64,000 nucleotides of DNA from Polytrichum commune. Its lineage: Eukaryota; Streptophyta; Polytrichopsida; Polytrichales; Polytrichaceae. Numbering within the stretch: the first letter of the stretch is position 1; each line of letters opens with the position of its first letter. Location: assembly GCA_950295325.1 (NCBI GenBank), contig OX485809.1, positions 38,781,081 to 38,845,080 on the forward strand, in the 5' to 3' direction. This document shows, piece by piece, positions 1 to 64,000 of the stretch. The notes beneath the pieces are model-generated. The model had not been told where the DNA came from, made no database searches, and saw nothing but the letters and a program-made list of their open reading frames with translations. A program made the translations under genes and the position numbers.

Positions 1-420
1 TGCTCTTCAAGGTGCTTGTATAGAGAGAATGCCCACTAGGGGCTACAACACTTTTGAAAGTATTACGAGTATTATGAAGGGGAAAAAGTATGTTTATATC
101 AATTGATGTGCTTTTAATTTAACATGTCCAAAGTGAAACTAAAAGCACCTATGGCACAATCAAGACATAATGCACTTTGGTGTTTAGATGAGTACGTTAG
201 GCATGGAATACGCCAACCGTAATGCCGTAGAATCTACTTACATATGAAAGGAATTTGTGTTTAAATTAATTTGGACATATCCTCAAATTTTGGATTTTTT
301 GGTTGCTTCAATTCTATGAGCAAATATGCCGCTGCGCTTCTATGATACCTAAATTCAAGGGAGATGTGTGAGATTTCCCTGGTGATTACTTGAAAGTTAT
401 GTTATTAAAATATGATGGAG

Positions 421-478
421 AACTCTCTCTCTCTCCCCCCCCCCACACGCACACGCACACACACACACACACACACAC
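421..478. repeat. Compound microsatellite (CT)n-(C)n-(CA)n
   Basis: A CT run passes into a C run and then into a CACG/CA run ending near 478. It is plain simple-sequence DNA, likely polymorphic in length. Confidence 0.95.
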
Positions 479-749
479 ATTATATTTGACGTACATAATT
501 AAACATTATGAGAAAAAATGATAAAAGAATTGCTTCAATATCATCATAGTCAACTTTGCATATTTTCTCATAGGATCCTACATACAAGCCTATTGGAGGA
601 TCATATGACAAACTTTTAGCATATCATAATTATGGTCTTGGACTTTGTCCATTTTTACTTAAATATTGGTTAAGGACGATTGGGCACTACCCTAAACCTA
701 CGCATGGATGTTGATGGAATAGCAAGCGAAGGGTAAAGCATATGTGAAT

Positions 750-1203
750 TACACCATTTATGGTATTTAGTGTCACACGCATAATAGTATCACTTACTCT
801 ATTTGGAGACCTATGATAGGTTGCACATTCGATCAATAGCTTTATCATTAGTATCACCTCATGATCCACTAGGTGTTCAAGTGCACTTACTAATATCTTG
901 GCATTTTGTATGCTCAATAATATCTTCCTCTTGCACATTGAAACGTAAACACATGACACTTGTCATCAATATGCTCAATAATATCTTCCCCTTGCATACC
1001 AAAATGCAAAAGTATCATCTCAAGTATCCCAATGTGCTATCCTAATGTCAGAATATAAACATTTCTTCCCTTCAAAAAATTACTTATGTTGACGAATAGT
1101 AACATAGTGGCAATTAGTGGATGTGGCACTTTTAAACCTCTAGGCATCTAGTTTAGACCCTTTGAAAATAGTGTACGTGACACTAAATACCATAGGTGGT
1201 GTA
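750..1203. mobile_element. MITE-like element, TIR family 1, copy A
   Basis: The left end (750-776) and right end (1177-1203) are inverted repeats matching at about 25 of 27 positions. They start TACACC and contain GGTATTTAGTGTCAC on the inner side. Both ends carry a TA, which fits a TA target duplication. The interior (about 400 bp) has no transposase and does not resemble copies B and C, so only the ends are shared. It is probably a non-autonomous DNA element mobilised by a TA-targeting (Tc1/mariner-like) transposase; that superfamily is an inference from the TA alone. Confidence 0.7.
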
Positions 1204-1729
1204 CTTATGTCCTTACATGGACCAAAAACACTCTCATTGATAAAGGAACTGAATCCAAATTTGACACCCTTGTCAATGGTTTCAAGTAAATTGTCAAAGT
1301 GCCATGTCTTCACTTGAAACCTTTTGTGAAAAGTAGATATTTTCTTTGGAACAAAAGTGTATTGTAGTAGTGCATCAAAAGACAAGGATTCATCAACCAC
1401 ACATCATTGTTGAGTCATCCAAGATATGCTTTGAGTCATTACTAATACCAATAATGTTTTCTCATTTCATTCAAATTGGAGATTTTTGGGTTTGGGGTCA
1501 TGGTGTACAAGAAATAGAAATCAAAGGATTGTGTTAACTCAAAACCCGAAGGGAACTAGAACTCTTAAGATTAATTAGTTAGTGTCGCCTTTTTGGGTTA
1601 TACCTCAAACTCGGGATAGAGGCATTGTGGGGATTCGCTTTGGGTTGGTAAGGGTATGTGAGAAGTATAGATGTCAAGGTAAGCGGGTCTTAAAGAACAC
1701 ATTTCTCTTCACACCCACTTCTCATAGGT

Positions 1730-2045
1730 TGGTGAAACATGCAATTAGTGCAAAATGGTTAGCAAATCTAACTTGTGCATGTAGTCATTTTTCTCGTAAT
1801 TTTCAAAGCTTGTATGAATATCCTATGCATTGTCAAAGTGAAATTTCTCGAAATCATTAAATGCTCATACATGTCTCTCGAATTATGTTGAATGTTAAAT
1901 ATCTATAATTGTTAATTAATTATGAGCACATAGTCCAACCCTCTTTTCAACACATGTCTTTTTATATCCATTCTTAGATCCACACTCAACCATTCACCAC
2001 TCAAATATAGGTGTCCAAAGTAGGCACATCTATGTTAGGCTCAAT
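1730..2045. repeat. Dispersed repeat family R1
   Basis: This block contains the phrase 'caattagtgcaaaatggtta' and then text about cattatcaaagtgaa and 'cacatctatg'. Degenerate relatives occur near 23,570-23,800, 45,350-45,600, 45,770-46,010, 49,790-49,900 and 59,060-59,300. I see no coding capacity or clear ends. It is an old interspersed repeat of unknown class. Confidence 0.6.
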
Positions 2046-2311
2046 GAAAAAGTTTGACTACCACTAAGAAGTAGATTAAATTAGTTCAAAACATCCAAGT
2101 TAGATAAAGCTTCTCACGACACATCTGTTTTGATTTGTCAAGAGAATGCTATTGGCTTTATGTAACTGAAAGGGCCCTAAGATAGGTCAATTTGGGCTCT
2201 AAAACCCTAAACCCTACACACCTATATAGAATTGTCAGCCTAGCAAAGGGAATGCATTTTACTAGTTATAAAAATATGTTGAATGAACTCATAACTTTAT
2301 TTAGATCCATA

Positions 2312-2445
2312 CCAGTGTTATGTGGGACTAACAATATTCCATGAAATATTCGTCACATTCGGGACTAAACACGGGAATATTCCATGGAATATTGTCATTC
2401 CCACAAAACATTGTTACGGATTTGAATAATGTTATGCCAAAACTT
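2312..2445. repeat. Short AATATTCC-rich repeat, copy 1
   Basis: About 130 bp with palindromic 'ggaatattccatggaatatt' flanked by 'cccacaaaacattgtta' and 'gaataatgttatg'. Related text lies at about 44,645-44,755, and its right half lies inside TIR element B (7083-7146). It is probably a small non-autonomous element; the ends are not resolved. Confidence 0.55.
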
Positions 2446-2569
2446 TGTTAATCTTCAGCATTTGGATGTCAATGTGTGCTGAAAGCACAAATATATTTAT
2501 TGCCAAATTTTCACTTTGAAGATGATGATGTCTATGTTCTCAATGTTAGTTATGGAGGTTGATTTATCC

Positions 2570-3280
2570 TTGACTTCCCAAGCCTATGAAAAGGTTGTTT
2601 TGAGTGCAATTCACTCAATGTCGGTTGCACGGTCGGTTGTGGAATTTGCATGGACGAGTTTTGAGGTTAAAATGTGATTTCATTGTAAGATCTTGAAACA
2701 TGGGAGGTGAGCAATTTCGAGGGAAAAAAATGTGCATGAACGGTCCTTTGGATTTTTAGATTATAGCAATTAAAGGAAGTGATGCACAAGAAAATGCCAA
2801 TCAAATTCACCTTAAAAAGACCTTCGACCAATCAAATTCACATGGAAAATGACCCACTAGTTGGGGACAACTCAATACTTGAGCACCTTCACCAATTTTC
2901 ATGCCAAAGTGTGCAACCCACAGTAGGTTAGCCACCTTGCATTTGAGTATGTAAACCATCCCATATTTCTAGCCACATATGTGCAAAGAATTCTCTAAAA
3001 AACATAGAAATGTCCAAATGTTAAATTGAACAGTCAATGTATTCACAAAGGCCACTTTTACATGAACACCAAAACAAATTTCATTTTAACCAAAACTAAA
3101 CATCTGTAATGTTTATGCAAAGTTTGTAATGAAGTGGCAAATCGTTGATTGAAGTCAATAGCCTCACATGAGTCTCAACGCAACAAAAACATGACCACTT
3201 CCCATTTCGACATTTTTTACACATTCTAATCATCTCCAAATTGCTTTGGTCATGAGTTTAGAGGTTGATATCCATGTTGA
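2570..3280. repeat. Dispersed repeat family R2, copy 1
   Basis: About 700 bp starting at 'cccaagcctatgaaaaggtt'. It is repeated in the same orientation at about 4525-5200 and in inverted, 5'-truncated form at about 9590-10,015. Shared landmarks are 'gttgttttgagtgca', 'tggacaagttttgag', 'aactcaata.ttgagcacct' and 'ctaatcatctccaaattgc'. No coding frame is conserved between copies. The class is unknown. Confidence 0.75.
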
Positions 3281-3827
3281 CTTGATGTTTATAGTTAGGT
3301 GGGGCTAATTTAGAATACCATCAATGTAAAACAAATATTTATGGGGACCCTAATTTTTGCAAGGGGTCCGAGAATTATACTACGTGGATTGCAAGTGCAC
3401 AAATCAGCATTACATTGATAAAAACCTTGCTTATGGAATGGTATCTCAAATTCAACTAGGTCAACAAACGGGGAGAACCAACATCTATTGATAAATGAAC
3501 CGGTTGAGTTTGAAATAACCAATTGTAGAGTAGAGGCGCCCATAATTGATCACTTAAGAGTTTCTATGTCAAATTTGGAGAAGTACAAGGTGGTGCAATT
3601 TTTCCTTGTGTAGTAAGAAAAAAATCATGTGGACTGCAAATTTGTTGGTAATTTTATTCCTTAAATTGAAACCATTGTGATTTTTGGAAGCCAAAAGTTG
3701 GGCCGAACATATTACCAGCATCTAAAGCGTCAAGCAGACTTAGACCAAGGCATAAAGTGGATGTAAAGTCCTTAATCAAAAGAGAAATTAAAATTTTACT
3801 AAAATAAGAATATTGCAAACAAGTGTT

Positions 3828-4120
3828 TATTATGACATGGTCACCTAATTTTTCATTGAGACAACCAATTTACGTTCTCTTGTTGCAAAACCCAGGTGAC
3901 CACCAAACAATATTCATAAGGACACATGGGATTGCATGTCACTTCCATGGCACTTCCATGCTGCTTTCTCATCCATTTTTTGACAAGCTCGCCGATGGTC
4001 ACTATTGTTTTTGGCAAGCTTGTGTAGAATGAAGCGAGACCACCACTAAGTCTCAACCAATGAGTGAATCTAAATAACGGTGGTCGTGACCACTAGTCAT
4101 TGTTGTAGTGTAAATGGGCC
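3828..4120. repeat. Dispersed repeat family R3, copy 1
   Basis: About 290 bp around 'ttgttgcaaaacccaggtga', 'caccaaacaatattcat' and 'ccattttttgacaag'. Relatives lie at about 7570-7835 and 45,060-45,345. The short open frames across it are not conserved between copies, so they are chance frames. The class is unknown. Confidence 0.65.
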
Positions 4121-4524
4121 TTCAGATGAGATGACCGATGAAACTTTGTTTAACATCAAGATAACCCAAAACAAATTGTTTCATCAAAAAATGAAAGCGA
4201 CTATGTCAAATTTTAATATAATGATATTTATTTATTTAATAAAAAAATGATATAAAATTTTAGATTTTCATCAAAAGCACTGCATTCCAGTCTAATTCGG
4301 CTCTACATTATGCCCCATGACCAAGGATGATGAAAAATGATTTAGGAGTTCCCGTGGTCTAGCTTCAACAGCAGACCATGACTAGAGAAGCCCTAAATCA
4401 TTTTTTCTTATGGGCCTCAGTCATGTGTGTAAAATGGCCACAAATGACATGTTGAAAGTCTTTACTTATTTTGGGAGATGCCAACATGTCAACCTTTTGG
4501 TGCATAGCTTAACCCTTAACGTCC

Positions 4525-5200
4525 CAAGCCTATGAAAGGGTTGTTTTGAGTGCATGTCACTCAATGTTGGTTGTGGAATTTGGATGGACAAGTTTTGAGA
4601 TTAAAATGGGATTTCTTCGTAGGATCTTGAAACACGGGAGATGAGCTATTTCAAGGGCAAAAGTTGGCATGAAAAACCCTTCATATTTATAGATCATAGA
4701 AATTAAGGAAGCACATGAAAATGCCATGTTTAATCCCCGAAAATGAGTGGAATGCTTGTGCGATCCACTTGATGGGAACAACTCAATAGTTGAGCACCTG
4801 AGCCACTAGTTATCATGCCAAAATGTGCAATCCACAATAGGCTAACCAACTTGCAATTAGAGTACGTAAATTGTCTCATACTTCTAACCATGTTTATGCC
4901 AATATTTCCCTAAAATTAAAGCATGCCTAACGTTAAACTGAATAGATGATAGGAGCATAAAGGCCATTTTTAGATGAACTTAAAAAATAATGTGTGCCAA
5001 ATTAAACTTCTTTGATGTTCATGCAAAGTTTGCATTGAAGTGGCAATATATTGAACCCTCGCATGAACTTCCAACACAACAGAAACATGACCACTTCCCA
5101 CTTTAACATTTTTAAACACATTCTAATCATCTCCAAATTGCACATGTCATGAGTTTATGGGCTGATATCCGTGTTGGTTCGATGGTCATAGTTAATTGAT
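4525..5200. repeat. Dispersed repeat family R2, copy 2
   Basis: A direct repeat of 2570-3280 in the same order, diverged by point changes and small indels. The two copies are separated by about 1.2 kb that holds an R3 copy. Confidence 0.75.
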
Positions 5201-6617
5201 TGCGAATGAATGAGTTGGGTGGGGTCTATGTAGGGAAGTAATCATCCATCAACCATACATTGTTTGCTTGGGAAGTTAGGGGTTAACGATTATTCTGGTT
5301 CCCAATTCCCGAAAAGATTTAGTGTGTGACCCATTTACCAACTTGAAGAATACGGCCGGTCCCATTAGGTATCATTTGGATATATCAAAGAAGTAAAGAC
5401 TCGATTGAAATCGAGTTCCGACCTTTTCTTTGAAGTACTTAGGAGTGATTGAAAAGTTCAAAATATGACAACATGTTTAGTTGATTGCTTCATACATTTA
5501 TTAAAAACTTGTTTATTTTTTGACAAATCAACATTGAGAAGCCCTAAGGCACACAATTGTTATCCGTTATTTTATTTTTTATAATCAAACACCTATATGT
5601 GATGGGTGTGTGGTTAGGTGATGATCAAAAGAACAAACACCATAAAAACACGTGTTTAAAAAGAGATTGGACTACAATTTCAAATCGTTTTAACTACTCC
5701 ACACTCAACAGTGAACACAATTGGGATGAAACCTATGTATTCTATCAAGACATCAACAAATGCGTACTTCTAGGTCTCATATGAGCATTATTTCTTGATT
5801 TCCACTCGGGTTGTGTTGTTTCGGCCAGGTTGGTTGTATTTTGGGTTCTCTCTGCAATTGAACTCTCAATTTGTGCCAAAAACAACAACCAAAAAACAAC
5901 TACGTACTTTCAACAAACATAACTAAATAAGGGAAGATACGATTCTCAATCCAATTATGTTGATGCTTCATCATAGATATGCTAATGCAACACAAATTCC
6001 GCTATGTAAATACAATCAATGAAAGTTGAAGATATTCATGAATGACACCCACATGCATTAACACATGAGGGATGATATGATGCTAGTGCCATAACTTTCC
6101 AAACAAATGGGAGCAAGTAGTTGTCGAGTTTTTGCTTTATTTTTCAACTGTGAATGCTTTGAATGCCTCAAAGACTCTTACAAACCAAATCTACGCTCAA
6201 AGGCACAAGTTGCACTCGGAGTGGTGAAAAACATAAACGGTGCATTACTATATGACTCAAAAGCAAGTTCGTTCAATGCATCACCAAAACCATGAAAGAA
6301 GAAAGTGCCTAACTAACTAGCTAACTTAGGAAATGTTAACAATTGAATTGGAAAGCGATTGCATGGATGTCAAAGTGTTCAACATGATGGGTGTGAAAGG
6401 CTACCATGGTACGGTAAGTAGGTAGCGAAGTAAAGCCATGGATTTCCACAAGAGTTTGAAGCATGAGATGCCATGATGAGCCCGGTGAGGGCACGAGTCA
6501 CCACTTGTGATTATTAGAGCATGGGCCCCATGCCATCCCATAACATGAAGTTTCAATGCATGGGCATGGCATGGGCACCGTAGGCTATTATGTAGCGATG
6601 GACATTTACAAGAAAAA

Positions 6618-7469
6618 GAAATACGACTTCAATGTTGCCACCAACATGAATTATGGTGTTGCTTCATTTTTGAGTTGGTTTGAATCTATATGTAATTCTG
6701 AAATAGGCGTTACAAGATTTAGAGGGCACAAGATGATTACACTAAATATGATATTTAATGTCACCAATTCTAATCGTCTTGCTCAATACTAATTGTAAAT
6801 TGCGGTATAGTGTCACCAACACTAAATGTTAACCCAACATTATTTGTCATTCCTTGTAATTTTTTAAAAAAAAGTTGGGGGGGATTATAGACTTACAATG
6901 TTGCAATTACCGCCACTTACCAAACGATTTTTTATCCAAATTCCAATTATCCATGACAAAATTTCGTCACACATTGTTGATAAGAGAAGGCATGGTTTTG
7001 GCCAATGGATGAACTCATCCATCATCCATGACAACATTTCTTCAATTATTCATAAGTTTTGGCATCTAAAAGGCTACATGAATGTGGAGAATATTTTGTG
7101 GAATATTGTCAGTCCCACAAAACATTGTTATGAATCTGAATAATGTTATGTACCATAGCGATATAGAATAGCATATGACACTAAATATCATATTTAGTGT
7201 ACTATCTTCTTTCAAAGGTGAAGGATACGGACAAGCCAATTGGCACCTATCTCCCGCAAGGGCAAAACCCTAGGTTCTCACGTGGTTTGTTGAATATATC
7301 CGGTTCACCAAGGTACCCCTGCTACGATTGGGTGGATTGTAGGTGGTAGGGTGCACCAGAGATCAAGTGCTTGGAAGGTCACCCATTTGAAGACTATTTT
7401 GGCCTTAGGCAACTTAACCTCATAGTTCTCATGAGATCCGGGTTAAGGCCTTGGATTTCAGCTACCCTA
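6618..7469 (-). mobile_element. 5S-rRNA-like retroelement, copy 1 (interrupted by TIR element B)
   Basis: On the minus strand the element begins at 7469 with a 5S-rRNA-like head. The stretch 7450-7367 reads like the plant 5S gene from GGATCC through the TTAAG box to GGGTGACC. A tail follows that runs down to about 6618. TIR element B (6738-7201) splits it; without B the copy is about 390 bp. Head and tail match the copies at 30,860-31,200 and 36,566-37,527. Known relatives of this design are 5S-derived SINEs (SINE3 type) and Cassandra TRIM LTRs. Confidence 0.7.
6738..7201. mobile_element. MITE-like element, TIR family 1, copy B
   Basis: The left end reads TACACTAAATATGATATTTA. The right end at 7201 is its inverted complement with one or two differences. 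The 464-bp element carries no transposase. It is flanked by TA on both sides and lies inside a 5S-like repeat. The uninterrupted relative at about 30,930 has a single TA at the matching site ('aaatactgcctccttcc'), which confirms the boundaries. The interior is shared with copy C (53,101-53,476), plus an extra segment that copy C lacks. Confidence 0.85.
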
Positions 7470-7569
7470 GACATGTACATGTATAGAGTGGTATTTCACA
7501 ATCCACCTAATAAAGACCAATATTTTATTACAAAATGTCCCATAATGGTTGAAGACAATCAACATAACA

Positions 7570-7835
7570 CATATGATGTGTCACGGCATGTGCACTTTCA
7601 TTTTTTGTTTAGACAACAGTTTGGGTTGTCTTGCAACAAAATTTAGGTTGACCACCAAATATTATTCATGGCAGGACATGCATGATTCCATGTCACATTC
7701 CCATTTGTTTTATGACACATTCAATTTTTCTTTTTGGATGACCGAAGTGGGACCGTCACTTGTTTTTCTAACCAATGAGAGAATTTAGAAATCGGTGGTC
7801 ACAATCCGTGGTCACTAGCATAAAAGGCCCTAAGA
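7570..7835. repeat. Dispersed repeat family R3, copy 2
   Basis: It shares 'gaccaccaaatattattcatgg' -like text, the mid-part 'ccatgtcac' and the end 'ggtcac..aatccgtggtcac' with 3828-4120 and 45,060-45,345. No gene is supported. Confidence 0.6.
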
Positions 7836-9042
7836 TTACTCAACCTCAATCAACCGTTCCATTTTCTAAGGGCATGGGCTTGAAAAAGGGTACCAATAGT
7901 CATGGAATGCGTGGTGGTCGTTTGGGGTCCGGCTTGGATTGAATGGTGAGCTCCGTGTGCCCTCTATCTACAACCCCTCCCATTCGCTGAAATAAGGTTT
8001 GTTAGCTAAAAATATAATTTTTGAAATTCCGTTTATTATGTGATTAAAAAATGATTTTTTAGCATGGTTTTTATACTTTGAGTATCATAGCACCATGGTG
8101 CATTGACGTGTGATTGGAGCTTCATTTGACTAGGCTCATTATTTCTGGTTTTTCCTAGGGTTTTTTTGGGAGAGGAGGGGGGGGGGGGGAATTATTTTTT
8201 GCACGAATCATCTATGGTGCTATGGTATGTGATTGAACTATTTTCGGGATAGTGATAATTTGCAACTTTATTGAATTGTGGGACTGCTATGATTGTAGGT
8301 CTTGTTGTAATTAGGTTGGAGCTCATTGATGGAATAACTATGATTAGCTATGATTTCATGGGCTTGTGAAATTAAGGGATGATAGAAGAATATGGCGTTA
8401 TAATCAATAGTCGAACATTGCACAATAACCGTCACTACACATGGGAAAATGGTTCATGGCATTATAATTTACTATACAATGGAAAATCGATCCATGATGG
8501 CTTGCCCAACTATAGTGGGTCTACCCTACCTACTTACATTAAGTTACCTATCCATAGCTAACAACCTATAAGTGCACGTTGTGATGGGCCTATCAACCTC
8601 GCCGCCTAGCTTAGCCATAGCTAATGACCGACACGTGCACAATTGCCATGCACACATCCAATACTAGTATGTGTATATGGATATTTGATAAGTACAACAC
8701 GCTATGCATCTCTTGAGGTAATTTTGGCATGTATGGCAACCACGTGACTCGTTCTTGTGGATTCATCCCATGCCAAACTTGATGTGTTGTAACGGGGAAC
8801 GGGAAGCATTTCATAATGCATTCACAAAGTTTGGGTCAAAACTAAGTAAGTTTGGCTACATACAAAATTCTCACTTTCAAGTCAAATTCTACATGTAATG
8901 AAAACAATAATAGAGAGGCAACGTGTGTGATCATAGCCATAGAAAAAAATTCAATGAGAATACTAAGTATTTGCTACTAAATATCTCAATATGGTAGCGC
9001 GATCGCCATTTGTAAAGGTTGTAGGCTAAGTTTGATTGTTAT

Positions 9043-9270
9043 CTAAGGGTGGCTTAAACCCAAGACCTTGACCCATATTACATGGGAACTCTGAGGTTAA
9101 GTCATCTAAGATTGGAATAATACTTGGATGGGTGACGTTCCTAACACTCAATTTTTGGTGCACTCTACTGCCCGTGATCCACCCAATCATAGTGGGGGTA
9201 TCCGGTGAATTGAATATTTTCAACCAATCATGTGAGAACATAGGGGCTTTGCCCTCGGGGGAGATATGGG
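9043..9270 (+). mobile_element. 5S-rRNA-like retroelement, copy 2
   Basis: The copy starts at AAGGGTGGCTTAAACCC and runs through a 5S-like head (about 9045-9170). The head has the 'gaggttaag' A-box-like segment and the 'ggatgggtgac' C-box-like segment at 5S-like spacing. It ends with 'ggtgcactct', matching the 3' end of 5S rRNA. The tail stops near 9270, short of the tail in copies 1, 4 and 5, so this copy is 3' truncated. Confidence 0.72.
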
Positions 9271-9284
9271 CGCAATTTGAATAA

Positions 9285-9400
9285 CATGGGTGGGCACATG
9301 TCATGCTATGTGTGGGCATGGGTGGGCATGGGTGCGCACATATCATGCTATGGGTGGGCATGGGTGGGCATAGGTCGCTGCTGATGGGCATGGTCTGGGT
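9285..9400. repeat. Tandem 'gggtgggcat' repeats
   Basis: Short tandem units of about 10-12 bases (tgggtgggcatg), partly arranged in longer ~50-base units with 'cacatatcatgctatg'. The minus-strand frame across it (MPTHS-type peptide) only reflects the repeat. Confidence 0.8.
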
Positions 9401-9589
9401 ATGGGTGCAAATTTAAAGGAAAATGTTGGGCTCTAGTTGCCACTCCAATGCAGACTTTGCTTGAACATCAATGGTGCTCATTTTGGTAGAAATGAAATAT
9501 TTTATGATGTTCTTGTAAACATGTCCTTCATGCTCACGTCAACTTTATAATTAAACTTTGGACACTATTTGAATTTTAAGGAATTCATG

Positions 9590-10015
9590 CGATTATGTAG
9601 CTAGAAATGTGGGACATTGCACATATCCACATATCCCAAATGTAAGGCGGCTAGCTCATTGTGGGTTGCACATTTTGGCATGAGAATTTGTGGAGATGCT
9701 CGACTATTGGGTCGCTCCTATCAAGTGGACCACACAATCGTTCCACTCATTTTCTAGGTGAATTTAATTGGTCAAAGGTTTTTTTATTTGGGGCAAAACA
9801 TGACATTTTTGTGTGAACCCCTTCCCATTAATTTTACAATTTGAAATTTTGGATGATATTTCATTACCCCCCCCTGTAAAGTAGCCCATCTCTCATGTTT
9901 CAAGATCCTACAAATATATCCCGCTTCAACCTCATAACTTGTCCATGAGGATTCCGCAAACAACGTTGAGTGAAATGCACTCAAAACAACCCTTTCATAG
10001 CCTTGGGAAGTTAAA
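9590..10015. repeat. Dispersed repeat family R2, copy 3 (inverted)
   Basis: The reverse complement of the first two-thirds of copies 1 and 2. It ends at 'ccctttcatagccttggg' (about 9990-10,008), the inverted start of the family. Confidence 0.65.
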
Positions 10016-10248
10016 GGTTAAGATCGTAGAGAAAGAGAGAGCAAAGTGACACCGACTCTTTGTTGACCCTTGATCATAGTCACGATCTCATGTGTGAATG
10101 CAAAATGGGGTCATAGAGCTTGGCTATGGGCCAAATGTTATTGCCTCCTTTTGGAGGTGCTCCTTTTTGGTAGCTAGGTGCTAAGGTAGCATGACACTAC
10201 ATTCACTTTGTTTTTCCTTGTGCCGAAGGTTTTAATTTTCCAAACACT

Positions 10249-10420
10249 CAAGGGTGGCTTAAACCCAAGGCCTTTAACCCAATCCCATGGGAGCTATGAG
10301 GTTAAGCCATCCATGGCCAATATAGTATTCAGACGGGTGACATTCTTAATGCTTGACTTTATAGTGCACCCTATCACCCATATTCCACCCAATAATAGTA
10401 GGGGCATCTAAGTGAACTGA
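10249..10420 (+). mobile_element. 5S-rRNA-like retroelement, copy 3
   Basis: It starts at CAAGGGTGGCTTAAACCC, continues through a 5S-like head with 'gaggttaagccatc' and 'gacgggtgacatt', and ends in 'gtgcaccctatcaccc' plus a short tail. The start coincides with copy 2, which argues that this is the true 5' end of the element. Confidence 0.72.
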
Positions 10421-10689
10421 GTACCTTTATCAAATTCATTACAAGTCACTATGTGCGGATGTCAAGAAATGTAACATTCCAAGACAACAAGCTATCACTA
10501 CCCACCAAGAGTCACATCACAATGTATTATCACATTCTACAAATTTAAAAATATATGGTATCGCTAAAAAAATAGCATATAATAAATACGAACATGCTAA
10601 AAGCATTTAGGGGGATTAAACTCACGTTTTGGCCAGGTTGTTTGGGAGTTTGATCCAAAGACAAGTTTACGCTTCAGTCTAATGTAATG

Positions 10690-10930
10690 TAGGTTTGTAG
10701 AATACACCTTAAACTTTGTAATATCAACCTCATGAATGTCACTCCTTTTCTTATATCCCGAAACCCTAGGGAACATATGTTCTCGGTTTAAATGTCACTC
10801 TTTGTTGTCACACTTCCCTCCCATATATCGTTTAGTCATGCTTGTTCCCGGATCCTCTGGAGGAAGCACGAGTAGAATTACCTTGGCCCATTTACCTTCA
10901 TTACATGTTACTTTGTTCTCTTGACAAAAT
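10690..10930. repeat. Dispersed repeat family R4, copy 1
   Basis: It contains 'gaaaccctagggaacatatg', then 'gttgtcacacttccctccca'. Relatives lie at about 28,440-28,900 and 52,440-52,770. The full copies begin 'aaactccgtaatatca' and end near 'ttg(g/a)ttgccacaggtg'. No coding capacity; class unknown. Confidence 0.65.
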
Positions 10931-10952
10931 ACCTTTGTGTTGTTTGCTTGTG

Positions 10953-11018
10953 TGTGTGTGTGTGTGTGGTTTTTTTTTTTTTTTTTGGGGGGGGGTGGGG
11001 GTGGTGGTGGTTAAGGGG
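10953..11018. repeat. Compound microsatellite (GT)n-(T)n-(G)n
   Basis: A GT run, a T run of about 16 and a G-rich run with GTGGTG. Confidence 0.95.
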
Positions 11019-13390
11019 TTAGGGGGCATTTAGGGCATTTAGGTAGCAAAGAGCAAAGACTTTGAAACAACTTGAAGAACTTAGAAAACCAAAGTTGGGT
11101 TGATGTGTAGAGAAGATCATTGAAGGTCACCGTACATTGTGAAAGAAAATTACCTTAAGAGATCAAATTGTATGTATGTCGGGATCTCTAGCATGTGGGA
11201 GATGCGAGATGTGTTTCATACTTCATTGAGATGTTGAATTTCCTCCCTGCCTACATAATCTCGGGCTTAAAGTGTTTCAACTTCATGAATTGAAAGGTCG
11301 GGGATTCCACATAGGTGGGTTGTTGAGAGTGGACAAACTTTAGGCATAAGAAGAATTTGGGTGGTGGGCGCCCAAATACTGGTAGAGACCATTGGTTGTC
11401 AAATCTATATAAAATTTGAGGTGGGTGGTTCGTTTGGCTTCGTCTTCATGGTCCTATGGTCTCTATTGCGTTTCCAAGTTTGATTGTGTTTGAGTTTTGG
11501 ATAAGGTGAGCACACATGACTTGGTGTAATTTGAAGTCAAAATGCCTCAAATTGTGCACATAATGCCATGAAGCTTTCACGACTTCTGTTTGATTTTGGG
11601 ATTATCAAAGAGGTAGAGCTTTCAAATTGTAGTGATTGTAGTGATGCATCTTCATGCCATTGTAGGATCTTATGACAACGTTCAATTGTCTTGTTTGAGA
11701 TTTGTGTTGTATTTTCTAATACTTTGTTGTTGAAGGGGTAAGGTAGGAAAACCGAAAACGGTGAATGACCACTACTGGTGCACTAGACTAGGGGTAGAAT
11801 GTTTATTGTGGACCCCATATGACTAATTGTAAAAGGGGTGGCTCGAAAAGGATAAGCGGGATGCAATGATTGGTTGAATAGGTGTTGTTTCACACCACTT
11901 GCGATCGCTTTTGAATGCCATTGAGTTAATTATTTGGTGTGCATTGTATGCAGAGTAGGATGTTTTGATGCTTAAATTAGGGAGACTCGTGTACAATAAG
12001 AGGTTTGACTTACTTATTTCTTTGGGAAAATGTAACCAAGGATTTACAAGGAATCAAATTACAAAAGAATTTACATTCTTTATCATTTCCTCTTTGAAAA
12101 ATTTTGCACAAATTTCAAGCCACCATTTTTGGCCAAACCAACTTATTTTCACCATTTTCCGTATGTCTGCCTTAAGCGTTGTAACTTAACTCAAAATCTT
12201 GGGATGTGGTTGCGCATCAAAATCTTTGTCTTCACGCTTTTGAGTTCACATAAATCTCTACCACCTTTTATGGATATAATGGTTCCTCGAACTTGCATGC
12301 GTCAACTAAACGATAACCTAGAGCCTTGAAAAGTTTTGGATAGTGAATATGTCATGTCTTAGGAATTGTCACTATACACCGTGGATCAACCTATGCAAGG
12401 CTCGCATGGCACACCAATATTAATCCTAATATGACAAGTGAGAAAGCCAAATTTTTAATAGCCCAAACCCACTCTTTTAGCATGTTACTCTAAGCCTTGA
12501 GAAAACTTGGTTAACTTTACGGATCAATTCTCAAACTCATAATCAAGCTTAGCCAACTCACTGGAAATTGCAGTTCGATCCCAAGACAAATGTACACACA
12601 ACTCTAATGTAGCATATCAATGACTCTCCATGTGCCACATTGCCTTAAGTGGTCCCCTTGCCATTGATGCTCAACCACAAGAAAATGTTGTCCTCTAACT
12701 GTGTTATCGACCATCCACCTACTTGGGGGTCGCCGAATGCGACCAATGACCCATATGACGTGTATCTTGGATTGGCCTGGGACATGTGCCATTATAGTCC
12801 TTTGCACTCATGTATACGACACATTAGTGTAACATGGTCCCCCTTTGTTTCCAAAACTATGGGCAATGGTAGGGTTGACAACCACCACACCTTTTATTGT
12901 ATATAGATTTTTTGTAGAATAAAATTGCATGGGGCATTCATCATAAGCTAGAGGCCCCTAATTCAACTACTTATCTTAATCAAACACCTATTTTTGAATG
13001 ATATGTGGTTAAGTGTAGTTCCAAGAACAACTACCAAAAAGACACGTGTTAAAAAAAAATCAGACTATGTGTTCACATTATCATAACCATTCTAAGCTCA
13101 ATAGTTAACATAAGGAGGAGGGCGCTATATTACCATTTAATCGAGCACAAGAAGAATAGTGACTTTATCAAGAACAAGAGATTCATATGAGCTCCAAAAA
13201 TTGTGAGGAAAGTGGCTATGGCCTCGATTTGGATATATTCACCCTCTCACACTAATTGTGTGTTTCATATATAGGAGATGTATACCCGTTGCAAAAAAAG
13301 AGTAAACATTTAAGACCCATATCTATCTACCTTAGAAGGTCTTTTGCTTTCAACCTAGCTAAAAGTATGTATGGCTCGAGCCTTTTAGCA

Positions 13391-13490
13391 TGGGGCCATG
13401 CCATGAGTGACACGTCATACGGACCATGCCATACGTGACACGTCATGCAGGCCATGCCATAAGTGACACGTCATGTAACACCATGCCATG
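13391..13490. repeat. 28-bp tandem repeat carrying TGACACGTCA, upstream of SEC16
   Basis: Three exact copies of TGACACGTCA start at 13,408, 13,436 and 13,464, spaced exactly 28 bases. Each is followed by a variable 8-base part and 'ccatgccat'. TGACACGTCA has an ACGT core of the type bound by plant bZIP factors. The array lies about 0.8 kb 5' of the SEC16 start codon. A regulatory role is inferred from motif and position only. Confidence 0.6.
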
Positions 13491-14211
13491 GGGCCCAAAC
13501 ATAACATAGGATGGGATGTGCCATGGCATGCAGCGGCATCGAGCGGGGCCTAGCGAATGCAGTTGCGGAGGAGGAAAGAAGCTGGGGCAGCTATGGTGAG
13601 GTAGGGTTTCGTCAGGTGGGCAGCAGCAGCGTCCATGGCGATGGCCCAGCTTGCTAGGTAGTCAACAACATTCCACGCTGATTATGCAACTACGGATGAT
13701 GCCGTAACCGCACTTCCCATCCCCTCCAACAATCTCGATCTATCATAAGCCAAACATCCAGTACCCAGCAGGGTTTGGTTTTCGGCACTCAGTTCAACTT
13801 AGGTCAAAAGCAGGGTTACGAGGTTCACCGCGAGCCTGTTGACCATGGCGGAGCCATTCCGTTGCAAGATCTGAGGAGGGAGAGATGGCAGACTTGTGCT
13901 TCAATGGCAGGAGGTTTTAGACGGTAGTTTGAAGTGGCGTAGGGTTCGGTCGAAACAAGGATTCATCGCGAGCTTCAAAGAGGCGATGATGGCAGAGCCG
14001 TTTTGTTGTGAGATCTGATAAGCATCGATGAGAGGGTTTGAGAACTTCGTTTGAAGTGGTGAGTTGTGGAACTTTTTGTCGATGTTATGAAGGGTTTGAC
14101 GATTTGGGAGTAGGGAGTTTTTGATGGATCTGTGAATCGAGATGCGTTGCCGTTACGGCTGGACGAGGAGGGAGGAGGCGGTAGGAGCTGGGAAAGAGTG
14201 AAGCGGAAGAG

Positions 14212-14221
14212 TGACACGTGG
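14212..14221. promoter_or_regulatory. G-box/ABRE-like TGACACGTGG just 5' of SEC16
   Basis: TGACACGTGG (reverse CCACGTGTCA) lies about 43 bases before the first ATG of SEC16, in the probable promoter or leader. It contains the palindromic G-box CACGTG. It shares TGACACGT with the upstream 28-bp repeats. No convincing TATA box was seen nearby. Confidence 0.4.
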
Positions 14222-14263
14222 GGTTAGGGGATTGGAGAGAAAGTAATTTGACTCGGGGGTGGG

Positions 14264-17200
14264 ATGGGGTTAGAGGTCGGAGACGGATCTCCATCCGCGT
14301 CTACATCCGAGGGAGCCATGGAAGATCCGGTAGCGCCTTTGATTGAATCATGTGAGGCACTTGATCTGGGAGGAGCAAGCGATGACGTGACGGCGTTGGC
14401 GGACAGCAATGGACACCTGACGACGACGGAGGAGGAGGAAGGAGCAGAGCACGGGATCAGTGAACAAGGGGAGACTCCAATTGCGCAGGCGGGCGAAGAA
14501 GTGCCTCCGGTCCAGCCGGTGTCAGGGTTTCAACCCCAGAAGAAGAGTTGGAGCGATTTCAATGCAGTGTCTGCGCGGACATTCGGAGAGCAGAGCTCGT
14601 TTGGGTCTTTTTCGGATTTTCTTGCAGACCTGCCATCTGAATCTTCCCCTTCTCAGCCTTCACATATGACAGCAATGGGATCGGATGTCGATTTTTTCAG
14701 TTGGGCTGAAGGTGAATCGGATGCATCGCCAATCATAGGAATTGGGTCAGGTTTCACTACTCCTCAGCCTCAGCCTCCAGCTGTGCCTGCGGTACAGGAG
14801 GCATTGGCCGAAGAGGAGCCTATAATAGCAGGGAATGACGATGATGTTCTACATGAAGTGTCCCCCGCATCATCACAAATAGAAGAGCAACATCAAAATC
14901 TGGCATTGGATCATCAGCAGCAGGTGGCAACATGGTCTGAATATTCAGCTGACCAAGGGCAGAATGTTGTTGCTGAGGCAGATGCATTGCAGAGTGCAGA
15001 AGACCCTTATCCTGGATGGTACTATGATTATCAGGTAAATGAATGGCGACAAATCGAGGGGTACAGTGCAGGTGGAACTGCTGCAGTGGAGACATCAATG
15101 ACCCAATACATTGAACAGTCATCTATCAACAATGCCCTAGAAATGGCTGGTTCTTTGGAACCGGACGGAAGTCAGATGCAGGGTGAAGTTGTGCAGTCTC
15201 ACTCTGGATTGGAGGACTCTCAAGCTTGGGGCGTGCAATCCAGTGCAACTCAAACAACAACAGATCAGTATCCGGGCTGGACTTGGGATCCTTACTCACA
15301 AACATGGCTCCCAGTCGCAGGGTATGAGGAATCAACACAGGCCTATACTGGGCAGGAGCAATCGTGGTATGGACAGCAAGAGCAGCAGCAAGAGCAGCAG
15401 GCGTCGTACAATGATCAAGCTTATGGGTCAACCAGTGGCGATCAACAAGATCCTTCTCAGCAGCTGTCTCAATCTTTTTACTCTGGATATATGCCTGATA
15501 GCACGAATGTGGTGAGCAGTGGGTATACATCTCAAAGTGTGAATTCAGTGAACCCTAGTTTAGGGTATGGGCAAGAGGCGAAACCTTGGCAACCTGAACT
15601 GCCGCACAATAATGCAATGGGAGGTGTGGCCCCTGCAATTTTCACTCCACAGATGAATGGGAGTCACGGTTGGGCGCCATCTATGTATAACATTTCTGAA
15701 ACAGCTGTGAGCCCAAGCGCACTGGCAAATACATTCTCTCCCGTGGACCCATATTCTCAATCAAGTTCATATCATGGATACTCACAAAATGGCATGCTAG
15801 ACAATTTCTCACAGCCAAGTTGGGGTAGTAATTCTCAGTACAATCAGTACCAACACAAATCCACAAATCCAACAGCTCCTCCTCCTAAAAATGTTCAGGA
15901 GGCTATGCAGACATGTGTTGGACGACCTCCTCATATACTTGCTACATTTGGATTTGGGGGTAAACTGATCTTCATGAAGCTTAGGGATCCTGTGACTCTG
16001 CATACAAGCAATGGCGACCAGGTATGTAAGCTAACACTAGCTGTTACTGTTTCACCAGTTGACTTTGTAGGACATCCTGCCTCGCTTTGTAGGGATTCAT
16101 GGTTAAATGTCCCTTATTTGCAACTGCAAAGAAGTGGTATGTTTGCTTGTGTTTGACTTTCTACATGCTGATTAAAATGTATACCTTTCATGGTGGAAGT
16201 GGTGGTGTAAGGGACAATTGCAATTCTAAACATGTACTCATTTGGTGTTAGATGATGTTTTATGTTGATAAATTTAGCTGTGTCATGTTACATTCTATGA
16301 TTGTTTCTCTTACTGTGTAAACTTATTTTACCAAAGCTGGGCAATTCAGTTGCAAACCCTTACTTTTAAACTAGGTGGGATGGTCAAGTTTATCTGCTGA
16401 TAAACTTAGAGACAAGTGAGTAGCTGCTGGAAAAAAGTATATGATTGGTTTTTCAAGGGAGTAGTTTTTGCCGTTGGAATGTTGGATTTGGTAGGACTAC
16501 TGGCATAAGATTGAACAAGTTGTAAAATGCATTAATTGCAACTCTAGCAATTTTTTTGAAACTGGACTGCAAAACATTTAAACTGCAAAAAGAAGTTGAT
16601 CTTAATGTCAGGATATCTCTAATGGCTTGTTACTTCATGGAGCAGGCTACTGCAAGTGGTCAAGCATGGATGCCAGGTCCAGTGCAGGTTAAAAATTTGG
16701 GCATGTATTTATATAAGGAATCCAGCTATACGGGCCCACTCATGGGTGGTGGAGCAAGTTCAAAAGACTTAAACAAGTGGATTGATGATCGTGTATCCAC
16801 ATATCAGCCCTATGATTCTTCTCGGCTGTTGTTGGGTCTCCTGAAGGTTGCATGTCAGCACTATGGGAAGCTACGATCTCTTAATGGGACTGCTAGCAAT
16901 TCTTCCATGGTATGGTTTTGTTTCTTTACTCCACTGCAAGAAACCCTTGGTACTGGACCAACTGATCTGGTTGAGGGGTGTGGAGTTTGAGCATTTTCTT
17001 TATCTTTATGTGGTTCCATATGGCATGATTAAGGATTTTAAATGGATTTTTTAATACCTCACTTGTGAGAAAGACCTAGAGTTTGAGCAAGGCTGCATGG
17101 TTTGCAGGAGGAAGATGGACCAGAGGCAGCGTTGGCCAAGCTTCTTGCAGGCTCTGCAGGGGATCAAGGTGCATACCCAGGAGGGGTGCATAGGAGCACA

Positions 17201-20200
17201 TTAGCATTGCAGGGAGTGCCTTCAGAGCAGCAACTAGAGGTACAACCCTCTTCTATTTGGTTCAGATTCACTTTATGCAGTGGTTTTCTTATCAAGTCTT
17301 AAGGAATCTAATTTTTGGTTTATTTAGGGTTTCCTTGTTTCTTTCAATGTCACAGGGACAATCAATGTAGCAAGAGCATAGTGTACTTGTTTGTTGTGAT
17401 ATTGGAACGTCAGATCTCTACTTGTGAGTGTTTATTTTTTAGTCATCTGAGAAATGAACTGTTCCTATTGATGCTGCTGGAAAGGTCACTTCAGCAGAGG
17501 TGAAAAAGCTTCTAGTATCTGGGAAGAGGAAGGAGGCCTTGATGTGCGCACAGCAAGGGGAGCTATGGGGTGTTGCAATTGTTCTTGCCCGTCAACTTGG
17601 TGAAAAGGTAAGGACTTTCAATATTGTTGGATTTCCTTGGAGGTGTTTATTTCTAAGTTTTGAGTACGATGCCTAAACATATCATTGGCTGTAGATCTGC
17701 TAAGATCAAATAACACAACAAAATTCTTGGATGCCACAATGAATGGAGTATCTATGAGGGGCGAGTATGTGTAGACCAGGTATAGCATCTGATCAGCTTC
17801 AATGTTCACAATAATATGGTTGTGATGGCGAGAGTGTCATTGTGCAGTTTTATTCAGATACGGTAATGGAGATGGCAAGAAGACAGTTTGTTGCGGGATC
17901 CCCACTACGGACACTCAGTCTATTGCTTGCTGGGCAACCTGCAGAAGTTTTTGCAGTGCCTCCAGTGCAACCAGGGAATTTTATGGAAGGTGCCACTGCT
18001 GCCAATAACTCAAGTCAGGTACAGTCATTCTCTAAACATTCCTGGATTCTTTGTATCTTATGCATGAAAATTTGATTCACTTTCAGTAGGTTGGTCTGTA
18101 TCTGGTAATTTCAACCTGGTTGTAATTCATCTAGTTTTTGCACCATTTTTCCAAGTTTGGTTGAGCTGAGTCAACTCCGTGTGCTTCTATAAGCAAAGTT
18201 TAGTTGCATCCTAGTGCTTTGCCTATGTTGTCATGGTTTTCTCTTCTCTGGTTTAAGATTATATGCCAATTTGACTATTTGTTAAGGGTATATAGTTGAT
18301 AGTTATAATTAAAAGTATCAACTATATACCATTGTATTATCAAATTGATGGTTTTATTTCTCAATTGAAGACCACCACAGGTATTAGAGATTCACTTGCA
18401 TGCCTGTACGTAATTTTCTTTGCAAATATAAAAATGGTTCAGACATAGTTCTTCAACAGTGTAGGTGAATGTAAGAATTGCTTATCTTATGGTGATGTTG
18501 CAGGATGTAGTTGGGGCCATGTTGGATGAATGGCAAGAGAATCTTGCAATAATGGCGGCTAATCGCACAGTTGGGGATGAGCGTGTCATCTTACATCTAG
18601 GTGACCGCCTGTGGGGGGTCCGTGGAGAGGTAATTTATTTGTTCTGTCCAAGTAACCACCTGGAGACTGTTAGTGGTGTTACCAATTTTGATGTTGTTGT
18701 TCACACTGTGAATGCTCACGTGCATAGAAAAGAACGTGGATTAACATTGATGATGATGAGATTCAAATTCATACTAATTTGCTGATTCTTGTTCTACACA
18801 ATGGAATAGTCTCCTTCCTTTCGATTATGCAAGGATCTGGTCTTTGTATGGTAATGTAGGTCACATGAAGTGATTATAGCTACACTTGTCACATGGATAC
18901 GAAGGTTTAACCAAGGGGGTTGTCTTTCAAAAATCTCAATTTATTGCACAGGATTTTCCATCGCATATGTTATTCTTTCCTAGTGTCCATAGATGATATA
19001 AGGATCAATCTCACTTTGTTTTGAGTCGGCCTTGGCAGGTTGGAGCTGCACATTTGTGTTATTTAGTTGCAGACGTCAACTTGGAATGCTACTCTGGGAC
19101 TTCAAGGCTGTGTTTGATCGGCGCTGATCACTGCAAGAACCCACGGACCTATGTTACTGCAGAGGCTATTCAGGTGACTTTTTCTTTCTTTGTGTCATGC
19201 CATTGTCCAATCCTAATGCCATTCCTATTAGGGCAGTGTGTGAAACCTGCTTTGATGTAGTTCGTCTATCTCAATGGATGAGTCTGTTTAACCTGTAAGG
19301 ACCATACCTTGGTGAACAAAGATTATAATACGAGTTTATAGGGGCTAATGGCTCTGTCAGAGAGCATGGAGTTTATTCTTTGCTACTTATGATATGGAAG
19401 GGAGGTAAATATAAGGTTAGTAGAAGAGTTTGCAATGTTCTGACAATGTCTTTTTCCCCTGTATATGTGGTACAGCGAACAGAGATATTTGAGCATGCAA
19501 AGGTGCTTGGCAACCCACAATCTGTGCTATTGACGTTTCAACCCTACAAACTTGTGTATGCTGAGATGCTCACAGAGGCTGGAAAGACTGCTGAAGCCCT
19601 TAGGTTTGTGCCATTTTTTCTATAATTTGTGTTCCAACTCAGATGATCATGCCCTGTTATTAAGGTTGGACATTTGGAGAGCCTGACTCTCAGCATTGAA
19701 ATTTGCACTATGTTGGTTTCCAACTTCCCAAACGCACTTTGTGTTCTCAGTGCCATTCTCCTTTGCTGTTTGTTAGGAAAAGGAAACAAAGAAACTCTTA
19801 AGATTTGGAAAGAGTATGTACTTGACTGCTTGTGGACTGTTCTTTGGTTGCCCAAGTTTGTCAGTATCATAAAGATATATCTTACATTAACTTAAATTTA
19901 AAATCACTTGTGGCATGTTCTAATATACCAATGTGTCAACTTGCATGGCATCTTACAAGTTGGAATGTTTTCTTTCATCTGTTGATTTATATCCAGTCAG
20001 TCTAGAGTAGCAATGTCCAGGATAGAGGTGATATACAATGAAAGTTGTGGGTCACTAGAGCTTAGGTGTTGTGGTATGCAAATAGTCCCTGTAACATAGT
20101 GTTGGCACATCTGTTTATTGTTATTTTTAATTGAAATCATCAGATCTGTTGTGATCGCTATGTTTACAGGTACTGCAACACAGTACTTAAGACATTGAAG

Positions 20201-22564
20201 ACAGCAGGTCGCACGCCAGATGTGGAGGCCTGTAGGATATTGGCAACAAACATGGAGGAGCGTCTTCGTGTGCACCAGCAGGTTTGGACTACATTCATTG
20301 ATTTAGTTATCAAATGAGCATGTGTTTGAATTTTTTTTGTAAAATCCTACACTCAAATTTGTACAGGTCCTTCTGTGTGTTTAAGATTGATTAAAAATGG
20401 AATAATATTAGTGCACCATGTGATGTTTCTCTGGTGATGAGATGGGAATCTACTTAGTGCTACTATATACATGTATTTGTGTTATTCCAATTCTTGGTCA
20501 AGCTTATTACTGTAGTACAGAACCTTGTTCATATCCATAGTGATGCTGTGAAGCCTATTTATACTTCAGCAAAGTGAAATTTATGCTATTTTTCTATGTG
20601 CAGGATGGGCATGGCTCAAGGTTAGCTCCTGGAAAGTTAGTAAACCGCTTTATTAGCACTATGGATTGGAGCATCCATAAATTAATAGGGGGGCCACCAG
20701 CTGCTCCAGCAGCAGATCCATATGGATACAAACCACTAGAAAATGGTGGTGATTACCATAGCAATACCACTCTGCAAACTGAAACAAGCTCAGGGCAGCG
20801 ATTTGGTGCACCTTTGGCACCATCAGCTTCTATTGCAACTTCCATGGAGCGTCTACCTGAGGAGCCTAAGCGTGGACCAGCTAGGAGTCAATCTGAACCA
20901 GACTTCGGCAGGAATGCTAAGCAGGTCTATTATGCCTTGGTGTACTAATCAAATTTGTCATAAAATGTGTATTTGTTAAATGTCTTTACCTACTTCTGAG
21001 ATGCTCTGGTGTCCTCAAAGGCAGATGCATAGTCTATGACTCTTTGTGTATTACTAATTTTTTAATATTTTTTCTGTCATGCAGGGAGGGGATGGTGCTG
21101 GTTCATCCCCTAGAGCTGGCGGTTTGAGCCGTCTAGGTCTTGGTCGACTGGGCAGCACATTTCTTCAGAAAGCAACTGGCCTATGGGGTTCCCAGAAAAA
21201 AGAGGTATACATTTAGTCATATGTGGACACTGGAGAACTGAATCATAGTTTTAGAATACGTTGATAATCTTTTTCAGAGATTGATAATAGGCAAGGGGGC
21301 AGAATGTGCCAAGTGAGAGAATGCTTCATTTTCCAGGTCTGGTTATGATTGAATGTTTGAAATATCTCACACAAAATTGGTGGGATTCTTGTTACAGGCT
21401 AAACTTGGAGAAGCAAATAAGTTCTATTATGACGAGAAGCTAAAGAAATGGGTTGAAGAAGGTGTGGAGGCAGCTCCTGAAGCGGCACTACCTCCACCCC
21501 CACCAACAACTTCCAGCTTTATGGGATCTAGTCCTCAAGATGAAAGCCAGACTCCACCTTCTGCAACTTTGAAGCCTGGGATCCCCCCTATGATTCCTAG
21601 TGGAAGCAACCAATTTTCGAATCGCCGACAAGCTGGTGTTCGGTCCAGGTATGAGAATATATAATCATCAATTTTCTGAAGATACGAAGTGTGGAATTTT
21701 GGTTTAAACAGGAAAATGTTACGTCCTTTTAAGGATAGGTCACATTACTGCAAGACTAACTGTTCTTATTGGGACTTATTGTACAGGTATGTAGATACCT
21801 TCAACAAAGGGGGTTCGACAACTCCCACAAAATCACTAATGCCGTCGTTATTACCACCTCCAAGAGCAGGTGGGGCTACGCCATCTATGCCTGCTATGTT
21901 TGTTCCAGCACCTGTCCCTTCTAGCAGCTTGAATGAGAGCACCGGTGAAATGGGTGATTTCTTCATGAATGGAGCTTCAAGGAATGGTGATGAGAGTACC
22001 AGTCTGGGAGCAGCTACAGAAGCAGCAGATTTTAATTTTTACAGTGGAAGAGGGAGCCAAACTCACACAGTAATGAATCGGTATGCAATGGTCCCTGATC
22101 TGACAAACTCAGAAAATGGACTTGCATTCCCAGCTTCAGAGAGCTCTGACAGGGACCAACTTGGAGGTCCTCCTACGTTTGGAGGTGCTCACACTAGGGC
22201 TGCTTCTTGGAGTGGCTACCCAAGTTCATATCAGAATTCACATTTTTCAGGCGAGGATGACTCTTATGGGACATCTTCAAGTGGAACTGATAGGTTTACT
22301 AGCTCAGAACATGTGCCAGTCATGGCATCTACCTCAGGGTCATCATCATCTTTTACCAACTTTTATGGGCCAAACAGTGGCATGATGAATGCCTCGTTGC
22401 CACCTCCACCACCTTTAGCTGCTCCAACTGACTCTCTGAGGGACATGGGGAGTGCGATTGCTGAGAGCAGGGATCCAAGTAGAGATGCCATGGGACAACA
22501 TTTCAAGGGAAGTCAATCTGTTGATTCTCTGGCTGTAGAGGAGATGCAAGAAGTGGAGCTTTAG
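14264..22564 (+). CDS. SEC16: Protein transport protein SEC16 (COPII ER exit-site scaffold)
   Basis: SEC16 organises ER exit sites and promotes COPII vesicle formation on the cytosolic face of the ER. The coding sequence joins 14264-16021, 16646-16909, 17108-17239, 17485-17607, 17848-18018, 18504-18629, 19039-19173, 19476-19603, 20170-20281, 20604-20924, 21085-21204, 21398-21648 and 21787-22564. It gives 1472 residues, close to the roughly 1350 of Arabidopsis SEC16. Every join keeps frame at GT-AG sites. The long first exon is disordered and acidic, with two W-rich repeats (PGWYYD near 250, PGWTWD near 337). The central conserved domain begins near 553 (GRPPHILATFGFGGKL) and continues with GPLMGGGASSKDLNKWID and LLKVACQHYGKL. 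The Sec16 C-terminal (Sec23-binding, helical) region has VKKLLVSGRKKEAL, AGSPLRTLSLLLAGQPAEVF, CLIGADH and FQPYKLVYAEML. Later landmarks are KFYYDEKLKKWVEEG and the join-spanning SRYVDTFN. An in-frame ATG at 14,318 is an alternative start. Very secure. Confidence 0.94.
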
Positions 22565-23570
22565 GCTGTAGAAGGTGGACTTGAACATGCTGGTGAAGCC
22601 AAGTCCTAATTTTTTTGTATTTGTCACTCATTAGATATTGTAACCTATTATACATGTGTGCAACACAACATCTTACTACAATTGCCCTTGCCGGAACCCT
22701 GCGGCGATATTTGGACAATACAAAGTGGAGCAGTAGTGCTAGTAAATTTCTCAACCAGCTGACGAATTGGCACCGGCTACGAACTGGTACATGTTTCCTC
22801 ATTTTATTTTGAAACTTTTAGGCATATTTGACTCCTGGAAATCCAAGTTTCAGGATAAGACTCTTTTATGTTCACTGGATTGCCAGGATTTTTTCAATAG
22901 TATTTAAAAGTCTGCAAACCAGGTCGTTGATGCATGGAAGGATTATATTGACAAATTAAGTCCCATTCTTATTCTAGAGCCATGTAGGTATGTCCAAGTA
23001 GATATTTTTCAGCAAAGACCTGGTTATTAACACAAGTGTGGGTTGTGTTACTTTTGCAGTGGTTAAGGGTGAAAGGTTGTGTAGATCAGCACAGCTTTCT
23101 TTCACAGCGGCTTCACCCATTGTTTACAAGTGCTGCTGGCTTCCTGTTTTGGCAATTGGAGCTGTGCAGCTCTTCAGGGCTCCAGAAAGAAAGGAGAATT
23201 GTCATTCAAGGACTCGTCTAGGAACTTCAGTTGTGTACAAAATTTTAAATTCGTAATTCATCTACCAGACTAAGGTTCTGTGTTTGGGAGTGGCCTCCTC
23301 TTGACCTTCCCTCTGTTTACAATTCTTATGGATGAAGCAAGTCAATTCTGGCAAGCAGAAATCGGAACAAAATGTGGTCAGGTTTTCCAGCTCTGGACAA
23401 TGCATGATTCTGCATCAGAAGTGGTATCTGTGTGATTTTGAGGCTCTTCACCTGAAGGTGGGCTTAATACAAGGTCAGCTCTAACTAGCATGAACAGGGA
23501 CTTAACATGCATTGGAATATTTGTGTAGTGACGTAGACGTGTGTTATTTGGATGCTTTCCTCTCTGCACC
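22565..23570. other. SEC16 3' untranslated and downstream region
   Basis: No further SEC16 exon is expected, since the frame ends at TAG 22,562-22,564. The short open frames here (for example 23,036-23,256) show no family resemblance. A degenerate R1 repeat begins near 23,570. Confidence 0.5.
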
Positions 23571-23942
23571 CACTTAATCAGTGCAAGATGATTAGCAAAT
23601 CCAAATTGTAGCCATAGCATTTCTCCTTATAATTTTCGGAGCTCAAATGAATATGTTATTCATTGTTGAAGTGAAGATTCTCGTGCTCATCAAGTGCCCA
23701 TATAGCTCCCTCACTGATGTTGACTATTGATATTTGTTGGCTAAGTTTGGAGAACTTCCCATGGATTCATATGCTCTAAAGTTAATTCTGCGTTGAACAA
23801 CGGCTTGGCTACCTATCCTCTTGAGGCAGTCTCACTTTCTTTGTGACCTTGCTGGACAAGGGCAAACACTTGGCATAAATTTATAACCATGTGGAAAGCA
23901 TCCTGGGATCTCTCTCATCATGGGGGCAACCCGACATTAAAA

Positions 23943-24476
23943 ACCACATTTGATAATGTCAAAGAGGTTTTTCTTGCAGAAAGTGGAACTCTTTCCATCT
24001 CTTGGGCATAAGCAAGATTACCTACATCTCAAGGATTTTTTCAAATACAAATGTGAATTGTACTTGAAGCAACCATTGACACCATCACAATGCAAGATCA
24101 TTGCCACTTATTGCACCTTGAATCATAGACTTGCCATCGAATCTAGATGGTGGTCAACTGTTCCTATCCGTGGAGATAATAGATTATGCCACTTTTTCTT
24201 ATCCAATGTAGTTGAAAATGAGGCACACTTTGTGCTAGAGTGTCCCCTATACAACCCCATTAGAGATAAGTTTCAATCATTATTTGAGAAGGCAATATTA
24301 GGGATTCTCAAGTCTTCCTTTCAATTAGATCAACAAGTTGATGTTAGCCTCTACCTCATCGAGGACATTGCACTCCGCCACACTAGGAAATTAGGTGGTT
24401 TGCCACCACCCTGATGAATCTTTAGTCCCATGAGCCTTTCGGCTTCCCATACTCTGAAATTCATTTCATTTCATTG
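23943..24476 (+). mobile_element. LINE 3' end with degenerate RT zinc-binding (zf-RVT) segment
   Basis: The frame 23,950-24,414 encodes about 154 residues resembling the C-terminus of plant non-LTR retrotransposon polyproteins. It has a zf-RVT-like segment (CHFFLSNVVENEAHFVLEC) followed by PLYNPIRDKF. The usual second Cys of the first CxxC is Phe here, so the finger looks broken. After the stop come 'tagtcccatgagcctttcgg' and a short (CATTT)n-like tail ending near 24,476, as expected of a LINE 3' end. No endonuclease or RT core lies upstream, so this is a 5'-truncated dead copy. A second fragment is at 31,335-32,040. Confidence 0.8.
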
Positions 24477-25712
24477 AGCCTAGAATGGTTAATGTCTTTT
24501 GAGCACGCAATCGAATCTCTTTCTAAACATGTCTTGTGGGTGCCCATTCCTAGATACTACTCATATCTAGGCATCCATATAATTGTTGTGTTGGAAATAG
24601 GCACATCTACCTTACTCAATTACCACAAGAGCACACATGAATTTCTATATTTCTATATTTCTATCTTTCCTTAATGTTGGCAGTGATCAAATTCAAGTTT
24701 TTGGACATTTACTTATAACTTCTATGATATATCCTTGGGCCATAACAGATTTATGCCATGCTATAACTTTACACATCATGTTTCAGTTTTTATAAATAAG
24801 TACAACAAATTATACCTCACTTGATAATAATTAACTCTTGAAGTAAAAAGTGATTCCCTTCTATGACATTGAGTGTGCTTACTTAAAGTCAACAAAGCTT
24901 GGGAGATTGGGAAACCTACATGATCATTCAAGGAGAAAGTAAATCTTCACATTAATAATGCACAAGAAAGTGCACAGAAACTACTGTGTGGGCTAAGCTC
25001 CTTGAATATGTTGTGAGAATTGCATGTGGCCACACATCAGATTAATGTCAGAAAACTAAGGTGGTAACAGACTACCTTGAGAAGTTTGAATTTTTTTGGG
25101 GTGTGCATGGTATCTTGTGAGAGAGAGGAAGAGAAAGTAGTGGCACTTTAAAAACATCACTCATGTGAAGTGTGAGGAAAGAACAACAAAGGTATGATAA
25201 GATGCCTTGGGTAATTTTGAGAAAGTTAGACATGACCTTATTAATCACTTAGAGGCAACAATGTGTTGCTACCCCTCTTCGCAACAACAGTTTCGATAAG
25301 TACCTAAAGTGAGTAATGCTGGGTCATTCAGATATCTCAATAGTACTATCGAGTATTCTGTTGGTCCTCTACATGTATCCTTTAAAAAGCCATTTTCACT
25401 ACACAATAATCATCTAGAACTGGTTATTAAAGAGGGGGTGTAATGTCAAACAAATCTGGAAGATACAGAATAGCGACAGACAACTTTGAGAAACAGAGAA
25501 GTTCCAGGAACTCTTGACATGTTGGGCTTTTATAGAAGAATTTCGCAAACCTAAGTATATACAAAAGATCAAATTAAAGACGATGATAAAGTTCTGAATA
25601 GTGCTCTCAAGCACAACTTATCCTCTAAATCTCATTTGGCAACTTGCATATATATTCAATTCACCAAAAATTCTCTGCTTTGTCAGTATACCACAAACTG
25701 AAGCAAAAGCAT
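24477..25712. other. Intergenic stretch between LINE fragment and LHC-like gene
   Basis: AT-rich sequence with no supported gene. It begins with an R1-like segment (24,480-24,680). The rest resembles nothing else in the window and probably includes the 3' untranslated region of the minus-strand LHC-like gene. Confidence 0.5.
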
Positions 25713-28028
25713 CTAAGAACCTGGTGTAATCCTTGCTATAAAATCTGCCAATGAGTCCAAATAGCCTGCAACCTGTGACATTCCAACCAAACTTAATACT
25801 GTCTCTAAGCTTCAGGCCTGCAGAAAGCATTTACACTCTTATTGGGCTAAGACTACCTCAGATGATTGAAATGTCCCATCAGCATAAGGTTTAATTCATG
25901 TGCCAATTGCACCAAATGAAGCAACTACGTTATAGACCACCGATGACCAGTGAAGGGCCCCCTGAAAACTGAAATTGGCCAATAGCAAGGGAGGGTCACT
26001 GTCATAGTCCTAAGAAGACCCTATTTGATAAAATGAGAGCAGGTAAAGATAGGTTCTGCAACAAAGATATGTACCTATGCCAAAATTGTTTAAAACTGTA
26101 AATACTTGCAACCGATGTTTCAAATTATAAATGTCAATGATATATTTTATGAACTAACAATATTTTGTTGCAAGGCTTACTGACCAGTCCACCATTAACA
26201 AGGCTCAGGAACATTCAATAGGAAGGCTCAGGTAGTCACTTACTTGCGCTAGTATACCCTTTCCTGTGTAACCCTCCAAAACAATCCCTATTGTCAGCCC
26301 TAGCACAGCCCATCCTCCATTGATAGCCTCTATTCTTTGTTGCTTCTGCATTCCAGACTCCAAGCATCAGTCAACTGTGATCTATTTATTGTGGACTTTC
26401 ACTTAGAAACAACATCATCTTCGCACCAATAAGCAACACCTATCTGGAATCATGCACACATGTCAATGAAGTGCAAATTCCATGAGAATGCATCATTGTG
26501 GAGTGGGTAACGACACCTGGAATGCTTCCCGTTCTTGTAGTAGCTTCCATTCTACTGCGGCCAAACGTTTTGCCTCCAAGGGGTCAACCATAAGCACTAC
26601 CTTAGCCTCCTTTGACTTTCGAAGTGGACCATTTGAGACCTGCTGCCCCTGTATTCAAAAGAATCCCCGACTTATTATTATTATCCATCAAGGGCAACTT
26701 CTGCCTTCCAGTGTTGTTATTCAGTTGATGTGATCAAAAGAAAGGTCACATTCCACATGATCATATACAAACGAAATCTGATCTGGAATCACCCACAGGT
26801 AAAGATATTTTCAACCTTGTAGTCATGTAGTTAGGTTTTATGAGACATATACATTATCATGACCTAAAAAGCATGTTAATCTATATCTCTCTACAAGCTC
26901 TACACTTGACAGAGATACAATGGAGCAGTAGGATTGTTTAAACAGACATCTGATTGAAGGAGAATCGTACATCAATTTCGACAACAGCCTGCACTCGTCC
27001 TGGTTTGACTTTCCTCATACGCCTCACGTAACCTAACCTGGGGACTCCACATATTTCGAAGTTGATACTGCTGGTGCCTGCAAATCCAACCACCAGAACA
27101 AACCTTGCTCAAATAGGCATCCTGAAAAGATACCTCTCATCCATCCAACATTAGAACTTGACCTCCTATAGGTTTATGAAGTCCTGCAAGGTACTCATTC
27201 AGAGTATTCCCCAACCCCAAATAGGTCATCCGACGGGTATTGCCGATTTATCTCAAATGACTTGATCTAGACTACTTCCGAGTCTTGGAAGCTGATTCCG
27301 GTGTCAAATCAATCAATTTTTATTTTTTAATGTTGGATGAATAAGAGATACGCTCGCATGTGAGAATCTTCTACCCGCGGCCTGGGATGCCTTGCCCACG
27401 CATCGGGGAACGCGATAGCATTTACGCCCCCAGGGGCTTCTAATGTGAGGGGACAATAGATGGGTTCTGATGCACAGGAAAATAACTTCACAATTATTGA
27501 AGAAAAACTGAACTCTGAAATGAAAATGAATTCTAAAGACAGACTCCGCGCAGCTTCAATCACTAATGCTTCACACAAGAATGCCACCCTCCCATCCCCG
27601 CCCCCCCCCAATGAAGCCGATAACATTTTATGTACAATTCTGGATTCTAAGGACCCTGAATTAAGTGCTCGCCACATTTAACCTTCGTGGCAACAGAAAT
27701 TCTGACGGAACACCTCAAGCAATTCGACAATGACATCTACAATTCAATCGCCCTCGAGCATTGATCTCTTGTGGAATGTGCACCAGGAAATGGTGGACAA
27801 ACTTCAGATAGAAGTCAAAACCTAGCCCTGTCTTGTCTAACACGCTCATACAATAGAGGGTGGCAAGACAAATTCGCGGTTCCATCCTTTCCAGTCCCTG
27901 TGAAACACAAATTCTTCACGACAAATGTTTCCGAGGAATTTACCTGCTATGGATGCTCTCACACTGGCTAGAGAACATGGAGATTGCGACACATCGGAGC
28001 ACAAGCATGGCTGCCGTAACAAATTCAT
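25713..28028 (-). CDS. LHC-like (LIL/HLIP/SEP-type) chloroplast protein, five exons
   Basis: Minus-strand exons 28028-27944, 27077-26971, 26648-26517, 26345-26244 and 25772-25713 join in frame at GT-AG sites and end at TAG, giving 161 residues. The ATG at 28,028 is directly preceded by an in-frame TGA, which fixes the start of this frame. Residues 1-30 are Ser/Cys/Leu-rich with few acidic residues, like a plastid transit peptide. Exon 3 is charged and helical (DPLEAKRLAAVEWKLLQERE). Exon 4 holds the chlorophyll a/b-binding-like helix: RIEAINGGWAVLGLTIG, then a stretch ending in GYTGKGILAQ. This matches the ExxNGR-WAMLG-(helix)-TGKGIL pattern of one-helix and stress-enhanced LHC relatives. Family members bind pigment or protect photosystems in thylakoids. 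The motif Arg (position 119) is Gly here, so chlorophyll ligation may be altered. The exact subfamily is not determined. Intron 1 contains a MITE. Confidence 0.75.
27125..27361. mobile_element. MITE-like element, TIR family 2, copy 1 (in LHC-like intron 1)
   Basis: The left end reads 'gatacctctcatccatccaa' and the right end is its inverted complement ('ttggatgaataagagatacg'). The interior shares 'ctcaaatgacttgatctaga' and 'ccggtgtcaaatcaa' with copies at 32,151-32,368 (inverted) and about 57,593-57,756. About 235 bp, no coding capacity. Confidence 0.75.
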
Positions 28029-28440
28029 GGCTCACTGTAAGGAATTTCACGCCCCAAATAAACGATTTCCTTCGCCAGCTCCTCCCTCAGTTGTCGCAGC
28101 AACTGAAACACGAAACTCTGCGCGGCCAATTGTTGAGTGAAGGAGACCGGAGCGAGTGAGAGAAATGCAGGAGATATATTCTCCAGCGGAGTGTAATCGT
28201 GGCCTGTGAATCAAAATTTGGTGCGAATTTGGAGAGGATTTGTGAACGAGGCTACGGAAGCAGGGGAGTCACACACTGGCCTCGCCAGTGCAAGGTGTCC
28301 AGGAGGCAACAAAGGGGGCGGGCTCCACCCACCGGCTGTATCCAGTTATTCCCGGTTACCCCCGGTTGTCTGTTAGGGTATAAGCAGAGTACACTGATAT
28401 CCCAATTAGTGCGTGTTAGTATATGGAGCTATGCAGTGCA
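28029..28440. other. 5' region of the LHC-like gene
   Basis: A GC-richer segment upstream of the minus-strand gene. On the minus strand an open stretch (about 28,145-28,030) encodes a helix-like peptide (SFVFQLLRQLREELAKEIVY) but has no ATG in frame and ends just over the LHC-like ATG. I treat it as leader sequence. No TATA box was identified. Confidence 0.4.
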
Positions 28441-28900
28441 ATAACGTTATACACCCTAAACTCCGTAATATCAACCCTCATAATGTCACACTCTCTAATG
28501 CCCCGAAACCCTAGGGAACGGATGTGTGTAGTTCAAATCTCACTCCTTGTTGTCACATTTCTCTTCCTTATATCATGAATTTTGTTATTAAAGCAAACCA
28601 ACCAAAGAAGTCAACCCACACCCTCACATTGCGCCATGTGTCAATATCTGGAGTGTCACCTTCTTGTTCTTATTCTTTTTCTTCTTCTTCTGCCACTTGT
28701 TGAATGTTGGTGCATGCATATGCCACATCATCCGGGAAGGCCAAGTGGAGTGGACCACATCACATCATTAAAATGTTGCACTTTGTGTTATTCCATAGTG
28801 TCACATGCTACGCTAATTTTATAGTATCACGCATCCCTGTTAACACTACAAAACTCCGTAATATCACATGCACTTTGGTTGCCACAGGTGTACTAAGGAG
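28440..28900. repeat. Dispersed repeat family R4, copy 2
   Basis: It starts at 'acaccctaaactccgtaata' and carries 'gaaaccctagggaac'. The end region has a second 'aaactccgtaatatcacatg', so 'aaactccgtaatatca' occurs at both ends about 410 bp apart in direct orientation. A direct terminal repeat would suit a small LTR-type element, but the shared part seen is only about 16 bases. Confidence 0.6.
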
Positions 28901-30860
28901 TTCACATTTTATTAACAAAATTTGGATTGGTTGTTCGAACGTTATAGAACATAAATGACATTGCTTGGTAAACTATTACATTCTCATTAAATAGTTGTAG
29001 CCTTGTGTAACTTCGAATAGTAACACACAATACTTGGGATAATTGATGTAGTATGTACCAATGTTGGTCGGCTGGGGATTCGTGGCACTCATGTATTTTC
29101 ATTAGTGAGAGTTCATTCATCTTTACGGATGAGATGAATCACTTAAGATACTACCTTACGTCGTCGGCTCCTTCTCTCAAGGGTTTTAAAAAAACCAAGT
29201 TTTAGTAGTTCTAAATTATCCTACTCTAATTCAATACTTAAGGCAATAATACAAAGGGGGTTAGACATAAAAAACAATATGCCTCATATAGATGCAAGTG
29301 AATGCATCATGCGTTGCCAACCTGTCATTACTAGTCCGGTTATTTTTAAGAAATTAATATGGGCGGACGTTAAATACCCTCTCATGAATTTTCGGGGGTG
29401 TTAGATTTGGGCTGGGGCAACCTTCTAAAGAAATTTTAGAACCCGGCCAAAAATTGTTGCCCATTCCGCCCAACTTTAAAAAAAAATTGCCCTTGCATTC
29501 TTGAAGGCCAGCCACTTGACTACAAATCCCATATTGAGTGCATTTCACCTTCAAGGTCTAAAATCCAATATATATGTGCACTTCCAATTGGTAAATAAGC
29601 AATTGATTGGGATTTCATTTCGGAAGTGAAACCATTAATGAAGCACATAATTAACTTGGAGGTCAAGAACATTACAAAATCCTCATTAACATTGAAGTTA
29701 TAATTTTGTGACTTACCATTTAAAATTATCTTTGCCATTCTTATGATAGATTAGTATAAGTATTCATAAGATAACCAAAATGAAACAATGAAGATAGAAT
29801 ATAAAATATACAACAAAAATATTATATAAAAATCAATTTTTATTTTTTAGGTAATACAATGATGTATAAATAAATGATATGTTATTTGGAATTAGACTTG
29901 TGGGACAACATTATGGATGGGGTATAGTAAAAAAATCATAAGTTTTTGACTATTGCCTATCTGAATTATTGTAATATTTTATCCTCATCACATATTGTAT
30001 TATCTTTAAAATCACATAGTGTATATTAATTATTTTAAAAATAAAAATAAAAATAAAAATGTATTATTATTATTGAATTTATTTTTTGAGTTCACCAATT
30101 TACCACGATGACATTCTGTTGTGTGCTGGTTTCGGGAGGGAGCAATGGGTGGGCCTTGATGTCATTCTACTCAACGAGCTTGGTGTCCTGGTGGCAGATG
30201 ACATATGTAGAAACTCCGATCTATCGTGTAAATAGCGATCGTGTGTCACTGCAGCTCGAGTACCAACCACCACTAACAAACAACACTAAAACATAGCAAA
30301 GTCACACATAAACAACACACCTCGACAGAGAAGGAAGAGAGTCAAACCCTTGCAAGAGCTCTACATCTCTCTTCAAATGCACACAATGGGTCAAGCTATC
30401 TCTCACTCCACCACGGGAGAATCCAAGAGTGTAAGTAGGGGGAGAAGAACTCAAAATTTATTGCAACAACATGCAATCTTCACCTCACACAAGCTCTCTC
30501 CACACACTCACTCACAAGACTTGACTTGGCAAAAATGCCAAGCCAAGGAGGAGGCTTCTCACTTAGGAGCCTTCCTCTTCACATCTAGATTCATCCATCC
30601 AAATCTAGATGGATGAAATCCAACGGATAAGGTGTGGCCGTCGACGCCGCATACCGTGACAGTTCTGATTAAGAAAAGTAATTGATAAACACCCACCCGC
30701 ACTTTAGCATATTGTTTCTCAAACTCGATCGGCTCATTTGTAACTAGCGGCTGGTTCTCCCCATGCATTGTCTGGAACGTTCCACCACCACACAAAAGTG
30801 AACGTTCTACTACCAACATAGAAACTGCATTTCCCTTCATCTGACTCACAATCTTCAAGT
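28900..30860. other. AT-rich intergenic sequence
   Basis: No gene supported. 29,750-30,090 is very AT-rich with 'aaataaaaataaaaat' runs. 30,100-30,620 has short open frames on both strands without family resemblance. Confidence 0.5.
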
Positions 30861-31200
30861 TGTCTAAATCTATATGTAATCTTGAAATGGGCATTACATG
30901 AATTAGAGGGCCCCCAATAAATACTGCCTCCTTCCAAAAGTGAACACCTTGAACAAGCTAGGACAAACTAGTTGGCACCTATCTCCCCCAAGGGAAAACC
31001 CCCTAGATTCATATATGTTGCTTGAAAATATTCAGTTTACTCAAATACCCTCACTATGATTGGGTGATCAAAGGTGGTAGGGTGCACTGGAAATCAAGTG
31101 CTAGGAAAGCCACCCATCTGAGTGCTATGCCAGCCTTAGGCAACTTAACCTAAGAGTCTCATGGGATCCGGGTCAAGGCCTCGGGTTTAAGCCACCCTTG
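30860..31200 (-). mobile_element. 5S-rRNA-like retroelement, copy 4 (least interrupted)
   Basis: Read on the minus strand it begins at 31,200 with CAAGGGTGGCTTAAACCC. It has GGATCCCATG and the TTAAG box, reaches the GGGTGGC-type box near 31,110, and ends the 5S-like part with 'gtgcaccctacc' near 31,077. The tail runs to about 30,860. It keeps the best match to plant 5S rRNA (GACCCGGATCCCATGAGA). It also supplies the empty site for TIR element B. Confidence 0.75.
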
Positions 31201-31334
31201 TGAAGGGGGAATTAATGTAGATTCACGATACATTTCTACTTCTTGTCATGTGACTCTGTTTCGTCTCAAAATCTATAAAATCCGTTGTGTAAGTATAAGT
31301 AGGCAAGTCCTTGAAGATTGCATTGAGGACCTAC

Positions 31335-32040
31335 CCAATTTGCTTTTATAATGTAGTTGAAAATGGGGCACTCAATTATGTTGGAGCATCCCTTGTATAA
31401 CTCCATTACAAATCAAATTTAATCAGTATTTGAGAATGTACTATTAGGGAGTCTGAAGTATTTCTTCCATTTGGAAACTTCAAGTCGACATTAGCCTACA
31501 TCTCACAAAGAACATAATATTCGTGAAAACGGCACAATCGCATGTGACCATTTTTTTTTGAAGGCCAACTTAGTTTCTAGTCTTGCAGAGTGCACTCCAA
31601 CTTTGGATAAATAGGTATTTTGAAACTAATTCTGTATGGGCACCTATGGTGCAAGTTTATAGAGTAAGAAACAACCCTTTTATATCATCTTTGTCATGTT
31701 TTGATTGCTATCAAAAGTTTTTGAAGTAACAATGAAGAACATAACATTCATGATATAAAAAGAAATTTTCCCTTCTTATCACTTGCACATGCTACTAGCA
31801 TTTTGTAAATATATCCAAATGTAATTGGCAAAGGTGCCTTCAAAGACCAATTCAAGCCGCCCTTACTTATATTCAAGAAAACGGCATTTGTGATATTTTT
31901 GCATACCATGTTGAAGGCTACTGCACTCCACCACTCTAGGGAACTAGCCGGTTTGACACAATCCTAATGTACATTTAGTCCCATAAGCCTTTTGACCTCC
32001 TGGACTTAAAAACCAACCTCCTTTCCTTTCCTTTCAATTA
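31335..32040 (+). mobile_element. LINE 3' end, second degenerate fragment
   Basis: 31,340-31,500 is a diverged relative of 24,190-24,370 (the region coding VVENEAHFVLECPLYN), with frameshifts. After about 410 bp of unrelated sequence, 31,915-32,038 matches 24,365-24,476 ('ctccaccactctagggaact', then 'tagtcccataagcctttt' and a (CTTTC)n tail). This is a dead, interrupted copy of the same LINE family. Confidence 0.75.
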
Positions 32041-32150
32041 ATATCACCCAATGTACTAAATTTGGCCTAATATATACATGTGCCACTTCATTCATGTCCT
32101 AGGCTTTAGGTGCAATATTAATGTACACTACAAGGAAAGAGGAAATTATT

Positions 32151-32368
32151 GTATACGAGGGTACCTCTCATTCATCCAACATAAAACCCCTTGAAATAGT
32201 GTGTAGCCCACAGGTTACCTTTTTTCTTAATGTTGATTTGACACCGGAATTAGCTTTAAACACCCGGAATTTCTCTACTCAAGATCATTTGAAATGAATT
32301 GGCAACGAAATTAACGAGGCTCCAAGTTGTTGATTGATGTTTGATGGATGAGAGGTACGCTCGTGTAT
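32151..32368. mobile_element. MITE-like element, TIR family 2, copy 2
   Basis: The left end 'gtatacgagggtacctctca' pairs with the right end 'gagaggtacgctcgtgtat'; the inverted repeats are about 28-30 bp with few mismatches. It is the best-preserved copy of the family, about 218 bp, and inverted relative to copy 1. There is no open frame. Confidence 0.8.
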
Positions 32369-32578
32369 GATCATTTCCCTCTCTCCACGATACACCTATT
32401 GCCCCTTGCACGTTGCCGTTGATTGCATCAATCTTGACGACATTCTAGAGCATGCGTTCCAAACAATGGCTCCAAGTTGGTCGTCGTGAGGATATGGTTT
32501 CATATTCAAGTTGCAATGCAACTCACGAAGATTGATTATGACGAAGTTTTGCCACCTTGTTCCTGACGTCATGCATGC

Positions 32579-32606
32579 ACATATATATATATATATATAT
32601 ATATAT
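32579..32606. repeat. (AT)n microsatellite
   Basis: A perfect AT dinucleotide run. Confidence 0.95.
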
Positions 32607-33882
32607 TGATTGATGGCGAATGAAATGAAAGAAAGCTATATTGCTCGTTGTAGTACACCTGACAGCATTTCTGGCGCCATGCCATGGGAAAGAACTTGCA
32701 AATTGTCACGAGTTTCGTGAAGTCCAGAAAACAATCCACATGGTGCAATCTTAAGACCACTCCAGACTTCGATGCACATCTTTCGTACAAAATTATACAA
32801 CATCATCATCGGCTGCGATGACGAACTTGACGTTGCAATGTGGAGAATAGCCTCTTGATGACTCACGACAGATGTGGGAGGCAATTGGGCCAAATTCGAT
32901 ATAGCCATGTGAACATTTACACACCTCCTCGACGTCGTTTACTATCAACGCCAAGATTTGCAACATACTTCTGCTGCTGGGCTCGAAGATGATTCGGGTC
33001 AGTTTATCTTCGTTTTGCATTTGTGGGTTGCTCCATCCTCCTCACCTCTTGTATTTGTGTTTTTTCTTAGCGTATGTCCATTACCTTCATAACATTGGTA
33101 AGCTTGATGCTTCCTCGCCCTACGCAAGACAGTAATACGGTCAAGGGCTTGGAATAAACATGTTGTGATTCTCAAATAACGGCAGTCTGAGTTTTCGTGT
33201 TACAACAAGGTATTCATAGGACATGGCGTTTATTTTATTTAGAAAGAGTGAGAGAGCATGAGGCTCAACACATGTGGCATGCCACGGGAGCACATGATAC
33301 TCGCTATAAGCCGCTTCATGAGGGGTAACTGGTGTTCCACTAGAAAATGTGGTGTGATAAAAGATAGTGCCCTAGTTAACCTTTCGAAGTAAAAAATCAC
33401 AAGAGCACTAGAGAAATTTAGGGTATTGGAATTCCATTTTGAGGACACGATAGTTCATGACATTACTCAGCGACGCGGGCCCTTACAAAATATAACAGTG
33501 GGATGCTGGGAGCTTAGTCTAAATTTGAGTCTCCTTGTGCAGCTTTTCGAGCATCCCATTATTATATTATGAGGACCCACATAATGAGATTTCAACGCCG
33601 AGGAATGTTATGTTAGTTATCTTCCAAGATTGTTCATTGAATATACAAAATATCCCATGAATTTACGCGCCTTGCTTCACAGACCCCTTGAAAATACCCC
33701 TCATAGAAGACAAGATTATCAGCATTTATATCCAATAGCCTCATATTATTGCTCATTTATTGCATATAAAAAGTTCCAAAATGTCACTGGCTTTGTAGAA
33801 AAAGTGAGATTCTTGGAAAAATCAATGAAAGAGCAGAGTCACGATATGGAGAATTTTCTGGAATTTGTGAATTTGCTTGCAG

Positions 33883-36800
33883 GCCATTCGGGGCAAAGGG
33901 TTGCAGGAGTTGAAAAGGACTCGATGTATTGTGGCGCCATGGATTCGTTGCATGTCTGCAAAAGGAGGGGTACGTTTTTCTTCATTGAATGACACTTGAG
34001 ATATTTGAACTTCCTATTGAAAGCTTTCGGTGAGATTCAGCATGACTCTTAAAGGTTCCACAAAAGATTTTGTAGCATGAAGATTATATCTGAGATGCTC
34101 ATGAATGATAAACATTAAGTGTCATCTCATTCCTTACCTACCACCTGTTGTTCTGCTGCCCGCGTGCTGAAGCATTCTTGAAATTTACTTTGACTCTGGT
34201 GCATTTTTGTTGCAAGAAAGTGGTAAATTATGCCCAACTTCTATGATTGAATTTCAGGATATGAAGGCCAGATTGGCTGAAATCATTCCGAAAGAGCAGG
34301 TAATATCTCTACACTCTAGTGTGCATAAGTTAGTCCGGAAGTGAAGGGTATGGCAATGATGAACCTGGAAGTGCGTTGCTGGTTAAATCAATGTTAGGGT
34401 TGAAGAAACATTCTCTTAGCGCATGGTGCAACTCCCTTGTGGAGATACAAATCGCATGCAATAAAGGGATATTTTCAAGGGGGTTAAGAAGAATGTGCAT
34501 ATACTCGGGATATTATGCGCATTTGATGAATATTCTCATAATAAACTTGTTGCATTTTCGACATGTATTTCTAATACCCTATATTTTTATAATATTTTTA
34601 TACTTCTTATTTTGAAATATTAAATAGGACCCTATGTTTTATCACATGCCAATTATTGTCCTTGACTTGGCAAAATAGAGATTGATCAGTGATTTGAGGA
34701 ACTTGGTTCTAACTTTCAACTAGTCACCTTATAAGCTCTATAATCGTTTGTCAGGAACGTCTTAAGAAAATCAAGAAAGAATATGGCGCAATTTCTCTCG
34801 GAGATACGACTGTGGACATGGTAGTTTTTTCATGAATACTGGATGACTATGTGGAGTGAAAACTGTAGCATGTTTTGCCACTTGAGTGGTCTTTACTTGT
34901 ATATTACAAGGGAAAATTAATCAACATAAAATCCTAAATTTTTTCAATTTTTTAGGATGTTTAGTGGGTATACAATGTAGGTCTCAAGGTGAGTTTCCGA
35001 GTGTAACTTCACCTTTTCAACATAAAGATATACATAACATTTATTAAGTAGTGCACATTCAGGACTTAATTTGAGTCTCCTTGCACTAGGTTGGAACATT
35101 CCATGGTTATATTCTCATGGCCCACGAGAATGAACGAATGCCAACTGCTTAGTAATGTAATGTAATCAAATTGAAAAGAGACAGTCTTCAATAAAGATTT
35201 CTCAATTGAGTGCTAATGGCATTCTTGACTTGTGGATGTTAGTGCATTGGTGGGATGCGAGGAATCAAAGGCATGCTTTGGGAGACCTCTTTGCTCGATG
35301 CAGACGAGGTGGGCTTCTGGCAATTAAATTCACCTCATGGTTACACACATAGAAAACTCCCCATGTTCATATCTTTGTGGAGTTGGAGGTCTTCACCTTG
35401 TAACGATTACACTGGTTTTTGCAGGATAATTATTTTCCTGAAACACAGTGCTAAATTTTTATAAAACTATCAATAGGAGATCAGATAGAAAATTAACTGA
35501 CTACATGATTTAAGGAATCATTGAGTACTTCCAGTACGTGGCTGTGTATAGAATTCAACTTCACTCCAAACATGTGGACTTTTGGGTGGCAGGGGATTCG
35601 CTTCAGGGGTTTGTCAATTCCCGAATGCCAGAAGAAATTACCTGCAGCAATAAGCGGGGGTGAACCAATACCTGAAGGACTGCTGTGGTTATTGGTTACG
35701 GGTGAGGTGAGCTTTACTACATTTAATTAATTTATTGAAATCACTGAACTATTATTAAGCTTTGGCCTGGCTCTGCACAACACGTAGATCTAATCGATAA
35801 AACCAGTGCTTGCAGCAGAGTAGGTGAGATTACAAACTTATGGATGTGGAGTAATAAAAGTCTCCTCAGATTCTGTCTGTCATGATTTCATGTCAAACAG
35901 TGCCTCTCCTGGCAATGAAAATTACTGCATCTTATTACTCGAAAACCGTCTGGATGCAACAAAAATTACAGATTGATGTTTCTTTTGTTTTTGCAACTTT
36001 AAGGTTCCCACAAAGGAGCAAACAGCTGGACTTACTAAGGATCTCAGATCGCGCTCCAAGGTGCCAGGTATATCTGTGTTGGGACACCAGGAAAAATTAA
36101 TCTTGAGAATAATTTGGACTATATTTCCTGTGTGTGGTATCTTTGATCAAACTCCAGGTTAGACTCTAGTCTTCGGACAAGGAAGCTGTCTCAATTTGGA
36201 AGTTTTCTCTCTAAACGCTATAGATGTCCGCTGAACGTTAGAGTAGATCAACTTTGGTGTGGTTGCGACCTTAACCCTTTTCAGTCGAATTTGCTGGTTA
36301 CAATTGCTATACAACCTTGGGATAAATATTTGCCTCCAAAACGGAGATGAAGAGTAACTGCATTTCTCAGTGTTCGAGTTCATTGTCGTGTGATAGGATT
36401 TGTGTTTGACGTGTTGAACAAGTTCCCGACATCAGCCCACCCCATGACCCAGCTCACTGCAGGCATTATGGCCCTCCAGGTATGCCTTGCACTCAAAAGA
36501 AAAGATGCAACGCTCTTCACTTCTCTAGTAGTCCTCAAGGTTTCTAGTTCCTTAGGAAGAAAGAAAGACGATTCCGATGTTGCCCCCACGGTGAATTATG
36601 GCATTGCTTCATTTTTTAGGCTGTTTTAAGTCTATACGTAATCTTGAAGTGGGCAATACGAGAATTAGAGGGTTTCTGAAGACTACTCCCTCCTTTTGAA
36701 GATAAATATCTTGAACTGGCATGGACAAGCCGACCGGCACTTATTAGTCCCAAGGGCAAGCCCCTAAGTTCTTACATGGTTGGGGCCAAAGCATGGTAAA

Positions 36801-39800
36801 GTGAACAAAAGTTGTACCCTGTCAATGTAGAGGCGCAAGTACCTACATATCCTAATTATATGACTCAAAAAAATAATAATGATTCATATTGAAGTTACTA
36901 ATAAGGTGGGTCATGATGTTTTCGTAAATATATTTGCAATCTACATGATTTACATTCATAAAAATAGATTCTAAAGTTTGTAGAATCTACTTCCATAATT
37001 GTCGGTTCTTGGAAAGTGAGGGTGAAGTAGACCTTAAGGAAATGTATTTTGCTTCAAATTTTGTGGCACACGAACATACCATACGGTCTTGCCAAATACT
37101 TAAACTATACACACAAATCATAACAAATTTTGAATGAAGTAGGTTTTAGTTTAATCCACCATCTAGTTTAAGATCTATTTCATACGTATCTCCATAATAC
37201 TGATGAGGCACAAATTTTGTACTATGTTTGGTTCAAACCCATTGGAGGGCTCCATGGTCTCAAAATGATATTTTGTATAGAATTGAGCCTACTTCCCTTA
37301 TTATATATGGAAATTGTATCACAGTGGAAGGACGGACCACTTTTCTTGTTCACTCTACCATGCATTGGCCCGTTGGTTGAATATATTCATTATACCCATA
37401 TTACCCCACTATGATTGGGTGGACCATAGTGGTAAGGTGCACTTAGGAAGGTCACCCATCCGAGCACTATTCCAACCTTAGGCCACTTAGCCTTTCGATT
37501 CCCATGGGATCTAGGATAAGGCGCCTACTGGAATCCAGTAAGTTCAATGTCATATTCATTTGTCAACTTTGTGACATTCTTAGTTTCCACTGAGAGAAAG
37601 TGTCAAATTTGTGACATTATTGTTCTCAATAAGTTGACAATAACACAAGTCAAAAGTGGGCCTTGGGTTTAAGCTACCTTATTTTCTTAGTTCTTCAAGT
37701 ATCCTCGAGTATCCTGGTTCCTTAATTACCTATGTTCTATCTTGTGATCTGTCAAAGCACTCATTCCAGAGACTACATCAAACTATCTAGCCCAGTGTTT
37801 TTAAAGATTAGAAAATATGTTTTTGAATGATTACACTTTGGGGTGCAGACTGAAAGTCAATTTGCTAAGGCCTATGAGAGTGGGCTCCATAAAAGCAAGT
37901 AAGAGGTTCTGCTTGTAAATGTTTTGTTACACAGCTTTGAAATAAAATCACTTGGTTTTGAGAAATCCTTGAACAATAGCAAGAGTTCCATCAATGCTTC
38001 CTGGATGTAGGTATTGGCAACCCACATATGAGGACTCCATGAATCTGATGGCACGACTGCCAGAGGTTGCAGCCTTCATCTACCGAAGGTTTGATGATTT
38101 CTTTTCTTTTTTTTTTAATTTCAATGGTGCTTTTGAAATTTCTATGATATTAGCATTTGAACATTTTTTCAGACCGAGGAGGATAAGGTTATGAATGGAC
38201 TCTTGAAAACAGTGATTCAATTAAGGAAATATATCTACAACCTAAACTATCCTAAGATTCCAGATTGCCTGAGTTTTATTTGCCAGCATGAATAGAGTAG
38301 GTTCAAATTGCAGGGTTTACAAAGGAGGAAAGACAATCCCTGCAGATCCAAACTTGGACTATGCAGCCAATTATGCACATATGTTAGGCTACAAGGATCA
38401 AAAGTTTCACGAGCTCATGCGACTCTACATAACCATCCACAGGTCAATCCTCAAAATTTGCATCAAATACTCCTCCTGTGATTGTGATTTTTTTCGTCGT
38501 TATGGAAGAAATTAACTGCTGAATGCCCAGTTGTCAAGTGTATAGATAATTAGGCCTTGTTGTTAGATTTTTGACTGGTTTAAGTCCAATGTGACTTGTC
38601 ATGGAACAGTGATCATGAAGGCGGGAATGTGAGTGCGCATACTGTGCATCTGGTAATTTCTCAAACCACTTTATTTGAAATCCTGTACAATCATTTGATT
38701 ACATCTTTGGTCCAGAATTTGACAATGCTTCAAATTGAATACATGTCAGGTGGGAAGTGCATTGTCTGATCCATACCTATCAGTTGCAGCTGGAATGAAT
38801 GGTTTGGCTGGTCCCCTTCACGGTCTTGCTAACCAGGTCATTACCAACTTTCCCTCCACATAGCACTTTTTACCATACATTTTATGCTGGAGGTAGTAAG
38901 CCATCAGAGCATGTTAAAATGCAAACAAGGTGTTTCACAAGGGGCAGAGGAAGCCATTCAGAACATCAGCTGGTTAAACAAAAGTCGCACAGAACACCTG
39001 GAATACTTGCAATGATACTTTTACATTTTTAGAATGCAAAAGGGAAGGTATTATTGAGCACACTAATGCCAAGTGTCATGTTTATATATTACGCAAGAGG
39101 AAGATAATATTATAAGTGTCATGTGTTTACACTTGTGGTCAACTTCTTGATCACTTTGTAACCTAGGCATAGACCTCATAATACTCTTGAGCATACTAAA
39201 AAGAAGATATCAGAAAGCTCCATCAATGCCAAGTGTCTTGTGTTCACAATTAATGGTCAAGTGTTGATCATCAAATACTACAAAACAGAACACTACCCTA
39301 TAACTCGTCGAGGTTCACAAGCTACCAGGAATAATGTGGGCTGAGATAGGTGTGAACTAGTCTGCAGGAAGTATTGCGGTGGATACAGGATGTAGTGAAA
39401 GAGGTTGGAGCAGATGTCACTACTGAGCAGCTCAAGGAATTTGTTTGGAAAACATTGAAAAGTGGCAAGGTTGGTTATAATTTTCTTATGACAAGGTCTT
39501 TAGTTTGTATTGGTTGACAAGATGCTTTGCCCTTACCTGGACTCCAATTTGAAATGATATCCAGTGTGCTGGCATAATACTATCCGATTACTCTTTCTAT
39601 GTAAGTTGTTTTAGAAATTGATTGGAACAAGTTCTAACTGCTGGTGTTCAATCATTTTAGAGCTCTAGTGGAATAAACAAATGAACATGGTGACAATGGG
39701 ACAGGTGGTGCCAGGTTACGGGCATGCAGTGTTGCGGAAAACAGATCCTCGGTACCAATGTCAGAGGGAATTTGCTTTGAAGCATCTTCCAGATGACCCG

Positions 39801-41405
39801 TTATTCAAAATGGTAAATAATTCAGAGCACATTTGTCATTCAGCTCCTCGCTTAAAGGTCCCACAAGATTACACTAGATTACTAGGTGCACTAGATTACA
39901 AGTATCATACATGACAATGTTGAGTTCACTGTTCTTGAAGATTTTGCCCATCACCTTGACTCCAGTTCTCCAACATGTGTTCTTTCTTTGCTTCTTTCTC
40001 TTGGCAACTAAATCTATGTGTGGTCTGAGGTTTGAAGACTGAACTACTTTACATTCACAGATAACTCTTGTCAAAAGCAACAAAATACTGGATTCATGGA
40101 ACCTCAGTTGAAGTGTCCGTCATGGTCATGCTTTGACAACCAACACATTTGACATTCGTGCAGGTGTCCAAGATATATGAAGTCGTTCCACCAATCCTCT
40201 TGGAAACTGGAAAGGTATGAAGCAGTGTTAAACTGGTATTGTCTTCTTTTTTTAAAATACCAATTGGACATCTATAATGAGGATTTCACATTTATTCATA
40301 TTAGTAGGGTATGGATATAGTGGACAATATTTTTCGTTTTTGATACCATTTGGGTCTATAAACCATGCAAGAACTTCAATACCTAGGCAAAATCACCCTT
40401 GTATTAATATGGTTTAAAATGGTATTAATCCAAATAATAACTCGTGTAAATAGAGATTCTCTCAACCTTGATGGACCAATCAAATATCAACATTTGATTG
40501 TATTACAATTTTTATACCATATTGGTTCTTTGATACCGTTATTGATGTTGACTATTGGTACAACACATTCACCTATCTACCAGTCCAACATTGGTGTGAA
40601 GGTGATGGAACAGAGATCAAGAGCATTGCACTTATCACTAAATCTTCTCCATTGCTTTGCATCTCCTTTCTTCCTTTTGATATTCAGAATAAAAGTGGCC
40701 TTTTGCAAAGATTGCACTGGGTTATCGAGCTCCACACTTCCATTGTATCCATACTTCTCACATCTCCTGTAGGCCATCCTTGCAGCTGAAAAGAGTCTGA
40801 TGTTGTCTATATATCAATCTTGGCAACCCTGATAGGCACCAATTTGGGCTTTCACTAGAAATTCCAAGTTGTTATGTAGGTGCTCAAAGAGACTGTTCAA
40901 TTGGAATAGTTGTTGCATGATGGCGCTAAACTAAATTGAGTTGGAGGAATGGCAGGTCAAGAACCCATGGCCTAACGTAGATGCCCACAGTGGAGTTTTG
41001 CTTCAGTATTTCGGGTTGAAAGAAGAGAAGTAAGTCTGCCAACATTGCTTGATGACCTCAGTATATAATGCAACAACAGGACCCTGAAGGATGTGACAAA
41101 TTTGTCTATTATTTCATGTGTGCAGCTACTACACTGTGCTTTTTGGAGTTTCTCGGACCTTAGGCGTGCTCTCACAGGTGAATTCCAAACATAACCCTCT
41201 CATTATAAATCAGTTGCTGGTTAATATGTCTACAAAAGCAAACCCTGAAGTCTTGTATGAACTGTTGTCAAAATAATAATGGGAGGGGGTTATGTAATTT
41301 GTACAGCTTATCTGGGATCGTGCACTTGGTCTGCCAATTGAGAGGCCCAAAAGCCTGACGTTTGGTTGGATTGAGAACTACTGCAAGAAGAAAGCCAAGA
41401 AATAG
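33883..41405 (+). CDS. CSY: Citrate synthase, mitochondrial (first exon unresolved)
   Basis: This enzyme condenses oxaloacetate and acetyl-CoA to citrate in the mitochondrial matrix. Exons: 33883-33969, 34258-34299, 34755-34820, 35243-35308, 35593-35706, 36004-36067, 36397-36479, 37849-37898, 38011-38088, 38314-38442, 38610-38652, 38750-38836, 39368-39469, 39705-39812, 40164-40214, 40956-41029, 41126-41177, 41307-41405. They join in frame to 464 residues; Arabidopsis CSY4 has about 474, so only a short first exon is missing. The first listed exon is Arg-rich (targeting-like, [11 protein letters not shown]) and has an upstream in-frame stop, so it must be spliced to an earlier exon. One speculative candidate is ATG 32,989 with a GTCAGT donor at 32,998. 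Catalytic segments are present: [11 protein letters not shown] (His), [16 protein letters not shown] (His), WPNVDAHSG (Asp) and FGVSRTLG (Arg). The protein ends KKKAKK. Intron 36,480-37,848 carries a nested transposon. Identification is secure. Confidence 0.95.
36566..37527 (-). mobile_element. 5S-rRNA-like retroelement, copy 5 (in citrate synthase intron, interrupted)
   Basis: Minus-strand element with the 5S-like head at about 37,527-37,430 and tail continuing to about 36,566. It is split by a 590-bp TIR element at 36,782-37,371. Without that insert it is about 370 bp and collinear with copies 1 and 4. It lies wholly within the intron between the exons ending 36,479 and starting 37,849. Confidence 0.7.
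36782..37371. mobile_element. 590-bp TIR DNA element inside 5S-like copy 5
   Basis: The left end GGGGCCAAAGCATGGTAAAG pairs with the right end; the reverse complement of the right end is GGGCCAATGCATGGTAGAG. The inverted repeats extend about 30 bp. Flanks 'atggtt' and 'ttggtt' may be a short target duplication. The collinear 5S-like copies are uninterrupted here, which supports the boundaries. There is no transposase. The superfamily is uncertain; GGSCC ends occur in PIF/Harbinger and hAT relatives. Confidence 0.75.
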
Positions 41406-42334
41406 CACAACTGTGTTTGTGAGCTCAATTTTGCAGCCTGGAGTTGTAAGATATGGAGGTTAGATATATCCAATATTCATGCAGTCTTGGGGAAGCACAC
41501 CCATTCAATTGCCTGAGGTGTAGAGAAGACTACTGAAAAATCCATCAGACCTGAGTGTCAAGTTGTAAACAATACAGCATCCACTATTTGTAAGGTTTCC
41601 TACATAAATGATCACCTTCAATACTCGTCTACTAATCTAGAGCACATTGCTCTGGCCCACACAATGAACTTTGTTACGTTGAATTCCTATGCATTTTACT
41701 CTTATCTCTTAAGGTCGCCAAACTATCAACTTTCGAAAATGTGCTTATGACAAAAGGTAAACCTATCCATATGTATCTGTGCTGATAATTTCTCGCAAAT
41801 CATAGCACTTTCAAAGCCCAAAATGCAGATATTTCTTCAAAAATGACGAGAAAGTTGGTGGTAGCATGAGCGAGTCAGGAGATCACACAACAACACAGTA
41901 AGACATGGCATAATGAGCTTGACACAGGCATTCTTGTAAGAGATGAATTATGCAGATTCCATATCGCAGCTTTACATAGCTTATAGAAATTAAAAAATGC
42001 AAGTGTTGAAAAAACATTTATCAATAATGGGCCAATGAGTGTGTGTGACACTCACCCACTGAATGCACTTTTGGCGATGCCAATGTGCTCATCATGGCTA
42101 ACTGCAAGAAATGGTGAGCAGAAACATCAGGCCTCTCTCTCACTTGGGATTGGACAAATAATTCTTCTTGCCTGCTGAAATGGAGGTGGTTAAGCTGGAC
42201 CACCAAATAACAGTCATGTGCATCTCCATCTCCAGTTTGAGTACCAGAGACCAGCATATTTTTCTGCTCTGAAGGCATCCCCAGCGTTCATCTGATTTTG
42301 GTAGCCCTCCATCAGGCACACGGGACAGAACGAA

Positions 42335-43483
42335 TCATGACTTGCCCATGCCCTCCACATACACAGTTCCAACCATGAGTGCAACAGTCGCTGCCTGGAA
42401 TCCTACACGGGCTCGCATGAACATCTGACTCCTGTTGAAGTTCCCCTGCTTGAAGGACACCAACCCTGCTAGGAGTACACCAGCAGTTGCAATTGCTCCT
42501 GTCAACACACCATTCCACGATTTAAAAATATTGTCAATTCTCCGCCACCTTTCAAGTATGTAGTAGCGCAATGTACAACAAATAGACACAAAATCTACGA
42601 GCCCTCACCAAGTTTAAAACCCATTGTTTTCATATCTGGGGGTTTGATACTTTTATTCAGTACATTATCTTATGTCATGGATAAAACGAAAATATACTCA
42701 TATATCACATTGATGATCAAAATACTGAGTATGAATTTGCATCCAAGGCACTCATAAGCCGTGTATTTGAACCTAAAACTTCAATAAACATTAAGGTATT
42801 CAATCGATTTGGAAAGTGCAGATGAAGAATAAGTTAATTTTAGGCACAGGTTCACCTTTAGCACAATTACCTTAAAATGGAAGAATGTAGCTCAAATACA
42901 CTTGTAAGGGTTGATACAATTTAAGGGTTTCTCATGAGATGTTGGTAGATTCCTGACTTACAGATGGATGGCAGCAGATATAGTTCAAAATTCACCGACC
43001 CGTTAGCCACAACTCTGGACCATGAGATAGGGTTTGTGATCAACGCCTATGTTAAGCATGTCCTCTATCAATGCTCAGCGTTACTATTAGCGCTTGCTTA
43101 TGCAATGACTTAAGGATGTCGGTTCAAATTTTGTCAGTTTGAAACTGAGATGTCGAGTTAATAATTTAATTCATGAAATGCGAGTGCTGGAAGAGACAGG
43201 TAATCTCAGAACCTATCCAGGTATCATCACACAATCACCATCGCCTACTAAATTCCCACGACACAATTGCTCAGAACTTGGGAGGTCCGTGCCGAAAGAA
43301 ACGCGTCCTCAGTTCCAAGCGAATGAAAATAATTGCCAACCATATTAACAACGATAATTATTAGAGGTACAGGTGAATCTTTGTGCTTGTAGGAGAGAGG
43401 GAAGAAGTACCACAAAGGACGAGAGGGTTGCGGTGCTCCTTCTTGTTGCTGAACATATCCTCTGAATCTTCCATCACCTCCAT
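42335..43483 (-). CDS. HIG1-domain (Rcf1/HIGD-type) mitochondrial protein, two exons
   Basis: Minus-strand exons 43483-43411 and 42498-42335 join at a phase-1 intron (912 bp) to a 78-residue protein. HIG1-domain proteins are small inner-membrane proteins that associate with respiratory complexes III and IV and aid their assembly; several are hypoxia responsive. Residues 19-40 (NPLVLCG, then AIATAGVLLAGLVSF) form the first membrane helix. Residues 49-59 match the family signature Qx3RxRx3Q exactly (QMFMRARVGFQ). Residues 59-72 form the second helix (AATVALMVGTVYV). The intron splits the conserved G25 codon, and continuity of the family pattern across it supports the join. The ATG at 43,483 starts MEVMEDSEDMFSNKKEHRNP; the later ATG at codon 4 is an alternative. 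The gene converges on citrate synthase, whose stop is about 930 bp away. Confidence 0.87.
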
Positions 43484-44400
43484 GTCGCGCGACCTCATAG
43501 CTCCTCCGTTCGCTGATTTCTCCGTTCACCGATTTCTTCGCTTGAGGAGAGAAAATTTGGTACAACGCGAAGAATTTAAGTGAATACGGCAACCGACTTC
43601 AAGAGAGCCTCGCTGATCTACATAAGGAGGTCGTTCTCCCTTGGTTCGGAACCGTTTTCACCGAAATTCGTGCAGAGAAGATTCTAATACCACCGCCGCT
43701 TCATTCAAAGTACGCAATTGGCGAAAATCAGAACAATCCACCACACGGGAACTGGCTTTGAGCGATCCAACGTTGGTCAAGGAAACCCTAAATGCCAGGG
43801 CAAGGCCTTGCGCTCCAACTTCGGCCACGTCCCCCGCTGCAATGATGCCACGTCGGATCTCCTGAGCCGTTGGGGTGGTGGCACCTGGCCTTGCTTTTTT
43901 CATATTCGTCATTGGTTTGTTCGTTTTATGGATTTATGTATTACAGTCCACCCTCGATAAATGTTACACTTATAAACGTTAACTCATTATATTTATTAAC
44001 AAAATCGTACTCCCCTCATATTGCTAACTAGAATGTTAACTATGTTAAATGTTAACAATAATTTACTCCCCTCTTTGTTAATTTGCCACTTATAAATGTT
44101 AACCTACGAAATACATCCAATATTGTGTGATAGCATCCATTACATTGACTCACAACCTTTCAAAATGGCAAAAGCCACCAAATTTGACTTTTGTGATCAA
44201 ATTATTCATCTAAACTATATTGATTCTTATTTTGTTTCATAAAAATAAAAGATTGATTTGATACACATATTTTATATATGATAATTTTGCAAAACTCTCC
44301 CTCCATAATTGTAATGAATTTATATTTTTTAAGCATTCAAAAAAATCCCTTTATAATTGTTACAATGTTAACTCATTATAAATGTTAGGAAAATTTTACT
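43484..44400. other. 5' region of the HIG1-domain gene
   Basis: 43,484-43,900 is GC-richer than its surroundings and has open frames on both strands (for example 43,658-43,912, minus) without family resemblance. It is probably promoter and leader. 43,960-44,400 is very AT-rich, with repeated 'aatgttaac' phrases. Confidence 0.45.
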
Positions 44401-44644
44401 CCAGAGCCTAACATTTATAGAGGGTGGACTTTTGTTTCTCACACCCCATAATATTCCTCCTAAAAGTTCATTGATGTGGAGGATGAATCCATGACATGCT
44501 GGATGAAGTGATTAAGCACCGAATCACATCAAGTATGGGGCATCGATCGCACCATTAGATGTGACCAAAATCCACATGGCGAGTCCTTACAGGCTCGTCA
44601 AATGATTTCTAATTACATTTGGGAATGGCACTCTTGCCGATGTC

Positions 44645-44755
44645 CCATAACATTCGACCCGAATGTGAGAAATATCCAGGAATATTCTGTTCAATATTCC
44701 CGGTCCCATATAACATTGTTATGAATCTGAATAATGTTATGCCATGACCTAGTAT
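44645..44755. repeat. Short AATATTCC-rich repeat, copy 2
   Basis: It shares 'cccatataacattgttatga', 'gaataatgttatgcca' and a pair of AATATTC blocks with 2312-2445 and with the right part of TIR element B. Confidence 0.55.
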
Positions 44756-45059
44756 GTAATTTCATATTGTTTAAGGTAAGCATGACTTAATGAACATTTT
44801 TAGTAATGCATCCACTTCTTAGTTGTTTTATAGATGCGAGCAATGTCCATGATAATAATAGTTTATGCTTTCTCATGGTTATGGTCGGCAGTTCGAAGAC
44901 CATGACCAAGAGAAATTAATGTCATTTTTTATAAGTTGTGTCCACGGGACATATAGTACAGCGGATTTAGACCAAGATGTAGTAGTTTTTTGAAAATAAA
45001 TAATAAGAAATCATCAAATATGAATATTTATTGATAAAAATAAAAATAAAATAAAATAG

Positions 45060-45345
45060 ATAAAAATTTGTTTTATTTCTAGCATGGTCGTCTTCATTTC
45101 CGTTGAGACAATCTATTTGGGTTCTCTTGCTGCAAAAACCAGGCGATCACCAAACATTATTCATTTATGGATATGCAGGATTCCATGTCACTTTCATATC
45201 ACTTTCTCATTCATTTTCTAATATGTACACTTCTAATATTGGTGACCGTGGCTAAAAGGAAGTGGGTTGTAGGTCATTTCTCAACCAATGAGTGATTTGT
45301 GAAAGCTATGGTCGTGATCATTGGTCAGTATTGTAAACATGTCCT
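45060..45345. repeat. Dispersed repeat family R3, copy 3
   Basis: A relative of 3828-4120 ('ttgctgcaaaaaccaggcga', 'caccaaacattattcat', 'ccatgtcactttc'). Confidence 0.65.
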
Positions 45346-45904
45346 TAGGTTGCGAAACACACAATTAGTGCGAGATGATTCCCAATTCCGAGCTTGTGTC
45401 CATAGCCATTTACCTTATACTTTTTGGGGGGATCATATGAAAATTGTATTCATTATCAAGTGATGATTCTCAAGCTCATTAAGTGGTCATATACATGCCC
45501 AAACTATGTTGGCTACTAAGCCTAGAATGGTCAACAAATTTTGAGCATGTAGACTGATCTTTTATTTAAATATGTACTTTTGATGTTTGTTCTTAGATCC
45601 ACATTATCCACACACCACTCAAATATAGTTGTCGAATTGACTAAAAAGTGATTATGAAAGGCACACTTACCTTATACAAATTAGGTCAACGGTTTAACTA
45701 TGGGCAATCAATGCAATAGCCCACTGCTCAAGGTGAACAAGCCTAAAATAAATGCATCCACTCATCCAAAGACACAAAACATGCAATTAGTGCAAGATGA
45801 TTAGCAAATCCAAATCGATGTCATAAGCATTTGACTCATAATGTTATGAGTTCATATAAACATCAAAGTTAAGATTCATGTTCTTATGAAATGGTCATAT
45901 AGCT

Positions 45905-45923
45905 CCCCCCCCCCCCCCCCCCC
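45905..45923. repeat. Poly(C) tract
   Basis: About 19 consecutive C residues inside an R1 repeat copy. Confidence 0.95.
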
Positions 45924-46014
45924 AAACCCACCCTTTAAATTTTAAATTTTGTTGTTGTTGGCTATTGAGCCTTCAATGGTTAACAAATTATAAGAATACA
46001 GTCAATTCTTCTTG

Positions 46015-46410
46015 ATGTATTCTAGTGGGAATAAGGACAAACCCACCCAAATGTAGATGGAATTTGATGGGGTAGGGTTTGTATGTGCCAACTAGCTATT
46101 CTCATCTTCTCAAATCCGGGCCCACCTGCTCACCTCCCTCCTCCAAGTTAAAACATCCTCCTCCTCTAAAAACCAGATCTCAATCCTTCCGTGACCGCAC
46201 TTGTAGGTTAAACATGTGTTTTAGTGAGTGCAGGAAGGTCTAGCAGCATGTGTTCACAACCCTCCACATTTTAGTAGGCCATGAGAATGTGGTTGATTGG
46301 TGGCTTGTGCAAATGTACATGCGAACACCTCCAACCCACTATCATCTAGAATCTAGTGGGTGAGTGGCCTACATGGAAACTCACCCTAATTAATTTAGAC
46401 TACGGCCATC
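46015..46410. mobile_element. Foldback-type element, copy 1 (single arm and centre)
   Basis: It matches the centre and one arm of the long-TIR element at 52,835-53,710. At 46,090-46,100 it shows an uninterrupted centre ('gtgccaactagctattctc') where the other copy carries TIR element C. The segmental duplication starts inside it, at 46,191. Confidence 0.65.
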
Positions 46411-47592
46411 TATGGTACTATGCTATATAGTATTGACCTCTATATAAGGTCAATAAGGCCCATAAGAGGTCAAAAGAAACTCATTTCTTGTGCACATGGC
46501 AACTGAGCATTAACTTAGAAGAACTAAGTTGTGTGCTCTTGCTAAAATCAATGGATGGATGACCAGTGAGGAGTGGTATTCATTAAAAAAGTTCATGATG
46601 AATACGTTCCACATTAAGAACACTCATCTGATAGGTTCTCTATATTCTACGATCCACATATCATGATATTACTAGATTTGTAGCGCATTTGACAAAACTT
46701 TCCAATATACCAAGCCTTGGATTCAAAGCCTTTAAAGATGTAGATGATCATGTACGGCAATGGCACATTCTGGAGAGCAAAACCGAAGGGAGCCGAAGAG
46801 CACCCGAAAAGCTTTCATGTTGGAGAAACCTAAAACACAAAAACAAATCCCAACATGAGTGGATCAGGTAGTCATTGGGGACGGTCGCCAATTGAAATCA
46901 CAAGATGGAAATATTGGTAATTGGATGAACTAGCACATCTAATATTATTTTTTTCCCTTCAGGTGGCAATGAGCCCGTTGCCCCACTGTTCCCCACTTGT
47001 TCTTGCCTAAAAAACAAAAAATTCAAAAAAAAAAATTCAAAAAAAAAGATCCAAAGAGAAAGGGCCACATCTCAAAATACCTCTCCCAAACACATGACAA
47101 AAGAAAGAGTACGCACATGTGGGAAGGTGGGGGGACTATATGTGCAAAAGTTGGGGCAGCTCATGGGCATGGGCATACCTCCATAGGCGGATACACATGG
47201 GCATGGGGGCATAAGATTGCATGGGCTTGGGGGTTGGGGTGGTCCGGGCTATCAGTTCCTATGCACAAGTGCAACGGGTTGGGACGGCACATGTTCAAGC
47301 TAGCGTATATTGTATATGGTAATGCCTCAAATGATACCCTTTTCTACACTCACGTTAGTTTGTATGTGCTTATGAAGAGTCCACCTCCTAAGTGTACACC
47401 ATTGCCGGCCTAGAATTAGGGCTCCAATGGAAGTACTACTTTGTTGGCCCAAAACTTTCATCTCCATCATGAAGGAAAAAGTAAACAAGAAACGAAAATG
47501 GAAAAGAACAATGACGCTTTTTGTTGCCCTTTACTTTGGTAAAAGTAAAAGCTTACATTTACTTTTATGGGACCAAAAGTTATATACATATG

Positions 47593-47600
47593 TATATATA
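47593..47600 (+). promoter_or_regulatory. TATA box of glycine-rich protein gene 1
   Basis: TATATATA followed by GGCCACAC, about 155 bases before the ATG. The duplicate gene has TATAAATA at the same place, which supports its role and implies a leader of about 120-130 bases. Confidence 0.55.
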
Positions 47601-47755
47601 GGCCACACACATCCAATTCTCACCTATTTCATCGTTTGTCTAAATCACAAGTTTGTTCAAATTCCAAGTTCGTCGAAATCTTATTCTTATCTACATCATA
47701 ATCTTGTCTACACCAAAAGTTTGGCAATACTTTGGAGCATCAACGTATCTTCATC

Positions 47756-48214
47756 ATGGCAAAGGTTGCACGGTTCTTGCTTAAGATGTCTTGGTTCATG
47801 GTTGTAATGTTGGTCATTGCCAATCTCATATCAACCGTTGAAGGTTTTAGGTTCGGCCCCTTTGCAATGGGCCGTGGAGGACCTTTCGGCGGCGGTTTTG
47901 GAGGCGGTTTTGGAGGACTCGGACCTTTTGGAAGCGTAGGGCTCGGAGGAGCTGGACCTTTCGGAGGCGGTGGTGTTGGAGGACTAGGACCTTTTGGAGG
48001 TGCTGGTCTTGGAGGTCTAGGACCTTTTGGAGGCGGTGGTTTTGGGGGAGTAGGACCCTTTGGAGGAGTAGGACCTTTTGGAGGAGCGGGACCTTTCGGA
48101 GGCAGCGGTTTGGGTTTGCCAATCAATAGTACCTTCCCAGGCTTAAACATCACCTTGCCTGCAATCAATGACTCCTTCCCTGGGTTCCCCTTCCCCGGGT
48201 TCCCTTTCCCTTAG
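47756..48214 (+). CDS. Secreted glycine-rich protein 1 (GPFGG repeats)
   Basis: 152 residues, single exon. Residues 1-30 form a signal peptide: basic MAKVARFLLK, a hydrophobic core (WFMVVMLVIANLI) and a cleavage-like STVEG. After FRFGPFAMG come about a dozen units of the GPFGG/GLGPFGG/GGGFGG type. The C-terminus is quite different: three N-glycosylation sequons (NST, NIT, NDS) among Leu/Pro/Phe, ending in two GFPFP units. Such proteins usually reach the cell wall or surface; the exact role is unknown. The ATG at 47,756 is chosen because the signal peptide starts there and only a TTG lies upstream in frame. The paralogue at 55,956 differs at four residues plus the missing second GFPFP. Confidence 0.78.
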   Translation: MAKVARFLLKMSWFMVVMLVIANLISTVEGFRFGPFAMGRGGPFGGGFGGGFGGLGPFGSVGLGGAGPFGGGGVGGLGPFGGAGLGGLGPFGGGGFGGVGPFGGVGPFGGAGPFGGSGLGLPINSTFPGLNITLPAINDSFPGFPFPGFPFP

Positions 48215-48668
48215 TCACGGAATCGATTGCACGTACAACATGTTGGCGGTCAAGGTTGTACACCGGCTATTTTTATTTTGTAAGGATCAAGCAAAGCTTC
48301 ATAGAGTTGGGCATCGGCTTGTAGTGCGGAGTGCCGATGGTTGGGTTCGGAGGATGTTTGGGTGTGCTTCTTTCCGAGAGTGATTCATGAGAAGTTCTTG
48401 GAGGAGCCGACTCAAATTGATCTCCTTTTTTTTTTATCCCCAATAATATGAAGTATGATTTGCTCGATCAATCTGGTTGGTGTGTCTTGAATGTTTGAGA
48501 GATCGTAATTCTTCTCGGGGGAGGGTGTGCACTGTTTGTTGGGATTGAAAATGACGTGCATGAGTGGCCTTGAGTTTATCACCCCTATGCACAAAGAATT
48601 TTGCAACAAAAACAACACCACATTCACGTGTGCAGAGATCACACATGACCTCGAATATTCAGACACGT

Positions 48669-48882
48669 CCAATCTTCTTTTGCTGAGATTCACACCTCAT
48701 ATACTTTTAGATAGAAATAGGGTGCACAAAAATGTGGTTATAACCTGATTCATGTTATTTCAGTTGATTTTGCCCCAACCAATCTTCTTTTGCTGGGATT
48801 CTATACTTTTACGATAGAAATAGGGTGCACAAAAATGTGGTTATAACCCGATTCATGTTATTTCAGTTCATTTTGCCCCAAC
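48669..48882. repeat. Private ~107-bp tandem duplication within duplication copy 1
   Basis: Units 48,669-48,778 and 48,779-48,882 are near-identical, starting 'ccaatcttcttttgctg' and ending 'ttttgccccaac'. Duplication copy 2 has only one unit (about 56,865-56,977), so this arose in copy 1 after the split or was lost from copy 2. Confidence 0.85.
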
Positions 48883-49274
48883 ATATGTGATTTGTTTCAC
48901 TGTATGTTCACGAGTGTCCACCTCAACGCGAAGGTGGTTAAAAGAGGCCATGATCAGAAGATAGGCCACTTGTACCTATTAGAATTAGTTAATTGTCAAT
49001 TCACTCAAGACAATATGCAGAACAATGATTCAATTTCCACATCTAAGTTTCCCTTGTTTCAAATTGTCTTCAAATTTCAAGACTCTTATCCCAATGTAAT
49101 TAGAGTTCTGAGAACATTTCGTAAATCTCAGTATCTTCTATAAATACCATGGTAAACAGTGCTGAACTGGCCTAGGTGGCACATTACTGTACTGGGTAGA
49201 TGCTAAATCCGGGACGGAACAGTCACACAAAAGTGATAACTGTCGACTTAATCCATTATAAGCTACATCCACAT

Positions 49275-50073
49275 ATAACAGAGCCTAATTCAGTTATTTT
49301 TGTCAATTGGACACTTATATTTGAGTGGTATTTGAGTTGGGTGCAGATTTGAGAAAGGACACCAGAAAGACATGTATTTTAATACAGATTGGAGTTCATG
49401 CTCAAAATGTGTTACTGTTCTAGGCTTAATAGTGAACATAAATCGGGGGACCTACATGGCCTTCTTCTGGTCACTAAAATTGGACTACAAAAATTCATAA
49501 CATTTCCAAAGTAGCTCCACAACTTTCTGGGATTAATCCTGGTTTCTTCACATAAGGTGGACATGCCTAAATCCAACGTAGCAATAATCTGGACACCTTT
49601 ATTGAGTGGTATGTGGTTATGTGTGGATACAAGAATAGACCCCACAACGACATGTGTTTAAAAGAAATTGGACTATGTCCTCAAAATATGCTAACAGTTC
49701 TAAGCTGAATAGTCAACACGATTGGGGGACCTATATGAACACTTAACGAGCACCAGGATCCCGAAAATTATGAGGCAAATGGCTACAGACACAATTTGAA
49801 TCTGCTAATCATCTTGCACTAATTGCGTGTTTCATATCTGAGTAGAAGTGGGTGCAAAAGAGAAAAGTATCTGAGTTAGGCACGTCTACCTTAAGTTCTC
49901 ATTTGTGAACGCAAAGAAATTTCAGCCTCGCGTTTCCGAGTAGTATATCGCATCCAACAAAAAACAAGTAACCAAATAAGGACCATCTACCTTACTTACT
50001 TATAATCGCAAGCAATTTTGAATCACCAAAAGGTCTGGAGTTTAAAAGGATGGTATGTTTAAAGTGGCCTTAC
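49275..50073. other. Repeat-rich gap between duplication copy 1 and the CcmH relic
   Basis: It holds two diverged passages about 240 bp apart that share 'gtgttactgttctaggctta' -like text (49,310-49,460 and 49,560-49,720), then an R1-like piece (49,790-49,900). I looked here on the minus strand for the missing 3' exons of CcmH and found none. Confidence 0.5.
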
Positions 50074-50516
50074 CGGGCCTAGCCAAAGTACCGCCGTTTG
50101 AGCGTCGAATGCTGGAGAGTAAAGAATCGATTCCCCATAATCCGCTGTCAAATCTGTCATAGATTTGCTTGTCACTTTTCCCGTCCCGAATATCATCTCG
50201 AATTACCTGCTCACCATTTCCGATTCAGCAATTTGACATCCGAAACCAGCTGATACTCCTTGCGGCACATAACAGACTCCAAACCCCAACTAGTGTTTCC
50301 CTCAGAAGCTTACGCTCAATTCGCCATAAGAAGCGCAAGCGGTTGCAAATCGTTGGTATGAACAACCTTCCGAAGTCGAACCGCGATGTCGGCTGCAGAT
50401 TCTTCAATAGACTGATGCCCGCACTCGAGACAGCGCACATTGTGACTAACATTGCGAGCCCGCGCTTCCAATTGAGCTGTGCGCACTCTCTCTACCACGC
50501 TTTGCTCCTCCGCCAT
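50074..50516 (-). pseudogene. CCMH: CcmH-like (cytochrome c maturation) gene, frameshifted and 3' truncated
   Basis: CcmH is the thiol-disulfide protein of mitochondrial cytochrome c maturation; its CxxC reduces apocytochrome for haem attachment. Exon 1 (50516-50367) encodes 50 residues with ARARNVSHNVRCLECGHQSI, including the RCxxC motif at 28-32. Exon 2 (50206-50074) begins VIRDDIRDGKSDKQIYD and continues DLTADYGESILYSPAFD, but in a different frame. One extra base near 50,155 separates the halves; removing none, translation runs off frame. Family alignment has exactly two residues between IY and L here, so a single-base insertion explains it, not a missed intron. After LWLGP there is a GTAAGG donor, but no exon with the membrane helix or C-terminus was found to 49,275. 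A sequencing error plus a distant exon is the alternative. Confidence 0.82.
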
Positions 50517-52440
50517 TGCCTTCACTAACTCCCTGTCCGCCAGTCTCCAAACAAATTGTGGACAGAGCGAGCCAACGCATCAACTTCCCATGCTCGCCAT
50601 CAATCCAACCGTAGCTCTTCCGAAGACTGCTACCAGCAACAATGAGACTCCGGAGCGAGAAAGGAACCCTAAAACGGAGTCTTCTGAAACCCATGCAATG
50701 CAAGTAAGAAGCCTAGGATCAATATTAAATCTCAAGTGTGCCCGAGTCTTTACTTTATGTGGATGGATACGCACTACGTTTCTGTCCAGTTGAGAATCCA
50801 TAAAGAAAGCCATCATTTATCACAAGCTGAGTTTGTGCATTTTGGGTTTCGTGTGATTTTGTTGGCTCTGTCTGTAGGACAGAGACTATGCATCAACTTC
50901 TTCGTTTCAAGAGCAAATTTCCTAACCACTTTGCGTTCACACTTGGACGTTACTTGTTCTTGTTATTTTTGGTCCACTTTATGTAATGTGGACTCTCTCT
51001 ATATATATACTTGCTCCCCTAAAATGCATTGAAAGAAATCTAGTTAACTATAGTTATTTCGGCAGTTCTTGATTATTCATTTTAAAATTTTCGAGTGATA
51101 AATGAGTAGCTTCAATCCTTGACCCGCATTTGAGAAGAAGGTGCCCAAAATCCAAGAAATGTTTGGTATAGTGAATAACCATGGATTGGCATGAGCAAAG
51201 TGGACAGCTACAATTGTAGTCTTTCATAGTAAAGGACAGAGCCTCACGGTTCTACCGTTTTCTTGTTAAAAAAGAAGTTTATGTCAAGGTGTTTGATGAC
51301 CTTAGATTCTCAAGGTGTATTTACAAAATAAAATGACCAATTTCTTTTACTTTAACAAATCTCAAAGTAATATAATAGATTTATTCGGATTGTTTCTGAA
51401 AGAGGTACCAAATAGAGGATTTGGTGGCTCTACCAGGGGGTTTTTGCATTAAGAGTCCATTATATTATTTTGTGCCGAAGCTTAAATTTGGTACATGGAT
51501 GAAACTCATTGGACTTTTTATTTCAGCCTAAAAAATATTTGAGAGAACTTTGGGATTAAAAAAGGGTTCAATCTGTGAGACTCACAATCCTAAATCTTTG
51601 ATTAACCATGCAAGGCTAGCTTGATCCACTGATCCTAGTATGAGAAGCTAGAAAATCGATTCTCATATAACATGGTCCTAATTTTTTAGCATCTTAATTT
51701 AAGCCTTGATCAAACTTGGATCTATCATGTGGCATTATATCATAAGTTGGATTGTGTCTTTTTATTTAACATTTTTTCATGTTGATTTAACACCCTCTTA
51801 GTTTCCCATGCTAAAATTGGATTTCGTGTTCAATTGCCATCTAACTAGACTCTAGGATAAGGTCTACCTAGAGTTAGACTAGAAGGATATTAGGGTTGAG
51901 TTATTTGTATGTTTTTTTACCTCGTGACATCATTCACATGACATACCACTTTTTGTTCACGCTCTCAAACTAACTTTACAATCAAGCCAACCATATTTCA
52001 CCTGAAGACTTTCTAGATATGATAAAACCCGAAACCGTCGAAATACGACTATGTATCTCATTCTTTCTAAATAAAAGAGATAGGTGCCATGCTTTATGGA
52101 GATGGAGACCTTGCCGCACCACTAGAACTTAGACCACTGAGTTTTGAGATACACAACATATAATTTCCATACCAGGGCCGTATTATCCACATGCCTAGGA
52201 TGAGGGAGCATGAGGTTTAGTGATGGTAGGCTATTTGTGCTAGAGGGTGCCCACTTAAATTGCAATGTTGAATACTTGGAAATAACTTGGCAAGCTCACA
52301 ATAGACACAAAGGCAGTATGTTTGGACCCTCTACCAAATGGCCATAAGCACAAATTCTTACAATGTGGTAGGGCCTTGAGCATTTTATAGGGTCTCAATA
52401 CATGCTAGAATGTTGAACATCAATATTAAGATTTTACAGA
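50517..52440. other. 5' region of CcmH relic and AT-rich intergenic sequence
   Basis: 50,517-50,720 is probably the leader and promoter of the CcmH gene, which is GC-richer and has an overlapping minus-strand frame without family resemblance. From 51,050 to 52,440 the sequence is AT-rich and I see no gene and no repeat shared with the rest of the window. Confidence 0.5.
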
Positions 52441-52770
52441 ATAGTACATCCTAACCTCCGTAATGTCCCTCCCTCTTTTATACTTAGACACCCTAGGGAA
52501 CATATGTGCTCAATTCAAATATCCCTCCTTGTTGTCACATTTCCCTCTCATATATCATGGGTTTTGACATTAAAATAATCCACCAAAGAATTCAAACCAC
52601 ATGCTTGCATGCATCACATTGTCATCATTGCCATTATTGTCGTTATTGCAATGTTGACTTTGTAATTTTCCATAATGTCACATGCTACACAAATTCTCTA
52701 TTATCATGCTTCCATGCTAATATTGTAGACCTCCTTAATATCATGTGTGCTTTGATTGCCATAGGCACGA
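52440..52770. repeat. Dispersed repeat family R4, copy 3
   Basis: It matches 28,440-28,900 ('cctccgtaatgtc', 'caccctagggaacatatgtg', 'ccttgttgtcacatttccct', 'gattgccataggc'). Confidence 0.65.
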
Positions 52771-52834
52771 TATGAGGGAGGTTTTAGTGTATTTATTTTT
52801 TGGTAGGTTTAAGTCAAGGTCGGTGGACCAAGGG

Positions 52835-53710
52835 TTAGTTTCCATGTAGGCCGCTCGCCCACTGGATTCTAGATAATAATGTATTGGAGGTGTTCTCATG
52901 TAGATTAGCACAAGCCATTAACCACATTTTGGTGCCCTACTAGAATGTGGAGGGCCATAGACACAAGCCTCTAAACTTCCATGCTTTCACTAAAGCACTT
53001 TTCTAACCTATAAGTATCGTTCACCAAAGGGTTCGAAGATCAATTTTAGGGGGAGGAGGAGGTTAATAGGAAGGCCCAAATTTGAGAAGATGTGAGTAGC
53101 TACACTAAATGTGATGATTAGTGTCACCCATTCTAATCATCTTGCTCCATACTAATTGTAAACCATGGTGTACTGTCACCAACACTAAATGTTAACCCAA
53201 CGTTATTTGTTATTCCTTGTGAATTGTTATGGGGATTATATATTTACATTGTTGCATTTACTGTCACTTGCCAAGTGATTCTTCATCCAAATTTCAATCA
53301 TCCATGATAATATTTCATCACGAGTTGTTGACAAGAGAAGGTAGGGTTTTGGCCAATGGATGAACTCATCCATCATTCATGACAATATTTGTTCACTTGT
53401 TCATTAGAAGTGTCACCCAAAAAGTTATCATAGTGACATAAATTACAATATGACACTAAATAACATATTTAGTGTAGTTGGCACACATAAACCCTACCCC
53501 ACCAAATTTCATCTACATTTGGGCGGGTCTCTCCTTAATTAGGGGGAGTTTCCATGTGCGTGCATGGAAGTTTGGTAGCCCTCCACATTCTTGCATACCA
53601 TCATAATGCGGTTGGATGCCAACTTGTCCTTAACTACATGCAAACACCTCTGACCCATTATTTTCTAGAATTTAGTGGACAAGCGGCCTAAATGGAAACT
53701 CACCCTAACG
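52835..53710. mobile_element. Foldback/MULE-like element with ~200-bp inverted arms
   Basis: The left arm starts near 'tagtttccatgtaggccgct' (about 52,837) and the right arm ends with its inverted complement ('ggcctaaatggaaactcacc', to about 53,708). The arms pair over roughly 200 bp with scattered mismatches. The centre is interrupted by TIR element C. Single-arm relatives lie at 46,191-46,410 and 54,282-54,480. No transposase is visible. Long inverted arms suit Mutator-like or foldback elements; no target duplication was established. Confidence 0.7.
53101..53476. mobile_element. MITE-like element, TIR family 1, copy C
   Basis: 376 bp with ends TACACTAAAT.../...ATTTAGTGTA, flanked by TA. 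The interior matches copy B ('aacactaaatgttaaccca', 'gttttggccaatggatgaac'). The relative at about 46,090-46,100 has the same flanks joined by a single TA, so this is a verified insertion with TA duplication. Confidence 0.88.
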
Positions 53711-54281
53711 ACACTAATAGCATGTGCAATAGGTTGCCCCCCACTAATTTATTGACATTCCACACTATTTTGAGTATTAGTTAACACAATAAGAAAGGAC
53801 ATTAATCATTTTTACCTTTGTTGGTAGTTGGATGAATAAACAAAGTTATAAGTCTTTGTAACTTGGTTTTCACCCAAGGTACTATGTATAAGTAAGAGGA
53901 AACCTATTTGCAACGACAACTTGGTTGTACGTATTGGTGTACAATACATAGTCTCATTAGTGTGGGTCGTAGTAAATCTTAAGAGCCCGCATTGATTTCA
54001 ACCCACACAAAATCTCTAGTTTTAATTAGTGTGGGCCACATTAATTGTTTCTCCATAAAGTTGATATGGAGACTACTTTCTTTTTTTGGTGTTTTTGATG
54101 TAAAGGTAACTACTATATTTTATCAAGGTGTTGGTCGGAAATCTTAAGGCCCGAGTTAGGGGAAGACTCGGGGTCCCGGGACCCATGCTATTTCCATCTT
54201 GACATGTGTCCAAACCACATTGATTATTTCCACACCAATCTCCCCACTTGCACAAGTAGGGCTATTTTTGTTGATCTTTTG
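53710..54281. other. Unassigned sequence 5' of duplication copy 2
   Basis: AT-rich, with 'gtgtgggccacattaattgt' -like phrases repeated twice (near 53,955 and 54,022). No gene supported. Confidence 0.5.
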
Positions 54282-55792
54282 GTGACCGCACTAGTAGGTT
54301 AAAAGGTGCTTTAGTGGGTGCACGAAGGTCTAGTGGCACGTGCCCACAACTCTTCACATTTTAGTGGGCCACAAGAATGTGGTTGGTTATTGGCTTGTGC
54401 AAATCTACATGCAAACACCTCCAACCCACTATCGTCTAGAATCTAGTGGGCGAGCGGCCTACATGGAAACTCACCCTAATTGAAGTAGAGTACGGCCCTC
54501 TATGGTACCAATTTATATCCACCTCCCACCCATAAGAGGTCAAAAGAAACTCATCTTTTGTGCACATGGCAACTAAGCATTAACATCGGATAAACTAAGT
54601 TGTGTGCTCTTGCTAAACCAATGGATGGATGACCAATGCGGAGTGATAATCATTAAGACCGTTCATCCACATGGTGAATACGTTTCACATTTAAAAAGCA
54701 TTCATCCGATAGGTTCTCTATATTCTACGATCCACATATCATGATATCACCATATTTGTGGCGCATTCTATAAACCTTTCCAATATACCAAGCCTAGGTA
54801 GTCCAAGGCTTCGAAGATGTAGATGATCATGCACGGCAAGGGTGCATTCCGGAGAGCAAAACTGAAGGGAGCCAAAGAGCACCCAAAGAGCTTTCATGTT
54901 GGAGAAACCTAGACCACAAAGTCAAATCCCAACATGAGTGGACCGGGTAGTCATTGGGGACGGCCACCGATTGAAATCAATGGATGAAAATTGATGGTAA
55001 TTGGATGGACTAGCACATCTCATATCATCCTTTCCCTCCAAGCCTTAGGATTTCACTTTGTACATCTACCTCCACTTTAGTGTTCTCAATAGCCTTTTTC
55101 ATTCCACACACTAGAGGAAAACAATACCTCCCGCTTGTCTACATGCAACGGAAGAGGTGGTAGTGAGCCCGTTGCCCCACCATTCCCCACATTATTATTG
55201 CCTAAAAAAAATAAAAATCAAATCAAAACAAACAAGCAAAAATTCCATAGAGAAAGGGCCACATCTCACAATATCTCTCCAATAAACAAACACGTGACAA
55301 AAGAAAGAGTACGCACATGTGGGAAGGTGGGGGGACTACATGTCCAAATTTGGGCGGCTCATGGGCATGGGCATGCCTCCATAGGTGGATACACATGGGC
55401 ATGGGGGGCATGTGGTTGCATGGGCTTAGGGGGTCGGAGTGGAATAGGTTGTTGGTTCCTATGCATGGGTGCAACAGGCCGGGACGGTACATGTTCAAGC
55501 TAGTGTATATTGTATACGGTAATGCCTCAAATGATACCCTTTTCTACACTCACGTTAGTTTGTATGTGCTTATGAAGAGTCCACCTCCTAAGTGTACACC
55601 ATTGCCGGCCTAGAGTTAGGGCTCCAATGGAAGTACTACTTTGTTGGCCCAAAACTTTCATCTCCATTTTGAAAGAAAAAGTAAACAAGAAACGAAAATG
55701 GAGAAGAACAATGACGCTTTTTGTTGCCCTTTACTTTGGTAAAAGTAAAAGCTTCTATTTACTTTTATGGGACCAAAAGTTATATACATGTG

Positions 55793-55800
55793 TATAAATA
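55793..55800 (+). promoter_or_regulatory. TATA box of glycine-rich protein gene 2
   Basis: A canonical TATAAATA followed by GGCCACAC, about 155 bases before the ATG, aligned with TATATATA in copy 1. The core promoter is therefore intact in both copies. Confidence 0.65.
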
Positions 55801-55955
55801 GGCCACACATATCCAATTCTCGCCTACATCATCGTTTGTCTAAGTCACAAGTTTGTTCAAATTCCAAGCTCGTCGAAATTCGATTCTTATCTACATCATA
55901 ATCTTGTCTACACCAAAGGTTGGCAATACTTTGGAGCCATCAACGTATCTTCATC

Positions 55956-56399
55956 ATGGCAAAGGTTGCACGGTTCTTGCTTAAGATGTCTTGGTTCATG
56001 GTTGTAATGTTGGTCATTGCTAATCTCATATCAACCGTCGAAGGTTTTAGGTTCGGCCCCTTCGCAATGGGCCATGGAGGACCTTTCGGCGGCGGTTTTG
56101 GAGGCGGTTTTGGAGGACTCGGACCTTATGGAGGCGTAGGGCTCGGAGGAGCTGGACCTTTTGGAGGCGGTGGTGTTGGAGGACTCGGACCTTTTGGAGG
56201 TGCTGGTCTTGGAGGTCTAGGACCTTTTGGAGGAGGCGGTTTTGGGGGAGTAGGACCCTTTGGAGGAGTAGGACCTTTTGGAGGAGCGGGACCTTTCGGA
56301 GGTGGCGGTTTGGGTTTGCCAATCAACAGTACCTTCCCAGGCTTAAACATCACCTTGCCTGCAATCAATGACTCCTTCCCCGGGTTCCCTTTCCCTTAG
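55956..56399 (+). CDS. Secreted glycine-rich protein 2 (GPFGG repeats)
   Basis: 147 residues, single exon, duplicate of the gene at 47,756. The signal peptide is identical. Substitutions are R to H before the first GGPFGG, F to Y and S to G in one repeat, and S to G near the end of the repeat region. One GFPFP unit is missing at the C-terminus. All three N-glycosylation sequons remain. Signal peptide, repeat frame and length being kept while surrounding DNA has indels suggests both genes are under constraint. Likely an extracellular or wall protein; no specific function can be given. Confidence 0.78.
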   Translation: MAKVARFLLKMSWFMVVMLVIANLISTVEGFRFGPFAMGHGGPFGGGFGGGFGGLGPYGGVGLGGAGPFGGGGVGGLGPFGGAGLGGLGPFGGGGFGGVGPFGGVGPFGGAGPFGGGGLGLPINSTFPGLNITLPAINDSFPGFPFP

Positions 56400-57592
56400 T
56401 CACGGAATCGATTGCACGTACAACATGTTGGATGTCGAGGTTGTCCACCGGCTATTTTTATTTTGTAAGGATCAAGCAAAGCTTCATAGAGTTGGGCATC
56501 GGCTTGTAGTGCAGAGTGCCGATGGTTGGGTTCGGAGGATGTTTGGGTGTGCTTTTTTCCGAGAGTGATTCATGAGAGGTTGTTGGAGGAGCCAACTCAA
56601 ATCGATCCTCTGTTTTTGTTCTCCCCAATAATATGAAGTATGATTTGCTTGATCAATCATGTGTGCAAATTGGTTGGTGTGTCTTGAATGTTTGAGAGAT
56701 CGTAATCCTTCTCGGGGGAGGGTGTGCACTGTTGGTTGGGATTGAAAATGACGTGCATGAGTGGCCTTGAGTTTATCACCCCTATGCACAAAGAATTTTG
56801 CAACAAAAACAACACCACATTCACGTGTGCAGAGATCACACATGACCTCAAATATTCAGACACATCCAGTTTTCTTTTGCTGGGATTCACACCTCATATA
56901 CTTTTAGATAGAAATAGGGTGCACAAAAATGTGGTTATAACCTGATTCATGTTATTTCAGTTGATTTTGCCCCAACGTATGTGATTTGTTTCACTGCATG
57001 TTCACGAGTTTCCACCTCAACGCGAAGGTGGTTAAAAGAGGCCATGATCAGAAGATAGGCCACTTGTACCTATTAGAATTAGTTAATTGTCAGTTTAATT
57101 GAGACAGTGTGCCGAATAATGATTCAATTTCCACATCTAAGTTTCACTTGTTTCAAATTGTCTTCAAATTTCAAGACTCTTAGCCCAATGTAATTAGAGT
57201 TCTGGGAATGTTTCCTAAATCTGGGTATCTTCTATAAATACCATGGTAAACAGTGCTGAACTGGCCTAGGTGGCACATTACTGTACTGGGTAGATGCTAA
57301 ATCCAGGACGGAACAGTCACACCAAAGTGATAACCGTCGACTTACATCCGTTATAAGCTACATCCACATGGGGAAAGGTCAGAAGAGGCAGATGAAGCTA
57401 ATCACTCCAAGAGGTGCATGGCACTCAATCGGCATTTCATTCATCCACCTCCATAGAGGGCATAAGAGGGTTGTTTCTTGTTCAAAAGGCAGCAAAGCAT
57501 ATAGGGCAAGCATCCAAGACACGCTAAATGTTGCACTAGCTTAGTGACTGCTAAACTAATTTACGGATGCTCGGATCAAGAGAGAGGGAACC

Positions 57593-57756
57593 GGTATCGC
57601 ATGCAAGCAAGCATGTCTTTCATCCACCTCAAATGACTTGCTCTAGACCAATTTGGGGTATTGAAGATAATCTTGGTGTTGAATCAACTAAACATACTAA
57701 TATTTGGACTTTAAGGGCTTTTGTGTTGGACGAATGAGAGGTACGCTTGTATGTGA
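57593..57756. mobile_element. MITE-like element, TIR family 2, copy 3 (degenerate)
   Basis: The right end 'gttggacgaatgagaggtac' and the interior 'ctcaaatgacttgctctaga' match copies 1 and 2. The left end is not clearly preserved. Confidence 0.6.
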
Positions 57757-58346
57757 TAACTCCCTCTCTCCCTCATAGCAAAGAGATTTTCGTTGATAAC
57801 CAATCATCCATGTCGTGAAGGTCAGAAGAGGCCTTGGTTCTAGGATTAGTTAAGTTAGTTGTTGTTTTAGCACTGAGCATAACTTTATACATCTATGGCA
57901 GTGGGTTCTCTATCTAATTATAATCACTACTGTAGTCGGTGTTGACCCACTAGAGCGCAACAATTGGAGAGGAGCCAACCTCCACACCAATATGTAGGGC
58001 CACTTCACACATGAGCCAAGAGCCGTGACCTTGTAATGGTGAGGACCCTTGATACTCATCCAAAGGCCGTACCATGGGTGTTGGGAAAGCGGTTTTAGGT
58101 AGTCACGGGCTCTCAAGCATAGTGTGAAGTGAGAATGGACCATGTTGCGGGGCCATTGCATATTTTATTGGTTAAAAAAGAGGGGAGGATTTGGTTGAAT
58201 ATAATATGTCTCAAACTCTACCAATTTAAGAGAATTACTTGGTGGTAATTGTCTGTCCTAGAATTTATAATGGAACCTATTCTAGAATCTTCCCTACAAT
58301 ATGTCCTACAATTTGTCATGCTGAAAAAAATATAAATAAAAATCAC

Positions 58347-58411
58347 GGTCTCCCGGAATTTGTGTCATGCCCACCTCTTGGAGGTGGGCATGACGGCAAT
58401 TCCGGGAGACC
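58347..58411. repeat. Near-perfect 65-bp hairpin
   Basis: GGTCTCCCGGAATT, three bases, GTCATGCCCACCTC, loop TTG, then GAGGTGGGCATGAC, three bases, AATTCCGGGAGACC. The two 14-bp stem blocks pair perfectly, with one symmetric 3/3 internal loop. It could be a cruciform-forming palindrome, fused transposon ends or a small-RNA foldback; the 3-base terminal loop is short for a miRNA precursor. Confidence 0.85.
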
Positions 58412-59018
58412 ATGAAACCTTATCCATAGTCCACCATGTAGGCCTCCATGTAGACTTTTCATCCATGAAGTCTTCTTGAGAACTTTAGACCTTCATCTTC
58501 ATGTGTGAAGTGGACTTGGACGGTCTCCGCTCTTTCGACCAATGAGAGCTCTTAGAATGCAATGGTCACAGGCCTTCAGTCTCATGTGTGCGGTGGCCCT
58601 TACAAGGAACACCTAACCCAGACGTCAAGCCAAGGACAACACGTCCAGGTGTAGGCAAGGAATGATGATAAAGAAAAAGGGTCCTGCCAAGGAGGTTGGA
58701 GGCTTTTTAAACTAGCTCCTCCCCCAACACCCTGAGCCCCCCTTGCCTTTCATATATAGCTGACAGCTAATAATGGGTCCTCCATTGTCAAGTGGCACCC
58801 TAGCCTGCATCTCGTGCGTGTAAGCTTAGAGAACAAGCGCCGGATCCACAAAAACAAAGCCACTATTATATTCCGAGATCCATGGTCAAACATGGCAACA
58901 AAATGAGAATACTTTGAACGTGTCAATCATTCATCCATGTGGGGAAGGTCACAACAGGCGCAAGCTAATCATCAGCCAAAGTAAGTAAGTAAGCGGGTCG
59001 GAAACCACCCACGTTTTT

Positions 59019-59040
59019 CTCTCTCTCTCTCTCTCTCTCT
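59019..59040. repeat. (CT)n microsatellite
   Basis: A CT dinucleotide run of about 11 units. Confidence 0.95.
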
Positions 59041-59944
59041 GCACCCATTTTCTTGTGGGATGTATGTGAAACACGCGACGAGTGCGAGATGATTAATCTC
59101 GAAAACGAAGCAACACCACGATTCACAATGGTGACAACGTTTGAGTTGTTTTTCCTTCTTTACTTCTCTTTTTTGCAATCGTGCTCGTAGCCACTTTCGT
59201 CATAATTGTCGGATGCTTGTATGAGTATCCTATTCATTATCGAAGTGGAGATTTTGTACGTTGTTTAAAGGAATTATCATGTAGTCTGATTTTCTTTTGA
59301 ACATGTGCTTTTGGGTGTCCGTTCTCAAAGTCACGCCAAAGCATAGACCGCTCTAACATAGGTGTTCGTTTAGGACTAGAGACTGAATTAGGAACATGTT
59401 TCCTGAGGAGAGATGAATGACAGTCAATCCGTCATTTCATCCATCCAAATATGGTGGGTGAGAATGGGCGCAAGCTGGTCATTAGAGAGGATGAATGACA
59501 AGTCAATCCGCCACTCCACGCATCCATATGGGGGAAGGTCAGAATAGGCGGCAAAGCTAATCAATGGGAGAGATGAATGACAGCCGAGCTGCCATTTCAT
59601 TCATCCGCCTCCACGAAGGGCGCAGCATAGCAGACGAGTCTCGTCGAGTTGCACACACGGCAAGGCAGGAGAGCAGCATCCTCGATCGTTGTTGTTGCTT
59701 TTTCCTGCATTCTCTGCTTCTCGTCCAAGTGCCGTCCGGGAATGCAACCAGCGAGCTGCGGCGTCGCTCACAGTGCCATTCTTACTAAGATAAGATGCGC
59801 ATGGAACTTAATTAGCTTGTGGTCATGAACAGTGTGATCAAGCGAGCTTATTAGTCACGTTAATGCCAGCTCACCCAATGCCGGCCACAGTAGCAGCAGA
59901 TGCTCATTTTGGAGGAAGTGCGGAAGACTTTTCGCTATGCAAGC

Positions 59945-60005
59945 TTAAGGGATCGGTGTGGAGAAAGAGAAAGAGAACGAGAAAGAGAGGAAAGAGGAGA
60001 GACCG
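59945..60005 (+). promoter_or_regulatory. GA-rich tract near the PLC promoter or leader
   Basis: Repeated GAGAAAGAGA-type purines. Such GA-rich tracts are frequent near plant transcription starts. It lies 5' of the probable leader exon of the PLC gene. Function is inferred. Confidence 0.4.
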
Positions 60006-60223
60006 TCGCGAGCTTGTTGGTGTGTCAATCTTTTTGCGTACAGAGAGGAGCACGGTTGGAACACTAAGTTAACTCCGAGCTTTCAGTTTCTGGAGGCCAA
60101 TGTATGTATAGAGGGGGGTGGGAATCGGTAATCTGCTATTTCCGTTCTCTACCTTGTTCGTGGTTGAGAGGTTTTGGCAATCGACCAGGGAGGGGCAGCG
60201 AGGCAACGAGCCTTGACATATTG

Positions 60224-61452
60224 GTGAGTGAAATGCCTGATTTGCATTTGGTGTCAATGCTCGGGGATTCCTGCAGCCGCTTGTGGTGGTTGTTTGGATT
60301 TTTTCCTGTGTTGTTATGTGCTCTTTGGCTTTGCCTTCCTAGAATTATTGTGAAGGCACTCTCATTTTCCTTGAGCTTCTTAAAATATGTAACGAAGGCT
60401 TTGCCTAACGAACTGAACATTGATACATATACCAGTCGTCACATCACTAAACCTGGGGGAAAGTAATCATACTGAGCGTTTAAAAGCATTTTAGATTATT
60501 TCGACCCCCCCCCTTTTTTTTTGGTCGAATGCGTTGCCGAACTGGTTTTATGATCGGGTGACGCATATGACCACCTCCGCGTTGATAAGAATGGTCCCTT
60601 GAACATAAAAGTTGCACCTCGGATTGTAATCGGAGTTTGCACTTGTTCACACGGACAGAATTTTAAACACTGCAGTCGAATCAAGCCATAAATATTTTCC
60701 CTTAATCCACCTCTATCTTTACCTGTCAGCTGAATTTCAATTAAATCATAATGCTGTAGTTCAGACAGATGTCGAGTTTCCTTGTGTGCTGTGCACAGTT
60801 GGATTTCAACTGAATTACATTGGACGAGAGACCTGTATTGAGCTGGAGGTGGCGAATAGACACAGAATAGACTGCAGTCAACCCCTATCGCCTTTGTGGC
60901 AAGTAAAGGTGAATTTAGCAAGAACAAATATGAATATGGAGAACTTGGAAATATAAGGTAATCTAAATTGCTAGTTCAGCAGTCTGAGAAGTGAAGATGC
61001 TTTCAACACTAGAAAAGCTCATCGCCTTCATTTGTTCTGGTATAAATATGAGGTACATTTATACACACAGGAAAAAAGAGATCTCTGAGATCTTGGGATT
61101 TGGTACGTCACTTACTTTTATGGTGCAAGTCGAACTATCCCTATTTTGTGCACATAGGGATCACTGCACTCGAAGAAAAATAGAAGAGTAGTGAAGATGA
61201 AGCTAAACTTTGCTGCAATGCCGAGGGAGATTGCTTTCTCTTCATATCCGTAAATATGTCACGGATTAGGAAAGAAGATTTGCTTGGGACTTTTCGATTC
61301 AAGACGAAAGACCCCTTGTTTGGGGCAAAACCTCCACAGATCCGTTTAGTTTGCGAGATGTGGATAGCATAGTACTTGGTTCGTTACCTTGCACTGTTCT
61401 TCGCTGTTATATTGAAGCTTTGGTCGGTGTAATGATTTTTTTGGATATGCAG
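60224..61452 (+). other. Probable 5'-leader intron of the PLC gene
   Basis: A strong donor (TTG|GTGAGT at 60,224) and a strong acceptor (T-rich stretch then ATATGCAG ending 61,452) bracket about 1.23 kb with no supported coding. The downstream exon would continue to the ATG at 61,733. Leader introns are common in plant genes. This is inferred from splice signals alone. Confidence 0.4.
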
Positions 61453-61732
61453 GTTGAACTTTAGAAACCCCGTTCACCGAAAAATCGCCTGGGATTTAAG
61501 CAGAGGAGTTTGGGAGACAGACAAAAGCTGCGACCCTATCCACTGAGCTTTTGGAGATTCTGAATTCAGAAGGATAAATTCTATAGAGAGAAAATCTTGT
61601 ACCACGTATTGGACCAGTTGACGCTACCGATTCACTGTCCAATACGATTCTAGTTGCAGGGAATCAATAATCAGTATTGTTTTGCGAAGGAGGGGTGGAG
61701 GATTATCGTATGCAGGATAGTCTTATTGAAGT

Positions 61733-62719
61733 ATGGGGGCTCAAGTGACAAAGCAGAAGATTGTGCGGCTCGAGCAGCAGAAGCTCAAAGAGAGCGAAGG
61801 TGTTGAAGGGGTCATATTTCCAGGAAGTGACTTCCGGTCCTCCAACCACAAGGAATGGATGTCTACATTACCGCTTCAGAGTTTGAGTGTTCGTGATGTG
61901 GTGTGGCCTGGAACACATGACTCAGCTACAAACAAGATCGGCGTCCCTGGTATTTCTCGTCCATTTGCACAAACTCAGAAGCTTTCTATTTACCATCAGC
62001 TTTGCGCAGGTGTTCGTGTGCTGGACGTCCGGGTCCAGCAAGACCGCAAAGTGTGTCATGGTCCTCTAAAAAGCTACCTTGTGGATGTTGTCGTGAGCGA
62101 CTTGAAGAAGTTTCTTGGAGAGACGAAGTCGGAGTTCGTCATTCTCGAGATCCGCACTGAGTACAACTACACAGATCCTCCAGCTTTCGATAAGTGGCTG
62201 ATTGAGCAGCTAGGAGAGTACTTAGTACCGCAAGATGAAAGTATGTTCAGCAGACCTATGATTGAGTTGCTCCCAAAGAGAGTGTTCTGTGTATGGAGGC
62301 CCCGACAGGCACCTGCACCATCACCGGGTTCGCCTCTGTGGAGCTCCGGATACTTGAAAGACAATTGGATTGACACGGACCTCCCTCTGACAAAATTCAA
62401 CTCCAATCTCACCAACCTTGAGAAGCAACCGCCGAATGATAGTAGGCAATACTTCTACAGGGTGGAGAATACGGTCACACCCCAGATCAGTAGCCCTGTT
62501 TTGTGTGTTTATCCTGTTACCAATAGGATTCGGGGCTATGCAAGGATGTTCTTAGCTGAAGCCTTCAAGCGAGGCCTCGGTGACCGGATACAAATCTTTT
62601 CAGAGGATTTTGTGGAGCCCGATTTTATCGATGCTTGCATTGGCGTAACAGTTGTTCGAAATAACATTCAACTCATACAGCCAGTAGTTAAAGAAACTGA
62701 AGCAGCCCAAGCTGCCTAG
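61733..62719 (+). CDS. PI-PLC X-domain phosphodiesterase, probably N-myristoylated
   Basis: 328 residues, single coding exon. The protein is a PLC-like phosphodiesterase (TIM-barrel X domain) of the small type that lacks the Y, C2 and EF-hand parts of plant PI-PLC. The X domain spans about 45-315: WPGTHDSATNKIG has the first catalytic-type His (62), VRVLDVRVQ forms the next strand, and VCHGPL has the second His (109). FVILEIRTEY and the later strands follow the family pattern. The N-terminus MGAQVTK fits N-myristoylation (Gly2, Thr6, Lys7), which would place it on membranes. There is no signal peptide or membrane helix. Likely substrate is phosphatidylinositol or a related lipid, but closely related proteins of this class are poorly characterised, so activity is inferred. 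The ATG at 61,733 is chosen because it begins the myristoylation motif. Confidence 0.9.
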   Translation: MGAQVTKQKIVRLEQQKLKESEGVEGVIFPGSDFRSSNHKEWMSTLPLQSLSVRDVVWPGTHDSATNKIGVPGISRPFAQTQKLSIYHQLCAGVRVLDVRVQQDRKVCHGPLKSYLVDVVVSDLKKFLGETKSEFVILEIRTEYNYTDPPAFDKWLIEQLGEYLVPQDESMFSRPMIELLPKRVFCVWRPRQAPAPSPGSPLWSSGYLKDNWIDTDLPLTKFNSNLTNLEKQPPNDSRQYFYRVENTVTPQISSPVLCVYPVTNRIRGYARMFLAEAFKRGLGDRIQIFSEDFVEPDFIDACIGVTVVRNNIQLIQPVVKETEAAQAA

Positions 62720-63658
62720 CTTCGTGCTCATATGGCTCCGGAGCCTACTTGGTTGAACTGGTTGGTTGAACTGATTCTGCACAATGAATAGACACACGTG
62801 ATGTTTGCAGTTCATCGCACATTCAGAGTGACAATACACTCTGCATGAGATTAGGGGTGTCAGAAGTAATAAGTCAGTGCGAGGAGATTTACTTTGTTGA
62901 AGCCATGACGGGGAAAGTTTGGGCTTCTTATCATGTATAGAATTGCTCTCATTGCAGTTTGGAGATGGTTCTAACCATCTGGGATCTGCGATAATTTTAT
63001 TGTAAGGAAATGTTAATAATTCGGATTTTGATTGGATTTACACGGTCAAAAATTTTGAAGGATTTTCAAGGAGTGGATATCTGGTCTATTATGCTATAAT
63101 CGCACATAAATACATTTTGTAGCAGTTCTTTTGATCTGACATATTGTAGGACAGACAATATTACGTACACTCAGATAAGTTGCTGGCCAGGAATATTCCG
63201 GCGACTCTTGTCTTTTCTCATAACATGGCCAGGAGTCAATCTTTGCTGCATAAATATTATGCATAATATTCCTCGGAAGTCAAAATTTGCCTTCAGTATT
63301 GTCTAGACTTTCCTTCATAACGGACTGCAAATGTCCAACTGCCATGATCTGTGAACATGACCTTATACTTGAGAGGAGCATCAAATTATGTCGCCCCTAA
63401 CAGATATAAGCTTGGAGTTATTAGCAGGTGAAAGTGGAAAAGCAAGATCAGATACAAGAAGCGTGGTAATGGTTGCAACAGTCCGCAAAGCATCATTTAA
63501 ATGATAGTGGCAATTTAAGCATGGCCAACGAAAGGTTTGCTCACAGACGTACCCTAACTATTTTGAGGATTTTCCCTTCTACATACAAGAATGGCATTGT
63601 ACTCAACATTAATAAAATGAAAAGTCTAGGTGAAGATGCAAAGTCTTTACATGAGAAG
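62720..63658. other. 3' region of the PLC gene and intergenic sequence
   Basis: No further gene seen. The open plus-strand frame at 63,473-63,853 is mostly antisense to the partial minus-strand gene and shows no family resemblance. Confidence 0.5.
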
Positions 63659-64000
63659 TCATACGAAGTTTACATTCTCTGTACGGCCAGGCAAAGAAGC
63701 TTCTCTAGAAGCACCTCCAGATTGGTCTATTTTTTCTTCCTTGAAACCTACTTTCAACAAGTAGCAAGGAACACCGTGCTTGTCATAATTATATACTTCT
63801 CCTATGTTACCAAGGATTCCTCCCAAATGTGGGCCCACTACTCTGGTAACTGAATTTTGGTTTGATTGAGTTGAACCATCAGTTCATTCCACGGTTATAA
63901 AATTGGGCAGTTGTTTGATGATCTTCAGATGTTCAAGAGCTATCAGGTCGGGACTGATAACCATATTTCTCACCATTTTCAATGAGCGCTTTGACGGTTG
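63659..64000 (-). CDS. 3' end of an unrecognised minus-strand gene (cut by window edge)
   Basis: Two minus-strand exons join in frame: 64000-63974 (TVKALIEN, incomplete at the edge) and 63849-63659 (62 residues, ending TGA). The donor is GTGAGA and the acceptor ATTCAG, leaving a 124-bp phase-1 intron. The last exon contains VVGPHLGGILGNIGEVYNYD and PCYLLKVGFKEEKI, a sensible mix of Gly-rich and beta-like segments, then a Ser-rich tail. I do not recognise the family. Support comes from frame continuity, good splice sites and natural composition. It could still be chance. Confidence 0.42.

Follow-up and report, generated by a model that had tools for sequence, protein, structure and literature searches.

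SINEs of the SINE3 type have, as far as we searched, been described in animals and fungi and apparently not in plants. The open-access literature in which 5S and SINE occur together concerns a fungus, moths, fish, amniotes, and ribosome theory; no plant 5S SINE was found in it, and an earlier report in subscription papers or in Repbase is possible. The described elements (zebrafish SINE3, Ped-1, HaSE3/PxSE4, and AfuSINE3) begin at the 5′ end with a 5S-derived head that contains boxes A, IE, and C, and they insert as non-LTR elements with target duplications. PxSE4/5 measures 389 bp (excerpts of PMC5063351, PMC8010984, and PMC7215508). Plants have 5S sequence in another setting, the Cassandra TRIM, for which an excerpt of PMC10853983 lists monocots, dicots, and ferns as hosts and places the 5S sequence at 25 to 75% along the LTR, near its middle and never at the LTR end. 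Among the table rows of PMC3747384 that were available, the land-plant SINE/LINE pairs have tRNA heads, the tails of seed-plant SINEs are (A)n or (T)n, and the Chlamydomonas element SINEX-2_CR has a (CTTT)n tail, a head of unknown origin, and the LINE RandI as its partner. Angio-SINEs have a 37-bp Angio-domain at the 3′ end, according to part of a review.

In a window of 64,000 nucleotides, the whole stretch of DNA analysed here, an initial annotation had described five repeats with 5S-like heads, and these are very probably copies of one SINE3-type (5S rRNA-derived) SINE family. The element resembles the animal and fungal SINE3 elements in its 5′ 5S head, its three boxes, and its non-LTR insertion with target duplications, a likeness of described architecture; at ~398 nt, its length is near that of PxSE4/5. 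It differs from them in that its host has plant-type telomeres (TTTAGGG repeats at four of the five contig ends read, the fifth being N) and in that its head is nearer to the 5S of that host than to the Arabidopsis type, the other 5S examined. With Cassandra it shares a 5S internal promoter on a short noncoding retroelement, but it differs in its terminal 5S part and in duplications of variable length, and it showed no TG start, primer site, or LTR pair. The plant tRNA-derived SINEs (Angio-SINEs, Au, and p-SINE) are likewise short non-LTR elements with a pol III-type promoter, whereas the head here is 5S and not tRNA. Its 5S head also sets the element apart from SINEX-2_CR, which by description alone is similar in its green-lineage host and in its type of tail.

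All five heads lie where the initial annotation had placed them. Local alignment with an Arabidopsis-type 5S gave scores of 40 (7.3 to 7.5 kb, minus strand), 36 (37.4 kb, minus), 35 (31.1 kb, minus), 30 (9.1 kb, plus), and 28 (10.3 kb, plus). The controls scored 23 and 26 (two first-order shuffles, one strand each) and 22 (reversed 5S on the window), and the top non-head scores in the window were 26, near 44.4 kb (plus) and 24.4 kb (minus). Taken alone, the two plus-strand heads barely exceed this background. They are nevertheless certain because they match, with E values of 5e-66 and 3e-41, a family profile that was built from 24 genome copies and excluded the window copies. The same profile recovered all five heads (E from 8.6e-94 to 4.6e-35) as well as the 3′ halves of copies 1 and 5. 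No part of the window attained the gathering score of the Rfam 5S model, which indicates that the window copies have diverged from 5S. Under relaxed filters none of six family loci reached that score either: a sub-threshold match at L017 spans model positions 1 to 120 (27 bits, E 0.07), another at L003 spans 14 to 109 and is at chance level (23 bits, E 0.81), and the other four gave none. No genome match was found for a strict pattern built on the canonical plant 5S box, a pattern unsuited to the SINE family.

Copies 1 and 5 are nearly full-length and are broken up by inserts. Copy 1, on the minus strand, comprises the 5S-derived head (~7467 to 7348) and body at 7200 to 7467 (model positions 1 to 278, family profile E 2.4e-74) and the 3′ body and end at 6618 to 6740 (model 276 to 398, E 2.7e-28). 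Between them, a profile break from model position 278 to 276 marks an insert of ~460 bp (6740 to 7199), its edge uncertain by a base or two, with inverted ends that begin with CACTA and are equal at 23 of 24 bases. On the low-coordinate side of copy 1 there is a pyrimidine tail and then the target duplication, the flanks GTACATGTCTA and GTAAATGTCCA being equal at 9 of 11 bases by eye. Position 6618, the start of the range reported in the initial annotation, is the exact 3′ end of this copy. Copy 2 (9047 to 9271, plus strand, model 1 to 225, E 5.1e-66) lacks its 3′ part and adjoins a GGGCATGGGT-type repeat, and copy 3 (10252 to 10434, plus strand, model 1 to 182, E 3.2e-41) also lacks its 3′ part; the two are 1.2 kb apart on the same strand, are 73% alike, and correspond to locus L001. 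Copy 4 (30851 to 31197, minus strand, model 1 to 350, E 8.6e-94) is missing its final ~48 nt.

Copy 5 is also on the minus strand. Its lead-in, the first ~22 nt, was located by alignment at 37658 to 37679. Insert A (~135 bp, 37523 to 37657, edges approximate, from the alignment) separates the lead-in from the 5S core at 37372 to 37522 (model 19 to 183, E 4.6e-35), in which an alignment gap shows ~14 nt missing close to the 5S end. A further profile break marks insert B (588 bp, 36784 to 37371), whose terminal inverted repeats GGCCAA...TTGGCC are equal at 22 of 24 bases when the right end is set at 37370. The 3′ body and end follow at 36563 to 36783 (model 179 to 398, E 1e-52), and then TTTCTTCC; as in copy 1, the flanks are similar by eye. 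The common start point attributed to the five heads therefore applies to copies 1 to 4 and not to copy 5, the first ~22 bases of which are displaced to ~37679 to 37658. The eighth profile match in the window is a tail-only fragment (59096 to 59154, plus strand, model 340 to 398, E 8.4e-10), at which no clear target duplication was seen by eye. The window also contains a PI-PLC-X-type gene and a frame without a Pfam hit that we take to be Sec16-like. Together with the TTTAGGG telomeres, the latter suggests a plant or green alga, and the host is probably a land plant or a streptophyte alga. Were it some other organism with TTTAGGG telomeres, the SINE finding would hold but would no longer be a first for plants.

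Genome copies define one element of ~398 nt, which is longer than the heads first described. Fifty family loci were read and 49 were profiled, L029 being dropped as the same place as L004. The fixed 5′ start proposed as a mark of a SINE was found: 40 of the 49 loci start at model position 1 to 4 (the exceptions are L020, L021, L026, L035, L043, L044, L048, L049, and L050). The 3′ end is similarly fixed, with 39 loci ending at model 394 to 398 (the exceptions are L001, L008, L023, L024, L025, L044, L047, L048, L049, and L050). These fixed ends are not an effect of the first query, because among 29 loci found instead by a 22-nt pattern within the head, 21 start at model 1 to 4 and 21 end at 394 to 398. 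Pattern-found loci must carry the head, and 5′-truncated copies are thus under-counted. A profile match is confined to the model, and the boundary is shown by pairwise identity beyond the model ends and by BLAST unbounded by the profile. In 5-base blocks across 35 copies, mean pairwise identity before base 1 is 0.26 and then, nearest to it, 0.35; from base 1 it is 0.67, 0.67, 0.80, and 0.87. It is 0.75 over the last five model bases and falls downstream, from tail into flank, through 0.57, 0.45, 0.32, and 0.26. Similarity between copies thus drops to background just beyond both ends, and BLAST coverage among L001 to L020 halts at the same ends.

Base 1 of the element aligns with 5S position 1. 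The 5S part is followed by a ~280-nt body common to the copies, which agrees with the shared non-5S part noted originally; no other Rfam family was found inside the element in six loci. A tRNA head was rejected, as ARAGORN, applied to 8 of the 50 family loci, detected none. Internal blocks are missing in some copies (L028, L034, L036, L037, and L047). The 3′ tail is a pyrimidine run with a median of 11 nt, a count that takes in the final six bases of the model, and often consists of TTTC units; the A-rich 3′ end that had been expected of a SINE is replaced by this pyrimidine-rich (TTTC)n tail. The promoter boxes had been described as the best-kept parts. The core is indeed the best match to 5S, but across the family, conservation in the 5S half (0.88 per 60-column block) only slightly exceeds that elsewhere (0.80 to 0.87). 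RNA folding of seven plurality segments gave z values of −3.3 to +0.2 against mononucleotide shuffles.

The insertions carry flanking duplications of variable length, a second proposed mark of a SINE and one that is strongly supported. Both ends could be placed at 35 of the 49 loci; of the 14 set aside, 8 had no tail match within the range examined and 6 had no head match. Upstream and downstream flanks aligned with a mean score of 8.6 for real pairs and 5.3 for mismatched pairs, scores of at least 9 occurred in 14 of 35 real pairs versus 8 of 1190 mismatched pairs, and none of 5000 permutations reached the real mean. Clear duplications, about 8 to 18 bp long, are found at L002 (14 of 14 bases), L040 (12 of 12), L017 and L022 (10 of 10 each), and L018 (16 of 18), and 9 of the 35 pairs had no convincing duplication (score under 7). 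By eye, the downstream copy of the duplication in the clear cases comes after the tail, and 0 to 4 extra bases precede base 1. A duplication placed after the tail and extra 5′ bases are what is expected of target-primed reverse transcription.

The genome around the window comprises 408 Mb in 64 contigs (C1 to C5 plus C7 total ~361 Mb; C6 is at least 37.5 Mb), and copies of the element are dispersed throughout it. With copy 2 (9040 to 9290) as the query, all 40 candidates scored, of 1360, matched at E ≤ 4.3e-42. The 22-nt head pattern, with at most two mismatches, had 462 genome matches and a 28-nt 3′ pattern had 145, with 0 for either reversed control. The head pattern is present in 2 of the 5 window heads and in 12 of the 20 loci from the copy 2 query, and the 3′ pattern in 4 of the 49 family loci. 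Scaling the pattern counts by these shares implies a copy number on the order of 1000, which is a rough scaling and not a census. Three loci, L048 to L050, are copies of a single duplicated segment. Among the 24 copies that exceed 375 nt, mean identity is 86.7% to the family plurality and 78% between copies. With its copies ~87% identical to the plurality, the family looks old and diverged, and the later splitting of two window copies by other insertions is in line with an old family.

The first ~120 nt of the element derive from a 5S rRNA gene, probably one of the host lineage. With RF00001, at least 29 host 5S genes scored above the cut-off among 47 candidates scored of 15430, and 12 of these loci were read; the host 5S departs from the flowering-plant type. 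The plurality of 28 heads scored 86 against host 5S, for which the best of 1000 shuffles scored 27, and 68 against Arabidopsis 5S (best shuffle, 24). Alignment to 5S is thus far better than to shuffled sequence. Over a 66-nt core, 55 sites equal host 5S and 52 equal Arabidopsis 5S; of the nine core sites where the two differ, the SINE agrees with the host at 5, with Arabidopsis at 2, and with neither at 2. Among 35 individual heads, 30 are closer to host 5S, 4 are closer to Arabidopsis 5S, and 1 is a tie. This preference and the host-like core sites fit capture of the head within the host lineage, or long residence in it, judged against a single outside 5S. Likeness to 5S had been reported along the whole length; its extent is confirmed, but its quality is uneven, with ends much weaker than the core (17 of 27 aligned sites match in the first 28 nt and 13 of 24 at the 3′ end of the 5S part). 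Boxes that we take to be A, IE, and C were located in the head by alignment. Conversely, at each of the 12 host loci the family profile picked out the 5S gene, with E values between 4e-13 and 2e-15 and matches mostly at model 14 to 98, and found no SINE body alongside. One of these loci, L052, has a separate tail fragment more than 1 kb away.

Cassandra is the known plant retroelement that bears 5S sequence, with the same three promoter boxes (part of PMC10853983), and if the repeats were Cassandra TRIMs, the 5S sequence would be carried within an LTR. One of the 49 loci, L001, does have two heads 1.2 kb apart on one strand, as an LTR pair might, yet these are only 73% alike and both are without a 3′ end. 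No second family match was found within ~1.5 kb of flank at 46 of the 49 loci, and the second pieces at L014 and L039 (model 204 to 398 and 92 to 397) are without the element start. Elsewhere in the genome, 5S hits of middling score occur in pairs at C2:59433593/59433775 and C7:14288127/14288310, and these might mark a genuine Cassandra alongside the SINE. The 5S sequence is at the extreme 5′ end in the 40 loci that start at model 1 to 4. None of 35 copies starts with TG, none has an initiator-Met-like primer site within 40 nt of its end, and an exact abutting 5-bp duplication is present in only 2 of the 35, in contrast to the ~8 to 18 bp of the clear duplications. With the 5S part terminal and no TG start, primer site, or convincing LTR pair found, the Cassandra reading was rejected and is very improbable. 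The terminal 5S, the fixed ends, the tail, the duplications, and the absence of the tested LTR features instead identify the element as SINE3-type. The initial annotation had preferred SINE3 to Cassandra; the ends, tail, and duplications of up to 50 loci support that choice, and the predictions for Cassandra that accompanied it failed.

The dispersed 5S genes of this genome (at least 29 Rfam matches among the 47 scored of 15430 candidates) raise the question of whether the repeats might be no mobile element at all but stray 5S pseudogenes or 5S spacer units. The copies, however, share the ~280-nt non-5S body and a common 3′ end and are flanked by target duplications, whereas at the 12 host genes read the profile finds the 5S part alone; this explanation was rejected and we give it scarcely any weight. 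A MITE or other DNA transposon with captured 5S sequence would also be short, noncoding, and dispersed, as the element is. Its ends, GGGTGGCTTAAACC and GAAAGACGACTCC, are no inverted repeats, and both the simple-sequence tail and the duplications vary in length, so that a DNA transposon was rejected too and its probability is close to negligible.

The anatomy of a SINE3-type element suggests how the family may have spread. The 5S part, with its box A, intermediate element, and box C, would act as an internal pol III promoter of type 1. Transcription by pol III with TFIIIA would begin at element base 1, equivalent to 5S +1. The transcript would read past the 5S part, with its degraded 3′ end, and through the ~280-nt unrelated body, and would stop at a terminator in the 3′ flank or farther downstream. 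Runs of at least four T are present in 28 of 35 copies and could cause early pol III termination. A LINE reverse transcriptase would then recognize the fixed 3′ terminus, including the short (TTTC)n repeat, and insertion by target-primed reverse transcription would yield direct repeats of variable length. We infer pol III transcription, TFIIIA use, read-through, and LINE mobilization from sequence features, and the element-moving step in particular, since no partner LINE was found among the open frames of the family loci, as judged by eye, or of the window. Locus L053 and a window frame at 23950 to 24414 presumably resemble pieces of LINE proteins; the window frame had no Pfam match and has a CATTT-type end, unlike the SINE end.

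A possible refinement, which we regard as somewhat doubtful, is that the tail-only fragment at 59096 to 59154 belongs to the partner LINE as its 3′ end, the element being a chimera of a 5S head and a LINE tail. Such a chimera is the usual SINE design in the available part of PMC3747384, and the window has one tail-only match. However, no open frame of at least 110 amino acids was found on either strand from 56844 to 59095, and the fragment could be a 5′-truncated copy of the SINE.

A SINE with a 5S head in a plant-type genome would extend the hosts of SINE3 to the green lineage and would point to another independent or ancient origin of this design. In practical terms, a search of the host genome for 5S genes by similarity will probably return SINE copies as well. 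The origin of Cassandra by insertion of a SINE3 into an LTR is a speculation reported in an excerpt of PMC10886601, and it would gain a concrete candidate. That a green-lineage 5S-headed SINE was the missing donor of the Cassandra 5S promoter, through such a SINE3-into-LTR event, with a head that tracks the 5S of its host over time, is an unlikely proposal.

Two copies of the 5S-rRNA-headed SINE family in the window, copies 1 and 5, are split by inserts. The insert in copy 1 (window positions 6740-7199) has inverted ends that start with CACTA and are equal at 23 of 24 bases. Comparison of sequences within the window located second occurrences of its pieces 7000-7056 (at 53351-53407) and 7151-7201 (at 53426-53476), and piece 7080-7150 was found again at 2290-2436 and 44680-44741. 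Its pieces thus recur across the window, so this insert is a member of a repeat family other than the SINE. The 588-bp insert in copy 5 (36784-37371) carries the inverted repeats GGCCAA...TTGGCC and resembles a DNA transposon of the non-autonomous kind. An open frame at 23950-24414 appears, from a motif in it, to resemble the C terminus of a LINE protein; a Pfam search of this frame returned no match. Beyond the frame, at about 24465-24477, lies a TTTCATTTCATT end.

Among the 47 host 5S candidates scored of 15430, the 12 best host 5S genes (L051-L062) were on large contigs C1, C2, C3, C5, and C6. Some of them had upstream flanks in common, and one inverted pair had 1.1 kb between its members. 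Mid-score matches among the same 47 were paired ~182 bp apart at C2:59433593-59433888 and likewise at C7:14288127-14288425. Such pairs might represent what is left of 5S tandem repeats, SINEs in dimeric form, or an element of the Cassandra type, Cassandra being a plant 5S-bearing TRIM with LTRs.

Two glycine-rich frames in the window (47732-48214 and 55920-56399), near-identical by eye and with ~8 kb between them, are apparently a local duplication. Elsewhere in the genome, the same diverged SINE copy was present in three near-identical segments on contig C4 (loci L048-L050, at 9.02, 9.10, and 9.13 Mb), which is a local segmental duplication.
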